Made by a program: the position numbers and the translations under genes. Positions 1 to 46,356 of a DNA stretch of 46,356 bases are shown in pieces; within the stretch, counting starts at the first letter, position 1; every line of letters starts with the position of its first letter. The notes beneath the pieces were generated by a model, which saw only the letters and a list, made by a program, of their open reading frames with translations, had not been told where the DNA came from and searched no databases. This DNA is from Acidobacteriota bacterium. Its GTDB lineage: Bacteria > Acidobacteriota > Terriglobia > Bryobacterales > Bryobacteraceae. Location: positions 1 through 46,356 of the forward strand of contig JAPKZA010000285.1 in assembly GCA_026394015.1 (NCBI GenBank), read 5' to 3'.

Positions 1-1
1 C

Positions 2-637
2 TTGGTCTTGCTCCCTAACGAGGGACCAACAGCCTACAAAAAACTGCTCGCCAATTACGCGGACAAGTTGCAACCTCGCGACGAAGTCGAAATGGGCCTC
101 GTCCAGCGCATCGGCGATCTCCAATGGCGACTGCTCCGCACTACAAAAAACGAGCGCGTCTTTAACGAGGACTGCCTGGCGCAGGCCGCGCAACTGGCCC
201 ATCCGGGGGTGACCGAAGAGCATATCTGCAACCTCGATGCCGTCAACGCTTTCCGCATCGGTTCCGAATCCAAGCTCATCAAGGAATTCCGGCGCGAGGA
301 AGCCGCTATCGTCCGCTTGATCAACTCGAGCATCCGAGAGCTGAATATGTTCCGCAAACTGGACCCTTTGCCCAAACTGCCGCTCACGCGGGACGCGCAG
401 ATCCTTGGGCCGTCCCAAGCGGCCACCCAATTTGACGACCCACCGACGGAAGAAATTACCTCCATCGAACCTGTTGAAAAGAAAGAGGAAACCACCCCTC
501 AGGCCGACGACCAAAGCCAAGTTCTTACCGGCTGGGCCGCGCCGGAAACCGTCTTTCCGTCGCCTTTTCGGGCGCCGGCCGTGCCAATGACCTTTGCCGC
601 CGGCGCCGGGGCGTCGTTTCACGTCGCAACACCCTAA
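2..637 (+). CDS. Conserved hypothetical protein, 5'-truncated
   Basis: The frame is open from the window edge to TAA at 635-637, giving 211 visible residues. The TTG at position 2 is probably an internal Leu codon, so the true N-terminus lies outside the window. The visible start (VLLPNEGPTAY, then LQPRDEVEMGLVQRI and LQWRLLR) resembles the middle of a hypothetical family common in Acidobacteria. Its full-length members begin with a STGPRTPEGK-like segment followed by a helical region rich in E, R and W; that match is from memory, not a search. The last 60 or so residues are Pro/Ala-rich and look disordered. No catalytic motif, signal peptide or membrane segment is visible. Codon use is less C-ending than in the following operon. 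Function unknown. Confidence 0.6.
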   Translation: MVLLPNEGPTAYKKLLANYADKLQPRDEVEMGLVQRIGDLQWRLLRTTKNERVFNEDCLAQAAQLAHPGVTEEHICNLDAVNAFRIGSESKLIKEFRREEAAIVRLINSSIRELNMFRKLDPLPKLPLTRDAQILGPSQAATQFDDPPTEEITSIEPVEKKEETTPQADDQSQVLTGWAAPETVFPSPFRAPAVPMTFAAGAGASFHVATP

Positions 638-647
638 GTCTGGACGG

Positions 648-653
648 TATCAT
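648..653 (+). promoter_or_regulatory. Putative -10 element (TATCAT) for the Omp85 operon
   Basis: TATCAT ends 8 nt before the GTG at 662, so transcription would begin about 1-2 nt before the start codon. An AAGGG lies only 3 nt from the GTG, too close for normal Shine-Dalgarno spacing. No convincing -35 was found at 16-18 bp. This is inferred from position and similarity to the other -10-like boxes in the window. Confidence 0.4.
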
Positions 654-661
654 AAGGGTTA

Positions 662-3625
662 GTGGAACTTCGTCCCGGCCGCACGCTGGTCCCGTGTCTG
701 TTGGTGGCCCTATGGGGGACCGCTCTGACCCCTCACGCCAAAGCCCAGTCTCCGGATTCCACCTACGAAGGCCGTCGTATCGCCAGGATTAGCTACGAAC
801 CCGAAGCCCAGCCCTACACCCGCTCCAACCTGGAGCGCCTTAACCCCGTCAAGCCCGGCGACCCCTTCGCCATTGACTCGATCTCCCGCTCCATCGAAGC
901 CCTTTTCGATACCGGCCGCTACGACGACGTCTCCGTCGATGCTGTCCTCTCGCCCTCCGGCGAAGTCAACGTCACCTATCGCACCATCTCCGCCTGGTTC
1001 GTCGGGGGAGTCTCCATCGCCGGGGCCGCCGACCCGCCCTCCGATGGCCAACTCATCACCGCCACCAAGCTCGAACTCGGCCAGGCCTTCACCGAAGACT
1101 ACCTCATCGAAGCCACCCAAAGCGTCCTCAACTCCCTCCGCTCCAATGGCCTCTACCGCGCCTCCGTCGAACCCCGCTTCTCCTACGACCCCCTCACCCA
1201 GCAGGTCCAAATCAAGTTCCAGCTCGACTCCGGCAAGCGCGCCCGCTTCTCCACCCCCGTCTTCACCGGCGATGCCAAACGCTCCGCCGCCAGCCTCCTT
1301 CGAACCACCCATTGGCAGCGCGTCTGGGGCCTCCTCAGCGCCAAGCACCTCACCGAACAACGCCTCTCCAACGGCCTCGAACGCGTCCGCTTCAGCTTCC
1401 AGAAAAACGACTTCCTCATGGCCCGCGTCAAGCTCGAAGAGCTCCGCTACCTCCCCGCCACCAATCTCGTCCAACCCACCATCTCCGTCTACGCCGGCCC
1501 CCGCATCCAGATCAAGGCCGTCGGCGCCAAGCTCTCCCCCGGGAAGCTCCGCCAACTCGTCCCCATCTACCAGGAGCGCACCGTCGACCGCGACCTCCTC
1601 CTCGAAGGCAACCGCAACATCGAGAAGTACCTCCAGGCCCAAGGCTACTTCGACGCCGCCGTCGAGTTCGATAACCCCGATAACCCCAAAGACGCCGAAC
1701 AGGTCATCGAGTACTCCATCGATCGCGGCATCCGCTATAAGCTCGTCCACCTCGAAGTCTCCGGCAACCGGTACTTCAACCAGCCCACCATCCTCGAACG
1801 CATGGCCGTCCGCCCCGCCACCCGCGTCCGCTACCGCAACGGACGCTTCTCCGACGACCTCCTTCGCAAAGACGTCGACTCCATCGAAGCCCTCTACCGC
1901 TCCAACGGCTTCCGCGACGTCCGCGTCTCCTCCCGCGTCGACAAGGACTACCTGGGCCGCACCGGCGAAGTCGCCGTCTTCATCGAGGTCGTCGAAGGCA
2001 CCCAATGGTTCGTCGCCTCCATCGAACTCTCCGGCGTCAACCCCAAAGACCTCGAATACGCCCAAAGCTCCCTCCAAACCATCGAAGGCCAGCCCTACGC
2101 CGACGCTCACATCGCCGCCGACCGCGACTTCCTCCTCAACTACTACTTCAACAGCGGCTTCCCCGATGCCACCTTCGAGTTCACCGTCAAACCCGCCGAT
2201 CTACCCAACCAGGTCCACGTCCGCTACGCCATCATCGAAGGCCGCCGCAACTTCGTCCGCCGTATCCTCGTCAGCGGCTACCGCACCACGCGCCCCCGCC
2301 TCATCTACGACCGTATCCCCATCCAGTCCGGCGACCCCCTCTCCCAAAGCGCCATCGTCGAAGCCCAGCGCCGCCTCTATGAACTCGGCATCTTCGCCAA
2401 GGTCGATATCGCCCTCCAAAACCCCGAAGGCCGCGAACGCGACAAGTACGTCCTCTACCGCCTCGAAGAAGCCAGCCGCTACTCCTACACCGTCGGCTTC
2501 GGCGCCCAACTCGCCCGCATCGGCGGCGGCAACACCACCCTCGCCGCACCCGCCGGCGCCCCCGGCGTCAGCCCCCGCGTCTCCTTCGGCGTCAGCCGCG
2601 TCAACTTCCTCGGCGTCGGCCACACCCTCGGCTTCCGCAGCCAGGTCTCGAACTTCCAGCAGCGCGTCGCCGTCTCCTACTTCGCCCCCCAGTTCACCGG
2701 CAACGACCGCCTCAACCTCAATCTCACCAGCCTCTTCGATAAGTCCCGCGACGTCCGCACCTTCGCCACCCAGCGCTTCGAAAACTCCATCCAGCTCGGC
2801 CAGCGCGTCTCCCGCTCCACCAGCATCCAGTACCGCTACGCCTTCCGCCAGGTCAAAATCGATGAGAAGACCCTCAACATCGACCCCGCCCTCATCCCCG
2901 TCTTCTCCGTCCCCGTTCGCATCGGCATGTTCTCCAGCTCTTTCATCCGTGACCGCCGCGACGACCCCGTCGACTCCCGCAAAGGCGTCTTCTCGACCAT
3001 CGACTCCGGACTCGCCCACGGCGCCTTCGGCTCCCGCTCGGACTTCGCCCGCCTCCTCATCCGCAACTCCGTCTATCGCCGCATCAAGCGCGACCTCGTC
3101 ATCGCCCAGTCCCTCACCATCGGCAGCATATACTCCTTCGGCCGCGCCACCGGCGACGCCGGCGTCCCCCTCCCGGAACGCTTCTTCGCCGGCGGTGGCA
3201 CCTCCAATCGCGCCTTCCCCGATAACCAGGCCGGCCCGCGCGACCTCGCCACCGGCTTCCCCGTCGGCGGCAAAGCCCTCATCAACCAAAGCCTCGAACT
3301 CCGCTTCCCCCTCATCGGCGATACCCTCGGCGGCGTCATCTTCCACGACGCCGGCAACGTCTACTCCAGCCTCGACAAGATCTCCTTCCGCTACAAGCAG
3401 CGGAACATCACCGACTTCGACTACATGGTCCACGCCCTCGGCTTCGGCGTCCGCTATAAAACCCCCGTCGGCCCCGTCCGCTTGGACATCGCCTACGGCC
3501 TCAATACCCCCAGCTTCTTCGGCTACGAGGGCACCCGCGACCAACTCATCCAGGGCGGCGGCCGCCGCGTCATCCAGCGCATCAACCAGTTCCAATTCCA
3601 CTTCTCCCTGGGGCAGACCTTCTGA
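662..3625 (+). CDS. Omp85-family outer membrane assembly protein (BamA/TamA-like)
   Basis: This is a 987-residue outer-membrane protein that should insert or translocate beta-barrel proteins. A Sec signal covers residues 1-29 (LVPCLLVALWG...AKA). Residues 40-605 contain seven POTRA-like repeats, each opening with a strand such as FVGGVSIAG, YKLVHLEVSGN, FVASIELSGV or FVRRILVSGY and containing a 'Y...G(F/Y)' helix end. The C-terminal 380 residues form a Bac_surface_Ag barrel with a GGGTSNRAF loop near residue 845, equivalent to the VRGF motif of loop L6, and end in Phe as barrel proteins do. Seven POTRAs exceeds the five of E. coli BamA and the three of TamA. The stop overlaps the next start (TGATG), and TamB follows, so it may act as a TamA partner, as BamA, or as both. 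The start is GTG. Codons are strongly C-ending. Confidence 0.9.
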   Translation: MELRPGRTLVPCLLVALWGTALTPHAKAQSPDSTYEGRRIARISYEPEAQPYTRSNLERLNPVKPGDPFAIDSISRSIEALFDTGRYDDVSVDAVLSPSGEVNVTYRTISAWFVGGVSIAGAADPPSDGQLITATKLELGQAFTEDYLIEATQSVLNSLRSNGLYRASVEPRFSYDPLTQQVQIKFQLDSGKRARFSTPVFTGDAKRSAASLLRTTHWQRVWGLLSAKHLTEQRLSNGLERVRFSFQKNDFLMARVKLEELRYLPATNLVQPTISVYAGPRIQIKAVGAKLSPGKLRQLVPIYQERTVDRDLLLEGNRNIEKYLQAQGYFDAAVEFDNPDNPKDAEQVIEYSIDRGIRYKLVHLEVSGNRYFNQPTILERMAVRPATRVRYRNGRFSDDLLRKDVDSIEALYRSNGFRDVRVSSRVDKDYLGRTGEVAVFIEVVEGTQWFVASIELSGVNPKDLEYAQSSLQTIEGQPYADAHIAADRDFLLNYYFNSGFPDATFEFTVKPADLPNQVHVRYAIIEGRRNFVRRILVSGYRTTRPRLIYDRIPIQSGDPLSQSAIVEAQRRLYELGIFAKVDIALQNPEGRERDKYVLYRLEEASRYSYTVGFGAQLARIGGGNTTLAAPAGAPGVSPRVSFGVSRVNFLGVGHTLGFRSQVSNFQQRVAVSYFAPQFTGNDRLNLNLTSLFDKSRDVRTFATQRFENSIQLGQRVSRSTSIQYRYAFRQVKIDEKTLNIDPALIPVFSVPVRIGMFSSSFIRDRRDDPVDSRKGVFSTIDSGLAHGAFGSRSDFARLLIRNSVYRRIKRDLVIAQSLTIGSIYSFGRATGDAGVPLPERFFAGGGTSNRAFPDNQAGPRDLATGFPVGGKALINQSLELRFPLIGDTLGGVIFHDAGNVYSSLDKISFRYKQRNITDFDYMVHALGFGVRYKTPVGPVRLDIAYGLNTPSFFGYEGTRDQLIQGGGRRVIQRINQFQFHFSLGQTF

Positions 3626-4248
3626 TGTCCAAACGGCTGCTCCTCCTGCTCCTCCTCGCCCTCAGTGCTCAGGCTGAACTCGTCGACCGCATCGTCGCCA
3701 CCGTCGGCCGCAAGGTCATCACCGCCTCCACCGTCCGCCAGCAACTCCGCATCGCCGCTCTCCTCGAAGGCACCCCCGCCGACGAATCTCCCGCCGCCCT
3801 CGAAGCCATGCGCAACCGCCTCATCGACCGCCTGCTCATCCTCGAAGAGATGCGCGTCAGCCGTTACCCCATCCCCGAAGCCGCCGAGGTCAAGGCCGCC
3901 TTCGACGCCGAAGTGGCCCAAGCCGGCGGACCTGCCGCCTTCGATGCCCTCCTCGCCCGCTATCGGCTCACCCCCGACCAAATCAATCTGAGCCTCCGCT
4001 ACCAGGCCGCCATCGTTCGCTTCACCGTCTACCGCTTCCGTCCCGCCGTCCAAATCTCCACCGCCCAGGTCCAGGCTTACTACGACCAACGCCTGCCCGC
4101 CGCCGCGCCCAAACCTCCCCTCGAAGAGGTCCGCGACCAAATCGAACAGGTCCTCCGCCTCGAACAGATCAACACGCTGCTCACCCGCTGGCTCAGCGAA
4201 ATCCGCCAGCAAACCCACATCGAAACCTACGAGGCACCCACCCCATGA
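3625..4248 (+). CDS. SurA-like periplasmic chaperone lacking a PPIase domain
   Basis: A 207-residue exported protein with a clear Sec signal (SKRLLLLLLLALSAQA, cleavage near residue 17). The mature start ELVDRIVATVGRKVITASTV is typical of SurA/PrsA N-terminal chaperone domains, and the end (PPLEEVRDQIEQVLRLEQIN...LLTRWLSEIRQQ) matches the helical segment that follows the PPIase in that family. The parvulin domain that normally lies between them is absent, and the protein is far shorter than SurA (about 430 residues). It probably binds unfolded outer-membrane proteins in the periplasm without isomerase activity. The ATG overlaps the Omp85 stop by 1 nt and the TGA overlaps the tamB start in ATGA, so translation is coupled along the operon. 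Confidence 0.8.
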   Translation: MSKRLLLLLLLALSAQAELVDRIVATVGRKVITASTVRQQLRIAALLEGTPADESPAALEAMRNRLIDRLLILEEMRVSRYPIPEAAEVKAAFDAEVAQAGGPAAFDALLARYRLTPDQINLSLRYQAAIVRFTVYRFRPAVQISTAQVQAYYDQRLPAAAPKPPLEEVRDQIEQVLRLEQINTLLTRWLSEIRQQTHIETYEAPTP

Positions 4249-7200
4249 GCCCCTGGCGTCGTCGGCTCCTCCGCGCTCTCTCCGCCCTCGTGCTCCTGGC
4301 CACCGGTCTCTTCGTCACCGGCTACTTCCTCTTCAATTCGCAATGGCTCCGCGAGCAGATCCGCCTCCGCGCCCTCCGCGAGATCACCACCGCCACCGGC
4401 GGCCGACCCGAAATCGGGCGCTTCGATTTCGACCCCCGCACGTGGCAGGTCACCCTCGATAACCTCGTCCTCCACGGCACCGAACCGCCCACCGCCCCGC
4501 CGCTCTTTCGCGCTCCCCGCGTCACCCTCGGCCTCAAGATTCTCTCGTTCCTGAACCGCAAGGTCGACCTCAAATCCATCACCGTCGAAAGCCCCGAACT
4601 CCACCTCCTACGCCGCCCCGACGGCTCCTTGAACCTCCCTTCGCCCGCCCGCGTAGCCCGTCGCCAAGCACCGCCCCTGGCCGAAGTTCTCAAGCTCGCC
4701 GTCGACGAGTTCACCGTCCGCAACGGCACCTTCACCTACGAACAAAAGCACGACTCCTTCGCCTTCGCCGGCCGCAACCTCGAAGCCAACTTCACCTACT
4801 CCACCGGTGACCTCCGCTACGACGGTGCCCTCCGCTCCCGCAACTTCACCCTCGACTTGCCCCAACAGCTTCACTTCGCCGGCGATTTCTCCACCGAACT
4901 CAGCCTCTACGAAAACAGCGTCACCATCGCCAAGCTCCGCGTCGACTCCGGCCGCAACTCCGTCGAAGGCTTCGGGGCGATTCTCAACCTCGCCAACCCC
5001 CAGGTCAACCTCAAGCTCTCCGCGCGCTCTGACCTCGCCGAAACCAAGCTCGGCTCGGGACCCATCGCAACCAACGGCACCTTCACCTACAGCGCCGCCG
5101 AGAACTATCGCTACGAAGGCCAAGCCTCCGGTAACGACCTCCAGACCAAGCTCCTCAACGGGGTCACCGTCCGTTCTGAAGTCCTCGTCACCCCGGCCGG
5201 CGTCCGGCTCTCCCGCGTCGAACTGACCTCCCCCGAAGGCCGCTTCTCGGGCGATGTAAACCTCCCCCGCTTCCAAGCCATCGAAGCCAAGGGCACCATC
5301 GCCGACCTCTCCCTGGCCGCCGTCGTCAGCCGTCTCGATCTCGCTCCCCTGCCCTACTCCGGTGCCATCTCCGGTCCCGTGGAACTCGCTGGTCCGCTCG
5401 CCGGTCCGTTTAGCGCTCAGGCCGATGTCGCCATCGTCCCCGGCTCGACCGGCATCCCCGTCGAAGGCTCCGTGCACCTCCAGTACGATCAAGCCAAAAA
5501 CCTCCTCGCCGTCGCCGAATCCTACGTCGCGACGCCCAATACCCGCGTCACCGCCTCCGGCACGCTCAACCAAACCATTCGCGTAAAGGCCACCACCAAT
5601 CGCCTCGCCGACCTGCCCTTCAAAGACCTCCCCATCTCCCTCGCCGAGGGCGGCGACGTCCAATTTGAAGGCACCATCACCGGCGATGTCCGCAGCCCCC
5701 AACTCGCCGGCAATCTGCGATCCCGTCAGATCCAATACGATAAGTACCTCGTCGAATCGCTCGCTTCCACCGTCGTCGTCTCGCCCACCCGCCTCGATTT
5801 TTCCAGCCTCACCGCCCTCGTCGAAAAAGCGCAGGTCGAAGGCTCCGGCTCGCTGCTCCTCGCCGATTGGAAGCCCCTCCCCACCGCCCCGCTCACCGCC
5901 CGCCTCACCGCCCGCAACGTCAATTTCAAGCTCATCCCCGCGGAGCTACCCCCCGCGGAGCTTCCAATGGTCGGCTTCGTCAACGGCAGCGCGGTCATCA
6001 GCGGCACCCTGAACGCCCCCGACATCGCCGCCACGCTCGACGCCCCCAAGCCGATCATCCGCGAAGAAGTCTTCGACTATCTCCGGGCCACCGTTCGCTT
6101 CCGCGCGCCCGACCTCACCGTCTCTTCGTTCGAAGTCGCTCGCGGCGCCGCCCGCCTCAGCGGCTCCGGACGAGCGACCGAAAACGGCCCCTTCTCCGCC
6201 ACCGTCAATCTCGCCGGCGTCAGCATCGCGGAGTGGAAGGATATCCGCGCCCTCCGGCCCGATCTTGCCGGACAGCTGCGCGGCACGGCCGAACTCGCCG
6301 GCGCACAGAACCAGCTCACCTCCCTGACCCTCGATGTCACCCTCAGAGACCTCACTCTCGCCAAGAAACCCCTCGGCGATCTCACCATTCAAGGGAAAAC
6401 CAAAGACCGCAACTTCGCCTTCACCGCCGTCGGGAAGCTCCGCGAAACTCCCTTCCAAACCACCGGCAGCTACCGCCTCGTACCCGGCTACCCCGGCTCC
6501 GCCACCTTCAGTCTCGGCGCCCTGCCCCTTAGCGTCTGGAACGATTTTCAGACCGTCCCCCTGCCCTTCACCGGCACCCTCTCCGCCAGCGGACGACTCA
6601 GCGGCCCTGCCCTCGACCCCGACAAGTGGCAGGGCGAATTAACCATCCCGCAGCTCGCTCTCCGCCCGGCTCGTGCCCAACGGATCACCCGCACCGCCAA
6701 CGCCCAGGATTTCGAACTCCGCAACGACGGCCCGCTCGAGTTCTCGGCCGACCTCGGCGTCATCACCGTCAAACGGGCCCGCTTCCTCGCTAAGGACACC
6801 AACCTCTCCGCCGCCGGAACGTTTTCCCTCGCCGCCAAGCGGCCCTGGGACCTCCGCGTCAACGGTTCGCTGAATCTTGTCGGCTTGAAGACCTTCAGCC
6901 CCGAGATTCTTGCCGGAGGCGTCGCCACCCTCGAAGCCAACATCCGCGGTGCCCTCGACGATCCGCAACTCTTCGGCCGCCTCGATTTGAAGGACGCCTC
7001 GCTCTTCGTCGAAGACGTGCCCACCGGCCTCGACAAGGTGAACGGCCGCGTGAACTTTGACCGCCGCCGCGCCACCATTGAAAACAAACTCACCGCCCGG
7101 TCCGGCGGGGGCGACCTCGCCCTGTCCGGCTTCATCGAGTTCGGCGAGGCCGAAACGTTCTACCGCCTCCAGGCCAACGCCACCGGCGTTCGCATCCGCT

Positions 7201-8135
7201 ATCCCGAAGGCCTCTCCACCGTCGCCGATGGCTCCATCAGCCTCACCGGCTCTCCCGTGCAGAGTCTGCTCGCCGGCAACGTCATCATCCAGCGCTCCGG
7301 CTTCCAAGCCCGCACCGACCTCGGCTCGCTCCTCTCCGATGCCTCCCGCGGCCAGCAAAACGTCGGCTCCTCAAACGAGTTCCTGAACAACATGCAGCTC
7401 GACATCCGCGTCCGCACCGCCCCCAACACGAAGTTCACCACGTCTCTGACAAGCGACGTCCAAGCCGACGCCAGCCTCAACGTCCGCGGCTCCGCCGTCC
7501 GCCCCGTCGTCCAGGGGCGCATCGCCGTCAACCAGGGCGAGGTCAACTTCTTCGGCAGCAAGTACACCATCAAGCGCGGCGAGATCAGCTTCTACAACAC
7601 CAGCAAAATCGAACCCGTCCTCGACATGGACTTCGAAACCCGCATTCGCGCCGTCACCGTCGGCATCAACTTCAGCGGCCCCGTCAACAAGCTCAACGTC
7701 TCCTACCGCAGTGACCCGCCGCTCGCCCCCAGCGAAATCATCGCCCTCCTCACCGTCGGCCGCAGCCCGGATTCAGCCTCTTACACAAGCCCCGGCTCGC
7801 AGAGCGGGAACCTCTTCCAGACCGGTGCCAACACGCTCCTCGGCAACGCCATCTCCGCCCCCATCTCGAGCCAGCTCCAACGCTTCTTCGGCGTCAGCCG
7901 CATCAAAATCGATCCCCTCATCTCCGGCCTCGAAGGAACCCCCCAAGCGCGCATCACCGTCGAGCAGCAGGTCTCGAAGGACATCACCATGACCTTCGTC
8001 ACCACCCTCAACCGCTCCCAACAACAGGTCGTCCGTCTGGAATGGAACTTGAGCAAAGAGTGGTCCGTCATCGCCCTCCGCGACGAAAACGGCTCCTTCG
8101 GTCTCGACTTCCAACTCCGCAAACAGGTCCGCTGA
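4245..8135 (+). CDS. tamB: TamB/DUF490 family translocation and assembly protein
   Basis: A 1296-residue envelope protein with an N-terminal signal-anchor helix (residues about 9-32: LRALSALVLLATGLFVTGYFLF) after a basic WRRR stretch. The body is a long run of repeating beta strands with AsmA-like sections (for example LKSITVESPELHLLRRPDGS near residue 110). The C-terminal 350 residues carry the TamB/DUF490 domain with the characteristic GEVNFFGSKYTIKRGEISFYN and PPLAPSEIIALLTVGR stretches. TamB-family proteins form a periplasm-spanning hydrophobic groove linked to lipid transport and to Omp85 partners. Here the gene is the third in an operon behind an Omp85 protein, with a 4-nt ATGA overlap. 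Its stop is 1 nt from the convergent gene at 8137. Length is normal for the family. Confidence 0.92.
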   Translation: MSPWRRRLLRALSALVLLATGLFVTGYFLFNSQWLREQIRLRALREITTATGGRPEIGRFDFDPRTWQVTLDNLVLHGTEPPTAPPLFRAPRVTLGLKILSFLNRKVDLKSITVESPELHLLRRPDGSLNLPSPARVARRQAPPLAEVLKLAVDEFTVRNGTFTYEQKHDSFAFAGRNLEANFTYSTGDLRYDGALRSRNFTLDLPQQLHFAGDFSTELSLYENSVTIAKLRVDSGRNSVEGFGAILNLANPQVNLKLSARSDLAETKLGSGPIATNGTFTYSAAENYRYEGQASGNDLQTKLLNGVTVRSEVLVTPAGVRLSRVELTSPEGRFSGDVNLPRFQAIEAKGTIADLSLAAVVSRLDLAPLPYSGAISGPVELAGPLAGPFSAQADVAIVPGSTGIPVEGSVHLQYDQAKNLLAVAESYVATPNTRVTASGTLNQTIRVKATTNRLADLPFKDLPISLAEGGDVQFEGTITGDVRSPQLAGNLRSRQIQYDKYLVESLASTVVVSPTRLDFSSLTALVEKAQVEGSGSLLLADWKPLPTAPLTARLTARNVNFKLIPAELPPAELPMVGFVNGSAVISGTLNAPDIAATLDAPKPIIREEVFDYLRATVRFRAPDLTVSSFEVARGAARLSGSGRATENGPFSATVNLAGVSIAEWKDIRALRPDLAGQLRGTAELAGAQNQLTSLTLDVTLRDLTLAKKPLGDLTIQGKTKDRNFAFTAVGKLRETPFQTTGSYRLVPGYPGSATFSLGALPLSVWNDFQTVPLPFTGTLSASGRLSGPALDPDKWQGELTIPQLALRPARAQRITRTANAQDFELRNDGPLEFSADLGVITVKRARFLAKDTNLSAAGTFSLAAKRPWDLRVNGSLNLVGLKTFSPEILAGGVATLEANIRGALDDPQLFGRLDLKDASLFVEDVPTGLDKVNGRVNFDRRRATIENKLTARSGGGDLALSGFIEFGEAETFYRLQANATGVRIRYPEGLSTVADGSISLTGSPVQSLLAGNVIIQRSGFQARTDLGSLLSDASRGQQNVGSSNEFLNNMQLDIRVRTAPNTKFTTSLTSDVQADASLNVRGSAVRPVVQGRIAVNQGEVNFFGSKYTIKRGEISFYNTSKIEPVLDMDFETRIRAVTVGINFSGPVNKLNVSYRSDPPLAPSEIIALLTVGRSPDSASYTSPGSQSGNLFQTGANTLLGNAISAPISSQLQRFFGVSRIKIDPLISGLEGTPQARITVEQQVSKDITMTFVTTLNRSQQQVVRLEWNLSKEWSVIALRDENGSFGLDFQLRKQVR

Positions 8136-8136
8136 G

Positions 8137-8841
8137 CTAGATCTCCGCCCGTCCCCGATACTGCATCTGGCTCAGCCGAAACTTCTCCCGGACTGAGAAG
8201 ATCTGCAAGTCCGCATAGATCTCAATATCCCCGGACTTGGCCGAAAACTCCGGGGTCCTCGCGAACAAAATCCGCACGTTCATCGTCAACGCTTGCAGCT
8301 TCGCTTCCACCTTCACCGGCCGGATCGGCTTGGCGTTGCCGAACTGCAAGGTGGCCGAGCGCAGCACGATATCCTCGATCACGCTCGTGCCCTGATGGGC
8401 GATCTCCGCCGGCACCCCGAACAACTCGACGACCGCATAGGTCTCCGGCGCGCCAATCAGTTCGTTCAACTTACCCGCATCGAGCTTCTCTTCCCGGATC
8501 CGATACAGCGCCGTCGCCTGCCGCAGCGGCAACGACCCGGGCCAGCGGATCAGGATATCGGCCTTGTTCGGCAACGACTCTTTTTTGCCTCGACCGATGC
8601 CACCCAGCGGCCCCAAGCTCTGATTAGCGTTCGCCGGCGCATGGAGCGCACCCGGGATGTCCCGCAGGTTGATGTTACCCGGATCCCGCTTCACCCACTC
8701 GAGCTTCACTGTCTTTCCCCGGCTCCACGCCGAATCCGTCAAGACCTTCCGGACCGTGTCGTCGCTCCAATCGGGAAACGCCTTCTCCGGAAACTCCGCC
8801 GCCAGCGCGAGGCTGGCCATCGCGAACCATACGTACCGCAT
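8137..8841 (-). CDS. Exported hypothetical protein of an acidobacterial family
   Basis: This encodes 234 residues with a short Sec signal (MRYVWFAMASLALAAE). The mature N-terminus, FPEKAFPDWSDDTVRKVLTDSAWSR, followed by a Gly/Pro-containing linker and ADILIRWPGSLPLRQA, resembles a family seen repeatedly in Acidobacteria; I know of no tested function. No catalytic motif is evident. The start ATG at 8839-8841 fits the signal peptide. No Shine-Dalgarno precedes it, but TATCCT ends 8 nt upstream, so the gene may be separately transcribed as a leaderless message. Otherwise it is the last gene of the long minus-strand run, 16 nt after the YdcF-like gene. It ends 1 nt from the tamB stop. Confidence 0.75.
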   Translation of the reverse strand: MRYVWFAMASLALAAEFPEKAFPDWSDDTVRKVLTDSAWSRGKTVKLEWVKRDPGNINLRDIPGALHAPANANQSLGPLGGIGRGKKESLPNKADILIRWPGSLPLRQATALYRIREEKLDAGKLNELIGAPETYAVVELFGVPAEIAHQGTSVIEDIVLRSATLQFGNAKPIRPVKVEAKLQALTMNVRILFARTPEFSAKSGDIEIYADLQIFSVREKFRLSQMQYRGRAEI

Positions 8842-8849
8842 CTATAACC

Positions 8850-8855
8850 AGGATA
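8850..8855 (-). promoter_or_regulatory. Possible -10 element (TATCCT) for the 8841 gene
   Basis: On the minus strand TATCCT ends 8 nt before the ATG at 8841. It sits in the 16-nt gap behind the YdcF-like gene. No Shine-Dalgarno and no clear -35 are visible. A 4/6 match to TATAAT makes this one of the weaker members of the pattern. Confidence 0.25.
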
Positions 8856-8857
8856 CG

Positions 8858-10003
8858 TTAGGGGTCGAGCGGTTCGAATGGGTCCGCATGTAAAGATTCG
8901 CGCCGCGGCCGGAATTCCAGTTCAAACGGCGACGTCCGCTTCAAAATCTCATGCGGCGCATAGCCGAGTTCAGCCACGCAGCGCTGCACAAAACTCGGGG
9001 CTTCGATGTAAGCGCTCTGCCCTTGGTCGGTCGTGATCAGCGCCGTCTTCTGAAACGGGAAACCATAGCGATACATAAGACGAGCCGCGTTGCGCAGATT
9101 GGTCGTCGTATGCCGCGCATGAGGGTCAATCAGAATCGCATCGGCCGGAATCCCATACTCCGCCATCAGCGCCTTCTTCATCTCGATTGCTTCGCAGAAC
9201 GGCGTCTGCGACGGATGCACATAGCCGCCGGAGACGATCAGAAACGGCGCCAGGCCGGCCTTGAACCGACGCGCCGCCAAGGTCACCCGCGCCTTGCCCC
9301 AGGGCGAAAGCGCCTGTCCGGGGCGGTCGGTTCCCGAGCCGGGCACGACGATCGCCGTGTACTTGTACTGGCTCCAATTCACCTTGCTGACGCGCTCGTA
9401 GGCCGCTCGATTCTCGCCCTTCTCCATCGGCTCAAATCGCCCGGCTTCGTCTCTCCAGTTGGCGCGAAGCAGTTCCAGGGCGAAGCGGAGCGAAGGGTGG
9501 AAGAACTGCGGATGGCCATCCGGTTCGTCGGTCATCACGGCGCGGATGACGTCCAGCATTCGCCCGTAGTTGGGCGATTTCACGTCGAACGAAACCGAGT
9601 CGATCGCCGGGTAGCGCGGCGGCTTGCCGAGGCCGTAAACGTCCAGAATGCGGTTGATGCCGGCCGCCGCTCCCTCCCACGCTTTCACGAGTTGCGGGTC
9701 ACGGATGTACAACCCGCTCGCCTGCAACGGCGCATCCAGCGTAGTCACGTTCTTCAGCACGCCGCTGACTGCCGCGATCTCCTCCGGCGTCCAGCGCAGC
9801 GCTTCAATCGGGCTGCCGGGCTGCTGCAGCGCCGCCCGCTTGCGCGCCCCGATCTCGTCGAGCGCCGGGCTCTTCACCGGGTTGCGTTCGAGCAGCGACA
9901 GAACATAGAAAGCCTTGTCCTGCACCGGGGAGCCGAGCGCCACCGGCTTCGCCGACGGCTGGGCCAACAGGAGCACGGGAAGGAAAGCAGCGAGAAGCTT
10001 CAT
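8858..10003 (-). CDS. YdcF/ElyC-like DUF218 domain exported protein
   Basis: A 381-residue protein with a Sec signal (MKLLAAFLPVLLLAQPSA). Residues 20-210 form a helical N-terminal region that I do not recognise. A DUF218 domain follows at about 215-335, with YTAIVVPGSGTD (216-226), FLIVSGGYV (254-262), the helix containing ARHTTTNLRNAA (296-307) and FQKTALITTDQGQS. DUF218 proteins such as YdcF bind nucleotide-like ligands, and ElyC/SanA affect cell-envelope integrity; the substrate here is unknown. Unlike YdcF the protein appears exported. The ATG overlaps the stop of the S1/P1-like gene by 4 nt, so the two are probably co-translated. Confidence 0.8.
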   Translation of the reverse strand: MKLLAAFLPVLLLAQPSAKPVALGSPVQDKAFYVLSLLERNPVKSPALDEIGARKRAALQQPGSPIEALRWTPEEIAAVSGVLKNVTTLDAPLQASGLYIRDPQLVKAWEGAAAGINRILDVYGLGKPPRYPAIDSVSFDVKSPNYGRMLDVIRAVMTDEPDGHPQFFHPSLRFALELLRANWRDEAGRFEPMEKGENRAAYERVSKVNWSQYKYTAIVVPGSGTDRPGQALSPWGKARVTLAARRFKAGLAPFLIVSGGYVHPSQTPFCEAIEMKKALMAEYGIPADAILIDPHARHTTTNLRNAARLMYRYGFPFQKTALITTDQGQSAYIEAPSFVQRCVAELGYAPHEILKRTSPFELEFRPRRESLHADPFEPLDP

Positions 10004-10977
10004 CGTTTCACAGGGGGGCCGGGAGGCGCCGAGCCCGTGGCCGGATTGTAGGCCGGATTCTTCGGATCGATAGGATTGCTGTCCCGGTTGAATCGGAAGG
10101 GCTGATCGCTTTCCACCCAGGCAGTGTACGCCAAGTCGCGGAGCAGCGTCGCGCCGGAAGCCAACCGCTCATGGACCAGTTCCCGGGCTCGCGCGTTGCC
10201 TTTGTCTGCCCAGGCACCCTGCTGGTCCAGCTGATAGACCTCTTCGACGTAGGAGGCCGCTTTATCGAGGTGTTCGAGGATCGCGACGAACGGGTCGGCC
10301 AAACGCTTCGGCACCCCGACCAGCTTCGAAACGTCCTCCGTCTTCACTTCGATGAGGTCGACGTACTGCGACTCCATCCGACCGTGAATCCGCGGTTCGC
10401 GCGTGTAGTCCTTCGGGTTCAAGCCGGACCAGCCGTCGTGGTGAATCGTGTCGTGCAGCGGCTGCGCCCCGTCGCCGGTGTAGTGCCCCAGGCGGCCCAT
10501 GTACTGGGCGATCTCGAGCTCGACAAACTTGGTCTCCTGCCCGCCGGACTTCATCGCCCGGTAGCGGCGCATCGCTGCCCGCATGCGTTCGAAGTTCTCC
10601 TGCGCGGCGTAGGGCAGCGTTCCGGTCCAGCGGACGTTGGTCTGCTTGCCCGCTTCGGGCGTCTGCTTTTTCTGCGCTTCGTAGAGAGCAAGGACGAACT
10701 CATAGCGGGAGCGCGGGATCGAAGGAAGCATCGCGAACTGCTCCTTGAACCAACCGTGATTGGGGTCTTCGAGGATCTTCAGCGTGGGTTCGGAAGGGCT
10801 GCGCCAGCTATCGGGGATGATGGCCAGATAGACGATCCAATCTTCGTGGGCCCGCAAGAACGAAGGCCCGTCGGCGGGCAAGCCCAGCACGGCGGCGCGG
10901 TTGATGGCTTGGTGGCCGCGCAGGCCCCAGCCAAAGGCGGAAGACGCGATGAGGAGCAGAGCGAGGAGGCGCCGCAT
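10000..10977 (-). CDS. S1/P1 nuclease / zinc phospholipase C-fold exported protein
   Basis: This encodes 325 residues with a Sec signal ending before Trp17 (LLALLLIASSAFG-WGLRGHQAINRAA). A mature N-terminal Trp followed by a GH motif is the hallmark of the S1/P1 nuclease and zinc phospholipase C fold, where the Trp amino group binds zinc. Further candidate zinc ligands are His22, Asp56 (AIIPDSW), His74, His165 and Asp169 (GRLGHYTGDGAQPLH) and His175. The likely activity is a zinc-dependent phosphodiesterase acting on nucleic acid or phospholipid outside the cytoplasm. The C-terminal 30 residues are Pro/Asn-rich. The start overlaps the receptor gene's stop by 1 nt, so import and hydrolysis of a phosphorus-containing substrate may be linked; that is inference. 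Confidence 0.8.
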   Translation of the reverse strand: MRRLLALLLIASSAFGWGLRGHQAINRAAVLGLPADGPSFLRAHEDWIVYLAIIPDSWRSPSEPTLKILEDPNHGWFKEQFAMLPSIPRSRYEFVLALYEAQKKQTPEAGKQTNVRWTGTLPYAAQENFERMRAAMRRYRAMKSGGQETKFVELEIAQYMGRLGHYTGDGAQPLHDTIHHDGWSGLNPKDYTREPRIHGRMESQYVDLIEVKTEDVSKLVGVPKRLADPFVAILEHLDKAASYVEEVYQLDQQGAWADKGNARARELVHERLASGATLLRDLAYTAWVESDQPFRFNRDSNPIDPKNPAYNPATGSAPPGPPVKR

Positions 10978-13799
10978 TAGAATGCGTACCTCATGCCGAA
11001 CTGGAAGTTGCGACCCGCGCGGGTGGCCGTGATCCGACCGAAGTCCGCCGCGCCATCGCGGTTGACGACCGCCCCGGTGCAGCCCGCAATGGAGCAGCCG
11101 GCGTTCAGGTGATTCGTCAGGTTCTCCGACTCCGCGATCAGTTCGATCGTGTGCCTCTCCGCGATCCGGATGCGGCGCGTAAGCCGGAAATCGATCTGGA
11201 AGAAGCCCGGCCCAGTGACCGAATTCCGCGACCGGAACGGCAGCCGATCGTTCAGCACGAGGTCGTTGTTCAGGTCGGTGCCGGCCAACGGGTTGATCAT
11301 GTAACCGGAGTTGAAGAACACGACCGAGGACATCTCAAAGCCCTTTACCCATTTGGCCTCCGGAGCCCACAGCCCCTGCAAGACCCAGTTGTGCCGGACG
11401 TCGGCGTTGGCGTTGCCGCGGTCCCGGGTGCGGAGGGACGGGTCCATCAGAGCGCCGCCTTCCAGGTCGCCTTCGGCAATCGCATGCGACCAGCTCCACG
11501 TCGACGACAGCTGCAGGCCACGGCTGAAACGCTTCGTCAACGTCAGGTCCAGGCCATTGTAGTTATTGTTCGCGCCAGATTCCAGCAGGTTGATCGAGCG
11601 GAAGCGAGCATCGGGCCGGCCAGCCGTGCCGCGATACACCGGGCGGCCGTCCGCCAGGAAGCTCACCGGAGCGCTCAGATTGATGTCCCGCGAGTACGGG
11701 GCGAAGCGGTGGCCCCAGTAGCTGTACTGCACGTTGAAGGCAAGGTCTTTCAGCACCTGCCGCTGGATTTGCAGGCTGGCGTTGTGGCCGTACATCACCT
11801 GGTAGTCGGAAGCGAAGGCGGTGATGTTGGGCGGGGTCTGAAACGTCGGATCGGCCGAGGCGAGCAGGTTGGGGAAGACGGGCGAGCGGGCATCGGTGCC
11901 GGGGATCGTGTAGCTGAGCACGCGGCGGCCATTGACGAGCGCACCGTTGGCGCTGGTGCCCAGGCTGGGGTTATCGAAGAAGATGCCGTAGCCGCCGCGG
12001 ACCACCGTCTTGCCATCCTGGAACGGGGCCCAGGAGAAGCCGAAGCGGGGGGCCCAGTTGTTCATGTCGTTCTTGACCCGGCGGGAGAGTTCGTAAGGGG
12101 CCTTATCGTCGAGCACCGGGTTCAGCACCGCCTCGTAGCGGACGCCGAAGTTCAGGGTGAGCCGCGGGGAAAGCCGGAACTCGTCCTGCAGGAAGAAGTT
12201 GACGAAGTGGTAGCGGAGCGGCACCGCGTTCTCGCCCAGTTCCTGCGCGAGTTGGGTGTAGGTATAGGGTCGGCTGGTCGCCGGGTCAACCGTGCGGGCG
12301 ACCGTGCGAAGGTATTGATCGAGCGGCGTGACGGCGGGCCGACCGGCCGCGGCACCGAGGCCGCCGAACGTGAAGAGGCGGTTGAGGGCGGCGGTGATCT
12401 GGAACCCAGTGGACTGATAATCGACGCCGGCCTTGAGCGTATGGCGGCCAAACGACCACGTGAGATTGTCGATGATTTGCGTCGACGTTTCGACGCTCGC
12501 CGAACCGGCCAATGGGTTGACGCCGAAGCTGGCAACGCCGGTGATGTTGATCTGCGAGCCGTTCGGCTGGCCGGGGACGTAGGTGTCGCGGGTCTCCGCG
12601 CGGCGGTTGAGGCCGAAGCGGAGTTCGTTCAGCAGCGTGGGCGAGATGACGGTGGCGAGCTGGCCGGCCCCGCCATTCATGCGGTCTTCAAACGACAGGC
12701 TGCGGCTGATGGCCGTGAGTCCGCCGCCGCCACCGGGTTGATCGTTCGTGAACCGGTTATAGCGCAGGAAGCCGCTGTTCTTCGAGTTGAGGTTGAAGTT
12801 GAGCTTAGCCGAGGGAGTATGGAACGTCTCGCCGAAGGGCGAGTCCGCGAGGTCGGAAGCGGGCAAGGCGAGGGCCTGTGCGACGGCAGGCAGAATCGTA
12901 ACGGGCTGCGGGATCTTCAGCGGGTTGAACTCGTCGTTGATGAAGAAGAAGAGCTTGTCCTTCTTCAGCGTTCCCGAGAGGTTCCCGGCGACCATCCACC
13001 ACGTCTGGTCGGCCTTGCGGACGGCCAGCGGCGAACGGGCGGAGGCTTCATTAGGCCGGTAGAGGCCCATGCCGGAGCCGTGCAGTTGGTTGGCACCGGA
13101 ACGGCTGATGACGTTGATGATGCCTCCGGCGGCGCGGCCAAACTCGGCGCTATAGGCTCCCGAGAGCACCTGCATCTCCTGCACCGATTCCGGCGTCGAG
13201 ATGACGAGGCGGATCTGCCGGTTCGTCCGGCGCTGGGAGTTATCGAGGCCGTCGACGGTCCACGTGGAGCGGTTGTGGCCGCCGAAGGTGAACTGCGTGG
13301 TGCCGAAGCCGGTGGACGGGATGCCCTTTACGCCGGGTCCGAGAAGATGGAAGTTGTAGACGTTGCGCGAGGTGATGGGCAGGGTACGGACAGCCCTTTC
13401 GTTGAGCACTTCGCCCTGTGCCACGTCACCGACCGTGACCAGCGCGGCATCGGCGTTCACGGTCACGCTTTCGGCAGAGGTGCCGACGCGCAGCGTGACA
13501 TCGATACGAGCTTGTTGGCCGACGGTGAGGCGGATGCCGGTCTGCTGGTAGTCCGCGAAGCCGGGGGCCGCGGCGCGCAGTTCGTACTCGCCGACCCGCA
13601 GCAGAGGGAACCGGAAGTACCCTTCCTGGTTGGAGGTACCGACCACTTCCGCGTTGGTCGCCTTGTTGCGGGCGGTAACTTTCGCGGCTGGAATGAACGC
13701 GCCGGATTCGTCGCGGACGTAGCCGTTCAGCGCAGCGTCGGTGGCGTTGGACTGAGCCCAGAGGGCGAGCGGAAGGAGTGCGAGGCCAAGAAGCTTCAT
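10977..13799 (-). CDS. Oar-like TonB-dependent receptor with carboxypeptidase regulatory-like domain
   Basis: A 940-residue outer-membrane protein. A Sec signal (MKLLGLALLPLALWAQ) is followed by a CarboxypepD_reg-like beta-sandwich at about 22-110 (LNGYVRDESGAFIPAAKVTA ... GYFRFPLLRVGEYEL). The plug lies at about 125-240, with FGGHNRSTWTVDGLDNS and AEFGRAAGGIINVISRSG. A large 22-strand-type barrel ends in FQFGMRYAF. This architecture matches the Oar-like receptors that are greatly expanded in Acidobacteria, with substrates mostly unknown. The gene sits 58 nt after the DUF4105 gene and overlaps the S1/P1-like gene by 1 nt. A GAAGGGT directly before the ATG could act as a Shine-Dalgarno sequence, but TACCCT ending 7 nt upstream suggests a separate leaderless start. 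Confidence 0.9.
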   Translation of the reverse strand: MKLLGLALLPLALWAQSNATDAALNGYVRDESGAFIPAAKVTARNKATNAEVVGTSNQEGYFRFPLLRVGEYELRAAAPGFADYQQTGIRLTVGQQARIDVTLRVGTSAESVTVNADAALVTVGDVAQGEVLNERAVRTLPITSRNVYNFHLLGPGVKGIPSTGFGTTQFTFGGHNRSTWTVDGLDNSQRRTNRQIRLVISTPESVQEMQVLSGAYSAEFGRAAGGIINVISRSGANQLHGSGMGLYRPNEASARSPLAVRKADQTWWMVAGNLSGTLKKDKLFFFINDEFNPLKIPQPVTILPAVAQALALPASDLADSPFGETFHTPSAKLNFNLNSKNSGFLRYNRFTNDQPGGGGGLTAISRSLSFEDRMNGGAGQLATVISPTLLNELRFGLNRRAETRDTYVPGQPNGSQINITGVASFGVNPLAGSASVETSTQIIDNLTWSFGRHTLKAGVDYQSTGFQITAALNRLFTFGGLGAAAGRPAVTPLDQYLRTVARTVDPATSRPYTYTQLAQELGENAVPLRYHFVNFFLQDEFRLSPRLTLNFGVRYEAVLNPVLDDKAPYELSRRVKNDMNNWAPRFGFSWAPFQDGKTVVRGGYGIFFDNPSLGTSANGALVNGRRVLSYTIPGTDARSPVFPNLLASADPTFQTPPNITAFASDYQVMYGHNASLQIQRQVLKDLAFNVQYSYWGHRFAPYSRDINLSAPVSFLADGRPVYRGTAGRPDARFRSINLLESGANNNYNGLDLTLTKRFSRGLQLSSTWSWSHAIAEGDLEGGALMDPSLRTRDRGNANADVRHNWVLQGLWAPEAKWVKGFEMSSVVFFNSGYMINPLAGTDLNNDLVLNDRLPFRSRNSVTGPGFFQIDFRLTRRIRIAERHTIELIAESENLTNHLNAGCSIAGCTGAVVNRDGAADFGRITATRAGRNFQFGMRYAF

Positions 13800-13806
13800 A
13801 CCCTTC

Positions 13807-13812
13807 AGGGTA
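13807..13812 (-). promoter_or_regulatory. Possible -10 element (TACCCT) for the receptor gene
   Basis: TACCCT on the minus strand ends 7 nt before the ATG at 13799, within the 58-nt gap after the DUF4105 gene. It fits the window-wide TANNNT spacing, but the hexamer is only a 3-4/6 match and GAAGGG beside the ATG is an alternative ribosome-binding signal. Confidence 0.25.
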
Positions 13813-13857
13813 GTGACCGAAGGGTTACAGGCGAATCAACGTTGGCTGACAGTTCGG

Positions 13858-14682
13858 CTAAAAACCCGGCAGGCCCACTCGAATCCGCCGCGAAAAATCC
13901 TCGGCTTGGTCGGCGTCTTTCGCGCGGCGGTTGATCAGCGCCTGCTGCTGGAGATCGGCGAGGCTGAGGCCGAGAGCGTTGAAGTTGCCCAGCTCGTAGA
14001 GCATCTCTTCACCCTTGCCGTTAGCCAGTTGCCGCCAGTCCCAACGAGAGACGCCGCCAATGCCGCGGGCAACCAGGAAGTCCGTAAAGGAGTTGGTGCA
14101 GTTGGCGGTTAGGGCGTTGTACCACTGCGGCTCGCGCCGGGCGGTGTTCATCCACACGAGGTACTCGCGGAAGAGCGCCTGGGAATCGGCCGGGGTCATG
14201 CGGGTGCGATAGAGCCGCACCTCTTCGTCGGTACGGACGTTGGTCCGCAGGCGAATCACGTCCCGTTCCTCCGATAGGATAAAGATGCGCTCGTACTGGC
14301 GGAAGAAGCCCCAAAGGGCGGAGTAGCTTTCGCCGATCTCTTTGCGCGCCTCGATGGACGCGGTGAGGTAGCGGTTCTCTCCGAAGTCAAAGCTGACGAG
14401 CGCGTGGGCGATCCACGGCGACCCCCAATGGGAGACGAACAGATCGATGCCGCGGAGGTCGCTGATCTTCACTTCGCGGTCTTCCCAACGAGCGTTGAAC
14501 TCGGCCTCGGTCTTGCCCCAGGCGAAGTTGCGGACGTTGTGGAGGCGCACGCGATCGCCGTCGATTTCGGCCCACGCTACTTGAGCGACATCGGGCTGCC
14601 ATAGGCGGTCGTTCGATGGAATCCGTGTGACCCACCAGCCCAGCACCAACAACACGACCACCACTCCCAGTTTCTTCATCAT
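13858..14682 (-). CDS. DUF4105 (Lnb N-terminal periplasmic-like) protein
   Basis: This encodes 274 residues when started at ATG 14682 (MMKKLGVVVVLLVLGWWVTRI), which gives a signal-anchor or Sec signal and a 4-nt ATGA overlap with the upstream kinase gene. A longer open frame reaching 14850 only overlaps kinase coding sequence and is rejected. DUF4105 features are visible: HNVRNFAWGKTEAEFNARWEDR, ISDLRGIDLFVSHWG, a FDFGENRYLTASIEARKE stretch, and WYNALTANCTNSFTDFL with a conserved Cys. Proteins of this family are periplasmic and resemble cysteine-peptidase folds, but their biochemical role is not settled. Its place at the end of the sigma/kinase operon makes it a candidate output or target of that signalling. 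Confidence 0.82.
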   Translation of the reverse strand: MMKKLGVVVVLLVLGWWVTRIPSNDRLWQPDVAQVAWAEIDGDRVRLHNVRNFAWGKTEAEFNARWEDREVKISDLRGIDLFVSHWGSPWIAHALVSFDFGENRYLTASIEARKEIGESYSALWGFFRQYERIFILSEERDVIRLRTNVRTDEEVRLYRTRMTPADSQALFREYLVWMNTARREPQWYNALTANCTNSFTDFLVARGIGGVSRWDWRQLANGKGEEMLYELGNFNALGLSLADLQQQALINRRAKDADQAEDFSRRIRVGLPGF

Positions 14683-17216
14683 TCGTGACTCCGTTTCCAC
14701 CATCGACGAACCCATTCGGCCCGCCAGCCTCCGGCCTTGCTTTTCTCGAAGAGCGCCTGGATGGGATCGAGCACGGCCTGCGCTTCCTTCCGCTGCCCGG
14801 TGCTGGCCAGCGCCACACCCACCGCCGACTCGGCGAACTGACTCATCCAATGGGTCGGCTTCAAGACGCCAACCAGCAGTTCCCGGCCCATGCGGGCGTT
14901 GTCGAGCGCCTCGCGGCCGCGGGCGGTTTCCACCTGGGCGGCGGCATAGATGATCCGCACATAGCCACGCTCGATTTTGGGCGGAGGCTGCTGCCGATCC
15001 AGGCCCGTCATCGCTTCCCGCGCCAACTGCGCGGCCTCGGCATAGCGGCGTTGCTCGAGCCGTACCGAGGACAGTTTCAGTAGAGCCCGCTGGTACGCCA
15101 GCGAATCAGGGCCGGACACGTTGCGCTGCTTTTCCACCAGCAGCAGAAGCGTTTCGCCTGCCGCTGCCAGATCGCCGGCCGCCTGCTGCATCACGGCGAA
15201 GTTCGAAACGGAAACGAGCAACTCGCGGCTGTCCTCGCCGAGGTATTCGGCATACATCGCATGGGCCTCGCGATAGCTCTTCTCGGCTTCCGGGAATTTC
15301 TTTAGACTGGCGATCGTATTGGCCAAGTTGTTCAGGGTGCGCGCCAGTTTGGCATGGCCTTCCGGATAGAGCTTTCGCTGCAACGCGAGGGCCTCGCGAA
15401 TGGCCGCCTCGCTATCGGCGAAGCGCCCCTGCCGGAAGTAGAGGCTGCCCAGCGCTTCCAGCGACTCGGCCGTCGTGCTGGGCTGGCCACCGGCGCGGGC
15501 GAGGGCGAGGGAATCGCGGTAGCTGGTTTCCGCTGCCGCGTAGTCATTGCTATCGCCGAGCGTCATGCCGTAGCTGCGGAGGATCTTCGAGCGGACCAGG
15601 GGCGGTAAGCCGCTGACAGGCAGCAGCGCCGCCGCCTCCCGGCACGCGGGCAGCGCGAGCGCGATCTTCCCGGCTTGGTGCAGCGCCAGGCACTGGTGTT
15701 CGAGAGCTACCGCAAGGTCGCCGGCAGTGCCCGCGCGAGCGAGCGTCACCGCCTGCTGCGCGCTCTCCATTGCCGGGCCGTATTGGGCTCGCTGGCTCTG
15801 CCCTTCGGCCAGGAAGCCATAGGCACCGGCCGCTCGAACGCTGTCCCCCCGACGAAGATAGGCCGGGGCGATTTCGGCATAAAGAGCATTCGCCTTCTCG
15901 TGCAGACCGAGCCCGAAGTAGGCTTCGGCCATGGTGTCGAGAAGGTCGAGACGGGTGGCTTCGTCGAGGGCTGATTCCCGGATGCGCCGGGCGCCGTTGT
16001 CGAGAAGTTCCCGCGTGGTCAGGCGGTTGCCTTGGTTCTGCTCCGGGTCCGCCGAACGGAACAGGCCGCGAAGAAAGCCCGCCACGGTTTCGGCGCGCTG
16101 TCGCTGTTGATCGACCTGCTGCTTCTGCCAGTAGGTTACCCCGGCAAAGGCGATGAGCAAAACGGCGACGAGCGCCGAAGCCCCGACGGCGATCCGGTTC
16201 CGGCGGATGAACTTGGCGGCCTGATACTGCCACTTGCCTTGGCGCGCCGAGACGGGCAGCCCGGCCAACCAGCGTTCCAAATCGAGGGCGAACTCCGCCG
16301 CGGAGCTATACCGCTGATCGGGCTCCTCGCGGGCGGCCTTGGAGGCGATGGCGCGCAGATCCTCATCCGCCTGCTCGCCGGCGAGTTCGCTCCAAACGCG
16401 GCCGAGCGAATAGGTATCGGCGGCGGTGGTGACGGCTTCGCCACGCAACTGCTCGGGGCTGGCGTACGCGGGCGTCGCAACGCGGAAGAGCGTGGCGGTC
16501 TGATTGCCGGGTAGGTCCCATTCGCTCGGATCGAGCGGCTTGGCGATGCCGAAGTCGAGAAGCTTAATGACGCCTTCGGCGGTGACGAGAATATTGGCCG
16601 GCTTCAGATCGCGGTGGACCAGCAAGCGCTGATGGGCAAAGTGGACGACACGGGCGACATCGGCCATCAACCGCACCCGCTCTCGCAGCGGTCGCCCGGA
16701 AGCGTAGGAGACGAGATCGACGCCTTCGACATACTCGAGAACGAGAAACGGAATCCCCTCCGGCGAGATGCCGCCATCGAGGAGCCGGCAGATATTGGGG
16801 TGCTCGAGCTTTGCGATGATCTGGCGTTCGCTCTCAAAGCGGCCCAGGATTTCGCGCTCCAACTCTCGCGGCAGCAGAGCCGGTAAAGCGATGAGCTTGA
16901 TGGCGGCCCGTTGGTGGTAACCGCCATCCACGCGTTCGGCGCGGTGGACGATGCTCATGCCGCCTTGCCCGATCACTTCGTCCAGTCGCCAAACGCCGAG
17001 CCGACTTCCGGGAGCCATGCGCCGGGGCTGCACGATGGGCTCGGCGAGATAGTCAGCCGACTGCGCGGCGGACAAAAGCAGCGATTCAACTTCCTGGCGA
17101 ATCCGATCCTCCACCCCGGCCAGATGCGCCGACCGTTCCGCGGGGGGCAACGCAACGACGGCTTCGAAAAGTTCCGCCGCACGGCGTTGCTCGTCCGTCG
17201 TCAGCGGTGGATTCAC
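14679..17216 (-). CDS. Transmembrane Ser/Thr protein kinase with TPR-like C-terminus and shortened C-lobe
   Basis: An 845-residue Hanks-type kinase starting at GTG 17216, which overlaps the sigma-factor stop in GTGA. An N-terminal 65-residue segment precedes the kinase domain: G-loop GQGGMS (83-88), Lys107 (AAIKLI), HRDLKPANIL with Asp203, DFG with Asp221, and AYASPEQ. Between DTYSLGRVWSEL and DLRAIASKA only 7 residues remain, where the paralogue at 18208-20910 has 38, so the C-lobe around helix G is about 31 residues short. A single transmembrane helix follows (VGASALVAVLLIAFAGVTYW). The rest is a long TPR-type helical sensor region (repeats such as ESLEALGSLYFRQGRFADSEAAI). It probably phosphorylates the adjacent ECF sigma factor or related targets. 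Confidence 0.9.
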   Translation of the reverse strand: MNPPLTTDEQRRAAELFEAVVALPPAERSAHLAGVEDRIRQEVESLLLSAAQSADYLAEPIVQPRRMAPGSRLGVWRLDEVIGQGGMSIVHRAERVDGGYHQRAAIKLIALPALLPRELEREILGRFESERQIIAKLEHPNICRLLDGGISPEGIPFLVLEYVEGVDLVSYASGRPLRERVRLMADVARVVHFAHQRLLVHRDLKPANILVTAEGVIKLLDFGIAKPLDPSEWDLPGNQTATLFRVATPAYASPEQLRGEAVTTAADTYSLGRVWSELAGEQADEDLRAIASKAAREEPDQRYSSAAEFALDLERWLAGLPVSARQGKWQYQAAKFIRRNRIAVGASALVAVLLIAFAGVTYWQKQQVDQQRQRAETVAGFLRGLFRSADPEQNQGNRLTTRELLDNGARRIRESALDEATRLDLLDTMAEAYFGLGLHEKANALYAEIAPAYLRRGDSVRAAGAYGFLAEGQSQRAQYGPAMESAQQAVTLARAGTAGDLAVALEHQCLALHQAGKIALALPACREAAALLPVSGLPPLVRSKILRSYGMTLGDSNDYAAAETSYRDSLALARAGGQPSTTAESLEALGSLYFRQGRFADSEAAIREALALQRKLYPEGHAKLARTLNNLANTIASLKKFPEAEKSYREAHAMYAEYLGEDSRELLVSVSNFAVMQQAAGDLAAAGETLLLLVEKQRNVSGPDSLAYQRALLKLSSVRLEQRRYAEAAQLAREAMTGLDRQQPPPKIERGYVRIIYAAAQVETARGREALDNARMGRELLVGVLKPTHWMSQFAESAVGVALASTGQRKEAQAVLDPIQALFEKSKAGGWRAEWVRRWWKRSHE

Positions 17217-17737
17217 GATCCGCTCAGCTCCCGGAATAGCCAGGTGCGGGCGTAGGTCCAGTCGCGTTTGACCGTGATCAACGACACCTCCAGCGCTTCG
17301 GCGATTTCAGGGAACTCCATGCCGCCGAAGAAGCGCATCTCGACGACCTGCGCCTTTCGCCCGCTGATCTCGGCTAAACGGACCATCGCCCGATCGAGAT
17401 CGAGCAGCTCCTCCGGGCGCAGGGAGAGGTCGCCGCTGACGACCGTGATCGCATCGTCGAGCGGCAGGTCACCGACTCCGGAGTTGCGTTTGGCGGCCAT
17501 CCGGGCGCGGGTCGAGTCAACCAAAATCAGCCGCATCGCATGACCGGCTAGCGCCAGAAAATGAGTCCGCGACTTCCATCGGCCGCCGGAGAGCCGGACC
17601 CAAGCTTCATTGACGAGGGCCGTGGGTTGCAGCATCTGTTCGCAACCCCGGGAGCGATATAGGTGGATCGCGGCGATCTTCTTTAGCTCAGAGTATAGGT
17701 TCGGCAGATCAAGCGAGGCGTCTTCCGTCGCAACCAT
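17213..17737 (-). CDS. ECF-type RNA polymerase sigma factor (TIGR02999-like), copy 1
   Basis: 174 residues from ATG 17737; a TTG two codons upstream (17743) is an alternative start. Region 2 is represented by LYSELKKIAAIHLYRSRG, PTALVNEAWVRL and HFLALAGHAMRLILVDSTRAR. The region 4 helix-turn-helix includes RKAQVVEMRFFGGMEFPEIA and VSLITVKRDWTYARTWL. This arrangement matches the TIGR02999 group typical of Acidobacteria and Planctomycetes, which lack membrane anti-sigma factors and are usually encoded beside Ser/Thr kinases. In Vibrio, an ECF factor of a kinase-linked group is switched on by phosphorylation. The TGA overlaps the kinase GTG. A GAGAGA 8 nt before the ATG may serve as a ribosome-binding site, and no -10-like box abuts the start, consistent with an internal operon gene behind the globin. 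Confidence 0.9.
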   Translation of the reverse strand: MVATEDASLDLPNLYSELKKIAAIHLYRSRGCEQMLQPTALVNEAWVRLSGGRWKSRTHFLALAGHAMRLILVDSTRARMAAKRNSGVGDLPLDDAITVVSGDLSLRPEELLDLDRAMVRLAEISGRKAQVVEMRFFGGMEFPEIAEALEVSLITVKRDWTYARTWLFRELSGS

Positions 17738-17770
17738 AGGCAATCTCTCAACACGAAAGGATATCAGACA

Positions 17771-18211
17771 CTAAGTACGCGGAGCGGTAACAGATAAGCC
17801 CTCACCAACGGAGGCACCGGCGATCATTTCGGCGCTGATGGCGCGCAGCAGGGTTTGCCAGGCGGTGCGAGTAGCCGGGGAGCAGCCGCCTTCGAGGGCC
17901 CGGGTAATCGCCCAGATCAGCGATTGTTCCACCAGTTCATAGTGACGGGGTAGCACGCCGTAATCCGCATGCTGCTGGCCCAGATTGCGCAGCTTGGGCA
18001 GCAAGGGCTCGAGATTGTCCAGGCTGTCGACGGCTACCTGAAGAGTAGCGACCAGCTTCGCCGCCTGATCCTTCATGGGCGCTTTGAACAGAGGCCTGAG
18101 GGAGGGGTCGAGTTCGAAGAGCTTGCCGTAGAACAACATCACCATCGGCTGAGCGACGTCCTGGATGGCCTCGAAACTATTCCGGATTAACTGCTTTTCT
18201 TCGCGCGTCAC
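17771..18211 (-). CDS. Single-domain globin (flavohaemoglobin/Vitreoscilla-type)
   Basis: A 146-residue haem-binding globin with no attached domain. The key residues align with flavohaemoglobin globin domains: TyrB10 = Tyr28 (VMLFYGKLFELDPSLRPLF), GlnE7 = Gln49 (MKDQAAKLV) and proximal HisF8 = His81 (LGQQHADYGVLPRHYELV). The Tyr/Gln distal pair typically stabilises bound O2 and supports NO dioxygenation or O2 binding, but no reductase domain is present. The GTG start at 18211 overlaps the stop of the upstream kinase gene in GTGA, so it is translated with that kinase, and the second sigma factor starts 33 nt after it. This placement suggests haem-based sensing or gas scavenging within the signalling operon, which is inference. 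Confidence 0.88.
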   Translation of the reverse strand: MTREEKQLIRNSFEAIQDVAQPMVMLFYGKLFELDPSLRPLFKAPMKDQAAKLVATLQVAVDSLDNLEPLLPKLRNLGQQHADYGVLPRHYELVEQSLIWAITRALEGGCSPATRTAWQTLLRAISAEMIAGASVGEGLSVTAPRT

Positions 18212-20910
18212 TCGATCGTTGCTCCTGCCTTCTTCGCCATTTTCAGAAAGCGTTGATAGTCTTTTTCAAAGTTCGACTGAAAACCCGGTTTCCCGCGCAC
18301 CAACTGCCACGCGGCCTGGACCTCGGCGGCGCGAGAGATGACCTGAGGACGAGGCAGCCCGGGGCCGGCGAGCCCGATTTCAAACTTCGCCAGCGCGGTT
18401 TTCGCCTTGGTGAAATTGGCGGTAAAGGTGCCCGGCTTCTCGCTGGCGACGAGCTCGTCGAGTTCGGCTTCTACGGCAGAGGGAGAAGCTCCCGTCTGGC
18501 GATCATAGATACCGATGCGAGCGAGCGTGTCCTGCAGCAGACGGACGCTGCCGCCTTGCTGCATCTTGACCAGTTCGCGCATGTGCGGAAGCGATTGGTG
18601 CCAAATGGCGGCACCAGCGGCGGCCTTGCCGTTGTCCCGCAGCGCATCACCGTACTGCCGCAAGCTATAAGCGTAGTTGAGCCGGATGAAGTTGTTGCGC
18701 TGGTCGGCGGCCAGCGCCTTTTCCAGAACCTCGATGGCTTCGCGGAACCGGAGCACTTGGGCGGGACCGTCCGTGACCACCGCCACCCGCATCCGCGCGA
18801 TGCCGAGGTCGCCAAGAGCCCGTTTGTCGTCCGGATCCACCGCCACCAACTTTTCAGCGATCGCTACCATTTGACGATATGCGGCGGCGGACTTGTCTCG
18901 ATTCCCGAGGCTAGGAAGGGTGGGGCTGCCTTCCACATCGCCAACATGGCTCCATGCCAGCATCAATTCATGCTTGGTGCGCTTGTTGTTCGGATCCTTC
19001 TCCACCGCTTCGGTAAGGGCAATCACGCCCTTGGTGTATTGGTCACGAGCGTCTTGCAGCTTGCCTTGCCGAGCCAGCGCCATGCCGACGCCAGCCGAGG
19101 CCGCGGCCAGAGACATTTTCCATTCGACGTTGTCCGGCTCGACCATGGAGAGGGAGCGGTACATCTGCTCGGCTTGCTGGGCGCTCGATAACGATGCATC
19201 GATCTTGTCGAGCAAGCGCTCGTTCCGGCTGGCGGCAAGTTCGGCCCCGGCGAGCAGGGCGAGCACTTTGCGGTCGCCGCCTTCTTCGAGCAGTTTGCGG
19301 ATTCGTCGAATGGCTTCGTCGAAGTGCTTCTGAGCGTCGGGAAGTTTGCTCGTGTAGTGCGCCACGTCGCCGCGATGGCGAATGGCTTCGGCGGCGATGG
19401 CGGCGCCATCCCGATCCCCGGCGGCGTCTCCCAACTCAGCGGCGCGAGTGTAGCTTTTCTCCGCACCCTGGGTGTCGCCCAGATTGGAGCCGAAGACCCA
19501 GCCTTGCACGTCGCCGATGCGCAGCCAACCGGCGGCGAGATCACGAGCCAGCGTCGGGTCAGATTCGGCGTCGGCCGAAAGGCGATCGAGGTATTCAAGG
19601 CCGGTCGAGACGATCAGCTTGCGGGCGTTGGTCGAGCCGGGCAGGTCGCGGACGGCGTCGTGAACATCGAACACGAAGCGGTTGGCGAGTTGGCGAACCT
19701 CTTGCAGGCGGCTTTCGGCCAAGCGGCGCTGGCGTTCCGCGTAGAGGAGGCCGGCCGAGAGCATGGCGACGACGAGCGAAGTGGCGACCACCAGGCGTTG
19801 GTGACGGTCGACAAATTTTCGGGTGCGATACCAAATCGAATCGGACGCGGCGACGACCGGGCGATTGTCGAGAAAGCGGCGGATATCCTCGGCGAACTGT
19901 TCGACGGTACCGTAGCGGCGGGTCGGCTCCTTGGCCATGGCCCGCATTAGGATATTGTCGAGGTCGCCGCGCAGTTCGGGCTTCACGGCGCTGGGCCGGA
20001 CGGTGGCCGTTTCGCAGATGGCGCGTTCGAGCTCCAGGGGGGTGTACTTGCCGATGCGGTGGGGGCGGGCGCCGGTCAGCAATTCGTAAAGTACAGCACC
20101 GAGCGAGTAGGTATCGCTAGCGACCGTGATGGGCTCGCCGCGCACCTGCTCCGGGCTGGCGTAGTCCGGGGTCATCATGCCCATGCCCTGGGTCATGGTG
20201 TCGGCGGGTTCCAGGGGGTCCGACATCAGCAGCTTGCAGATGCCGAAATCGAGGAGGCGAGGGGTTCCGTTCTCTTCGACCAGGATGTTGCCGGGCTTGA
20301 GATCGCGATGGACGACGAAGCGGCTATGGGCGTAAGTGACGGCGGCGCAGACGGGCAGGAAGAGGCGGAGGCGGTCAGCCGTGGACAGGTTTTTTTGCTG
20401 ACAGAACTGCGTGATGGGGACGCCGGGGATATACTCCATGGCGAAGTACGGTTCGCCGGTTTGGGCGGTGCCCCCATCGAGGAGCCGGGCGATATTGGGA
20501 TGTTCGAGGCTGGCGAGGACCTGGCGTTCGCGCTTGAAACGGGCGAGCAGGAAGTCGGTGTCCATGCCCGGGGTGACGAGTTTGATGGCGACGTCTTTGT
20601 CGTAGACCTCGTCGGTGCGCTTGGCCAGATAGACGGTGCCCATGCCGCCCCGGCCGAGTTCGCGGAGGAGTTCATACGGGCCGACGAAACGGGTGTGAGG
20701 CTTGGCGTCGAGCTCAATGACGGCGCTCTTGACGCTGCCGGCCAGGTTGGACTTGGTTTGGGCGTCGCTGGCGAGCAATCCGACCACCTGCAGGCGCAGT
20801 TCGTCGTCGCCGCCGCACTGCTGGGCCAGGAACGCTTCCCGACTATTAGCGGGTTCGTCGAGGGCGCGATAGAACAGGTCCTCGGCTTGGCGCCAGCGCT
20901 CCGGAGTCAT
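18208..20910 (-). CDS. Transmembrane Ser/Thr protein kinase with TPR-like sensor region
   Basis: A 900-residue Hanks-type kinase. The N-terminal segment (TPERWRQAEDLFYRALDEP) is typical of acidobacterial kinases that pair with ECF factors. Catalytic elements are the G-loop GRGGMGTV (86-93), Lys110 (DVAIKLV), HRDLKPGNIL with Asp203, DFG with Asp221, and DYASPEQ, followed by a complete C-lobe (YELLTGARPH ... DLDNILMRAM). A transmembrane helix (LVVATSLVVAMLSAGLLYA) separates it from an approximately 500-residue extracytoplasmic helical TPR-like region. The lysine and both aspartates have the same residue numbers as in the kinase at 14679-17216, which supports a tandem duplication of the sigma/kinase module. 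It begins 3 nt after the ECF gene and overlaps the globin by 4 nt. Confidence 0.92.
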   Translation of the reverse strand: MTPERWRQAEDLFYRALDEPANSREAFLAQQCGGDDELRLQVVGLLASDAQTKSNLAGSVKSAVIELDAKPHTRFVGPYELLRELGRGGMGTVYLAKRTDEVYDKDVAIKLVTPGMDTDFLLARFKRERQVLASLEHPNIARLLDGGTAQTGEPYFAMEYIPGVPITQFCQQKNLSTADRLRLFLPVCAAVTYAHSRFVVHRDLKPGNILVEENGTPRLLDFGICKLLMSDPLEPADTMTQGMGMMTPDYASPEQVRGEPITVASDTYSLGAVLYELLTGARPHRIGKYTPLELERAICETATVRPSAVKPELRGDLDNILMRAMAKEPTRRYGTVEQFAEDIRRFLDNRPVVAASDSIWYRTRKFVDRHQRLVVATSLVVAMLSAGLLYAERQRRLAESRLQEVRQLANRFVFDVHDAVRDLPGSTNARKLIVSTGLEYLDRLSADAESDPTLARDLAAGWLRIGDVQGWVFGSNLGDTQGAEKSYTRAAELGDAAGDRDGAAIAAEAIRHRGDVAHYTSKLPDAQKHFDEAIRRIRKLLEEGGDRKVLALLAGAELAASRNERLLDKIDASLSSAQQAEQMYRSLSMVEPDNVEWKMSLAAASAGVGMALARQGKLQDARDQYTKGVIALTEAVEKDPNNKRTKHELMLAWSHVGDVEGSPTLPSLGNRDKSAAAYRQMVAIAEKLVAVDPDDKRALGDLGIARMRVAVVTDGPAQVLRFREAIEVLEKALAADQRNNFIRLNYAYSLRQYGDALRDNGKAAAGAAIWHQSLPHMRELVKMQQGGSVRLLQDTLARIGIYDRQTGASPSAVEAELDELVASEKPGTFTANFTKAKTALAKFEIGLAGPGLPRPQVISRAAEVQAAWQLVRGKPGFQSNFEKDYQRFLKMAKKAGATIE

Positions 20911-20913
20911 GAC

Positions 20914-21480
20914 CTAGGCGCTCTCCGTCATGTATTTTTGCAGCCAGGCTTCGGCGAAGCGTTGTTCGCGGCCGACGGTGGCGACGGAGATATTGAGCGC
21001 CTGGGCCGTCTCTTCGATGCTCATGCCGCCGAAGTAGCGGAGTTCGATGACCTTGGCTTTGCGTTCGTCGAAAGCGGCGAGGCCGCCGAGGGCGTCGTCG
21101 AGGGCGATGATCCCGGCGCTGCGTTCCGGGGCGAAGTTGAGCGCTTCATCGAGGGAAGCGGCCCGTTGGCCGCCGCCGCGCTTTTCGGCGACATGGTGGC
21201 GGGCGTGGTCGACCAGGATTTGGCGCATCCGATGGGCGGCGACGCCGAAGAAGTGGGCTCGGCTCTCCCAATCCGGGAGTTCGCCGCCGGCGAGTTTGAG
21301 GTAGGCCTCGTGGACGAGTACGGTCGGTCCGAGGGTTTGGGCGTTGCGTTCGTCGCGGAGATAGTGGGCGGCGAGACGGCGTAGCTCATCGTAAATGAGC
21401 GGGGTGAGGAGGTCGAGAGCGGCTTTGTCGCCGGACTTCCACTGCGCGAGAAGTTGCGTAACCTGTTCTGAACCCGGCAT
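20914..21480 (-). CDS. ECF-type RNA polymerase sigma factor (TIGR02999-like), copy 2
   Basis: 188 residues. Region 2 contains LLTPLIYDELRRLAAHYLRDE, PTVLVHEAYLKL and HFFGVAAHRMRQILVDHARH; region 4 contains RKAKVIELRYFGGMSIEETA and NISVATVGREQRFAEAWL. These are hallmark stretches of the TIGR02999 sigma group. It is first in the long minus-strand run and lies 3 nt ahead of its partner kinase. TATAAT ends 9 nt before the ATG, so the transcript would have a leader of only about 2-3 nt. It may be controlled by phosphorylation by the neighbouring kinase and may direct its own operon; both are inferences from related systems. Confidence 0.92.
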   Translation of the reverse strand: MPGSEQVTQLLAQWKSGDKAALDLLTPLIYDELRRLAAHYLRDERNAQTLGPTVLVHEAYLKLAGGELPDWESRAHFFGVAAHRMRQILVDHARHHVAEKRGGGQRAASLDEALNFAPERSAGIIALDDALGGLAAFDERKAKVIELRYFGGMSIEETAQALNISVATVGREQRFAEAWLQKYMTESA

Positions 21481-21489
21481 TAGCTCTCA

Positions 21490-21495
21490 ATTATA
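21490..21495 (-). promoter_or_regulatory. -10 element (TATAAT) of the sigma/kinase/globin operon
   Basis: A perfect TATAAT on the minus strand ends 9 nt before the ATG at 21480, within a 54-bp divergent gap. No good -35 lies 16-18 bp upstream. The predicted start of transcription is only 2-3 nt before the start codon. A GAGAG between the box and the ATG would then not be transcribed. Confidence 0.5.
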
Positions 21496-21521
21496 GTAGA
21501 GACTTCAACTCGTTTGGTCGA

Positions 21522-21527
21522 TACAAT
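21522..21527 (+). promoter_or_regulatory. -10 element (TACAAT) setting the kinase-FGE start
   Basis: TACAAT ends 7 nt before the in-frame GTG at 21535, placing transcription initiation on or beside that GTG. A longer reading frame from TTG 21514 would include the box within its coding sequence, so GTG 21535 is preferred. The -35 position (GAGACT at 21499-21504, 17-bp spacer) matches TTGACA at only 3 of 6 bases. Confidence 0.45.
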
Positions 21528-21534
21528 AGCTAAG

Positions 21535-23151
21535 GTGAAACTGCCGGCGCGAATTAGCAAATACGAACTCGAACACTTCCTGGGTGGCGGCATGTCCGAG
21601 GTGTATCGGGCGCGCGATACGGTTTTGGGTCGAACGGTAGCTGTCAAGCTCTTGACGACGCAGGCGGCGCAGAACGAAGAGACGCGGGCGCGCTTCTTGC
21701 TGGAAGCGAAGGTGTCGAGCTCGGTGGTGCATGAGAACATCATCACGACTTACGACTACGGCGAAGAGGACGGGATTCCGTTCCTGGTGCTGGAGTATCT
21801 GACGGGGCAGAACTTGAAAGAGGCTCTGTCGGCTGATCCGGAGATGAAGCTAAAGAAGCGAGTCTCGATTGCGTTGCAGATCGCCCGGGCGCTGGAGTAC
21901 GTTCATTCGCGGAAGTTCGTGCATCGCGACGTGAAGCCGGACAACATCCACATTGATGCGCAGGGTCGCGTGAAATTGATGGACTTCGGGATTGTGAAGA
22001 CCGAAGAGGTGACGTTGACGCAGGTCGGGTTTGCGTTGGGTACGCCGCACTACGTGGCTCCGGAGCTGATTCAGGGTTTGCCGGTGACCCCGCTCGTCGA
22101 CGTCTACTCGTTTGGAGTATTGCTTTATGAAGTGCTGACGGGGCGCAAGGCGATCCAGGCGGATACCGTCGAGCGGATCTTCTTTATGATCCTGCACGAG
22201 CCGATTCCGATGGAGCCGATGACGGAAGCCGGCATTCCGGAAGCGCTGCAGGTGATCGTGCGGGGGAGCACGGAGCGAGATCCGGCGAAGCGAACGCAGA
22301 GTATGGCCGAGGTGGCGGCGGCGTTAGAAGATTGGATGTATGAGAATCCGACGCAAAAGGCCGCGCTGCCGACGAAGCGACGCGTTCACTTGGACAGTCG
22401 GATGCTGGCCGGAGCGGTGGCGCTGTCGGCGGTGTGCGCGTTGGGTTTAGGCTATCTTTTGATCAATCGCGGGAAAGCCATTGCGCGGTCGAGCGAGGCG
22501 CAGCGGATCGAGGATCCTGCCGGGGATATGGTGTTGGTCCCCGAGGGTGAGTTTCGGTTCGGGGCGGAAGGAAAGGTCGTTCGGCTGCCGGCGTTTTACA
22601 TTGATGCCGGGGAGGTGACCAACGAGGAGTACGAGGAGTTCTGTCGCGCGACGAAGCGGCCTTTGCCGAAGGATTTCCCCCAAGGACAACCGGGGCTCCC
22701 GGTGGTGAACGTGACGATTGCGGACGCGCAGGCGTTTGCGGCTTGGGCGAAAAAGCGGCTGCCGACCGAGCAGGAATGGGAACGGGCGGCGCGGGGCAGC
22801 GACGGGCGGCGGTTTCCGTGGGGCGAGGAGCCCAAGCGGGACTGGGCGAACGTCGAGGATAACCCGGACGATAGCTGGCATCATTTAGTCTCCGCCGACG
22901 CGTTTCGAAACGGCCGGAGCCCGGTGGGGGCGTTACAGATGATCGGCAACGCCAAGGAGTTCACGGCCGATCGCACCACGCCCACAGTGCTCGCCATCCG
23001 GAGCTATGCGGTGGACGAATCAGCTTGGTATGCGGTGAAGGGCGGTTCGTTCAAGAGCAAGCTGGCCGAGGCGGTAGCGTTTGCCGTGGAGCCGGTCCCG
23101 GCCAGTTACTCCGGACCGGACTTAGGCTTTCGCTGCGCCCGAGATCGCTAA
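21535..23151 (+). CDS. Membrane Ser/Thr kinase fused to an FGE/SUMF1-like domain
   Basis: 538 residues from GTG 21535. The cytoplasmic Hanks kinase has G-loop LGGGMSEVYRA, Lys38 (VAVKLL), HRDVKPDN with Asp132, DFG with Asp150 and a complete C-lobe (YSFGVLLYEVLTGRKA). A transmembrane helix (LAGAVALSAVCALGLGYLLI) leads to an extracytoplasmic formylglycine-generating-enzyme-like domain: MVLVPEGEFRFGAE, YIDAGEVTNEEYEEFC, RLPTEQEWERAARG and GPDLGFRCARD. The last half shows only the final Cys, so the copper-binding Cys pair of true FGEs appears to be missing and the domain is more likely a ligand sensor. Codons are mainly G- or T-ending (gcg, ctg, gtg, ggt), unlike the C-ending neighbours. Its stop overlaps the convergent gene by 4 nt. 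Confidence 0.9.
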   Translation: MKLPARISKYELEHFLGGGMSEVYRARDTVLGRTVAVKLLTTQAAQNEETRARFLLEAKVSSSVVHENIITTYDYGEEDGIPFLVLEYLTGQNLKEALSADPEMKLKKRVSIALQIARALEYVHSRKFVHRDVKPDNIHIDAQGRVKLMDFGIVKTEEVTLTQVGFALGTPHYVAPELIQGLPVTPLVDVYSFGVLLYEVLTGRKAIQADTVERIFFMILHEPIPMEPMTEAGIPEALQVIVRGSTERDPAKRTQSMAEVAAALEDWMYENPTQKAALPTKRRVHLDSRMLAGAVALSAVCALGLGYLLINRGKAIARSSEAQRIEDPAGDMVLVPEGEFRFGAEGKVVRLPAFYIDAGEVTNEEYEEFCRATKRPLPKDFPQGQPGLPVVNVTIADAQAFAAWAKKRLPTEQEWERAARGSDGRRFPWGEEPKRDWANVEDNPDDSWHHLVSADAFRNGRSPVGALQMIGNAKEFTADRTTPTVLAIRSYAVDESAWYAVKGGSFKSKLAEAVAFAVEPVPASYSGPDLGFRCARDR

Positions 23152-24473
23152 ACTTTCTTCGGATCCGGGTGCTGCCAGGGTTTTCGATAGGCCCGCGTCA
23201 ATAGCTTCGTCGCCTCACTATCCCCGGTCACGATGTGTTGCACGGGATCGTACCGCAGCGTCCGCCCCGTCTTCATCGCCAGATTGGCCAGGATGCAGCT
23301 TGCCGACGAGATGAACCCCTGCTCGATATCCGCCACCGGCTTGCTCCGCTTCTCAATCGCCGCCAGCCAATCCTTCATATGCCCGCGAATTGCCGGGGCC
23401 ACGTGCCGCTCCAAATCTTTCTCGGTCTTATCGATCGGATACTCTTCGAGCTCCATCTTCACGTCCCGATGGATCGCCTTCTGCCCCTTGTCGAGCGGCT
23501 CAAAATCGTAGCTCATCACGCTCGCCTTCAGCGTTCCCTTCTCGCCATAGAAGGTCGCCCCCCACGGATACTTCGGGTCCGGCGGATGACCCCAACTCCG
23601 ATGCGTCCAGATCACCTTCACCTCGCCAAAATCGAAGGTCGCTTCCTGCGTATCCGGGATGTTCGCCACACTCCCCGGGTCAATCAGGATTCCCCCCGCC
23701 GACGAGATCTTCACCGGCCAACCCAGATCCATCATCCACCGCACCATATCCAGCATATGAACGCACATGTCGCCCATGATGCCGTTGCCGTATTCTTCGA
23801 ACGCCCGCCACCGCCGCGGATGCTGCAACCCGTTCCAGGGCCGCATCGGTGCCGGGCCGGTCCACATCTCGTAATCCAACTCGCTCGGTACCGCCGGAGT
23901 CGCCGGCCGGTCCTTCGCCCGCATGTGGTAGTAGCAGTACACCTCCACATACGCGATCTTCCCCAACTTACCCGTTTTGATGATCTCGTCCCGCGCCTCA
24001 ATCAAGTGCGGTGTGCTCCGCCGTTGCGTCCCGATCTGCACCACCCGTTTGTACTTCCGCGCCGCGTTCAGCATCGCCAACCCTTCGGTCACGTCCACCG
24101 ACACCGGCTTTTGGCAATAGATATCGACCCCAGACTTACAAGCCTCAAGGAAAGGCAGCGCATGCCAATGGTCCGGCGTCCCGATCAGCACCATGTCCAG
24201 ATCCTTTTCGCGTAACATCTCCTGGTAATTGGCGTACGTGCGCGGACGCTTCTTCGAGACCTGCCGCTGCGCCACCATGTCGGCACAGTTACTCAGCATG
24301 GTCTTATCGACGTCGCACAACGACACAACCTCCACCGGGGCCACCTGAATCAGCCGGAACAGGTCGCTCTTGCCGTACCACCCGGTACCGATGAGCCCCA
24401 CTCGCTTCGGCTTCTCCTGCCCATACGCAGCCAGCGCACCCGCGCTCAAACTAAGGAACTGTCGACGATCCAT
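23148..24473 (-). CDS. Tat-exported Gfo/Idh/MocA-family oxidoreductase
   Basis: 441 residues from ATG 24473; the longer frame up to 24833 runs through the divergent gene and is rejected. The N-terminus DRRQFLSLSAGALAAYG is a twin-arginine-type signal. The Rossmann motif is GLIGTGWYG (26-34), followed by SLCDVD and DMVLIGTPDHWH. The usual EKP motif that places the catalytic Lys near NAD(P) reads QKP (121-123). The C-terminal domain includes GDMCVHMLDMVRWMMDLG. Such exported Gfo/Idh enzymes are thought to oxidise or rearrange sugars or cyclitols in the periplasm with a pre-bound cofactor. It is divergent from PSD1-A across only 24 bp, so the two are probably regulated together. Confidence 0.9.
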   Translation of the reverse strand: MDRRQFLSLSAGALAAYGQEKPKRVGLIGTGWYGKSDLFRLIQVAPVEVVSLCDVDKTMLSNCADMVAQRQVSKKRPRTYANYQEMLREKDLDMVLIGTPDHWHALPFLEACKSGVDIYCQKPVSVDVTEGLAMLNAARKYKRVVQIGTQRRSTPHLIEARDEIIKTGKLGKIAYVEVYCYYHMRAKDRPATPAVPSELDYEMWTGPAPMRPWNGLQHPRRWRAFEEYGNGIMGDMCVHMLDMVRWMMDLGWPVKISSAGGILIDPGSVANIPDTQEATFDFGEVKVIWTHRSWGHPPDPKYPWGATFYGEKGTLKASVMSYDFEPLDKGQKAIHRDVKMELEEYPIDKTEKDLERHVAPAIRGHMKDWLAAIEKRSKPVADIEQGFISSASCILANLAMKTGRTLRYDPVQHIVTGDSEATKLLTRAYRKPWQHPDPKKV

Positions 24474-24480
24474 GCCAAGA

Positions 24481-24488
24481 AGTATAAA
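24481..24488. promoter_or_regulatory. Shared bidirectional -10 element AGTATAAA
   Basis: Read on the minus strand, TATACT (24486-24481) ends 7 nt before the Gfo/Idh ATG. Read on the plus strand, TATAAA (24483-24488) ends 9 nt before the PSD1-A ATG at 24498. The whole divergent gap is 24 bp. A GAGACA (4/6 to TTGACA) lies 17 bp behind the minus-strand -10, inside the PSD1-A coding region. The identical 8-mer recurs at 30702-30709. Confidence 0.5.
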
Positions 24489-24497
24489 CTCAGGATC

Positions 24498-27400
24498 ATG
24501 CGGTGTCTCGCCTTTCTGTTCACAGTCTCTCTTTTCGCCAAACCCGTCGAGTTCACGCGCGACGTGCGACCCATCCTCTCCGACGCCTGCTTCCAATGCC
24601 ACGGGCCCGATGATTCGTCGCGGATGGCCAAGCTTCGGCTCGATACCAAGGAAGGCGCATTCGCCAAAGCCATCGTCCCCGGCAAATCCGCCGACAGCCC
24701 GCTGATCAAGCGCATCACCCACGCCAACAAAGCCCTCCACATGCCGCCGTTGACGGCGAAGGTTCAGCTCACCGAACCGCAGGTCGCCACGCTGAAGCAG
24801 TGGATCGACGAAGGTGCCAAATGGGAAGAGCACTGGGCTTACGCCAAGCCCGTCAAACCCGCCGCGACTTCGATCGACGCCGTCGTCCTTGCCCGCCTCG
24901 CCAAGGAAGGCTTGAAGCCGAGCCCCCTCGCCGACAAGGCCACCTTACTCCGCCGCGTCACCCTCGACCTGACCGGCCTGCCGCCCACCCCCGCCGAACT
25001 CGATGCCTTCCTCGCCGACAAGTCGCCGCAGGCCTATGAGAAGGTCGTCGACCGCCTCTTCGCCAACCCGCACTACGGCGAAAAGCAGGCCATGCATTGG
25101 CTCGACCTCGCCCGCTATGCCGATACCCACGGCTATCACATCGACTCCCACCGCGACATGTACCCCTGGCGCGACTGGCTCATCGGCGCGTTCAACAAGA
25201 ACATGCGCTACGACCAGTTCACCATCTGGCAACTCGCCGGTGACCTGCTGCCCAACGCGACCCGTGAGCAAAAAGTTGCCTCCGGCTTCAACCGCAACCA
25301 CGTCATCAACTACGAAGGCGGTGCCATTCCCGAGGAGTACCAGACCGAGTACGTCATCGACCGCGTCGAAGCGACGACCACCACTTGGCTCGGCCTCACC
25401 GTCGGCTGCGCCCGCTGCCACGATCACAAGTACGACCCGATCAAGCAGAAGGATTTCTACCAGTTCTTCGCCTTCTTCAATAACGTCGCCGAAAAGGGCC
25501 TCGACGGCCAGAAGGGCAACGCCGCTCCGTTCTTAGCCCTGCCCACGGAAACCCAAGCCGGGCTGCTCAAGGAGATTAACGAAGCCGTCGCCACCCGCGA
25601 AAAGCAACTCGAAGCGGCGAAAATCCCGGACCAACTCAAAACCTGGGAAGCGTCGAAGACCTTCGCCGAACCGTCCCGCCAAGGCCTGCTGGCCCACTAT
25701 GAGTTCGAAGGCAACATGCTCGAATCGACCGGCACCTATCGCCACGGCCGCTACCTGGGCCTGCCGCCGACGCCGCGCGACGGCCCCGTCGGCCAGGCCG
25801 CCACGTTCGATTCCACCTCCCTCGCCGAGGCCCCGGCGTCGCATGACTTCGACTCGACCAAGCCCTTCTCCATCGCCTACTGGTTCCGCGGCGGCAACAA
25901 CATCGAGCCGCTCACGATCCTCCAGCAGAAGAATGAAACCGGCTGGCTCTTCACCCACGACACCATCTTCAGCATCGGCGATCTGCGCCGCGGATCCCAT
26001 CTCATCATCAAGTTTTTCGGGCCCAACGGCGCCGCCCTCGAACTCCAAACCGCCCAGCCCTTCCCTTACGGCGACTTCGTCCACTTCGCCCTGAACTACG
26101 ACGGCCGCGGCAAGTTCACCCTGCTCCAGGACGGCAAGCCCGCCGCACTCGTCACGACCAAGAACTCGCTCGGCACCGCCAACTTCAAGACCAACGCGCC
26201 GCTAACGGTGACCAAACTCGTCGGCACCCTCGACGACCTCCGCATCTACAATCGCGAGCTCACCCCCGCCGAAGCCCATCAACTCGCCGTCGTCGAACCA
26301 GTCCGTTATCTTCTGGCCAACTCCGGCATTCGCCGGTCGAAAGAGCAACTGGCCACCGTTCGGGAGTACTACCTCACCTATGACGCCCCGGCCGAAACGA
26401 AGTCGCTCTACGCCCGTCTCAATCAACTCAAGGCCGAGCGCAAGGCCCTCGAAGAGGCCATCCCGACCACGATGGTGATGGCCGAACGCGACGACCCGCG
26501 CGAGAGCTTCATCCTGCTCCGCGGCCAGTACGATCGCAAGGGCGAAAAGGTATCCGCCGCCACGCCCGCCTTCCTGCCGCCCATGCCGGCCAGCATGCCG
26601 CGCAACCGCCTCGGTCTGGCCCAATGGCTCGTCAGCCCGGACAATCCGCTCACGGCTCGCGTCGCCGTCAACCGCATGTGGGCGAACCTGTTCGGCACCG
26701 GCCTCGTGAAAACGGTGGAAGACTTCGGCAGCCAGGGCGAGCAGCCGTCGCATCCCGAACTGCTCGATCTCCTCGCCACGCAGTTCGTCGAATCCGGCTG
26801 GGATATGAAGGGATTGCAGAAGCAGATTGTCCTTTCCGCCACGTACCGGCAGGTTGCCAAAAGCTCCCCCGCGCTGCACGAACGCGACCCCGAGAATCGG
26901 CTCCTCGCCCGCATGTCGCGCTTCCGTCTGCAAGGCGAATCGGTTCGCGATAACGCGCTCGCCGTCAGCGGCCTGCTGAACCCTTCGATCGGCGGCAAAT
27001 CGGTTTCGCCGTATCAACCGCCCGGCCTCTGGGAGGACGTCGCCTACGGTGCCCAGTTCTCGGCCCAGCGCTATGAACAGTCCCACGGGCCGGACCTCTA
27101 TCGCCGCGGCATGTACAGCTTCTGGAAACGGACGCTGCCCCCGGCCGAGCTCGCGACCTTCGACGCCCCCGACCGCGAAAAATGCGTTGCCCGCCGCGCC
27201 ACCACCAACACCCCGCTGCAGGCGCTGGCCCTGTGGAATGATCCGACCTTCATCGAAGCCGCCCGTCAGTTGGCAGACCGCACGCTCGCCGAAGCCGGCC
27301 CCGATCAGACCAAGCGGCTGCGCCTGATGTTCCGCATCGCCACCGCCCGCTACCCCAACCCGACCGAACTCCAACTGCTCCGCCAAACGGCCTTCGAGCA

Positions 27401-27554
27401 GATCGCCGAGTACAAAGCCAAGCCCGCCGACGCGCAGAAGTTGATCGCCATCGGCGAGTCCAAATCGAAGTACCGCGATCCGATTGAACTCGCCGCCTGG
27501 ACCAGCGTCGCCTCGGCCATCCTCAACCTCGACGAAGTCATCACCAAGGAATAA
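24498..27554 (+). CDS. PSD1-type cytochrome protein (PSCyt1-DUF1549-LamG-DUF1553), copy A
   Basis: A 1018-residue exported protein (signal MRCLAFLFTVSLFA). An N-terminal planctomycete-type cytochrome domain carries haem motif CFQCH (Cys31, Cys34, His35), with MPPL as a possible axial-Met region. DUF1549 follows (RRVTLDLTGLPPTPAEL, HWLDLARYADT), with a second CARCH motif (Cys304, Cys307, His308) in CARCHDHKYDP. A LamG/concanavalin-like domain is inserted at about 395-600 (LLAHYEFEGNMLEST ... LDDLRIYNRELTPAE). DUF1553 completes the protein (RLGLAQWLVSPDNPLTARV, TPLQALALWNDPTF). Family members are paired with DUF1501 proteins and are suspected of acting in polysaccharide breakdown, but no reaction is proven. 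The LamG domain would suit glycan binding. DUF1501-A starts 4 nt downstream. Confidence 0.92.
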   Translation: MRCLAFLFTVSLFAKPVEFTRDVRPILSDACFQCHGPDDSSRMAKLRLDTKEGAFAKAIVPGKSADSPLIKRITHANKALHMPPLTAKVQLTEPQVATLKQWIDEGAKWEEHWAYAKPVKPAATSIDAVVLARLAKEGLKPSPLADKATLLRRVTLDLTGLPPTPAELDAFLADKSPQAYEKVVDRLFANPHYGEKQAMHWLDLARYADTHGYHIDSHRDMYPWRDWLIGAFNKNMRYDQFTIWQLAGDLLPNATREQKVASGFNRNHVINYEGGAIPEEYQTEYVIDRVEATTTTWLGLTVGCARCHDHKYDPIKQKDFYQFFAFFNNVAEKGLDGQKGNAAPFLALPTETQAGLLKEINEAVATREKQLEAAKIPDQLKTWEASKTFAEPSRQGLLAHYEFEGNMLESTGTYRHGRYLGLPPTPRDGPVGQAATFDSTSLAEAPASHDFDSTKPFSIAYWFRGGNNIEPLTILQQKNETGWLFTHDTIFSIGDLRRGSHLIIKFFGPNGAALELQTAQPFPYGDFVHFALNYDGRGKFTLLQDGKPAALVTTKNSLGTANFKTNAPLTVTKLVGTLDDLRIYNRELTPAEAHQLAVVEPVRYLLANSGIRRSKEQLATVREYYLTYDAPAETKSLYARLNQLKAERKALEEAIPTTMVMAERDDPRESFILLRGQYDRKGEKVSAATPAFLPPMPASMPRNRLGLAQWLVSPDNPLTARVAVNRMWANLFGTGLVKTVEDFGSQGEQPSHPELLDLLATQFVESGWDMKGLQKQIVLSATYRQVAKSSPALHERDPENRLLARMSRFRLQGESVRDNALAVSGLLNPSIGGKSVSPYQPPGLWEDVAYGAQFSAQRYEQSHGPDLYRRGMYSFWKRTLPPAELATFDAPDREKCVARRATTNTPLQALALWNDPTFIEAARQLADRTLAEAGPDQTKRLRLMFRIATARYPNPTELQLLRQTAFEQIAEYKAKPADAQKLIAIGESKSKYRDPIELAAWTSVASAILNLDEVITKE

Positions 27555-27557
27555 GCC

Positions 27558-28913
27558 ATGAACTCCCGCCGCGATTTCCTCTCCCAACTCGCTCTGTCCA
27601 GCCTGCTCTCCGGCGCTACGCCTACCAAGGCGAAGTCCATCATCTACCTGCACATGTCCGGTGGCCCTTCGCAGATCGACCTCTTCGATCCCAAGCCGAT
27701 GCTGAAGAAGTTCCAGGGCCAGGACCTGCCGGCCTCCATCCGCATGGGCCAGCGCATCACCGGCATGACCTCCGGCCAGTCCACGCTTCCCGTCGCGAGC
27801 TCGATTTTTTCGTTCGGCAAGTACGGCCAATCCGGGGCTCAACTTTCCGAACTCCTCCCCTACCACCAGAAGATCGCCGACGATATCTGCATCGTCCGTT
27901 CCGTCAATACCGACGCGATCAACCACGACCCCGCCATCACCTTCATCCAAACCGGCTCGCAGCAACCGGGCCGCCCCTGCATCGGCTCCTGGGTGAACTA
28001 CGGCCTCGGTAGCGAAAACAAAAACCTGCCCGCGTTCGTCGTCATGATCAGCCAGAAAAGCGGCATCAACGTCGACCAGCCGCTGTTTTCCCGCCTCTGG
28101 TCCAGCGGCTTCCTGCCGTCGAACTATCAAGGCGTAAAGTTCCGCTCCGGCACCGATCCGGTGCTCTTTCTGAACGACCCGGCCGGCATCACGCCCACCA
28201 CCCGGAAGAATATCCTCGACCTCTCCGCCAAGCTCAACCAGCAGCGTTCGGCCGAACTCGGCGACCCCGAAATCGATACGCGCATCGCGCAGTACGAGAT
28301 GGCTTACCGCATGCAAACGTCGGTTCCTGAACTCACGGATCTATCGAAGGAAACCGAGGCGACCTACAACCTCTACGGCCCGGAATCGCGCAAGCCCGGC
28401 ACCTTCGCCCAGCAGTGCCTGCTGGCCCGACGTCTCGTCGAACGCGGCGTCCGTTTCGTGCAGCTTTACAACCGCGGCTGGGACCAACACGGCGACCTGC
28501 CGCGCGATCTCGCGCTGCAAGCCAAAGCCGTCGACCAGCCCTCGGCCGCTCTCGTTCTCGACCTGAAGCAGCGCGGCCTGCTGAAAGATACGCTCGTCGT
28601 TTGGGGCGGGGAGTTCGGTCGTACCGTGTATTGCCAGGGCCGCCTGACGGAGACCAACTACGGCCGCGACCATCATCCGCGGTGCTTCTCCATGTGGTTC
28701 GCCGGCGGCGGGATTAAGGGCGGCCAGACGATCGGCGAAACCGACGACTACTCGTACAACATCGTCCGCGACCCCGTTCATATCCACGACATGCAGGCCA
28801 CTCTGCTGCACTGCCTAGGCGTCGACCACCTCAAGCTGACCTACAAGTTCCAGGGTCGTTACTTCCGGCTGACCGACGTCCACGGCAACCTGGTGAAGCA
28901 GATGGTCGCCTAG
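27558..28913 (+). CDS. DUF1501 family Tat-exported protein, copy A
   Basis: 451 residues. A twin-arginine-type signal ([19 protein letters not shown]) leads into the DUF1501 core, an alkaline-phosphatase/sulfatase-like fold: [113 protein letters not shown] and the C-terminal [14 protein letters not shown]. Metal-binding-type Asp and His residues are present in GEFGRT, GRDHHP and HDMQAT. No activity is established for the family, but it is found as the invariable partner of PSD1 proteins. It starts 4 nt after PSD1-A and its TAG shares the tetranucleotide CTAG with the convergent gene's stop. Confidence 0.92.
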
Positions 28914-30694
28914 TCTTTCACGAACCCCAAATACCGCCCCATGTAGTAAGGCAGCAGGTACGACGTCCCGTCCGCCAGCGAGCTCCCGTCGCCGCCGGTA
29001 TCCAGCCGGAACGGGTCGTGGTTCCAGTGGAAAACCATCCGCTCATCCACCGGAAGAACCTTGCCGCTTTGCTTCATCCCCCGGCCCTGCCCAATCCGGT
29101 TGATGTCCCGCCGCTGGCTGTTGTTCACCGCCCAGTTGCGCAAATCCAACGGGAACCGCCGTAGCGTATCGACGGATTCTTCCAGCCACGGCCCCGTCGG
29201 CGTCAAATCGTACATCCGATGCGGATCGTCGAACTTCTTGCCCTTCAAGGTCGCCGCCGCCACAAAATTGAAAAACGGGTTCAGCTCCGGCCGGTCCAAA
29301 TCCCAATAGCGCTTCAACGAGAACGCATAGCGTTCCACTAGCTCCGGGTCGGTCTCGTACTGCAACAGGCTGTAGTAGCCCATGTAGGCCATCTCATCGT
29401 CGCTCTGGTTGCCGTCGCCGACGCCTTGCGACAATTTCGCGAACATCGCGTTCTGCGCATAGCCATGCTCTTTGATCAGCCACTGCGCCAATTCGTGATA
29501 CTTCTTATCCCCGGTGACATGGTGAGCCACCTTCAAATACGCCAAAATGCTCAGCGAATTCAGCCCGCGCTCCTGCCACCAGTCTTTCTCCTTGTTCAAC
29601 TGCGCCGGCGAGAAGACCGTCCAGCGGGTAGGCTTTCCGTCCCAGTCGATCATGTTGAAGTCGTTTTTCACGAGATGGTCGATGATCCGGCGCACCACCT
29701 TGCGCACCTCGTTTTTCTCGGCGGGCGTCTGCGCCACCAGGTCGTAGTACAGCGCGTAGAAGAAGAAATGCCCGTCCAGTTCGTCGGAACTGACGTCGGC
29801 CTTCCAGTACCACTTGCCGTCGGCGCTCTTCGGCCAGCGCGGCACCAGCGTCTTCCATTTGCGATCCCGCTTCTGCATCGCGGCGTCGGTTTCTTTCGTA
29901 TACGCTTTCGCGTTCGGGTCCGGCCCGGAGGTCGGCAGAATCGACCGAGCCACCAGACCCGGCAATCCATTCGGGGTTCCGCCCTGGGTCACCTCGCTCA
30001 GAAACGCGACCGCACGAAACGCCTTCCGCGCGCGCTCCAGCGATGCCGCATCCTTCTTCAACGCGTACGCAAAGCACTGTGCCGCTCCGTACATGCTCGT
30101 CCAAAGCCCGTCGTTGTCGCTGTCCTTCACCCCGATCGCCGACCGTTCGATCACGTAGCCGAACTCGGTCCTCCGATGCAGCTTTTCAATCGCGTCCTCG
30201 TAGAGTCTGGCCTTATCGGCCAGCGTAATGTCGCGGATCTGAATCAGCCCGACCCCGGCCGCGGTACCCACCGCCACGTCGCCCCGTTTGTTCACGGCCA
30301 CGGCCACCACTTCGTCGTTCGGTAGCCAACGCTGCCCCTGCCGATACTCCCATTCGTTGCCTTCCTGATGCAGCAGACCCTTCGCCGTCCCGTACCAAAC
30401 CGACCCATCGGCCGCCTTGGCGCTGCACGTCGCCGGTCGCACGGGAATTGAACCCGGCGCCGTAACGGGCTCCGTAGGCATCATTTCCTTCGCCTCGCCC
30501 TGGTTACTCCACTTGCCTTGCGCGTAGGCGAAAAGCTGCCCTTCGCTGATGGCGCGAATCTCTCCGCTGTCGGAAAGTTGGATCGCGGTGATCCGCTTAT
30601 TCGGCTGGTTCGGGTCGCCGTCGAAACGTTTGCGTACCTGCATCGGAAAGGCTCCGAGCAGGCCAGCAAACATCAAGAGAAGAAAGAGGGGCAT
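28910..30694 (-). CDS. Exported protein with propeller-like N-terminus and helical-barrel-like body
   Basis: 594 residues from ATG 30694 (signal [18 protein letters not shown]); a longer frame to 30784 would run back through the divergent gene. Residues about 25-190 show short repeated strands reminiscent of two-component-regulator propeller blades: [35 protein letters not shown] and [20 protein letters not shown]. The remaining 400 residues are helical with many aromatic residues ([43 protein letters not shown]), suggesting an alpha/alpha barrel such as those of glycosidases or lyases; I cannot assign a family. TATACT ends 7 nt before the ATG. Convergent with DUF1501-A (4-nt overlap), it may belong with the PSD1-A/Gfo-Idh carbohydrate cluster. 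Confidence 0.75.
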
Positions 30695-30701
30695 ATGTGG
30701 C

Positions 30702-30709
30702 AGTATAAA
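30702..30709. promoter_or_regulatory. Shared bidirectional -10 element AGTATAAA
   Basis: TATACT on the minus strand (30707-30702) ends 7 nt before the ATG at 30694. TATAAA on the plus strand (30704-30709) ends 6 nt before the ATG at 30716. The divergent gap is only 21 bp. No good -35 was found on either side. This box argues for ATG 30716 over the ATG at 30695, which would lie upstream of the -10. Confidence 0.5.
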
Positions 30710-30715
30710 GTCGAA

Positions 30716-31291
30716 ATGCCTAAGTCTGCTGAAATTTGGCTCGCCCGTCACGGCGAGACCGCCTGGAGCCTCTCCGGTCAACACACCGGACGCACCGATT
30801 TACCCCTGCTGGACAGCGGCATCGAGCAAGCCCAATCGCTCGGCCGCCTTCTCGCCGGGCGCAAGTTTAGCCTCGTCCTCACGAGCCCGCTCCAGCGCGC
30901 CCAGGAGACCTGCCGCATCGCCGGCTACGGGGATGGCGCCACAGTCCACCCCGATCTCGCCGAGTGGCACTACGGGGCGCTAGAAGGCCGCCTGACGGCC
31001 GACCTGGTCGCCGAGCGCCCCGGCTGGAACCTGTGGAAGGACGGCCCCCCCGAAGGCGAGTCGGTCGACCAGGTCACCGCCCGCGCGCAGAACGTCATCG
31101 ACGCCTGCCTCGAAGCCGATGGTCCCGTGCTGCTCTTCTCCCACGGCCACCTGCTCCGCTTCCTCGCCTGCGCCTGGATCGGGATCGACCCCCGCCTGCT
31201 CGCGCCGCGTCTGGCGCTCAGCACGGCCTCGCTCAGCATGTTGAGTCAGGAGAAGCAGTCCCGCGCCATCGGCAGTTGGAACCGGGTTTAG
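30716..31291 (+). CDS. Histidine phosphatase (phosphoglycerate mutase superfamily)
   Basis: 191 residues from ATG 30716. An ATG at 30695 is in frame but would put the -10-like box inside the gene. The catalytic RHGE motif is at 11-14 (phospho-acceptor His12), and further conserved residues are Arg61 (SPLQRAQET), Glu83 (DLAEWHYGALEG) and His143 (SHGH). The GRTDLPLLDSG stretch fits the broad-specificity phosphatase or CobC-like branch, not glycolytic mutases, and the length is that of small cytoplasmic phosphatases. No signal peptide is present. The substrate is unknown. Its TAG overlaps the convergent patatin gene's TAA in the tetranucleotide TTAG. Confidence 0.9.
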   Translation: MPKSAEIWLARHGETAWSLSGQHTGRTDLPLLDSGIEQAQSLGRLLAGRKFSLVLTSPLQRAQETCRIAGYGDGATVHPDLAEWHYGALEGRLTADLVAERPGWNLWKDGPPEGESVDQVTARAQNVIDACLEADGPVLLFSHGHLLRFLACAWIGIDPRLLAPRLALSTASLSMLSQEKQSRAIGSWNRV

Positions 31292-33417
31292 AAGAACCGC
31301 CCCACCCCGACGAATACCCGACCATGGCCCCGATCCCCGTACGCTCCCCCCAGGTACACGGGGCCAATGAACGTCCGCACCAGCACCGCCCCCGCCGCGC
31401 TCGCCGCCACGCCGGGGTAGAGCGGTGAGCCATACATCTTGCCCATCTGCACCCAACCCGCGCCGTATAGCCGCGTTCCCAGAATCGAAAGCCCCGGCCG
31501 TAACTCCTGCAAGTAACCCGCCGTGCCGAGCCAATATTGATTCCCCAAGAGCTCGTTGGTCGCATAGGCCGGCAGCCGCAACGGGCCCCCCAGCGAGAAC
31601 GTTCCGAAGCCCAGCGTCTGCGCCCCAATCGCGGTGCCGCCGGAGACGCCGCTGAACAACGACCCGTTCTGGCTCACCCGCTGGAACCAGCTCAGTTGCA
31701 ACTCCGCCTGCGGCCCGCGGCCAATCACGTACTCATAGCTCGCCTCCACCCGACCGCCCGACCGCGGCACAATCGGGTCGTCATAACCCAGGTATCGAAA
31801 CCGCGCCCCGGGCACGTCCAGCCGATCGCTGAAGTTCGGCAGAATCGGGCTGCCGATCCGCCGCCGCGCCGCCAGCCACTTCGTGGCGTAGCCGAGCCGC
31901 AACTCGGCCGCCTGGCCAAACTGATAGCCGACATCCGCCCCCAGCCCCGCATCGCGCAAGCGGTAGTTCGCCACCTGCGCCGTGCCTAAATACAACGGAA
32001 ACGCGGCATCGCCGACAAACCCTCGCGTGGCCCCAAACCAACGGCTCCGCTCGCCAAATGGCAGCCAGTATTCGCTCGCCAGCCGAAACCGCGACCCACC
32101 CACGAGATCAGTCCGCCACTCCGCCCGCGACGTGCCGAGGCCCATGAACGTCACCCGCGCCCCGGCCGACACCCGCATGTTCCCCAAATCGCTGCCGTCG
32201 ATCTCCAGCAGCGGCAGCAAGAACGGCGGGGCGTTCACGCGCTCCTCCGCCTGCACCAGCAACTCGCTTCCTCGCACCGAGTACCGCGCCGACGCCAGCC
32301 GCCCCGCGCCCACCGCCCGGGTCAAAACCTTCTCCAACACCAACGGATTCCACGCCGCCTCAACGACCGGCCCCACCGTCTCCGCCAGCAGCTTCGACTG
32401 GCCCCGATCCACCGCCTCCACCTTCACCGACGACACCTGCGTCGGCTCCGCCCGTCGCCGCCCCTGCCGCGCTTTCTGATACGCCTCCCACTCCGCTGGC
32501 GCCAACGCGAACGTCTCCAAAATGTTCACCTTCTTCGCCGTCGCGGCCTTCCCCGCATCGGCCAACTCCCCGCTCCGCGGGTAATCGTTCGTACCAAACC
32601 CCGCCAGATCCACCGTCACCACAATGTCCGCCCGCTCCATCATCCGCATCTCGTTCGCCGAGACGACAATCCCGATCGAACGGTCAATCACGCCCGGAAA
32701 CGAACCCAGTGACTTCGGATCCACCGGGGGCTTGGCCAGATGCACCGCGATCACGATGTCCGCCCCCATCTGCCGGGCCACATCCACCGGCAGGTTCTGC
32801 AGCAGCGCCCCGTCCACGTAGAGTTTCCCGCCCCGGTTCGCCGGCTTAAAAACTCCCGGCAGCGACATCGTCGCCCGCAGCGCATCAGCCAGCACCCCCT
32901 TCCGAAACACCTCCTCCTCTCCGGTCTCGAGATTCGTCGCCACGCTCCGAAACGGCGTCGGCAGATCGTCAAACGAATCCATCTCCGGATACGCCAGCGT
33001 CCATCGGCTCAGCAACAAACCAATCTCGTGCCCCTGGTTGAATCCGCTCGGCAACGAAACTCCGTGCTTCAAGCCCAACTCCAGCAGGTTCGGATACGCC
33101 GTCCGATCCTCCCGGCGCCGAAATGACAGATCGCGAAACGGAATCGTCCCCGCCAGCAGCGTCTCCCACGGCGCCTCTTTCACAATCGCCCGCAAGTCCG
33201 CCGGCGACCGCCCCGTCGCATAGAGCCCGCCCACCAACGCCCCCATGCTGGTCCCGGCTACAAAATCGATCGGAATCCGATGCTCTTCAAACCATTCGAG
33301 CACCCCGATATGGGCCAACCCCAGCGAACTTCCGCCTTCCAGCGCCAGGCCGATTTTCTTCCTCGGGGCTGCCGCCGCGCAAAGCCCGCAAAGCAAAACC
33401 AAACCTAGTAACCGCAT
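31288..33417 (-). CDS. Patatin-like phospholipase with POTRA and outer-membrane barrel (PlpD-like)
   Basis: 709 residues with a Sec signal (MRLLGLVLLCGLCAAAA). The patatin domain (residues 20-270) has oxyanion loop LEGGSSLGLAHIG, nucleophile elbow GTSMG with Ser57, and the dyad Asp202 in DGA (KLYVDGALLQNLPV). A POTRA-like segment follows at about 325-400 (VSSVKVEAVDRGQSKLL ... LTRAVGAGRLASARY). The last 300 residues form a beta-barrel that ends in RVFVGVGRFF with terminal Phe. This is the layout of type Vd autotransporters such as PlpD and FplA, which export or display a phospholipase A1/A2. The protein probably remodels lipids at or outside the outer membrane. TAGACT ends 6 nt before the ATG. 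Confidence 0.9.
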   Translation of the reverse strand: MRLLGLVLLCGLCAAAAPRKKIGLALEGGSSLGLAHIGVLEWFEEHRIPIDFVAGTSMGALVGGLYATGRSPADLRAIVKEAPWETLLAGTIPFRDLSFRRREDRTAYPNLLELGLKHGVSLPSGFNQGHEIGLLLSRWTLAYPEMDSFDDLPTPFRSVATNLETGEEEVFRKGVLADALRATMSLPGVFKPANRGGKLYVDGALLQNLPVDVARQMGADIVIAVHLAKPPVDPKSLGSFPGVIDRSIGIVVSANEMRMMERADIVVTVDLAGFGTNDYPRSGELADAGKAATAKKVNILETFALAPAEWEAYQKARQGRRRAEPTQVSSVKVEAVDRGQSKLLAETVGPVVEAAWNPLVLEKVLTRAVGAGRLASARYSVRGSELLVQAEERVNAPPFLLPLLEIDGSDLGNMRVSAGARVTFMGLGTSRAEWRTDLVGGSRFRLASEYWLPFGERSRWFGATRGFVGDAAFPLYLGTAQVANYRLRDAGLGADVGYQFGQAAELRLGYATKWLAARRRIGSPILPNFSDRLDVPGARFRYLGYDDPIVPRSGGRVEASYEYVIGRGPQAELQLSWFQRVSQNGSLFSGVSGGTAIGAQTLGFGTFSLGGPLRLPAYATNELLGNQYWLGTAGYLQELRPGLSILGTRLYGAGWVQMGKMYGSPLYPGVAASAAGAVLVRTFIGPVYLGGAYGDRGHGRVFVGVGRFF

Positions 33418-33423
33418 GGTCCA

Positions 33424-33429
33424 AGTCTA
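33424..33429 (-). promoter_or_regulatory. -10-like element (TAGACT) for the patatin gene
   Basis: TAGACT on the minus strand ends 6 nt before the ATG at 33417. The same hexamer with the same 6-nt gap precedes the DUF4139 gene at 39596. The divergent gap to the cytochrome gene is 39 bp. Confidence 0.4.
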
Positions 33430-33435
33430 GTGGAA

Positions 33436-33441
33436 TACAAT
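33436..33441 (+). promoter_or_regulatory. -10-like element (TACAAT) for the cytochrome/PQQ operon
   Basis: TACAAT lies 15 nt before ATG 33457, and a Shine-Dalgarno GGAGGG (33444-33449) stands 7 nt before that ATG. If this is the -10, the leader is about 8 nt and would contain at most part of the Shine-Dalgarno. It breaks the 6-9 nt pattern, and is one of two first genes that do so. Confidence 0.4.
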
Positions 33442-33456
33442 TTGGAGGGCAGTCCC

Positions 33457-34215
33457 ATGCGAATCCTTGTTCTCCTTCTAGCCTCTACTCTCACCGCCTC
33501 CGCCCAACGCGCCCCGCTCAAAGCGGAGGACGTCGCCGCGGGGCGTCAGCTCTTCATGACCTCCTGTTCCGGCTGCCACGGCCTGACCGGCGAAGGCGGC
33601 CGCGGCCCCAATCTCATGACCGGTCGAGCCGTTTCGCGCTCCACCGACGAAGTGCTGTTCAACGCCATCAAGTTCGGCCTCGCCGGCACCGACATGCCGC
33701 CCACCAACCTTCCCGATGACAAGCTGTGGCAGGTGATGGCCTACGTCCGCGCCCTCGTCGCCCCGGCCTTTGAAATCCCCGTCGAAGGCGATGAGCAGGC
33801 CGGCGCCGCCGTCTACTTCGGCAAGGGCGGCTGTACGCAGTGCCACGCGATCGCCGGCAAGGGCGGCCTGTCAGGGCCGGACCTGACCAGCGTCGGCCAC
33901 CAGCGGCCTCTCAACCTCATTCGCGAGGCCGTCCTCGACCCCGCCCGCCGCATCGCTCCCGGCTACCAACGGGCCACGCTTCACTTGAAGTCCGGCAAAA
34001 CGTTGAACGGCGTTCTCCGCGATTACACCACCTACGACTACACCCTGCAGGACTCGAAAGGCGACCTCCACTTCGTCAAAGCCGCCGACGTCTCAGACTC
34101 CCGGCTCCTCCCCGGCAGCCCGATGCCCAGCAACTACAAAGACTCGCTCACCGCCACCGAACGCCGCGACCTCATCAAATTCCTCAGCCGCCAATCCGCC
34201 CGCGGAGCCAACTAA
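33457..34215 (+). CDS. Exported diheme cytochrome c with a TIGR02603-like second domain
   Basis: 252 residues from ATG 33457, chosen for the GGAGGG 7 nt upstream and the clean signal peptide (RILVLLLASTLTASA); a GTG at 33430 is also in frame. The first class I cytochrome domain has CSGCH (Cys37, Cys40, His41) with Met80 as a candidate axial ligand (GTDMPP). The second domain has CTQCH (Cys126, Cys129, His130) followed by GGLSGPDLTSVG, LDPARRIAPGYQ, GKTLNGVLRDYT and a closing SPMPSNYKDSLT. These match the Pirellula/Verrucomicrobium-type haem domain (TIGR02603). The TAA overlaps the PQQ dehydrogenase ATG (TAATG), so it is probably that enzyme's periplasmic electron acceptor. Confidence 0.9.
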   Translation: MRILVLLLASTLTASAQRAPLKAEDVAAGRQLFMTSCSGCHGLTGEGGRGPNLMTGRAVSRSTDEVLFNAIKFGLAGTDMPPTNLPDDKLWQVMAYVRALVAPAFEIPVEGDEQAGAAVYFGKGGCTQCHAIAGKGGLSGPDLTSVGHQRPLNLIREAVLDPARRIAPGYQRATLHLKSGKTLNGVLRDYTTYDYTLQDSKGDLHFVKAADVSDSRLLPGSPMPSNYKDSLTATERRDLIKFLSRQSARGAN

Positions 34216-35801
34216 TGAAAACGACTCTCCTTCTCGTCCTCGCCGCCGTCGCGGCTTCCGCCGCCTTCGCCCAAGTTGAATACGAAGACATCCTCGCCGG
34301 CCCCAACGCCAACTGGCTCACCTACGCCGGCTCCTACTCCGGCCAGCGCCACAGCGCCCTCACGCAGATCACCCCGGTCACGGCCAAGAATCTCGTCCCC
34401 AAGTGGACCTATCATGTCCCCGACGCGAAGAAACTCGAAGCCGTTCCCATCGTCTACGACGGCATCCTCTACGTCACCAACTCGAACCAACTCCACGCGC
34501 TCGACGCCCGCACCGGCCGTAAAATCTGGGTCTATCGCGATGAACAGGCCGTCGGCTCCCGCGTCAATCGCGGACCCGCCATCCTCGGCGACAAGGTCTA
34601 CTTCGTCACCTCGGACTGCCACCTGGTCGCCCTCCATCGCAAGACCGGCGCCATCCTCTGGCATAAGAAATACGCCGAGACCAAAGACGGCTACTTCGCG
34701 ACGATGGCCCCCTTCGCCGTGAAAGACAAAATCATCGTTGGCATGGGCGGCGGCGACTCCGGCGCCCGCGGCTTCCTCGCCGCCCTCTCCGCCGAAACCG
34801 GCGACGAACTCTGGCGTTTTTGGACGATCCCAGCCAAAGGCGAACCCGGCGCCGAGACCTGGTCCAAGGACGAAGTCCGTCAATGGGGCGGCGGCGGCAC
34901 CTGGCTTTCCGGCACCTTCGACCCCAAGCTGAACCTGCTCTACTGGACCACCGGCAACCCCTGGCCCGACTTCAACGGAGGCGACCGCCTCGGCGCGAAT
35001 CTCTACTCCGACTCGCTCATCGCCGTCAACGTCGACACCGGCAAACTCAAGTGGCACTTCCAGTTCACGCCCCACGATACGCATGATTGGGACGCCCAAT
35101 CCTGGCCCGTTCTCATCGATATGCCCTGGCAGGGCAAGCCCCGTCAGATCGTCGTGCACCCGAACCGCAACGGCTTTTTCTACGTCCTCGACCGCGTCAC
35201 CGGCGAGTTCCTCCGCGCCACGCCCTTCGTCGATAAGCTCGATTGGGCCAAAGGCATTGACCCCCAAGGCAAGCCCATCCTCGTCCCCGGCAAGGACCCG
35301 ACGCCCGGCGGCACCCGCGCCTGCCCCTCCGTGCGCGGCGCGGCCAACTGGATGTCGCCTTCCTACAACGCCTCGACCGGACTCTTCTACCTCCCCACGC
35401 TCGAACAGTGCGATATCTACAGCTCGTCCGTGAAGGAGCCCAAGCCCATGATCGGCTTTGCCGGCACCGGCGGCGAGCAGATCCCGGCTGAACCCGGCCA
35501 ACTGCTGCTGCGGGCTATCGATCCGCAGACCGGCAAACGCGTCTGGGAGTATCCGATGCCCGGCCCCGCCACCGCCTGGGCCGGAACCGTCTCCACCGCC
35601 GGCGGCGTCCTCTTCTTCGGGGACGATACCGGCCACCTCGTCGCCGCTGATGCCAAGTCCGGCAAGCACCTGTGGCACTTCGGCACGAGCCAGAACATCA
35701 CCGCCTCGCCCATCACCTATACCGTCGATGGCAAGCAGTACGTCACCATCTGCTCGGCCACCCACGTCTTCACCTTCGGCCTCTTCACTCCGGCAGAATA
35801 G
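34215..35801 (+). CDS. Periplasmic PQQ-dependent alcohol dehydrogenase-like quinoprotein
   Basis: 528 residues with a Sec signal (MKTTLLLVLAAVAASAAFA). The protein is an eight-bladed quinoprotein propeller with repeated 'G.(L/I)...D..TG...W' motifs (ALDARTGRKIWVYRD, ALHRKTGAILWHKKY, ALSAETGDELWRFW). The active-site stretch TPHDTHDWDAQSW places Asp291 at the catalytic position and Asp293 two residues on. The extra Asp is the signature of lanthanide-dependent PQQ alcohol dehydrogenases (XoxF, PedH); calcium enzymes have Ala or Ser there. The vicinal Cys-Cys pair of methanol dehydrogenases is missing, and no fused haem domain is present. The preceding diheme cytochrome is the likely electron acceptor. 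The substrate, probably an alcohol or sugar, cannot be deduced. Confidence 0.88.
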   Translation: MKTTLLLVLAAVAASAAFAQVEYEDILAGPNANWLTYAGSYSGQRHSALTQITPVTAKNLVPKWTYHVPDAKKLEAVPIVYDGILYVTNSNQLHALDARTGRKIWVYRDEQAVGSRVNRGPAILGDKVYFVTSDCHLVALHRKTGAILWHKKYAETKDGYFATMAPFAVKDKIIVGMGGGDSGARGFLAALSAETGDELWRFWTIPAKGEPGAETWSKDEVRQWGGGGTWLSGTFDPKLNLLYWTTGNPWPDFNGGDRLGANLYSDSLIAVNVDTGKLKWHFQFTPHDTHDWDAQSWPVLIDMPWQGKPRQIVVHPNRNGFFYVLDRVTGEFLRATPFVDKLDWAKGIDPQGKPILVPGKDPTPGGTRACPSVRGAANWMSPSYNASTGLFYLPTLEQCDIYSSSVKEPKPMIGFAGTGGEQIPAEPGQLLLRAIDPQTGKRVWEYPMPGPATAWAGTVSTAGGVLFFGDDTGHLVAADAKSGKHLWHFGTSQNITASPITYTVDGKQYVTICSATHVFTFGLFTPAE

Positions 35802-35806
35802 GAGGC

Positions 35807-37321
35807 ATGCGCTATTCGATTGCCCTGTTCGCCCTCTGCGCGTTCGGCCAGACCGACGCCATCATCAAGGAACGCCGTGCCGTCGCCGGCGTCGTCGAGG
35901 CGACCCGCCCCGCGACGCTCTACGGTGACGCCGAAGCCATCTACGATATTGGCTCCATCTCCAAGGTCTTCACCGCGACGCTGCTGGCCGACATGGTCAA
36001 CCGCGGCGAGGTCGCTCTCGCCGACCCGATCGCGAAGTTCCTCCCCAAGACCGTGAAGGTACCCGAACGCCACGGCAAGCAGATCACGCTGCAGGATCTG
36101 GCGACGCACAAGTCCGCCCTGCCCCGGCTTCCGACCAATCTCCAGCCCAAGGATCCGACCAACCCTTACGCCGACTACACCGTCGACAACCTCTACGCGT
36201 TCCTGAACTCCTACATCCTCACCCGCGACATCGGCGCGCAGGAAGAGTACTCCAACCTCGGCGTCGGCCTGCTCGGCCATGTGCTCGCGCTGCGGGCTGG
36301 GAAGTCGTATGAGGCTCTGCTCAGCGAACGCGTTCTGGCCCCGCTCGGCATGACCTCCACCGTCATCACGCTGACGCCTGCTCTACGGGCTCGGCTGGTC
36401 CCCGGCCACGCCGCCAGCGGAGCCCCGGCCCCCAACTGGGACCTGCCCACGTTGGCCGGTGCCGGAGCCATTCGGTCATCCGTCAACGACATGCTGAAGT
36501 TCGCCGCCGCCGCTTGCGGCATCAAACAGACGCCTCTGGCTCCCGCCTTTGCGTTGAGTCAGGGCCCCGTCCGACTCGCCTGGCAGCAGAGCACCCGTTT
36601 CCCGGAGCCGCTGCTTTGGCATAACGGCGGCACCGGCGGTTACACCTCGATGATGGCCTGCTCCCCGGCCAACAAGCGCGCGGCGGTGGTCTTGTCGAAC
36701 TTCGCCATCTCGGTGGACGACATCGGCCTCCACCTCGCCGACTCGCGGTACCCCCTCAACACGCCGCAGCGCGAGGTCTCCGTCGAACCGTCCATCCTAT
36801 CGAAGTACGTCGGCGTCTACGAACTCGCCCCCGGCGCGAAGCTCTCGGTCACGCTAGCCGGCAAGCAGCTCTCCACCCAGCTCACCGGCCAGCCCCGCAT
36901 TGAAATCTACCCGTCCAGCCCGACGGTCTTTTTCCTGAAGGTGGTCCCCGCGGAGCTTACGTTTGCGGCGGACGGAAAGCAGGTGACGTTGAAGCAGAAC
37001 GGCCGCGAGACGGTCGCCAGGCGCATCGCCGACACGGTCCCGGCCCCGGCCCCCGCGCCGAAGGAGATTGCACTTCCCGCTCAGGCGCTGCAAGCCTTCG
37101 TCGGCCGCTATCAACTCGCGCCGAACTTCATCCTGACGATCACCCAGGAAGGGGCCCAGCTCGCCGCCCAGGCCACCGGCCAGCCGAGCGTCCCGATCTA
37201 CCCTTCCGGCCCCAAAGACTTCTTCTACAAGGTCGTCGATGCGCAGATCACGTTTACGGCCGATGGTTTGGTGCTGCATCAGAACGGGGCCGACCTGCCG
37301 GCCAAGCGGATTAAAGAGTAA
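35807..37321 (+). CDS. Exported serine hydrolase (class C beta-lactamase/PBP fold)
   Basis: 504 residues from ATG 35807 with a short Sec signal (RYSIALFALCAFGQ). The catalytic motifs are SISK (Ser50, Lys53), YSN (Tyr148-Asn150) and HNGG (272-275), as in class C beta-lactamase/esterase/D-aminopeptidase relatives. The stretch before Ser50 is short for the family. After the catalytic domain come two homologous repeats of about 95 residues (LSKYVGVYELAPGAKLSV and LQAFVGRYQLAPNFILTI), each a DUF3471-like lipocalin-type module, separated by a Pro/Ala linker. An AGGAGG overlaps the upstream stop but sits just 1 nt before the ATG, unusually close. It is the third gene of the cytochrome/PQQ operon; its substrate is unknown. 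Confidence 0.85.
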   Translation: MRYSIALFALCAFGQTDAIIKERRAVAGVVEATRPATLYGDAEAIYDIGSISKVFTATLLADMVNRGEVALADPIAKFLPKTVKVPERHGKQITLQDLATHKSALPRLPTNLQPKDPTNPYADYTVDNLYAFLNSYILTRDIGAQEEYSNLGVGLLGHVLALRAGKSYEALLSERVLAPLGMTSTVITLTPALRARLVPGHAASGAPAPNWDLPTLAGAGAIRSSVNDMLKFAAAACGIKQTPLAPAFALSQGPVRLAWQQSTRFPEPLLWHNGGTGGYTSMMACSPANKRAAVVLSNFAISVDDIGLHLADSRYPLNTPQREVSVEPSILSKYVGVYELAPGAKLSVTLAGKQLSTQLTGQPRIEIYPSSPTVFFLKVVPAELTFAADGKQVTLKQNGRETVARRIADTVPAPAPAPKEIALPAQALQAFVGRYQLAPNFILTITQEGAQLAAQATGQPSVPIYPSGPKDFFYKVVDAQITFTADGLVLHQNGADLPAKRIKE

Positions 37322-39596
37322 CGTCGAGGGAGATCGCTCCGATGCGGCGGTTCAGCTCCTCCTGCTCGGCCTTCAACTTTGCCGTCACAGCGTCGCCCTG
37401 CTTTTCGAGTTGGGCGAGGCGGGTTTCCTGTTCGTCTAATTGGCGGGTGTAGCGCTGCACCAACGCTTTCTCTTCCGCCGAGCCCTTCAACGCCTTCAGG
37501 TTCTCGCGAACCCGCTCCTGCGCCTTCTCAATCTTTTCGCCTTCGTCAGCGATTTGTTTGATCTCCTGTTGGAAACCCGCCACGATCGCCTTCTGGTTCA
37601 TCACCCCTTGAAGCGCCTGCTCGACGGCCGGCGGCAGGCTCCCGTCCGTTACAAAGCGAGCGAACGTTGGCGCCTGCAACTCGACCACGGAGTAGTTCGT
37701 GCTCATTGTTCTTGCCTCCTCAATCGGAAACGCCACGGTCTCCCGAGCCGGGACGGCCACGCGAAAGCGCATCTCGGTCGCCGTCGTTTCGGCCGGGCTG
37801 GTCGCGGATTTCAGCTGGTAGCCGGCGCGGACGGGATGCTCGATCAGCATCGTGCGCGCCGCCGCGTCGTTGTTGCGAATGGTGTAGGTCCGCTTCTCCG
37901 TCACGCTACTCTGGTGCACCATAATCCCCTTCGACACCACCACGCGGGACACCTTCTGCTGCTGGCTGCCGAAGGCGGTGGTCACGCTGACGGCCAGGTC
38001 GGTCGCGTAAGTCAGTAGCCGCTTCTCGGCCGGCCGGATCGCCTCTAGAATGCCTTCGCCCGCGAACGCCTCCGCCTCCACGACGCTGAACGTGCCGCCG
38101 TCGAGCGTCAGCTTGGTCGAGTTCGTCAGCCATAGTGCCCGCTGCGGCCGTCCGCTGTTACTGCTCCAAATGGTGACTTTCTCGATGTCCACCGGCGATT
38201 GCAGAATCGGCACCAGGGCCGACCGGTTCTTGGCGATCGTCACCGGCTGTTCAATTCGATACTCGAACAGGTCGCCCAGCTCCTGCGCCTGGGCCACGGT
38301 CTGGGATTGCGTCCGCGCCTCGGAAAATGTAACCTTCGGCGCGGTTTGCAACTGGGAGAACTGCCGCAGTCTCTCGAACTGGCCTGGTCGGGCCACGCTC
38401 ATAGAGTTGTTTACCTCCATAGGTGCCGAGCCCGCAACCGTCATCGAATCCGTCACCGAGCCCACAGCCAGTTCGACGTTCCGCCGCGTCGACGCACCGC
38501 TCGCCACCTGAACGCCGTCCAGCCGCTTCACAACGAAACCCGGTCGGCTCACCTCCAGCCGGACCGCGCCCTCGAGCAGGTTGCTAAACGAGTACGCTCC
38601 CGCGTTGTTCGTCGCCGTCTTGGCGATCACGGCACCGCTCTCGTCGAACGCCTCGACCAGCGCATCGGGGATCGCCGCTCCCCCGGCGTCCGTTACGATC
38701 CCCGCCAACTGCGCCCGGCCCAGCAATATCCCGCTCGAAAACGTCTGCGGCGCCCGGTTCGTCGTTTCGGAGAGCGCCACCACCGGCCGCCGCGCGTACT
38801 GCGGCTGCGCCAAGTTCTGCACAAACGACTGCGGAGCCCCCGCCACCAGCGACAACGAAACGTTCTCCCAGTCCTGCCCCACCGTGTTGTCCACAATCGC
38901 CCAGCCCTGCAGCAGCGGTTTCGACCCCAATACCATCCGGTAAGTCGCCTTCCACACCGGCACCTCGCTGATGTAGCTCACAAACAAGTTCCGCCGCCCC
39001 GCGCCGTCGGCGGAGATCACCATCTTCCGCACATCCGCATCCCGGCTCGTCGCCAGCACGTCCAGATACTGGCCCACCTTCCCGGCCAAGCCTGGCTCGA
39101 TCAGCCGCACCGAAAACGCCGGCGAAATCTCCGCCGTCCGCAGCTCGCCGCTGGCGGTCAACAAAGTGACGTACTCCACTTCTAGTGTGGCCCCCACCCC
39201 CGCCCGCGTCTTCCGCTCCACGCTCACAAGCCGGCCTTCCAGAGGCGCGCCGCCGTTGCGGACCTCGATCCGCGCCCCGCGCATCGCCGTCAAAAACTCG
39301 TTCAGGCTCCCCTTTTCGCCCACCGGCAGCCGGATCTCGCCCAGCCGACGGTCGGCCGCCTGCGCCGCATCGTAGCCGATCCCACTAATCTTCCCGCCGT
39401 TGAGATCCAGCACGGTAAGAGATTTCAGGACGTCGTTGAGTTGTCCGCTCGTGAAGGAAACCGAGACGTCCTGCTTGCCTTCCACTGTCCCCTGGTGTTC
39501 AAAGTAACCTACTCCGTTCTTATAGAGCACCACCCGTTTCACAGGCATCTGGGCGAACGCCAAGGTTACGAAGGTAACAAAAACGAGTAGCTTCAT
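37311..39596 (-). CDS. DUF4139 protein with inserted carboxypeptidase regulatory-like domain and coiled coil
   Basis: 761 residues with a Sec signal (MKLLVFVTFVTLAFAQ). The N-terminal DUF4140-like part (VKRVVLYKNGVGYFEHQG, LNDVLKSLTVLDLNGGKISG) is followed by the DUF4139 start (ISEVPVWKATYRMVL, WAIVDNTVGQDWENVSLSLV). A CarboxypepD_reg-like beta-sandwich is then inserted at about 300-390 (AQLAGIVTDAGGAAIPDALV, AGAYSFSNLLEGAVRLEVSR) before DUF4139 resumes. The C-terminal 100 residues are a predicted coiled coil (EGEKIEKAQERVRENLKAL). The function of DUF4139 is unknown; the architecture suggests a cell-surface or periplasmic binding protein. The stop overlaps the convergent serine-hydrolase gene by 11 nt. 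Confidence 0.85.
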   Translation of the reverse strand: MKLLVFVTFVTLAFAQMPVKRVVLYKNGVGYFEHQGTVEGKQDVSVSFTSGQLNDVLKSLTVLDLNGGKISGIGYDAAQAADRRLGEIRLPVGEKGSLNEFLTAMRGARIEVRNGGAPLEGRLVSVERKTRAGVGATLEVEYVTLLTASGELRTAEISPAFSVRLIEPGLAGKVGQYLDVLATSRDADVRKMVISADGAGRRNLFVSYISEVPVWKATYRMVLGSKPLLQGWAIVDNTVGQDWENVSLSLVAGAPQSFVQNLAQPQYARRPVVALSETTNRAPQTFSSGILLGRAQLAGIVTDAGGAAIPDALVEAFDESGAVIAKTATNNAGAYSFSNLLEGAVRLEVSRPGFVVKRLDGVQVASGASTRRNVELAVGSVTDSMTVAGSAPMEVNNSMSVARPGQFERLRQFSQLQTAPKVTFSEARTQSQTVAQAQELGDLFEYRIEQPVTIAKNRSALVPILQSPVDIEKVTIWSSNSGRPQRALWLTNSTKLTLDGGTFSVVEAEAFAGEGILEAIRPAEKRLLTYATDLAVSVTTAFGSQQQKVSRVVVSKGIMVHQSSVTEKRTYTIRNNDAAARTMLIEHPVRAGYQLKSATSPAETTATEMRFRVAVPARETVAFPIEEARTMSTNYSVVELQAPTFARFVTDGSLPPAVEQALQGVMNQKAIVAGFQQEIKQIADEGEKIEKAQERVRENLKALKGSAEEKALVQRYTRQLDEQETRLAQLEKQGDAVTAKLKAEQEELNRRIGAISLDVTL

Positions 39597-39943
39597 CCAG
39601 TAAGTCTATTACAAGCGGGAAGTGACCGATCACTCGGTCTTCGGATCCCGCCGCGGGCGGGGGAACGACCCAGCGTGACGACGCCGGCGCTGGACGCGGA
39701 AGAACGGAGGGCGTAGACGAAACGCGGCGACTTCTCCGACGACGCGTTCGATGGTCGTGGACGAGTGTCCGGAAGGGAGAGCAACCGTGCCGCAGCGGTA
39801 CTCGAGGCTGGGTCCGCACTTGCCGGTGCCGGTTCCGGTGGACCGGGCGAAACGAAGCTGGACTCCTTGGCTCCGGAGAGGACGGAGTCGTTCCAGGCGG
39901 CCGTGAGAGGCAATGTGGTGAGGAAGGCCAGAATGGAGCGCAT
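39593..39943 (-). CDS. Doubtful small exported ORF in the 39.6-40.05 kb gap
   Basis: This is the only coding candidate in the 458-bp gap between the DUF4139 gene and the 40055 gene. From ATG 39943 it reads 116 residues. The first 16 (RSILAFLTTLPLTAA) look like a Sec signal, but the rest is Ser/Pro/Ala-rich with no recognisable domain. Its TGA would overlap the DUF4139 ATG in ATGA, which is typical of operons here. Against it: no Shine-Dalgarno and no close -10-like box, and the DUF4139 gene has its own TAGACT box inside this frame. It may be a degraded gene or chance. I see no repeats, RNA gene or terminator elsewhere in the gap. Confidence 0.25.
   Translation of the reverse strand: MRSILAFLTTLPLTAAWNDSVLSGAKESSFVSPGPPEPAPASADPASSTAAARLLSLPDTRPRPSNASSEKSPRFVYALRSSASSAGVVTLGRSPARGGIRRPSDRSLPACNRLTG
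39603..39608 (-). promoter_or_regulatory. -10-like element (TAGACT) for the DUF4139 gene
   Basis: TAGACT on the minus strand ends 6 nt before the ATG at 39596, the same hexamer and gap as at the patatin gene. No Shine-Dalgarno lies between it and the ATG and no -35 was recognised. Confidence 0.4.
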
Positions 39944-40042
39944 GAGGGGAGAGCGGAATCGGCGGGGATAGAGTTTCACTCCCTCTCTGGAAGAACGATC
40001 AGCCGAAGCCCGAGTCGGCAGCTTACTCCTGCCGGCCTGAAT

Positions 40043-40048
40043 TAAGAT
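40043..40048 (+). promoter_or_regulatory. -10-like element (TAAGAT) for the 40055 gene
   Basis: TAAGAT ends 6 nt before the GTG at 40055, matching the window's leaderless pattern. The intervening GAAAGG could instead be a Shine-Dalgarno too close to the GTG. The hexamer match is 4/6. Confidence 0.3.
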
Positions 40049-40054
40049 GAAAGG

Positions 40055-40583
40055 GTGAATCCCCAGTCGCTGGCGAACGGATATCAATGGCTGACGTTGG
40101 TAGATGACGATATCGCCTCGCTGCTGCTCCTTTGTCCCGAAATTGTTTTGGGAAAGTATCTCGCCGTCACGAGTATCGGTGGGGGTTCTCTACACCTCGC
40201 CAAGCAGGAGGAGGTTCCGGGATGGTGGACATCGAAGGCCGGGAGAGTCTTCACGGGCACTGATTGGAGTCCACCGGCATATCAGGACGAGTGGAAGATC
40301 GCCTACAGTCCGCGAGTTACATCGCTCGCACACGATTCATGACGGTTGCTGTTCCGGATACGACGAGTGGTACGTTTTTGAAGAGCCTGCGCCGGTGGAA
40401 GACATGGAGACGTTCGTGAGCTGGGTCGGCTTTCGCCTGGACGATCCGTGCTTGCAGTGGACAATTGAACGCTTCTGGCGGCAGATCGCAAAGTCCCGCC
40501 CTGAGTCCTACATTGGATTTGGCACCGGGCTCACGGTGGTCACTCGGAATGCGCTTTTGCTTGAGCGCCTACGCTCCATCTAG
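40055..40583 (+). pseudogene. Hypothetical gene interrupted by an apparent frameshift
   Basis: The first frame runs from GTG 40055 (NPQSLANGYQWLTLVDDDIA ...) to TGA at 40340-40342, 95 residues. A second frame, shifted by +1, carries coding-like sequence from about 40325 to TAG 40581-40583 (YDEWYVFEEPAP, WVGFRLDDPCLQWTIERFW, IGFGTGLTVVTRNALLLERL). Joined near 40320-40345 they give one globular protein of about 176 residues. One extra base, or two missing, would explain the break. No slippery heptamer was seen, so programmed frameshifting is unlikely; a mutation or an assembly error is more likely. Codons are less C-biased than in the neighbours, suggesting recent acquisition. No family is recognised; the acidic, aromatic-rich style resembles small immunity-type proteins but that is only an impression. 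The stop is 5 nt from the convergent peptidase gene. Confidence 0.5.
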
Positions 40584-40588
40584 CTCGC

Positions 40589-42037
40589 TCATCTCAGGGC
40601 GGCGGCTACATCGAGGAGCGTTTTGTAGATCAGATCGACTCCGGTTTCCAGCGAGGCGATCGGGACCCGTTCATCATTGCCATGCATCCGCTTCAGGTCT
40701 TCGTGATCGATCGGGTATGGATAGATACCGTAGACGGGGATCCCGCGGGAACGCCAGGCGGAGGAATCGGTGCCGGCTTGGAACAGGTAGGGGGTCACCT
40801 TGGCAGTTGGGTAGACAGCGAGGGCGTGCTTCACGAGAGCCTTGTAGAGTTCGTTGTCGAGAGGAGACGGCTTTAGTGACGCGCGCATTTTCTGATAGGC
40901 GGCCATCTGCTGCTTTTGTTCCGGGGTGAGCACGACGTTAGAGGTGGTCGGCGACGCGGGCTCGATGGAGATGCGCGGATCTTCAACGACCCCTTTGATC
41001 TCGTCGATGAGCTCTTCGGTGGTGGTGCCCGGGATGGTCCGGAAGTTCAGCGTGACTTCGGCCGAGCCAGGGATGACGTTGCCACGGAAGCCGGCGTTCA
41101 TCAGCACAGGCGCAATGGTGTCCCGCATGATGGCGTGGAGCAGCGTATCTTCGGAGATGATTTTATCGGCCAGGGCGACCTTCTTCGGGTCATCCGAAAG
41201 GAGATCCCGGAAGGTCGTCTTCATCGGCTCAGGGCTGACCTCGGCGAGTGTCGAGAAGAACATCCGCGTCTCGGGGGTGAGCTTCACCTTGGTGTCGTAC
41301 GCCGAAAGCTTGGTCAGCGCGCGGCCCAGTGTATAGATGGCGTTGTCGGGCCGGGGCATGGACGAATGGGTGGAAGTGCCCTTCGCGGTCAGCGTGAGCG
41401 AGACGCCGCCTTTGTCGGCCGTGGAGATGGAAACGTAGGACGTTTTGCCGTCTTTGCCCTTGATGATCCAGCCGCCTTCGTTGAGCGAAAACTCGCAGTC
41501 GATCTTGTCCCAGGCCTTGTTGGCGAGCCACGTCGTGTTGTACAGGCCGCCTTCCTCGTCGGCTTCCGACAGGAAGATGATGTCGCGGTCGAGCTTGATC
41601 TTGTTCTTCGCGATGTTGAGGATGGCCTGCGCGAAAACGGCAAGGCCGCCTTTGAAATCGATCGCGCCGCGACCGTAAACAGAACCGTCCTTGATCACCC
41701 CATCGAACGGTTCGACGGTCCATTTTTCCCGTTCCACGCCGACGACGTCGGAGTGCGCGGCGAGCAGCACCGGCTTCTTTTTGCCGTTGCCACGGAGACG
41801 CGCGATAAAGTGCGACTTGCCCGCTTGGGGCGTTTGGATGATGTCGATCTCAAAGCCGAGCGGGGCGAATTTGGTCTTCAGAAACTGAGCGAGTTTGTCC
41901 TCGTTACCGGGAGCGTTGGTCGTGTTGATGCGGATGACATCGACGAGCAGTTTGGCGACATCAGGAACGTCAGCCGCCTGGGCGAGGGCACCCACGAGCA
42001 AAAAACCGCCGACTAGGAACCGCGCTTGGCAACCCAT
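40589..42037 (-). CDS. Exported M20 family metallopeptidase
   Basis: 482 residues with a Sec signal (MGCQARFLVGGFLLVGALAQAA), which supports the start at 42037 despite a 25-nt overlap with the preceding gene. The M20 zinc site is intact: His95 and Asp97 (LLAAHSDVVG), bridging Asp127 (YGRGAIDFKGG), and the catalytic Glu pair Glu161-Glu162 (SEADEEGG). A dimerisation domain follows (GGVSLTLTAKGTSTHSSMPRPDNAI), then a terminal HGNDERV block carrying the last metal-binding-type His. M20 enzymes hydrolyse dipeptides, N-acyl amino acids or carboxy-terminal residues; periplasmic location suggests a scavenging aminoacylase or carboxypeptidase. It is the last gene of the PSD1-B operon. Confidence 0.9.
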   Translation of the reverse strand: MGCQARFLVGGFLLVGALAQAADVPDVAKLLVDVIRINTTNAPGNEDKLAQFLKTKFAPLGFEIDIIQTPQAGKSHFIARLRGNGKKKPVLLAAHSDVVGVEREKWTVEPFDGVIKDGSVYGRGAIDFKGGLAVFAQAILNIAKNKIKLDRDIIFLSEADEEGGLYNTTWLANKAWDKIDCEFSLNEGGWIIKGKDGKTSYVSISTADKGGVSLTLTAKGTSTHSSMPRPDNAIYTLGRALTKLSAYDTKVKLTPETRMFFSTLAEVSPEPMKTTFRDLLSDDPKKVALADKIISEDTLLHAIMRDTIAPVLMNAGFRGNVIPGSAEVTLNFRTIPGTTTEELIDEIKGVVEDPRISIEPASPTTSNVVLTPEQKQQMAAYQKMRASLKPSPLDNELYKALVKHALAVYPTAKVTPYLFQAGTDSSAWRSRGIPVYGIYPYPIDHEDLKRMHGNDERVPIASLETGVDLIYKTLLDVAAALR

Positions 42038-42369
42038 TCGATATCCCCCTGGCCCGTCTCGGCGGTCATTTTGATCTCGTCCTTACCGGTGACTTTGCCC
42101 GTGTATTTGATCGTCATTTCGTTGTCCTGAAACTTGACCTGGAGTACGAAAGAGATCTTATCGCCGTCAAGTTTTCCCTGTTCGATGGTGGACTTGCCGA
42201 CCATGGAGCTAACCGTTTCACCGGTAAGTTTGGTGCCTTCGACCTTGAAGGTGAAGGTGCGCGACATGGATCCATTGGGGCCTTCGGCCGTAGCTTTCCA
42301 GTTGCCGGCGATGTCGGCGGCGAAGGCACTGAGGCCGGTCAAGAACAGAGAGAGAAGCAGACGTTGCAT
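42013..42369 (-). CDS. Small exported lipocalin-like hypothetical protein
   Basis: 118 residues with a Sec signal (MQRLLLSLFLTGLSAFA). The mature chain is an all-beta pattern: DIAGNWKATAEGPNGSMSRT, FTFKVEGTKLTGETVSS, GKLDGDKISFVLQVKF, MTIKYTGKVTGKDEIKMTAE. This looks like a small lipocalin-type barrel seen repeatedly in Acidobacteria and with no known ligand. A strong Shine-Dalgarno AAGGAG (42375-42380) lies 5 nt before the ATG and overlaps the DUF1501-B stop, so translation is coupled to it. Its last 25 nt overlap the start of the peptidase gene in another frame. Confidence 0.8.
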   Translation of the reverse strand: MQRLLLSLFLTGLSAFAADIAGNWKATAEGPNGSMSRTFTFKVEGTKLTGETVSSMVGKSTIEQGKLDGDKISFVLQVKFQDNEMTIKYTGKVTGKDEIKMTAETGQGDIEWVAKRGS

Positions 42370-42378
42370 GGAAGCTCC

Positions 42379-43722
42379 TTAGGCGAGTAACGCCTTCACG
42401 ACGCTACCATGAACGTCGGTGAGGCGGAAGTCACGGCCCGCGTGGCGATAGGTTAGCTTCGTGTGATCAAAGCCGAGGCAGTGCAGAATGGTCGCGTGGA
42501 AGTCGTGGACGGACATCAGGTTCTCCGTGATGTCGATGCCGTATTCATCGGACGCGCCGTAGACCATACCGGGCTTGATGCCGCCTCCGGCCATCCACGA
42601 AGAGAACGTTTTGTTGTAATGCTCGCGGCCATGTGGCGGGCCGCCCCAGGGGCTGCGGCCGAACTCGGTGGTCCAGACGACCAAGGTATCGTCCAGCATG
42701 CCCCGGGATTTCAGGTCCTTGATCAGGCCCGCGATGGGCCGGTCCACGTTCTTCGCCAGCGGAATCATGTTGTTGATTTCGCCGTGCACGTCCCAGTTGC
42801 CGGAGGAGCCGGTATCGATCAACTCGATGAAGCGGACCCCGCGTTCGGCCAGCCGACGCGCCACGAGGCACTGCCAGCCGAAGCCCTTCGTCTGGCCGCG
42901 TTCGAGGCCGTACAGGTTCATCGTCGCGTCCGTTTCTTTTGAGAAATCGAAGACCCCGGGCATCTCGCTCTGCATGCCGAACGCGGTTTCGAAGCTCTGG
43001 AGCCGAGCCGCCAGGGCCGGGTCGCCGGGGCGCGCGGTCTGGTGCTGCTTGTTCAGACGCGACAGCAGATTGAGCTCCAGCGATTGAACCTTCTCCGTCG
43101 GGGCCCGTCGGGCCAGATCGGCGACGGGTTGGGGGCCGCCCACGATGCGAGTGCCGGAGTGAGCGCCGGGCAGGAAGTCGGACGACCAGACCTGCGCCCC
43201 GGCGTAGGGCAGGACGGGCGCGAGCGCAATAAAGCTCGGCAGGTTCTTGTTTTCGGTGCCGAGGCCGTAGCTGACCCAGGAGCCGATCGACGGGCGCTTC
43301 ACCGTGACGGAGCCAGTATGCATGCCCATCGTCGCCTGGAAGTGGTCGTTGTGATCGCCCTGCAGTGAGCGGATGACGCAGAGATCATCGACGATGCCGG
43401 CCATCTCCGGGAAGAGGTCGGAGACGGTGGTGCCGCACTTGCCGTAGGCCTTGGAGCCCCACGTGGAAGGCAGCAGCAGGCCGCCTTTCCGGCCGCCGGT
43501 TTTCTTGTCGGCGGCGGCCTTAACGAGCGCCGGCTTCGGGTCGAAGGTATCAACGTGGGAGACGCCGCCGGTCATGTAGAGGAAGATGACGCGCTTGGCC
43601 TTGCCGGGGAAGTGGGACTGTTTCGGCGAAAGTTGGTCAGCGAGCAGACTTTGCACGACGGCGGGCATCATCGTGGAGGCCCCGAAGAGCGAGCGCAGGA
43701 GTTGGCGGCGGGGTAGAGGCAT
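42379..43722 (-). CDS. DUF1501 family Tat-exported protein, copy B
   Basis: 447 residues from ATG 43722. A longer frame to 43950 only reads low-complexity sequence across PSD1-B and is rejected. A twin-arginine-type signal (PLPRRQLLRSLFGASTMMPA) precedes the DUF1501 core: RVIFLYMTGGVSHVDTFDPKP, CVIRSLQGDHNDHFQATMGM, PSIGSWVSYGLGTENKNLPSF, LARRLAERGVRFIELIDTG, DTLVVWTTEFGR, GREHYNKTFSSWMAGGG and DFHATILHCLGFDH. It is paralogous to copy A at 27558. AAGGGA (43729-43734) is 6 nt before the ATG and overlaps the PSD1-B stop. Function is unknown beyond the strict pairing with PSD1. Confidence 0.92.
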   Translation of the reverse strand: MPLPRRQLLRSLFGASTMMPAVVQSLLADQLSPKQSHFPGKAKRVIFLYMTGGVSHVDTFDPKPALVKAAADKKTGGRKGGLLLPSTWGSKAYGKCGTTVSDLFPEMAGIVDDLCVIRSLQGDHNDHFQATMGMHTGSVTVKRPSIGSWVSYGLGTENKNLPSFIALAPVLPYAGAQVWSSDFLPGAHSGTRIVGGPQPVADLARRAPTEKVQSLELNLLSRLNKQHQTARPGDPALAARLQSFETAFGMQSEMPGVFDFSKETDATMNLYGLERGQTKGFGWQCLVARRLAERGVRFIELIDTGSSGNWDVHGEINNMIPLAKNVDRPIAGLIKDLKSRGMLDDTLVVWTTEFGRSPWGGPPHGREHYNKTFSSWMAGGGIKPGMVYGASDEYGIDITENLMSVHDFHATILHCLGFDHTKLTYRHAGRDFRLTDVHGSVVKALLA

Positions 43723-43732
43723 GGTGGTTCCC

Positions 43733-46066
43733 TTAGTCGATGAAGAAGAATTCGTTGCTCGAAAAGAGCACGCGCATGTAGCTCGTCCAGGCGGCGCGGG
43801 CTTCCGTTTGTGCCGTAGTTTGGGCGATGAAGGTGGTGGCCATCTGTTGCTCGACCGGGGTGGGGACGCGGGCGAAGAGCAGGCGGTGAGCGAGACGGAC
43901 GCGGCCGGCGACGGTGGGTTCGGCCATGCCAACCCGGACGGCCAGGGCATCGGCCTGCTTCTGCACGAACTCGTTGTTCATCAGGTACAGCGCCTGGGTC
44001 GCGGTGTTATTAGAGACGCGGACGGCGGTGGCGGCGTTCGAATCGGCGCCGTCAAACAGGTCGAGATAGGCGTGCGGCTTGAAGCGCTGCTGGAAGAGAT
44101 AGACCGAGCGTTTGTTGTGGTCGAAGGCGACGGGGTCGGCGACGAAGGGCTTGTGCTGGGTCTGGACGTAGCTGGCGCGCGGGGCGAACGGATGCGGCCC
44201 GCCGGGGACGGGGTCGAGGTTGCCGCTGAGGGCGAGCATGGAGTCGCGAGCTTCTTCGGCGGTGAGACGACGGCGATCGAAACGCCAGTAGGTCTCGTTT
44301 TTCGGGTCCTTGACGGCGTTGGCTTCGACGTGGCCGGAGGCGGTCTGGTAGGCCCGTGTCAACAGAATCGTCTTGTGCAGTTTTTTCAGGCTCCAGCCTT
44401 CGCGGATGAAGTCGGCGGTGAGTTGGTCGAGGAGTTCGGGGTGCGTCGGCTTCTCGCCACGGGTGCCGAAATCGTTCGGGGTGTTGACGATGCCGCGGCC
44501 GAAGTGCCACGTCCAAACGCGGTTGACGAAGACGCGGGCGGTAAGCGGGTTTTGATCGTCGGCGATCCAACCGGCGAGCAGGTCGCGGCCGGAGCCCTTG
44601 TGGTCGGCGGGGACGGGTTGGCCGCCGAGCACGGTGAGAAAGCCGCGCGGGGCTTCGGGGCCGAGGGTGTTGGGGTCGCCCTTCACCATGATGCGGGCGT
44701 TGACGGGCTTGGCATCCGAGACGCCATAGACCATCGGGATATCGGGCCAGGAGGAGCGAATCTGGAGTAACTCCGCTTGAGCTTCCAGGTAGGCCAGACG
44801 CTCTGCGGGCGGGGATTTAGGATCCTTCCCGTCGCCCTTCTTGACGATGCGGTAGGCGTCGACCATGCGCTTCTGCTGGCGGTCCAAGCGGGTTTGGTCC
44901 TTTTTGTCGAGCGCCGCGAAACCATCGAGATACTGGTGGTGTTCCGTGCCAGCCCAGGCGTATTTGCTGCTCTTGAAGATGCCAAAGAGCGCGTAGTAAT
45001 CGGCCGTGGGGATGGGGTCGAACTTGTGATCGTGGCAGCGGGCGCAGCCGACAGTGAGGCCGAGGGCCGCCTTGCCGAGGTTATCGATCGTGTCGTCGAT
45101 CGTGAGGTAGAACTCGCCTTCGGTTTGGCCGAAGCGGCGGGAGTTCGCCAGGTAGCTGGTGGCGACGATTTTGTCGCGACGATCCTCTTCGTTTTTGGCG
45201 GAGAGCAGGTCACCGGAGAGCTGTTCGCGGAGGAACTCGTTGAACGGTTTGTCCTGCTGGATGGAGCGGATCACGTAGTTCCGGTAGCGGCTCATCTCCG
45301 GGACGGGATAGTCGGAGGCGTCGCCGGCGGTGTCGGCGTAGCGGGCGACGTCGAGCCAGTGGCGGCCCCACTGTTCGCCGTAAGCGGGGCTGGCGAGAAG
45401 CTGGTCGACGACTTTCTCAAAGGCCTGGGGCGACTGGTCGGCGAGGAAAGCGGTGGACTGTTCGGGGGTGGGCGGCAGGCCGGTGAGGTCGTACGTCACG
45501 CGGCGGAGCAGGGCGGCTTTCGAGGCCGGCACGAGGGGCTTGATTTGCTTTTCGTCGAGCTTGGCTTTCACCCAACGGTCGATGGCGGTGCGGTTCCACG
45601 CCGGGTCAGTGATGGCGGGCGCGGCGACGGCTTTGACGGGCTGGTAGGCCCAATGCTTCTTCTCTTTTTCCCAGTCGTAGGCGGGTTTCAGCGCCGCGAC
45701 GGTGCCGCCGGTGCGGGGATCGGGAGCGCCCATTTTCACCCAGGCGACAAAGTCGGCCACCTGCTCTTTGGGCAGCGGCTTGCCGGGGGGCATTTTCAGG
45801 TCTTTGTGGGTGCCTTGAATGACCTTGATGAGCAGGCTTTCTTCCGGCTTACCGGGGACGACGGCGGGGATTCCGCTGCGGCCGCCTTTGCGAGTTGGTT
45901 CGGAAGAATCGAGATAGAGGCCGCCTTCGGCCTGCTTTAACTTTCCACTATGGCAGCCGTAACAGCGGGCGGCGAGCACGGGACGGATCTTCGATTCGAA
46001 GAAATCGAAGTCATCGGCGGCGGCCAATGCGGCAGCGGCACCTAGCGAAAGCAGAAGAAGGCGCAT
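43733..46066 (-). CDS. PSD1-type cytochrome protein (PSCyt1-DUF1549-DUF1553), copy B
   Basis: 777 residues from ATG 46066 (signal MRLLLLSLGAAAALAAA); a TTG at 46099 is in frame but would precede the signal by 11 residues. The haem motif CYGCH (Cys35, Cys38, His39) is in a PSCyt1 domain, with DLKMPPGKPLP as a possible axial-Met region. DUF1549 follows (RRVTYDLTGLPPTPEQS, HWLDVARYADTAG) with CARCHDHKFDP as a second CxxCH, then DUF1553 (NPLTARVFVNRVWTWHFGRGI, TQALYLMNNEFV). Unlike copy A it has no LamG domain, which explains most of the 240-residue difference. It heads an operon with DUF1501-B, the lipocalin-like protein and the peptidase. TATGAT lies 15 nt before the ATG. Confidence 0.92.
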   Translation of the reverse strand: MRLLLLSLGAAAALAAADDFDFFESKIRPVLAARCYGCHSGKLKQAEGGLYLDSSEPTRKGGRSGIPAVVPGKPEESLLIKVIQGTHKDLKMPPGKPLPKEQVADFVAWVKMGAPDPRTGGTVAALKPAYDWEKEKKHWAYQPVKAVAAPAITDPAWNRTAIDRWVKAKLDEKQIKPLVPASKAALLRRVTYDLTGLPPTPEQSTAFLADQSPQAFEKVVDQLLASPAYGEQWGRHWLDVARYADTAGDASDYPVPEMSRYRNYVIRSIQQDKPFNEFLREQLSGDLLSAKNEEDRRDKIVATSYLANSRRFGQTEGEFYLTIDDTIDNLGKAALGLTVGCARCHDHKFDPIPTADYYALFGIFKSSKYAWAGTEHHQYLDGFAALDKKDQTRLDRQQKRMVDAYRIVKKGDGKDPKSPPAERLAYLEAQAELLQIRSSWPDIPMVYGVSDAKPVNARIMVKGDPNTLGPEAPRGFLTVLGGQPVPADHKGSGRDLLAGWIADDQNPLTARVFVNRVWTWHFGRGIVNTPNDFGTRGEKPTHPELLDQLTADFIREGWSLKKLHKTILLTRAYQTASGHVEANAVKDPKNETYWRFDRRRLTAEEARDSMLALSGNLDPVPGGPHPFAPRASYVQTQHKPFVADPVAFDHNKRSVYLFQQRFKPHAYLDLFDGADSNAATAVRVSNNTATQALYLMNNEFVQKQADALAVRVGMAEPTVAGRVRLAHRLLFARVPTPVEQQMATTFIAQTTAQTEARAAWTSYMRVLFSSNEFFFID

Positions 46067-46081
46067 GGGGAACTTGTTAAA

Positions 46082-46087
46082 ATCATA
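46082..46087 (-). promoter_or_regulatory. -10-like element (TATGAT) for the PSD1-B operon
   Basis: TATGAT on the minus strand (5/6 to TATAAT) ends 15 nt before the ATG at 46066, predicting a leader of about 8 nt without a Shine-Dalgarno. With the cytochrome gene at 33457, it is one of two first genes whose box is farther than 9 nt from the start. Confidence 0.4.
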
Positions 46088-46186
46088 TCCTGTGCGCAAT
46101 TTTGGTGCATCCCCCTATAGCGAATGGGCTTGGATAGCGTTAGCGTTCCGTCAGAGCGTTCTCGTGTACGACGAAAACAAGGATCC

Positions 46187-46198
46187 AGTTCATGAACT
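46187..46198. promoter_or_regulatory. 12-bp perfect palindrome AGTTCATGAACT, possible operator
   Basis: The stretch 46067-46292 holds no convincing gene and is clearly AT-richer than the rest of the window. It contains this perfect 12-bp palindrome about 100 bp upstream of the PSD1-B -10 box, and a tandem TAGCGT pair at 46135-46146. The palindrome is a plausible dimeric repressor site, but one occurrence is weak evidence. Confidence 0.2.
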
Positions 46199-46292
46199 AG
46201 TCCACTCAAAGAAACGCAGAACCGGAGCAAGAACTCAATGAAAGAGATATATAAAGTAATTCACTACTGTCCAAAACAGCACTTACTCTCTC

Positions 46293-46356
46293 CTAGAATC
46301 TGATTTCGGCGAGCCCGACGGGGTCGAGCGGTAGAGTAAGCGCCACTTTGATCGGC
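46293..46356 (-). CDS. Possible C-terminal end of a gene entering from the right edge
   Basis: Read on the minus strand from the window edge, one frame gives about 20 residues (PIKVALTLPLDPVGLAEIRF) ending in TAG at 46293-46295. The composition looks like a genuine hydrophobic protein tail with C-ending codons, matching the window's genes. Another frame is also open over part of this stretch, so the call is tentative and no family can be named. Confidence 0.3.
   Translation of the reverse strand, partial: PIKVALTLPLDPVGLAEIRF

Follow-up and report, generated by a model that had tools for sequence, protein, structure and literature searches.

Predicted compact leaderless-type −10 promoters in tight same-strand gaps and between divergent genes of a member of the Bryobacteraceae

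Introduction

Extended −10 promoters carry TGn before the −10 element and do not need a −35 element. The boxes described here are enriched in G two bases before the hexamer and show no −35 excess (own genome and genome G017), but a full TG precedes only a minority of them. Leaderless genes in this lineage are not new at the phylum level, as they were predicted for Acidobacteria in 2011, at 13.3% on average in three of three genomes (range 9.7–19.4; Zheng et al. 2011, PMC3160421, Table 2). The TA-like leaderless genes of that study have the same TANNNT, likewise some 12 bp ahead of the start, and the net share of ~12% found here agrees with it. According to the same paper, within polycistronic transcripts only the proximal gene could be leaderless, whereas here boxes peak in tight same-strand gaps; the words 'divergent' and 'stop codon' do not occur in its main text.

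In Deinococcus-Thermus, TANNNT 6–7 bp before the ORF was identified as a promoter by reporters (Zhong et al. 2025, PMC12340547). This −10 adjacent to ORFs has the same placement as the boxes studied here, although in another phylum, and the main text contains none of the terms 'divergent', 'stop codon' and 'upstream gene'. In the bidirectional promoters described by Warman and Grainger, a symmetric −10 is used by both strands; the commonest spacing of the divergent starts is 18 bp, and 10 and 23 bp are also common (PMC12825309, PMC10268837). One −10 for both strands is likewise what we propose here, from sequence alone. In our case, both divergent RNAs would be leaderless, which leaves only 16–27 bp between the two start codons; the word 'leaderless' is absent from the main texts of both papers. 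Among the literature matches listed, no title or abstract opening names a shared divergent leaderless −10, nor a stop codon that shares letters with a leaderless −10.

Methods

The window is the whole stretch of 46,356 nt that was analysed (contig JAPKZA010000285.1, assembly GCA_026394015.1). Genes were called with a home-made gene caller, which misplaced some starts. Edge genes, genes near the end of a stretch (limits of 40–120 nt depending on the analysis) and genes open at the 5′ end were dropped. The first counts, including the initial peak, were made on unjoined stretches (875 genes) and the later ones on joined stretches (868 genes); 12 overlapping divergent genes were kept apart in the initial peak count and included in the divergent class later. 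Ten arbitrary hexamer classes before divergent genes gave an in-frame/out-of-frame sum of 279/241, and the chance ratio was taken from these hexamer controls as ~1:1, not 1:2. The comparison set for divergent gaps consisted of genome G022, D. deserti, Granulicella and S. meliloti. The test of loci from other phyla (Bacteroidota, Planctomycetota) comprised 72 of 80 loci.

Results

An initial annotation of the window had listed twelve first-in-unit genes with a −10-like box shortly before the start codon. All 12 hexamers were found at the distances it gave (Table 1). The designation 'first-in-unit' fails or is doubtful for the genes at 662, 8841 and 13799, each of which lies behind a same-strand gene (gaps of 24, 16 and 58 nt). 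Two of the −10-like boxes, the TATAAA hexamers of 24498 and 30716, are not TANNNT; for 24498, originally quoted as TATAAA 9 nt before the start (24483–24488), the overlapping TAAACT-7-ATG is the better candidate. The 95-aa ORF at 40055 had no match in 18 relatives and no Pfam hit and was not called by the gene caller; it is therefore unlikely to be a gene. For the starts at 24473 and 33417 the gene caller gave 24449 and 33318, yet homologs align from residue 1, which supports the starts originally chosen. Scanning the window for tRNAs and Rfam families found nothing, and a megablast of one window gene against E. coli gave no match.

Table 1. Candidate −10 boxes in the window and the start codons that they precede
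Hexamer	Position	Strand	Distance to start codon	Remarks
TATCAT	648..653	+	8 nt before GTG 662	Omp85/POTRA gene; same-strand gap 24 nt
TATCCT	8850..8855	-	8 nt before ATG 8841	End of same-strand neighbour 16 nt upstream of start
TACCCT	13807..13812	-	7 nt before ATG 13799	Same-strand gap 58 nt
TATAAT	21490..21495	-	9 nt before ATG 21480	ECF sigma factor
TACAAT	21522..21527	+	7 nt before GTG 21535	Weak
TATACT	24481..24486	-	7 nt before ATG 24473	Minus half of putative shared divergent −10
TAAACT	24485..24490	+	7 nt before ATG 24498	Plus half of putative shared −10; 2 bp overlap with minus box
TATACT	30702..30707	-	7 nt before ATG 30694	Region common to 30716
TATAAA	30704..30709	+	6 nt before ATG 30716	Not TANNNT
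TAGACT	33424..33429	-	6 nt before ATG 33417	Patatin-like
TAGACT	39603..39608	-	6 nt before ATG 39596	
TAAGAT	40043..40048	+	6 nt before GTG 40055	Probably not a gene

For the set as a whole, the test proposed at the outset was a positional peak of TANNNT at −12 to −15, above shuffled controls. In 1.17 Mb of the own genome, TANNNT peaked at −13/−12 before starts, and two classes exceeded the shuffle maximum. TANNNT was present at −15..−12 in 45/240 divergent genes (300 dinucleotide shuffles: mean 11.9, maximum 22) and in 38/152 same-strand genes with gaps of 0–25 nt (mean 6.2, maximum 14). No clear excess was seen for same-strand gaps of 26–59 nt (6/68; mean 3.2, maximum 9), for overlapping genes (5/149; mean 2.7, maximum 7) or for same-strand gaps of at least 60 nt (12/184, barely above; mean 6.0, maximum 12).

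In the own-genome sample, ATG or GTG 6–9 nt after TANNNT was in frame 134 times and out of frame 31 times. By class, the in/out counts at these distances were 62/15 for divergent genes, 39/3 for same-strand gaps of 0–25 nt, 27/8 for same-strand gaps of at least 26 nt and 6/5 for overlapping genes. Near the called starts of unit-leading genes they were 37/4 at a distance of 6 nt and 31/7 at 7 nt. A box was found in 59/240 divergent genes before chance was subtracted, and the enrichment was weaker at same-strand gaps of at least 26 nt (27/252). Net of chance, a leaderless-type promoter is predicted for about 12% of genes, a sizeable minority, and leaderless transcription 'as the default', as originally suggested, does not survive these numbers. 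The window is an outlier: 9/12 of its non-tight genes have a box, vs 106/545 in the whole sample, window included; the count in genome G017 was 39/214. Contig GC was rejected as the cause of the window's box richness, as it showed a mild trend only. Most unit-leading genes have neither a box nor a Shine–Dalgarno (SD)-like site at the called start.

The plasmid of D. deserti, used as positive control, gave a small signal (13/115 unit-leading genes; 0/19 for gaps of 0–25 nt), and that of S. meliloti, the negative control, gave 6 in-frame and 10 out-of-frame cases over four classes. No signal was detected for unit-leading genes in the Bacteroidota (18 in/48 out) or Planctomycetota (1/2) loci. In the Bacteroidota loci, where none was expected, the in/out counts for the 28 genes of the 0–25 nt class were 6/2.

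We compared the letters of the boxes with those of TANNNT elsewhere. G stood two bases before the box at a frequency of 0.58 in divergent genes and 0.53 in 0–25 nt gaps, vs 0.33 within coding sequence and 0.26 in the remaining noncoding DNA; for same-strand gaps of at least 26 nt it was only 0.37, near the coding control. The fifth box letter was A or C in 0.85 of divergent and 0.82 of 0–25 nt boxes, vs 0.45 inside genes and 0.70 in other noncoding DNA. A full TG preceded 18/59 divergent and 5/38 short-gap boxes. TTGACA at 16–18 nt showed no excess in the own genome (12 vs 9.7 expected) or in G017 (6 vs 5.9); G022 had a slight −35-like excess at this distance (5 vs 2.3).

Box genes are nearly without Shine–Dalgarno sequences, as expected of leaderless genes: box and SD-like site occurred in the same gene in 4/793 genes. 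The initial annotation had assigned SD sequences or stop/start overlaps in place of boxes to genes inside operons. This holds in the window, where overlapping genes had 0/9 boxes and 6/9 SD-like sites and genes with 3–10 nt gaps had 0/5 and 5/5, but it breaks down genome-wide for same-strand gaps of 0–25 nt as a class, with SD-like sites in 27/152 beside the 38/152 boxes. Because the box rate is highest, among the gap classes, between these closely spaced genes, a rule that makes first genes leaderless and gives SD sites to inner ones is correct only in part. If each 0–25 nt gene with a box begins its own unit, the limitation of boxes to first genes of units would still hold. Boxes in such gaps amounted to 52/217 in the own genome and G017, vs 5/89 in the comparison set also used for divergent gaps, to which S. 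meliloti contributes 3/60. Letters of the upstream stop codon were shared by 24/52 of the boxes; as TAA and TAG supply the TA for free, some coincidence of stop and box is expected. Leaderless genes having been predicted for the phylum already, what is less expected is how tightly the boxes are packed, both here and between the divergent genes described next.

Between some divergent genes, putative −10s on both strands overlap in an 18-bp or 23-bp layout. Both starts were in frame in 8/37 symmetric-core matches of the own genome and G017, corresponding to seven distinct pairs because C59:28289 was counted under both core types. The value for control-core matches in the same two genomes was 2/182, and in four other sets none of 19 symmetric-core matches had both starts in frame. 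Divergent gaps of 0–40 bp were found in 24/173 pairs in the own genome and G017, vs 3/89 elsewhere (Fisher p 0.009). The shared-box layouts need one extra base only, and part of their number is therefore chance.

Where boxes were compared with those of relatives, start codons are conserved together with, and in frame with, their boxes, the exception being 21535. The TATCAT of 662 is kept in 9/9 same-genus orthologs compared (L289–L296, L299), in the five nearest at 7–8 nt before GTG; both other-family orthologs compared (L300, L301) carry TATAAT at other distances. For 8841, the protein alignment begins at residue 1 in five relatives. All three relatives compared for 21480 (L283–L285) show TATAAT-9-ATG, and in the same three the box of 21535, present in the window, is absent at 6–9 nt. 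For 24473, 18/18 same-genus orthologs (at least 70% identity, own included) have TANNNT 6–8 nt before the aligned ATG, and the nine of nine loci holding its neighbour 24498 (own included) have TAAACT 7–8 nt before ATG; the overlapping putative −10s are kept in 9/9 loci with both genes. Across families, 24473 orthologs are leaderless-type in one and leader-plus-SD-type in another. The box of 30694 is present in 7/7 loci where the start could be aligned, the own locus among them; nine further loci (L220–L228) were skipped as their start was not alignable. For 30716, seven loci have an aligned ATG/GTG start without TANNNT at the scored distances, and the compared sequences carry TATAAA or TATATA 6 nt upstream of it. 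TACACT or TAGACT precedes the ATG by 6 nt in 3/3 relatives compared for 33417 (L286–L288), and the two compared for 39596 have TATACT-6 (L297) and TATCCT-5 (L298).

Discussion

Taken as a whole, the reading that we favour, with a probability of roughly 0.8, is a compact leaderless −10 promoter at about one in eight genes, including genes in tight same-strand gaps and divergent pairs. TANNNT 6–9 nt before the start would be the −10 of a compact housekeeping-sigma promoter of the extended −10 type, marked by a G two bases ahead of the box and lacking a −35. With the box so placed, transcription would begin at the start codon or next to it, producing a leaderless mRNA. Such a promoter would not be the default. 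Promoter and start signal together would occupy only ~15–18 bp, which would allow the box to fit tight same-strand and divergent gaps in this genus. Between same-strand genes 0–25 nt apart, the box, often sharing letters of the upstream stop codon, would provide the gene's own start. Between divergent genes 16–27 bp apart, one near-symmetric −10 (TANNNTA or ANNNTANNNT) would act in both directions; these forms match the 18-bp and 23-bp layouts already known from bidirectional promoters. From boxes whose sequence, position, frame, letters and conservation were observed directly, we infer that sigma-70 is used, where exactly the 5′ ends lie and that initiation takes place on a 5′-terminal AUG or GUG. 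The peak, the in-frame starts, the −10-like letters, the lack of a −35, the small overlap with SD sites and the conservation make leaderless promoters well supported at the sequence level, and from these we infer leaderless transcription itself.

AT-rich upstream DNA often holds TANNNT, and starts picked to fit could create such a set by chance; 40055 and 21535 did fail, and two listed boxes are not TANNNT. This explanation is scarcely credible in view of the shuffles, the frame test against arbitrary hexamers, the −10-like letters, boxes conserved though their flanks changed, and unit-leading genes of Bacteroidota and Planctomycetota without signal. Chance is refuted for the box set; it may hold for single members. 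Another explanation is that the −10s are real, but that many transcripts have short leaders of ~5–15 nt or a start further downstream. The gene at 33430 probably starts at ATG 33456, 15 nt after TACAAT and with GGAGGG between, and 2/3 relatives compared for 21535 (L283, L284) have GGTGGAGA before GTG. We nevertheless regard short leaders at many of these genes as fairly unlikely, as box genes are nearly without SD-like sites and the in-frame peak at 6–7 nt would typically make transcription start at the codon itself.

The box-rich window, by its 9/12 non-tight genes, speaks for leaderless transcription as the default of unit-leading genes in the lineage, but it was singled out because it is box-rich; the 106/545 of the whole sample, the 39/214 of G017 and the net share of ~12% render such a default very improbable. 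It is also rather improbable, though less so, that the same-strand 0–25 nt pattern reflects stop-codon letters plus spacing instead of promoters. TAR stops dominate short gaps in general, nearly half of the boxes there share stop letters, and the window genes with 3–10 nt gaps have SD and no box. Against this, 28/52 boxes share no stop letters, the G and A/C preferences about equal those of divergent boxes, the frame ratio is 39 in/3 out, and the pattern is rarer elsewhere (5/89 vs 52/217).

With the compact leaderless promoter as the preferred reading, we tentatively suggest, at somewhat less than even odds, that this genus splits apparent operons with a ~15–18 bp promoter-start signal, places stop codons in the next −10 and uses single symmetric −10s to launch two leaderless mRNAs from divergent genes whose start codons are only 16–27 bp apart. 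If this is true, operon prediction by gene spacing would be systematically wrong in this genus, and leaderless initiation would be favoured because genes become movable, self-contained units. As the orthologs of 24473 differ between families, from leaderless-type to leader-plus-SD-type, the switch is open to direct study. Our findings present a genus-level, conservation-backed case for leaderless-type promoters between tight same-strand genes and as shared divergent elements. They matter for predicting operons, for annotating start codons in acidobacterial genomes and for explaining the persistence of leaderless initiation in bacteria.

Methods

Contig C5, which makes up the window, belongs to a genome of 7.9 Mb in 574 contigs (97 % complete). 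One protein match at 99 % is to an Acidobacteria MAG, and matches at 71–74 % are to Bryobacterales, Solibacteraceae or further Acidobacteriota, plus a single Planctomycetota record; the genome would therefore belong to Acidobacteriota and probably to Bryobacterales. About 1.17 Mb of this genome (about 15 %) and parts of two relatives served as the wider test sample. Genes were called with a home-made script from codon statistics only, without upstream signal. The frame test, in which an ATG or GTG located 6–9 nt after TANNNT is scored for the frame of the gene, is less dependent on these start calls.

Results

TANNNT before start codons peaked at −13/−12 in the sampled part of this genome, and its counts differed between gene classes.

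TANNNT before start codons and frame test, sampled part of this genome
Gene class	TANNNT at −15 to −12	Shuffle mean	In frame	Out of frame
Divergent	45/240	11.9	62	15
Same strand, gap 0–25 nt	38/152	6.2	39	3
Gap 26–59 nt	6/68	3.2
Gap 60 nt or more	12/184	6.0
Gap 26 nt or more			27	8
Overlapping	5/149	2.7	6	5

Ten arbitrary hexamer classes scored at divergent genes gave 279 starts in frame and 241 out, so that the chance ratio is about 1:1 and not 1:2. When the 31 out-of-frame events were scaled by 279/241 and subtracted, a leaderless-type box remained, net of chance, in about 98/793 genes (12 %), with events counted, nearly one per gene. Leaderless transcription as the default, which the initial annotation had predicted, is not what we found: the box precedes 106/545 genes that are either divergent or at least 11 nt behind a same-strand neighbour, and 39/214 in the relative G017. 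By the same measure the window (9/12) is an outlier, as expected because it was picked for looking rich.

A G two bases before the box was present at frequencies of 0.58 (divergent), 0.53 (gaps of 0–25 nt) and 0.37 (26 nt or more), and A or C at its fifth letter at 0.85, 0.82 and 0.89, respectively. The control values for TANNNT were 0.33 and 0.45 in coding DNA and 0.26 and 0.70 at 66 other noncoding sites. A search for −35 elements gave no excess in this genome and G017; in G022, a relative from family f3, five −35-like matches were found versus 2.3 expected. Box and Shine–Dalgarno (SD)-like site occurred together in 4/793 genes. The features of the box fit a promoter of the extended −10 type, with a start point that would lie on or beside the start codon, and sigma-70 would presumably recognize it.

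In this genome and G017, the rate was highest or near-highest at same-strand gaps of 0–25 nt (38/152 and 14/65). The comparison sets, which are small and three of which are plasmids, gave 2/31 (G022) and, for the plasmids, 0/19 (Deinococcus deserti), 1/10 (Granulicella) and 2/29 (Sinorhizobium meliloti). In this genome and G017, the start of the box coincides exactly with the upstream stop codon in 15 of the 52 short-gap cases, and 24 of the 52 boxes have letters in common with that codon. A TAR stop with T three bases on occurred in this genome in 12/29 cases at gaps of 9–12 nt versus 34/142 at other gaps up to 60 nt (G017: 5/10 versus 11/64), a modest difference. The window's five genes with gaps of 3–10 nt have SD-like sites and no box.

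The starts at 24473 and 24498 are separated by 24 bp and have AGTATAAACT in common, which has the 23-bp layout of bidirectional promoters. Where symmetric cores were flanked by starts at 5–9 nt, both sides were in frame in 8/37 matches (seven pairs) in this genome and G017, versus 2/182 for control cores; the four comparison sets gave 0/19. Divergent pairs with 0–40 bp between starts numbered 24/173 in this genome and G017 versus 3/89 in those four sets; all these samples are small.

All twelve hexamers that the initial annotation listed in the window lie at the distances it gave, but the list is uneven. Three of the genes are doubtful or wrong as first in their unit, and two boxes were quoted as TATAAA, which is not TANNNT.

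Features in the window and one related locus
Position	Feature	Observation
662	Quoted start	24 nt behind same-strand gene; box kept in relatives
8841	Quoted start	16 nt behind same-strand gene
13799	Quoted start	58 nt behind same-strand gene
14679–23151	Three genes for Ser/Thr kinases with TPR or FGE-sulfatase domains, and two ECF sigma factor genes amid them	Globin gene between
21480	Quoted start	Box kept in relatives
21535	Quoted start	No box at 6–9 nt in three relatives read
24498	Quoted start, TATAAA	TAAACT-7-ATG overlaps TATAAA; box kept in 9/9 loci
24498–28913; 42379–43950	PSCyt1/PSCyt2/PSD1 (DUF1549/DUF1553) gene, then DUF1501 gene; plus second DUF1501 gene	Pair type known from planctomycetes
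30694	Quoted start	Box kept in 7/7 alignable loci
30716–31291	ORF missed by our caller; quoted with TATAAA	71–93 % identity in six relatives, ATG/GTG at aligned start
33417	Quoted start	Box kept in relatives
33418–33456 (+)	Cytochrome c gene	Start called at GTG 33430
39596	Quoted start	Box kept in relatives, gap 5–6 nt
40055	Quoted start	ORF without match among 18 relatives searched
G011:C175:49969–52770	Patatin-like gene	Matches in several pieces; its final 40 or so residues have additional short matches farther along

For 24473 and 33417, alignments with homologs begin at residue 1, so that these starts are better supported than those our caller chose. The missed ORF is likely a real gene. 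For the cytochrome c gene, ATG 33456 is more likely the true start. ATGCGRA at this start is common to the window and L286–L288, and in the window TACAAT lies 15 nt upstream with GGAGGG in between, a predicted short-leader rather than leaderless layout.

TANNNT lies 6–8 nt before the aligned ATG of gene 24473 in all 18 orthologs from the genus that share 70 % identity or more, our genome included; their flanks vary and the divergent neighbour is present in only nine. A nineteenth same-genus genome has a match of only 31 %. Among orthologs in other families, no aligned start had a box at zero offset. In family f3, 7/9 rows (L201–L207) have TATCAT or TATGAT well upstream, and six of these seven an AGGAG-type site before ATG/TTG, which from sequence would be a leadered layout. 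The gene may thus have switched its mode of initiation, with a leader in family f3 versus a leaderless-type start in the genus.

The G022 frame test gave 19 in/4 out for divergent genes and 18/1 for same-strand gaps of 26 nt or more; leaderless-type starts are therefore not special to the genus. Small sets of loci gave, for unit-leading genes, 10/4 (other Acidobacteriota), 1/2 (Planctomycetota), 4/2 (Verrucomicrobiota) and 18/48 (Bacteroidota, with 6/2 at gaps of 0–25 nt).

Discussion

Acidobacteria are given as 13.3 % leaderless in an earlier study, according to which no gene of a polycistronic transcript other than the proximal one could be leaderless (PMC3160421). Promoter function of the same motif is demonstrated in Deinococcus (PMC12340547), symmetric −10 promoters are described (PMC12825309, PMC10268837) and acidobacterial anti-SD data are presented (PMC10783764). 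Literature searches on the topic brought up no tight packing of such promoters. The basic finding, that leaderless-type starts occur here, is known in kind, and their packing is what is new to these searches.
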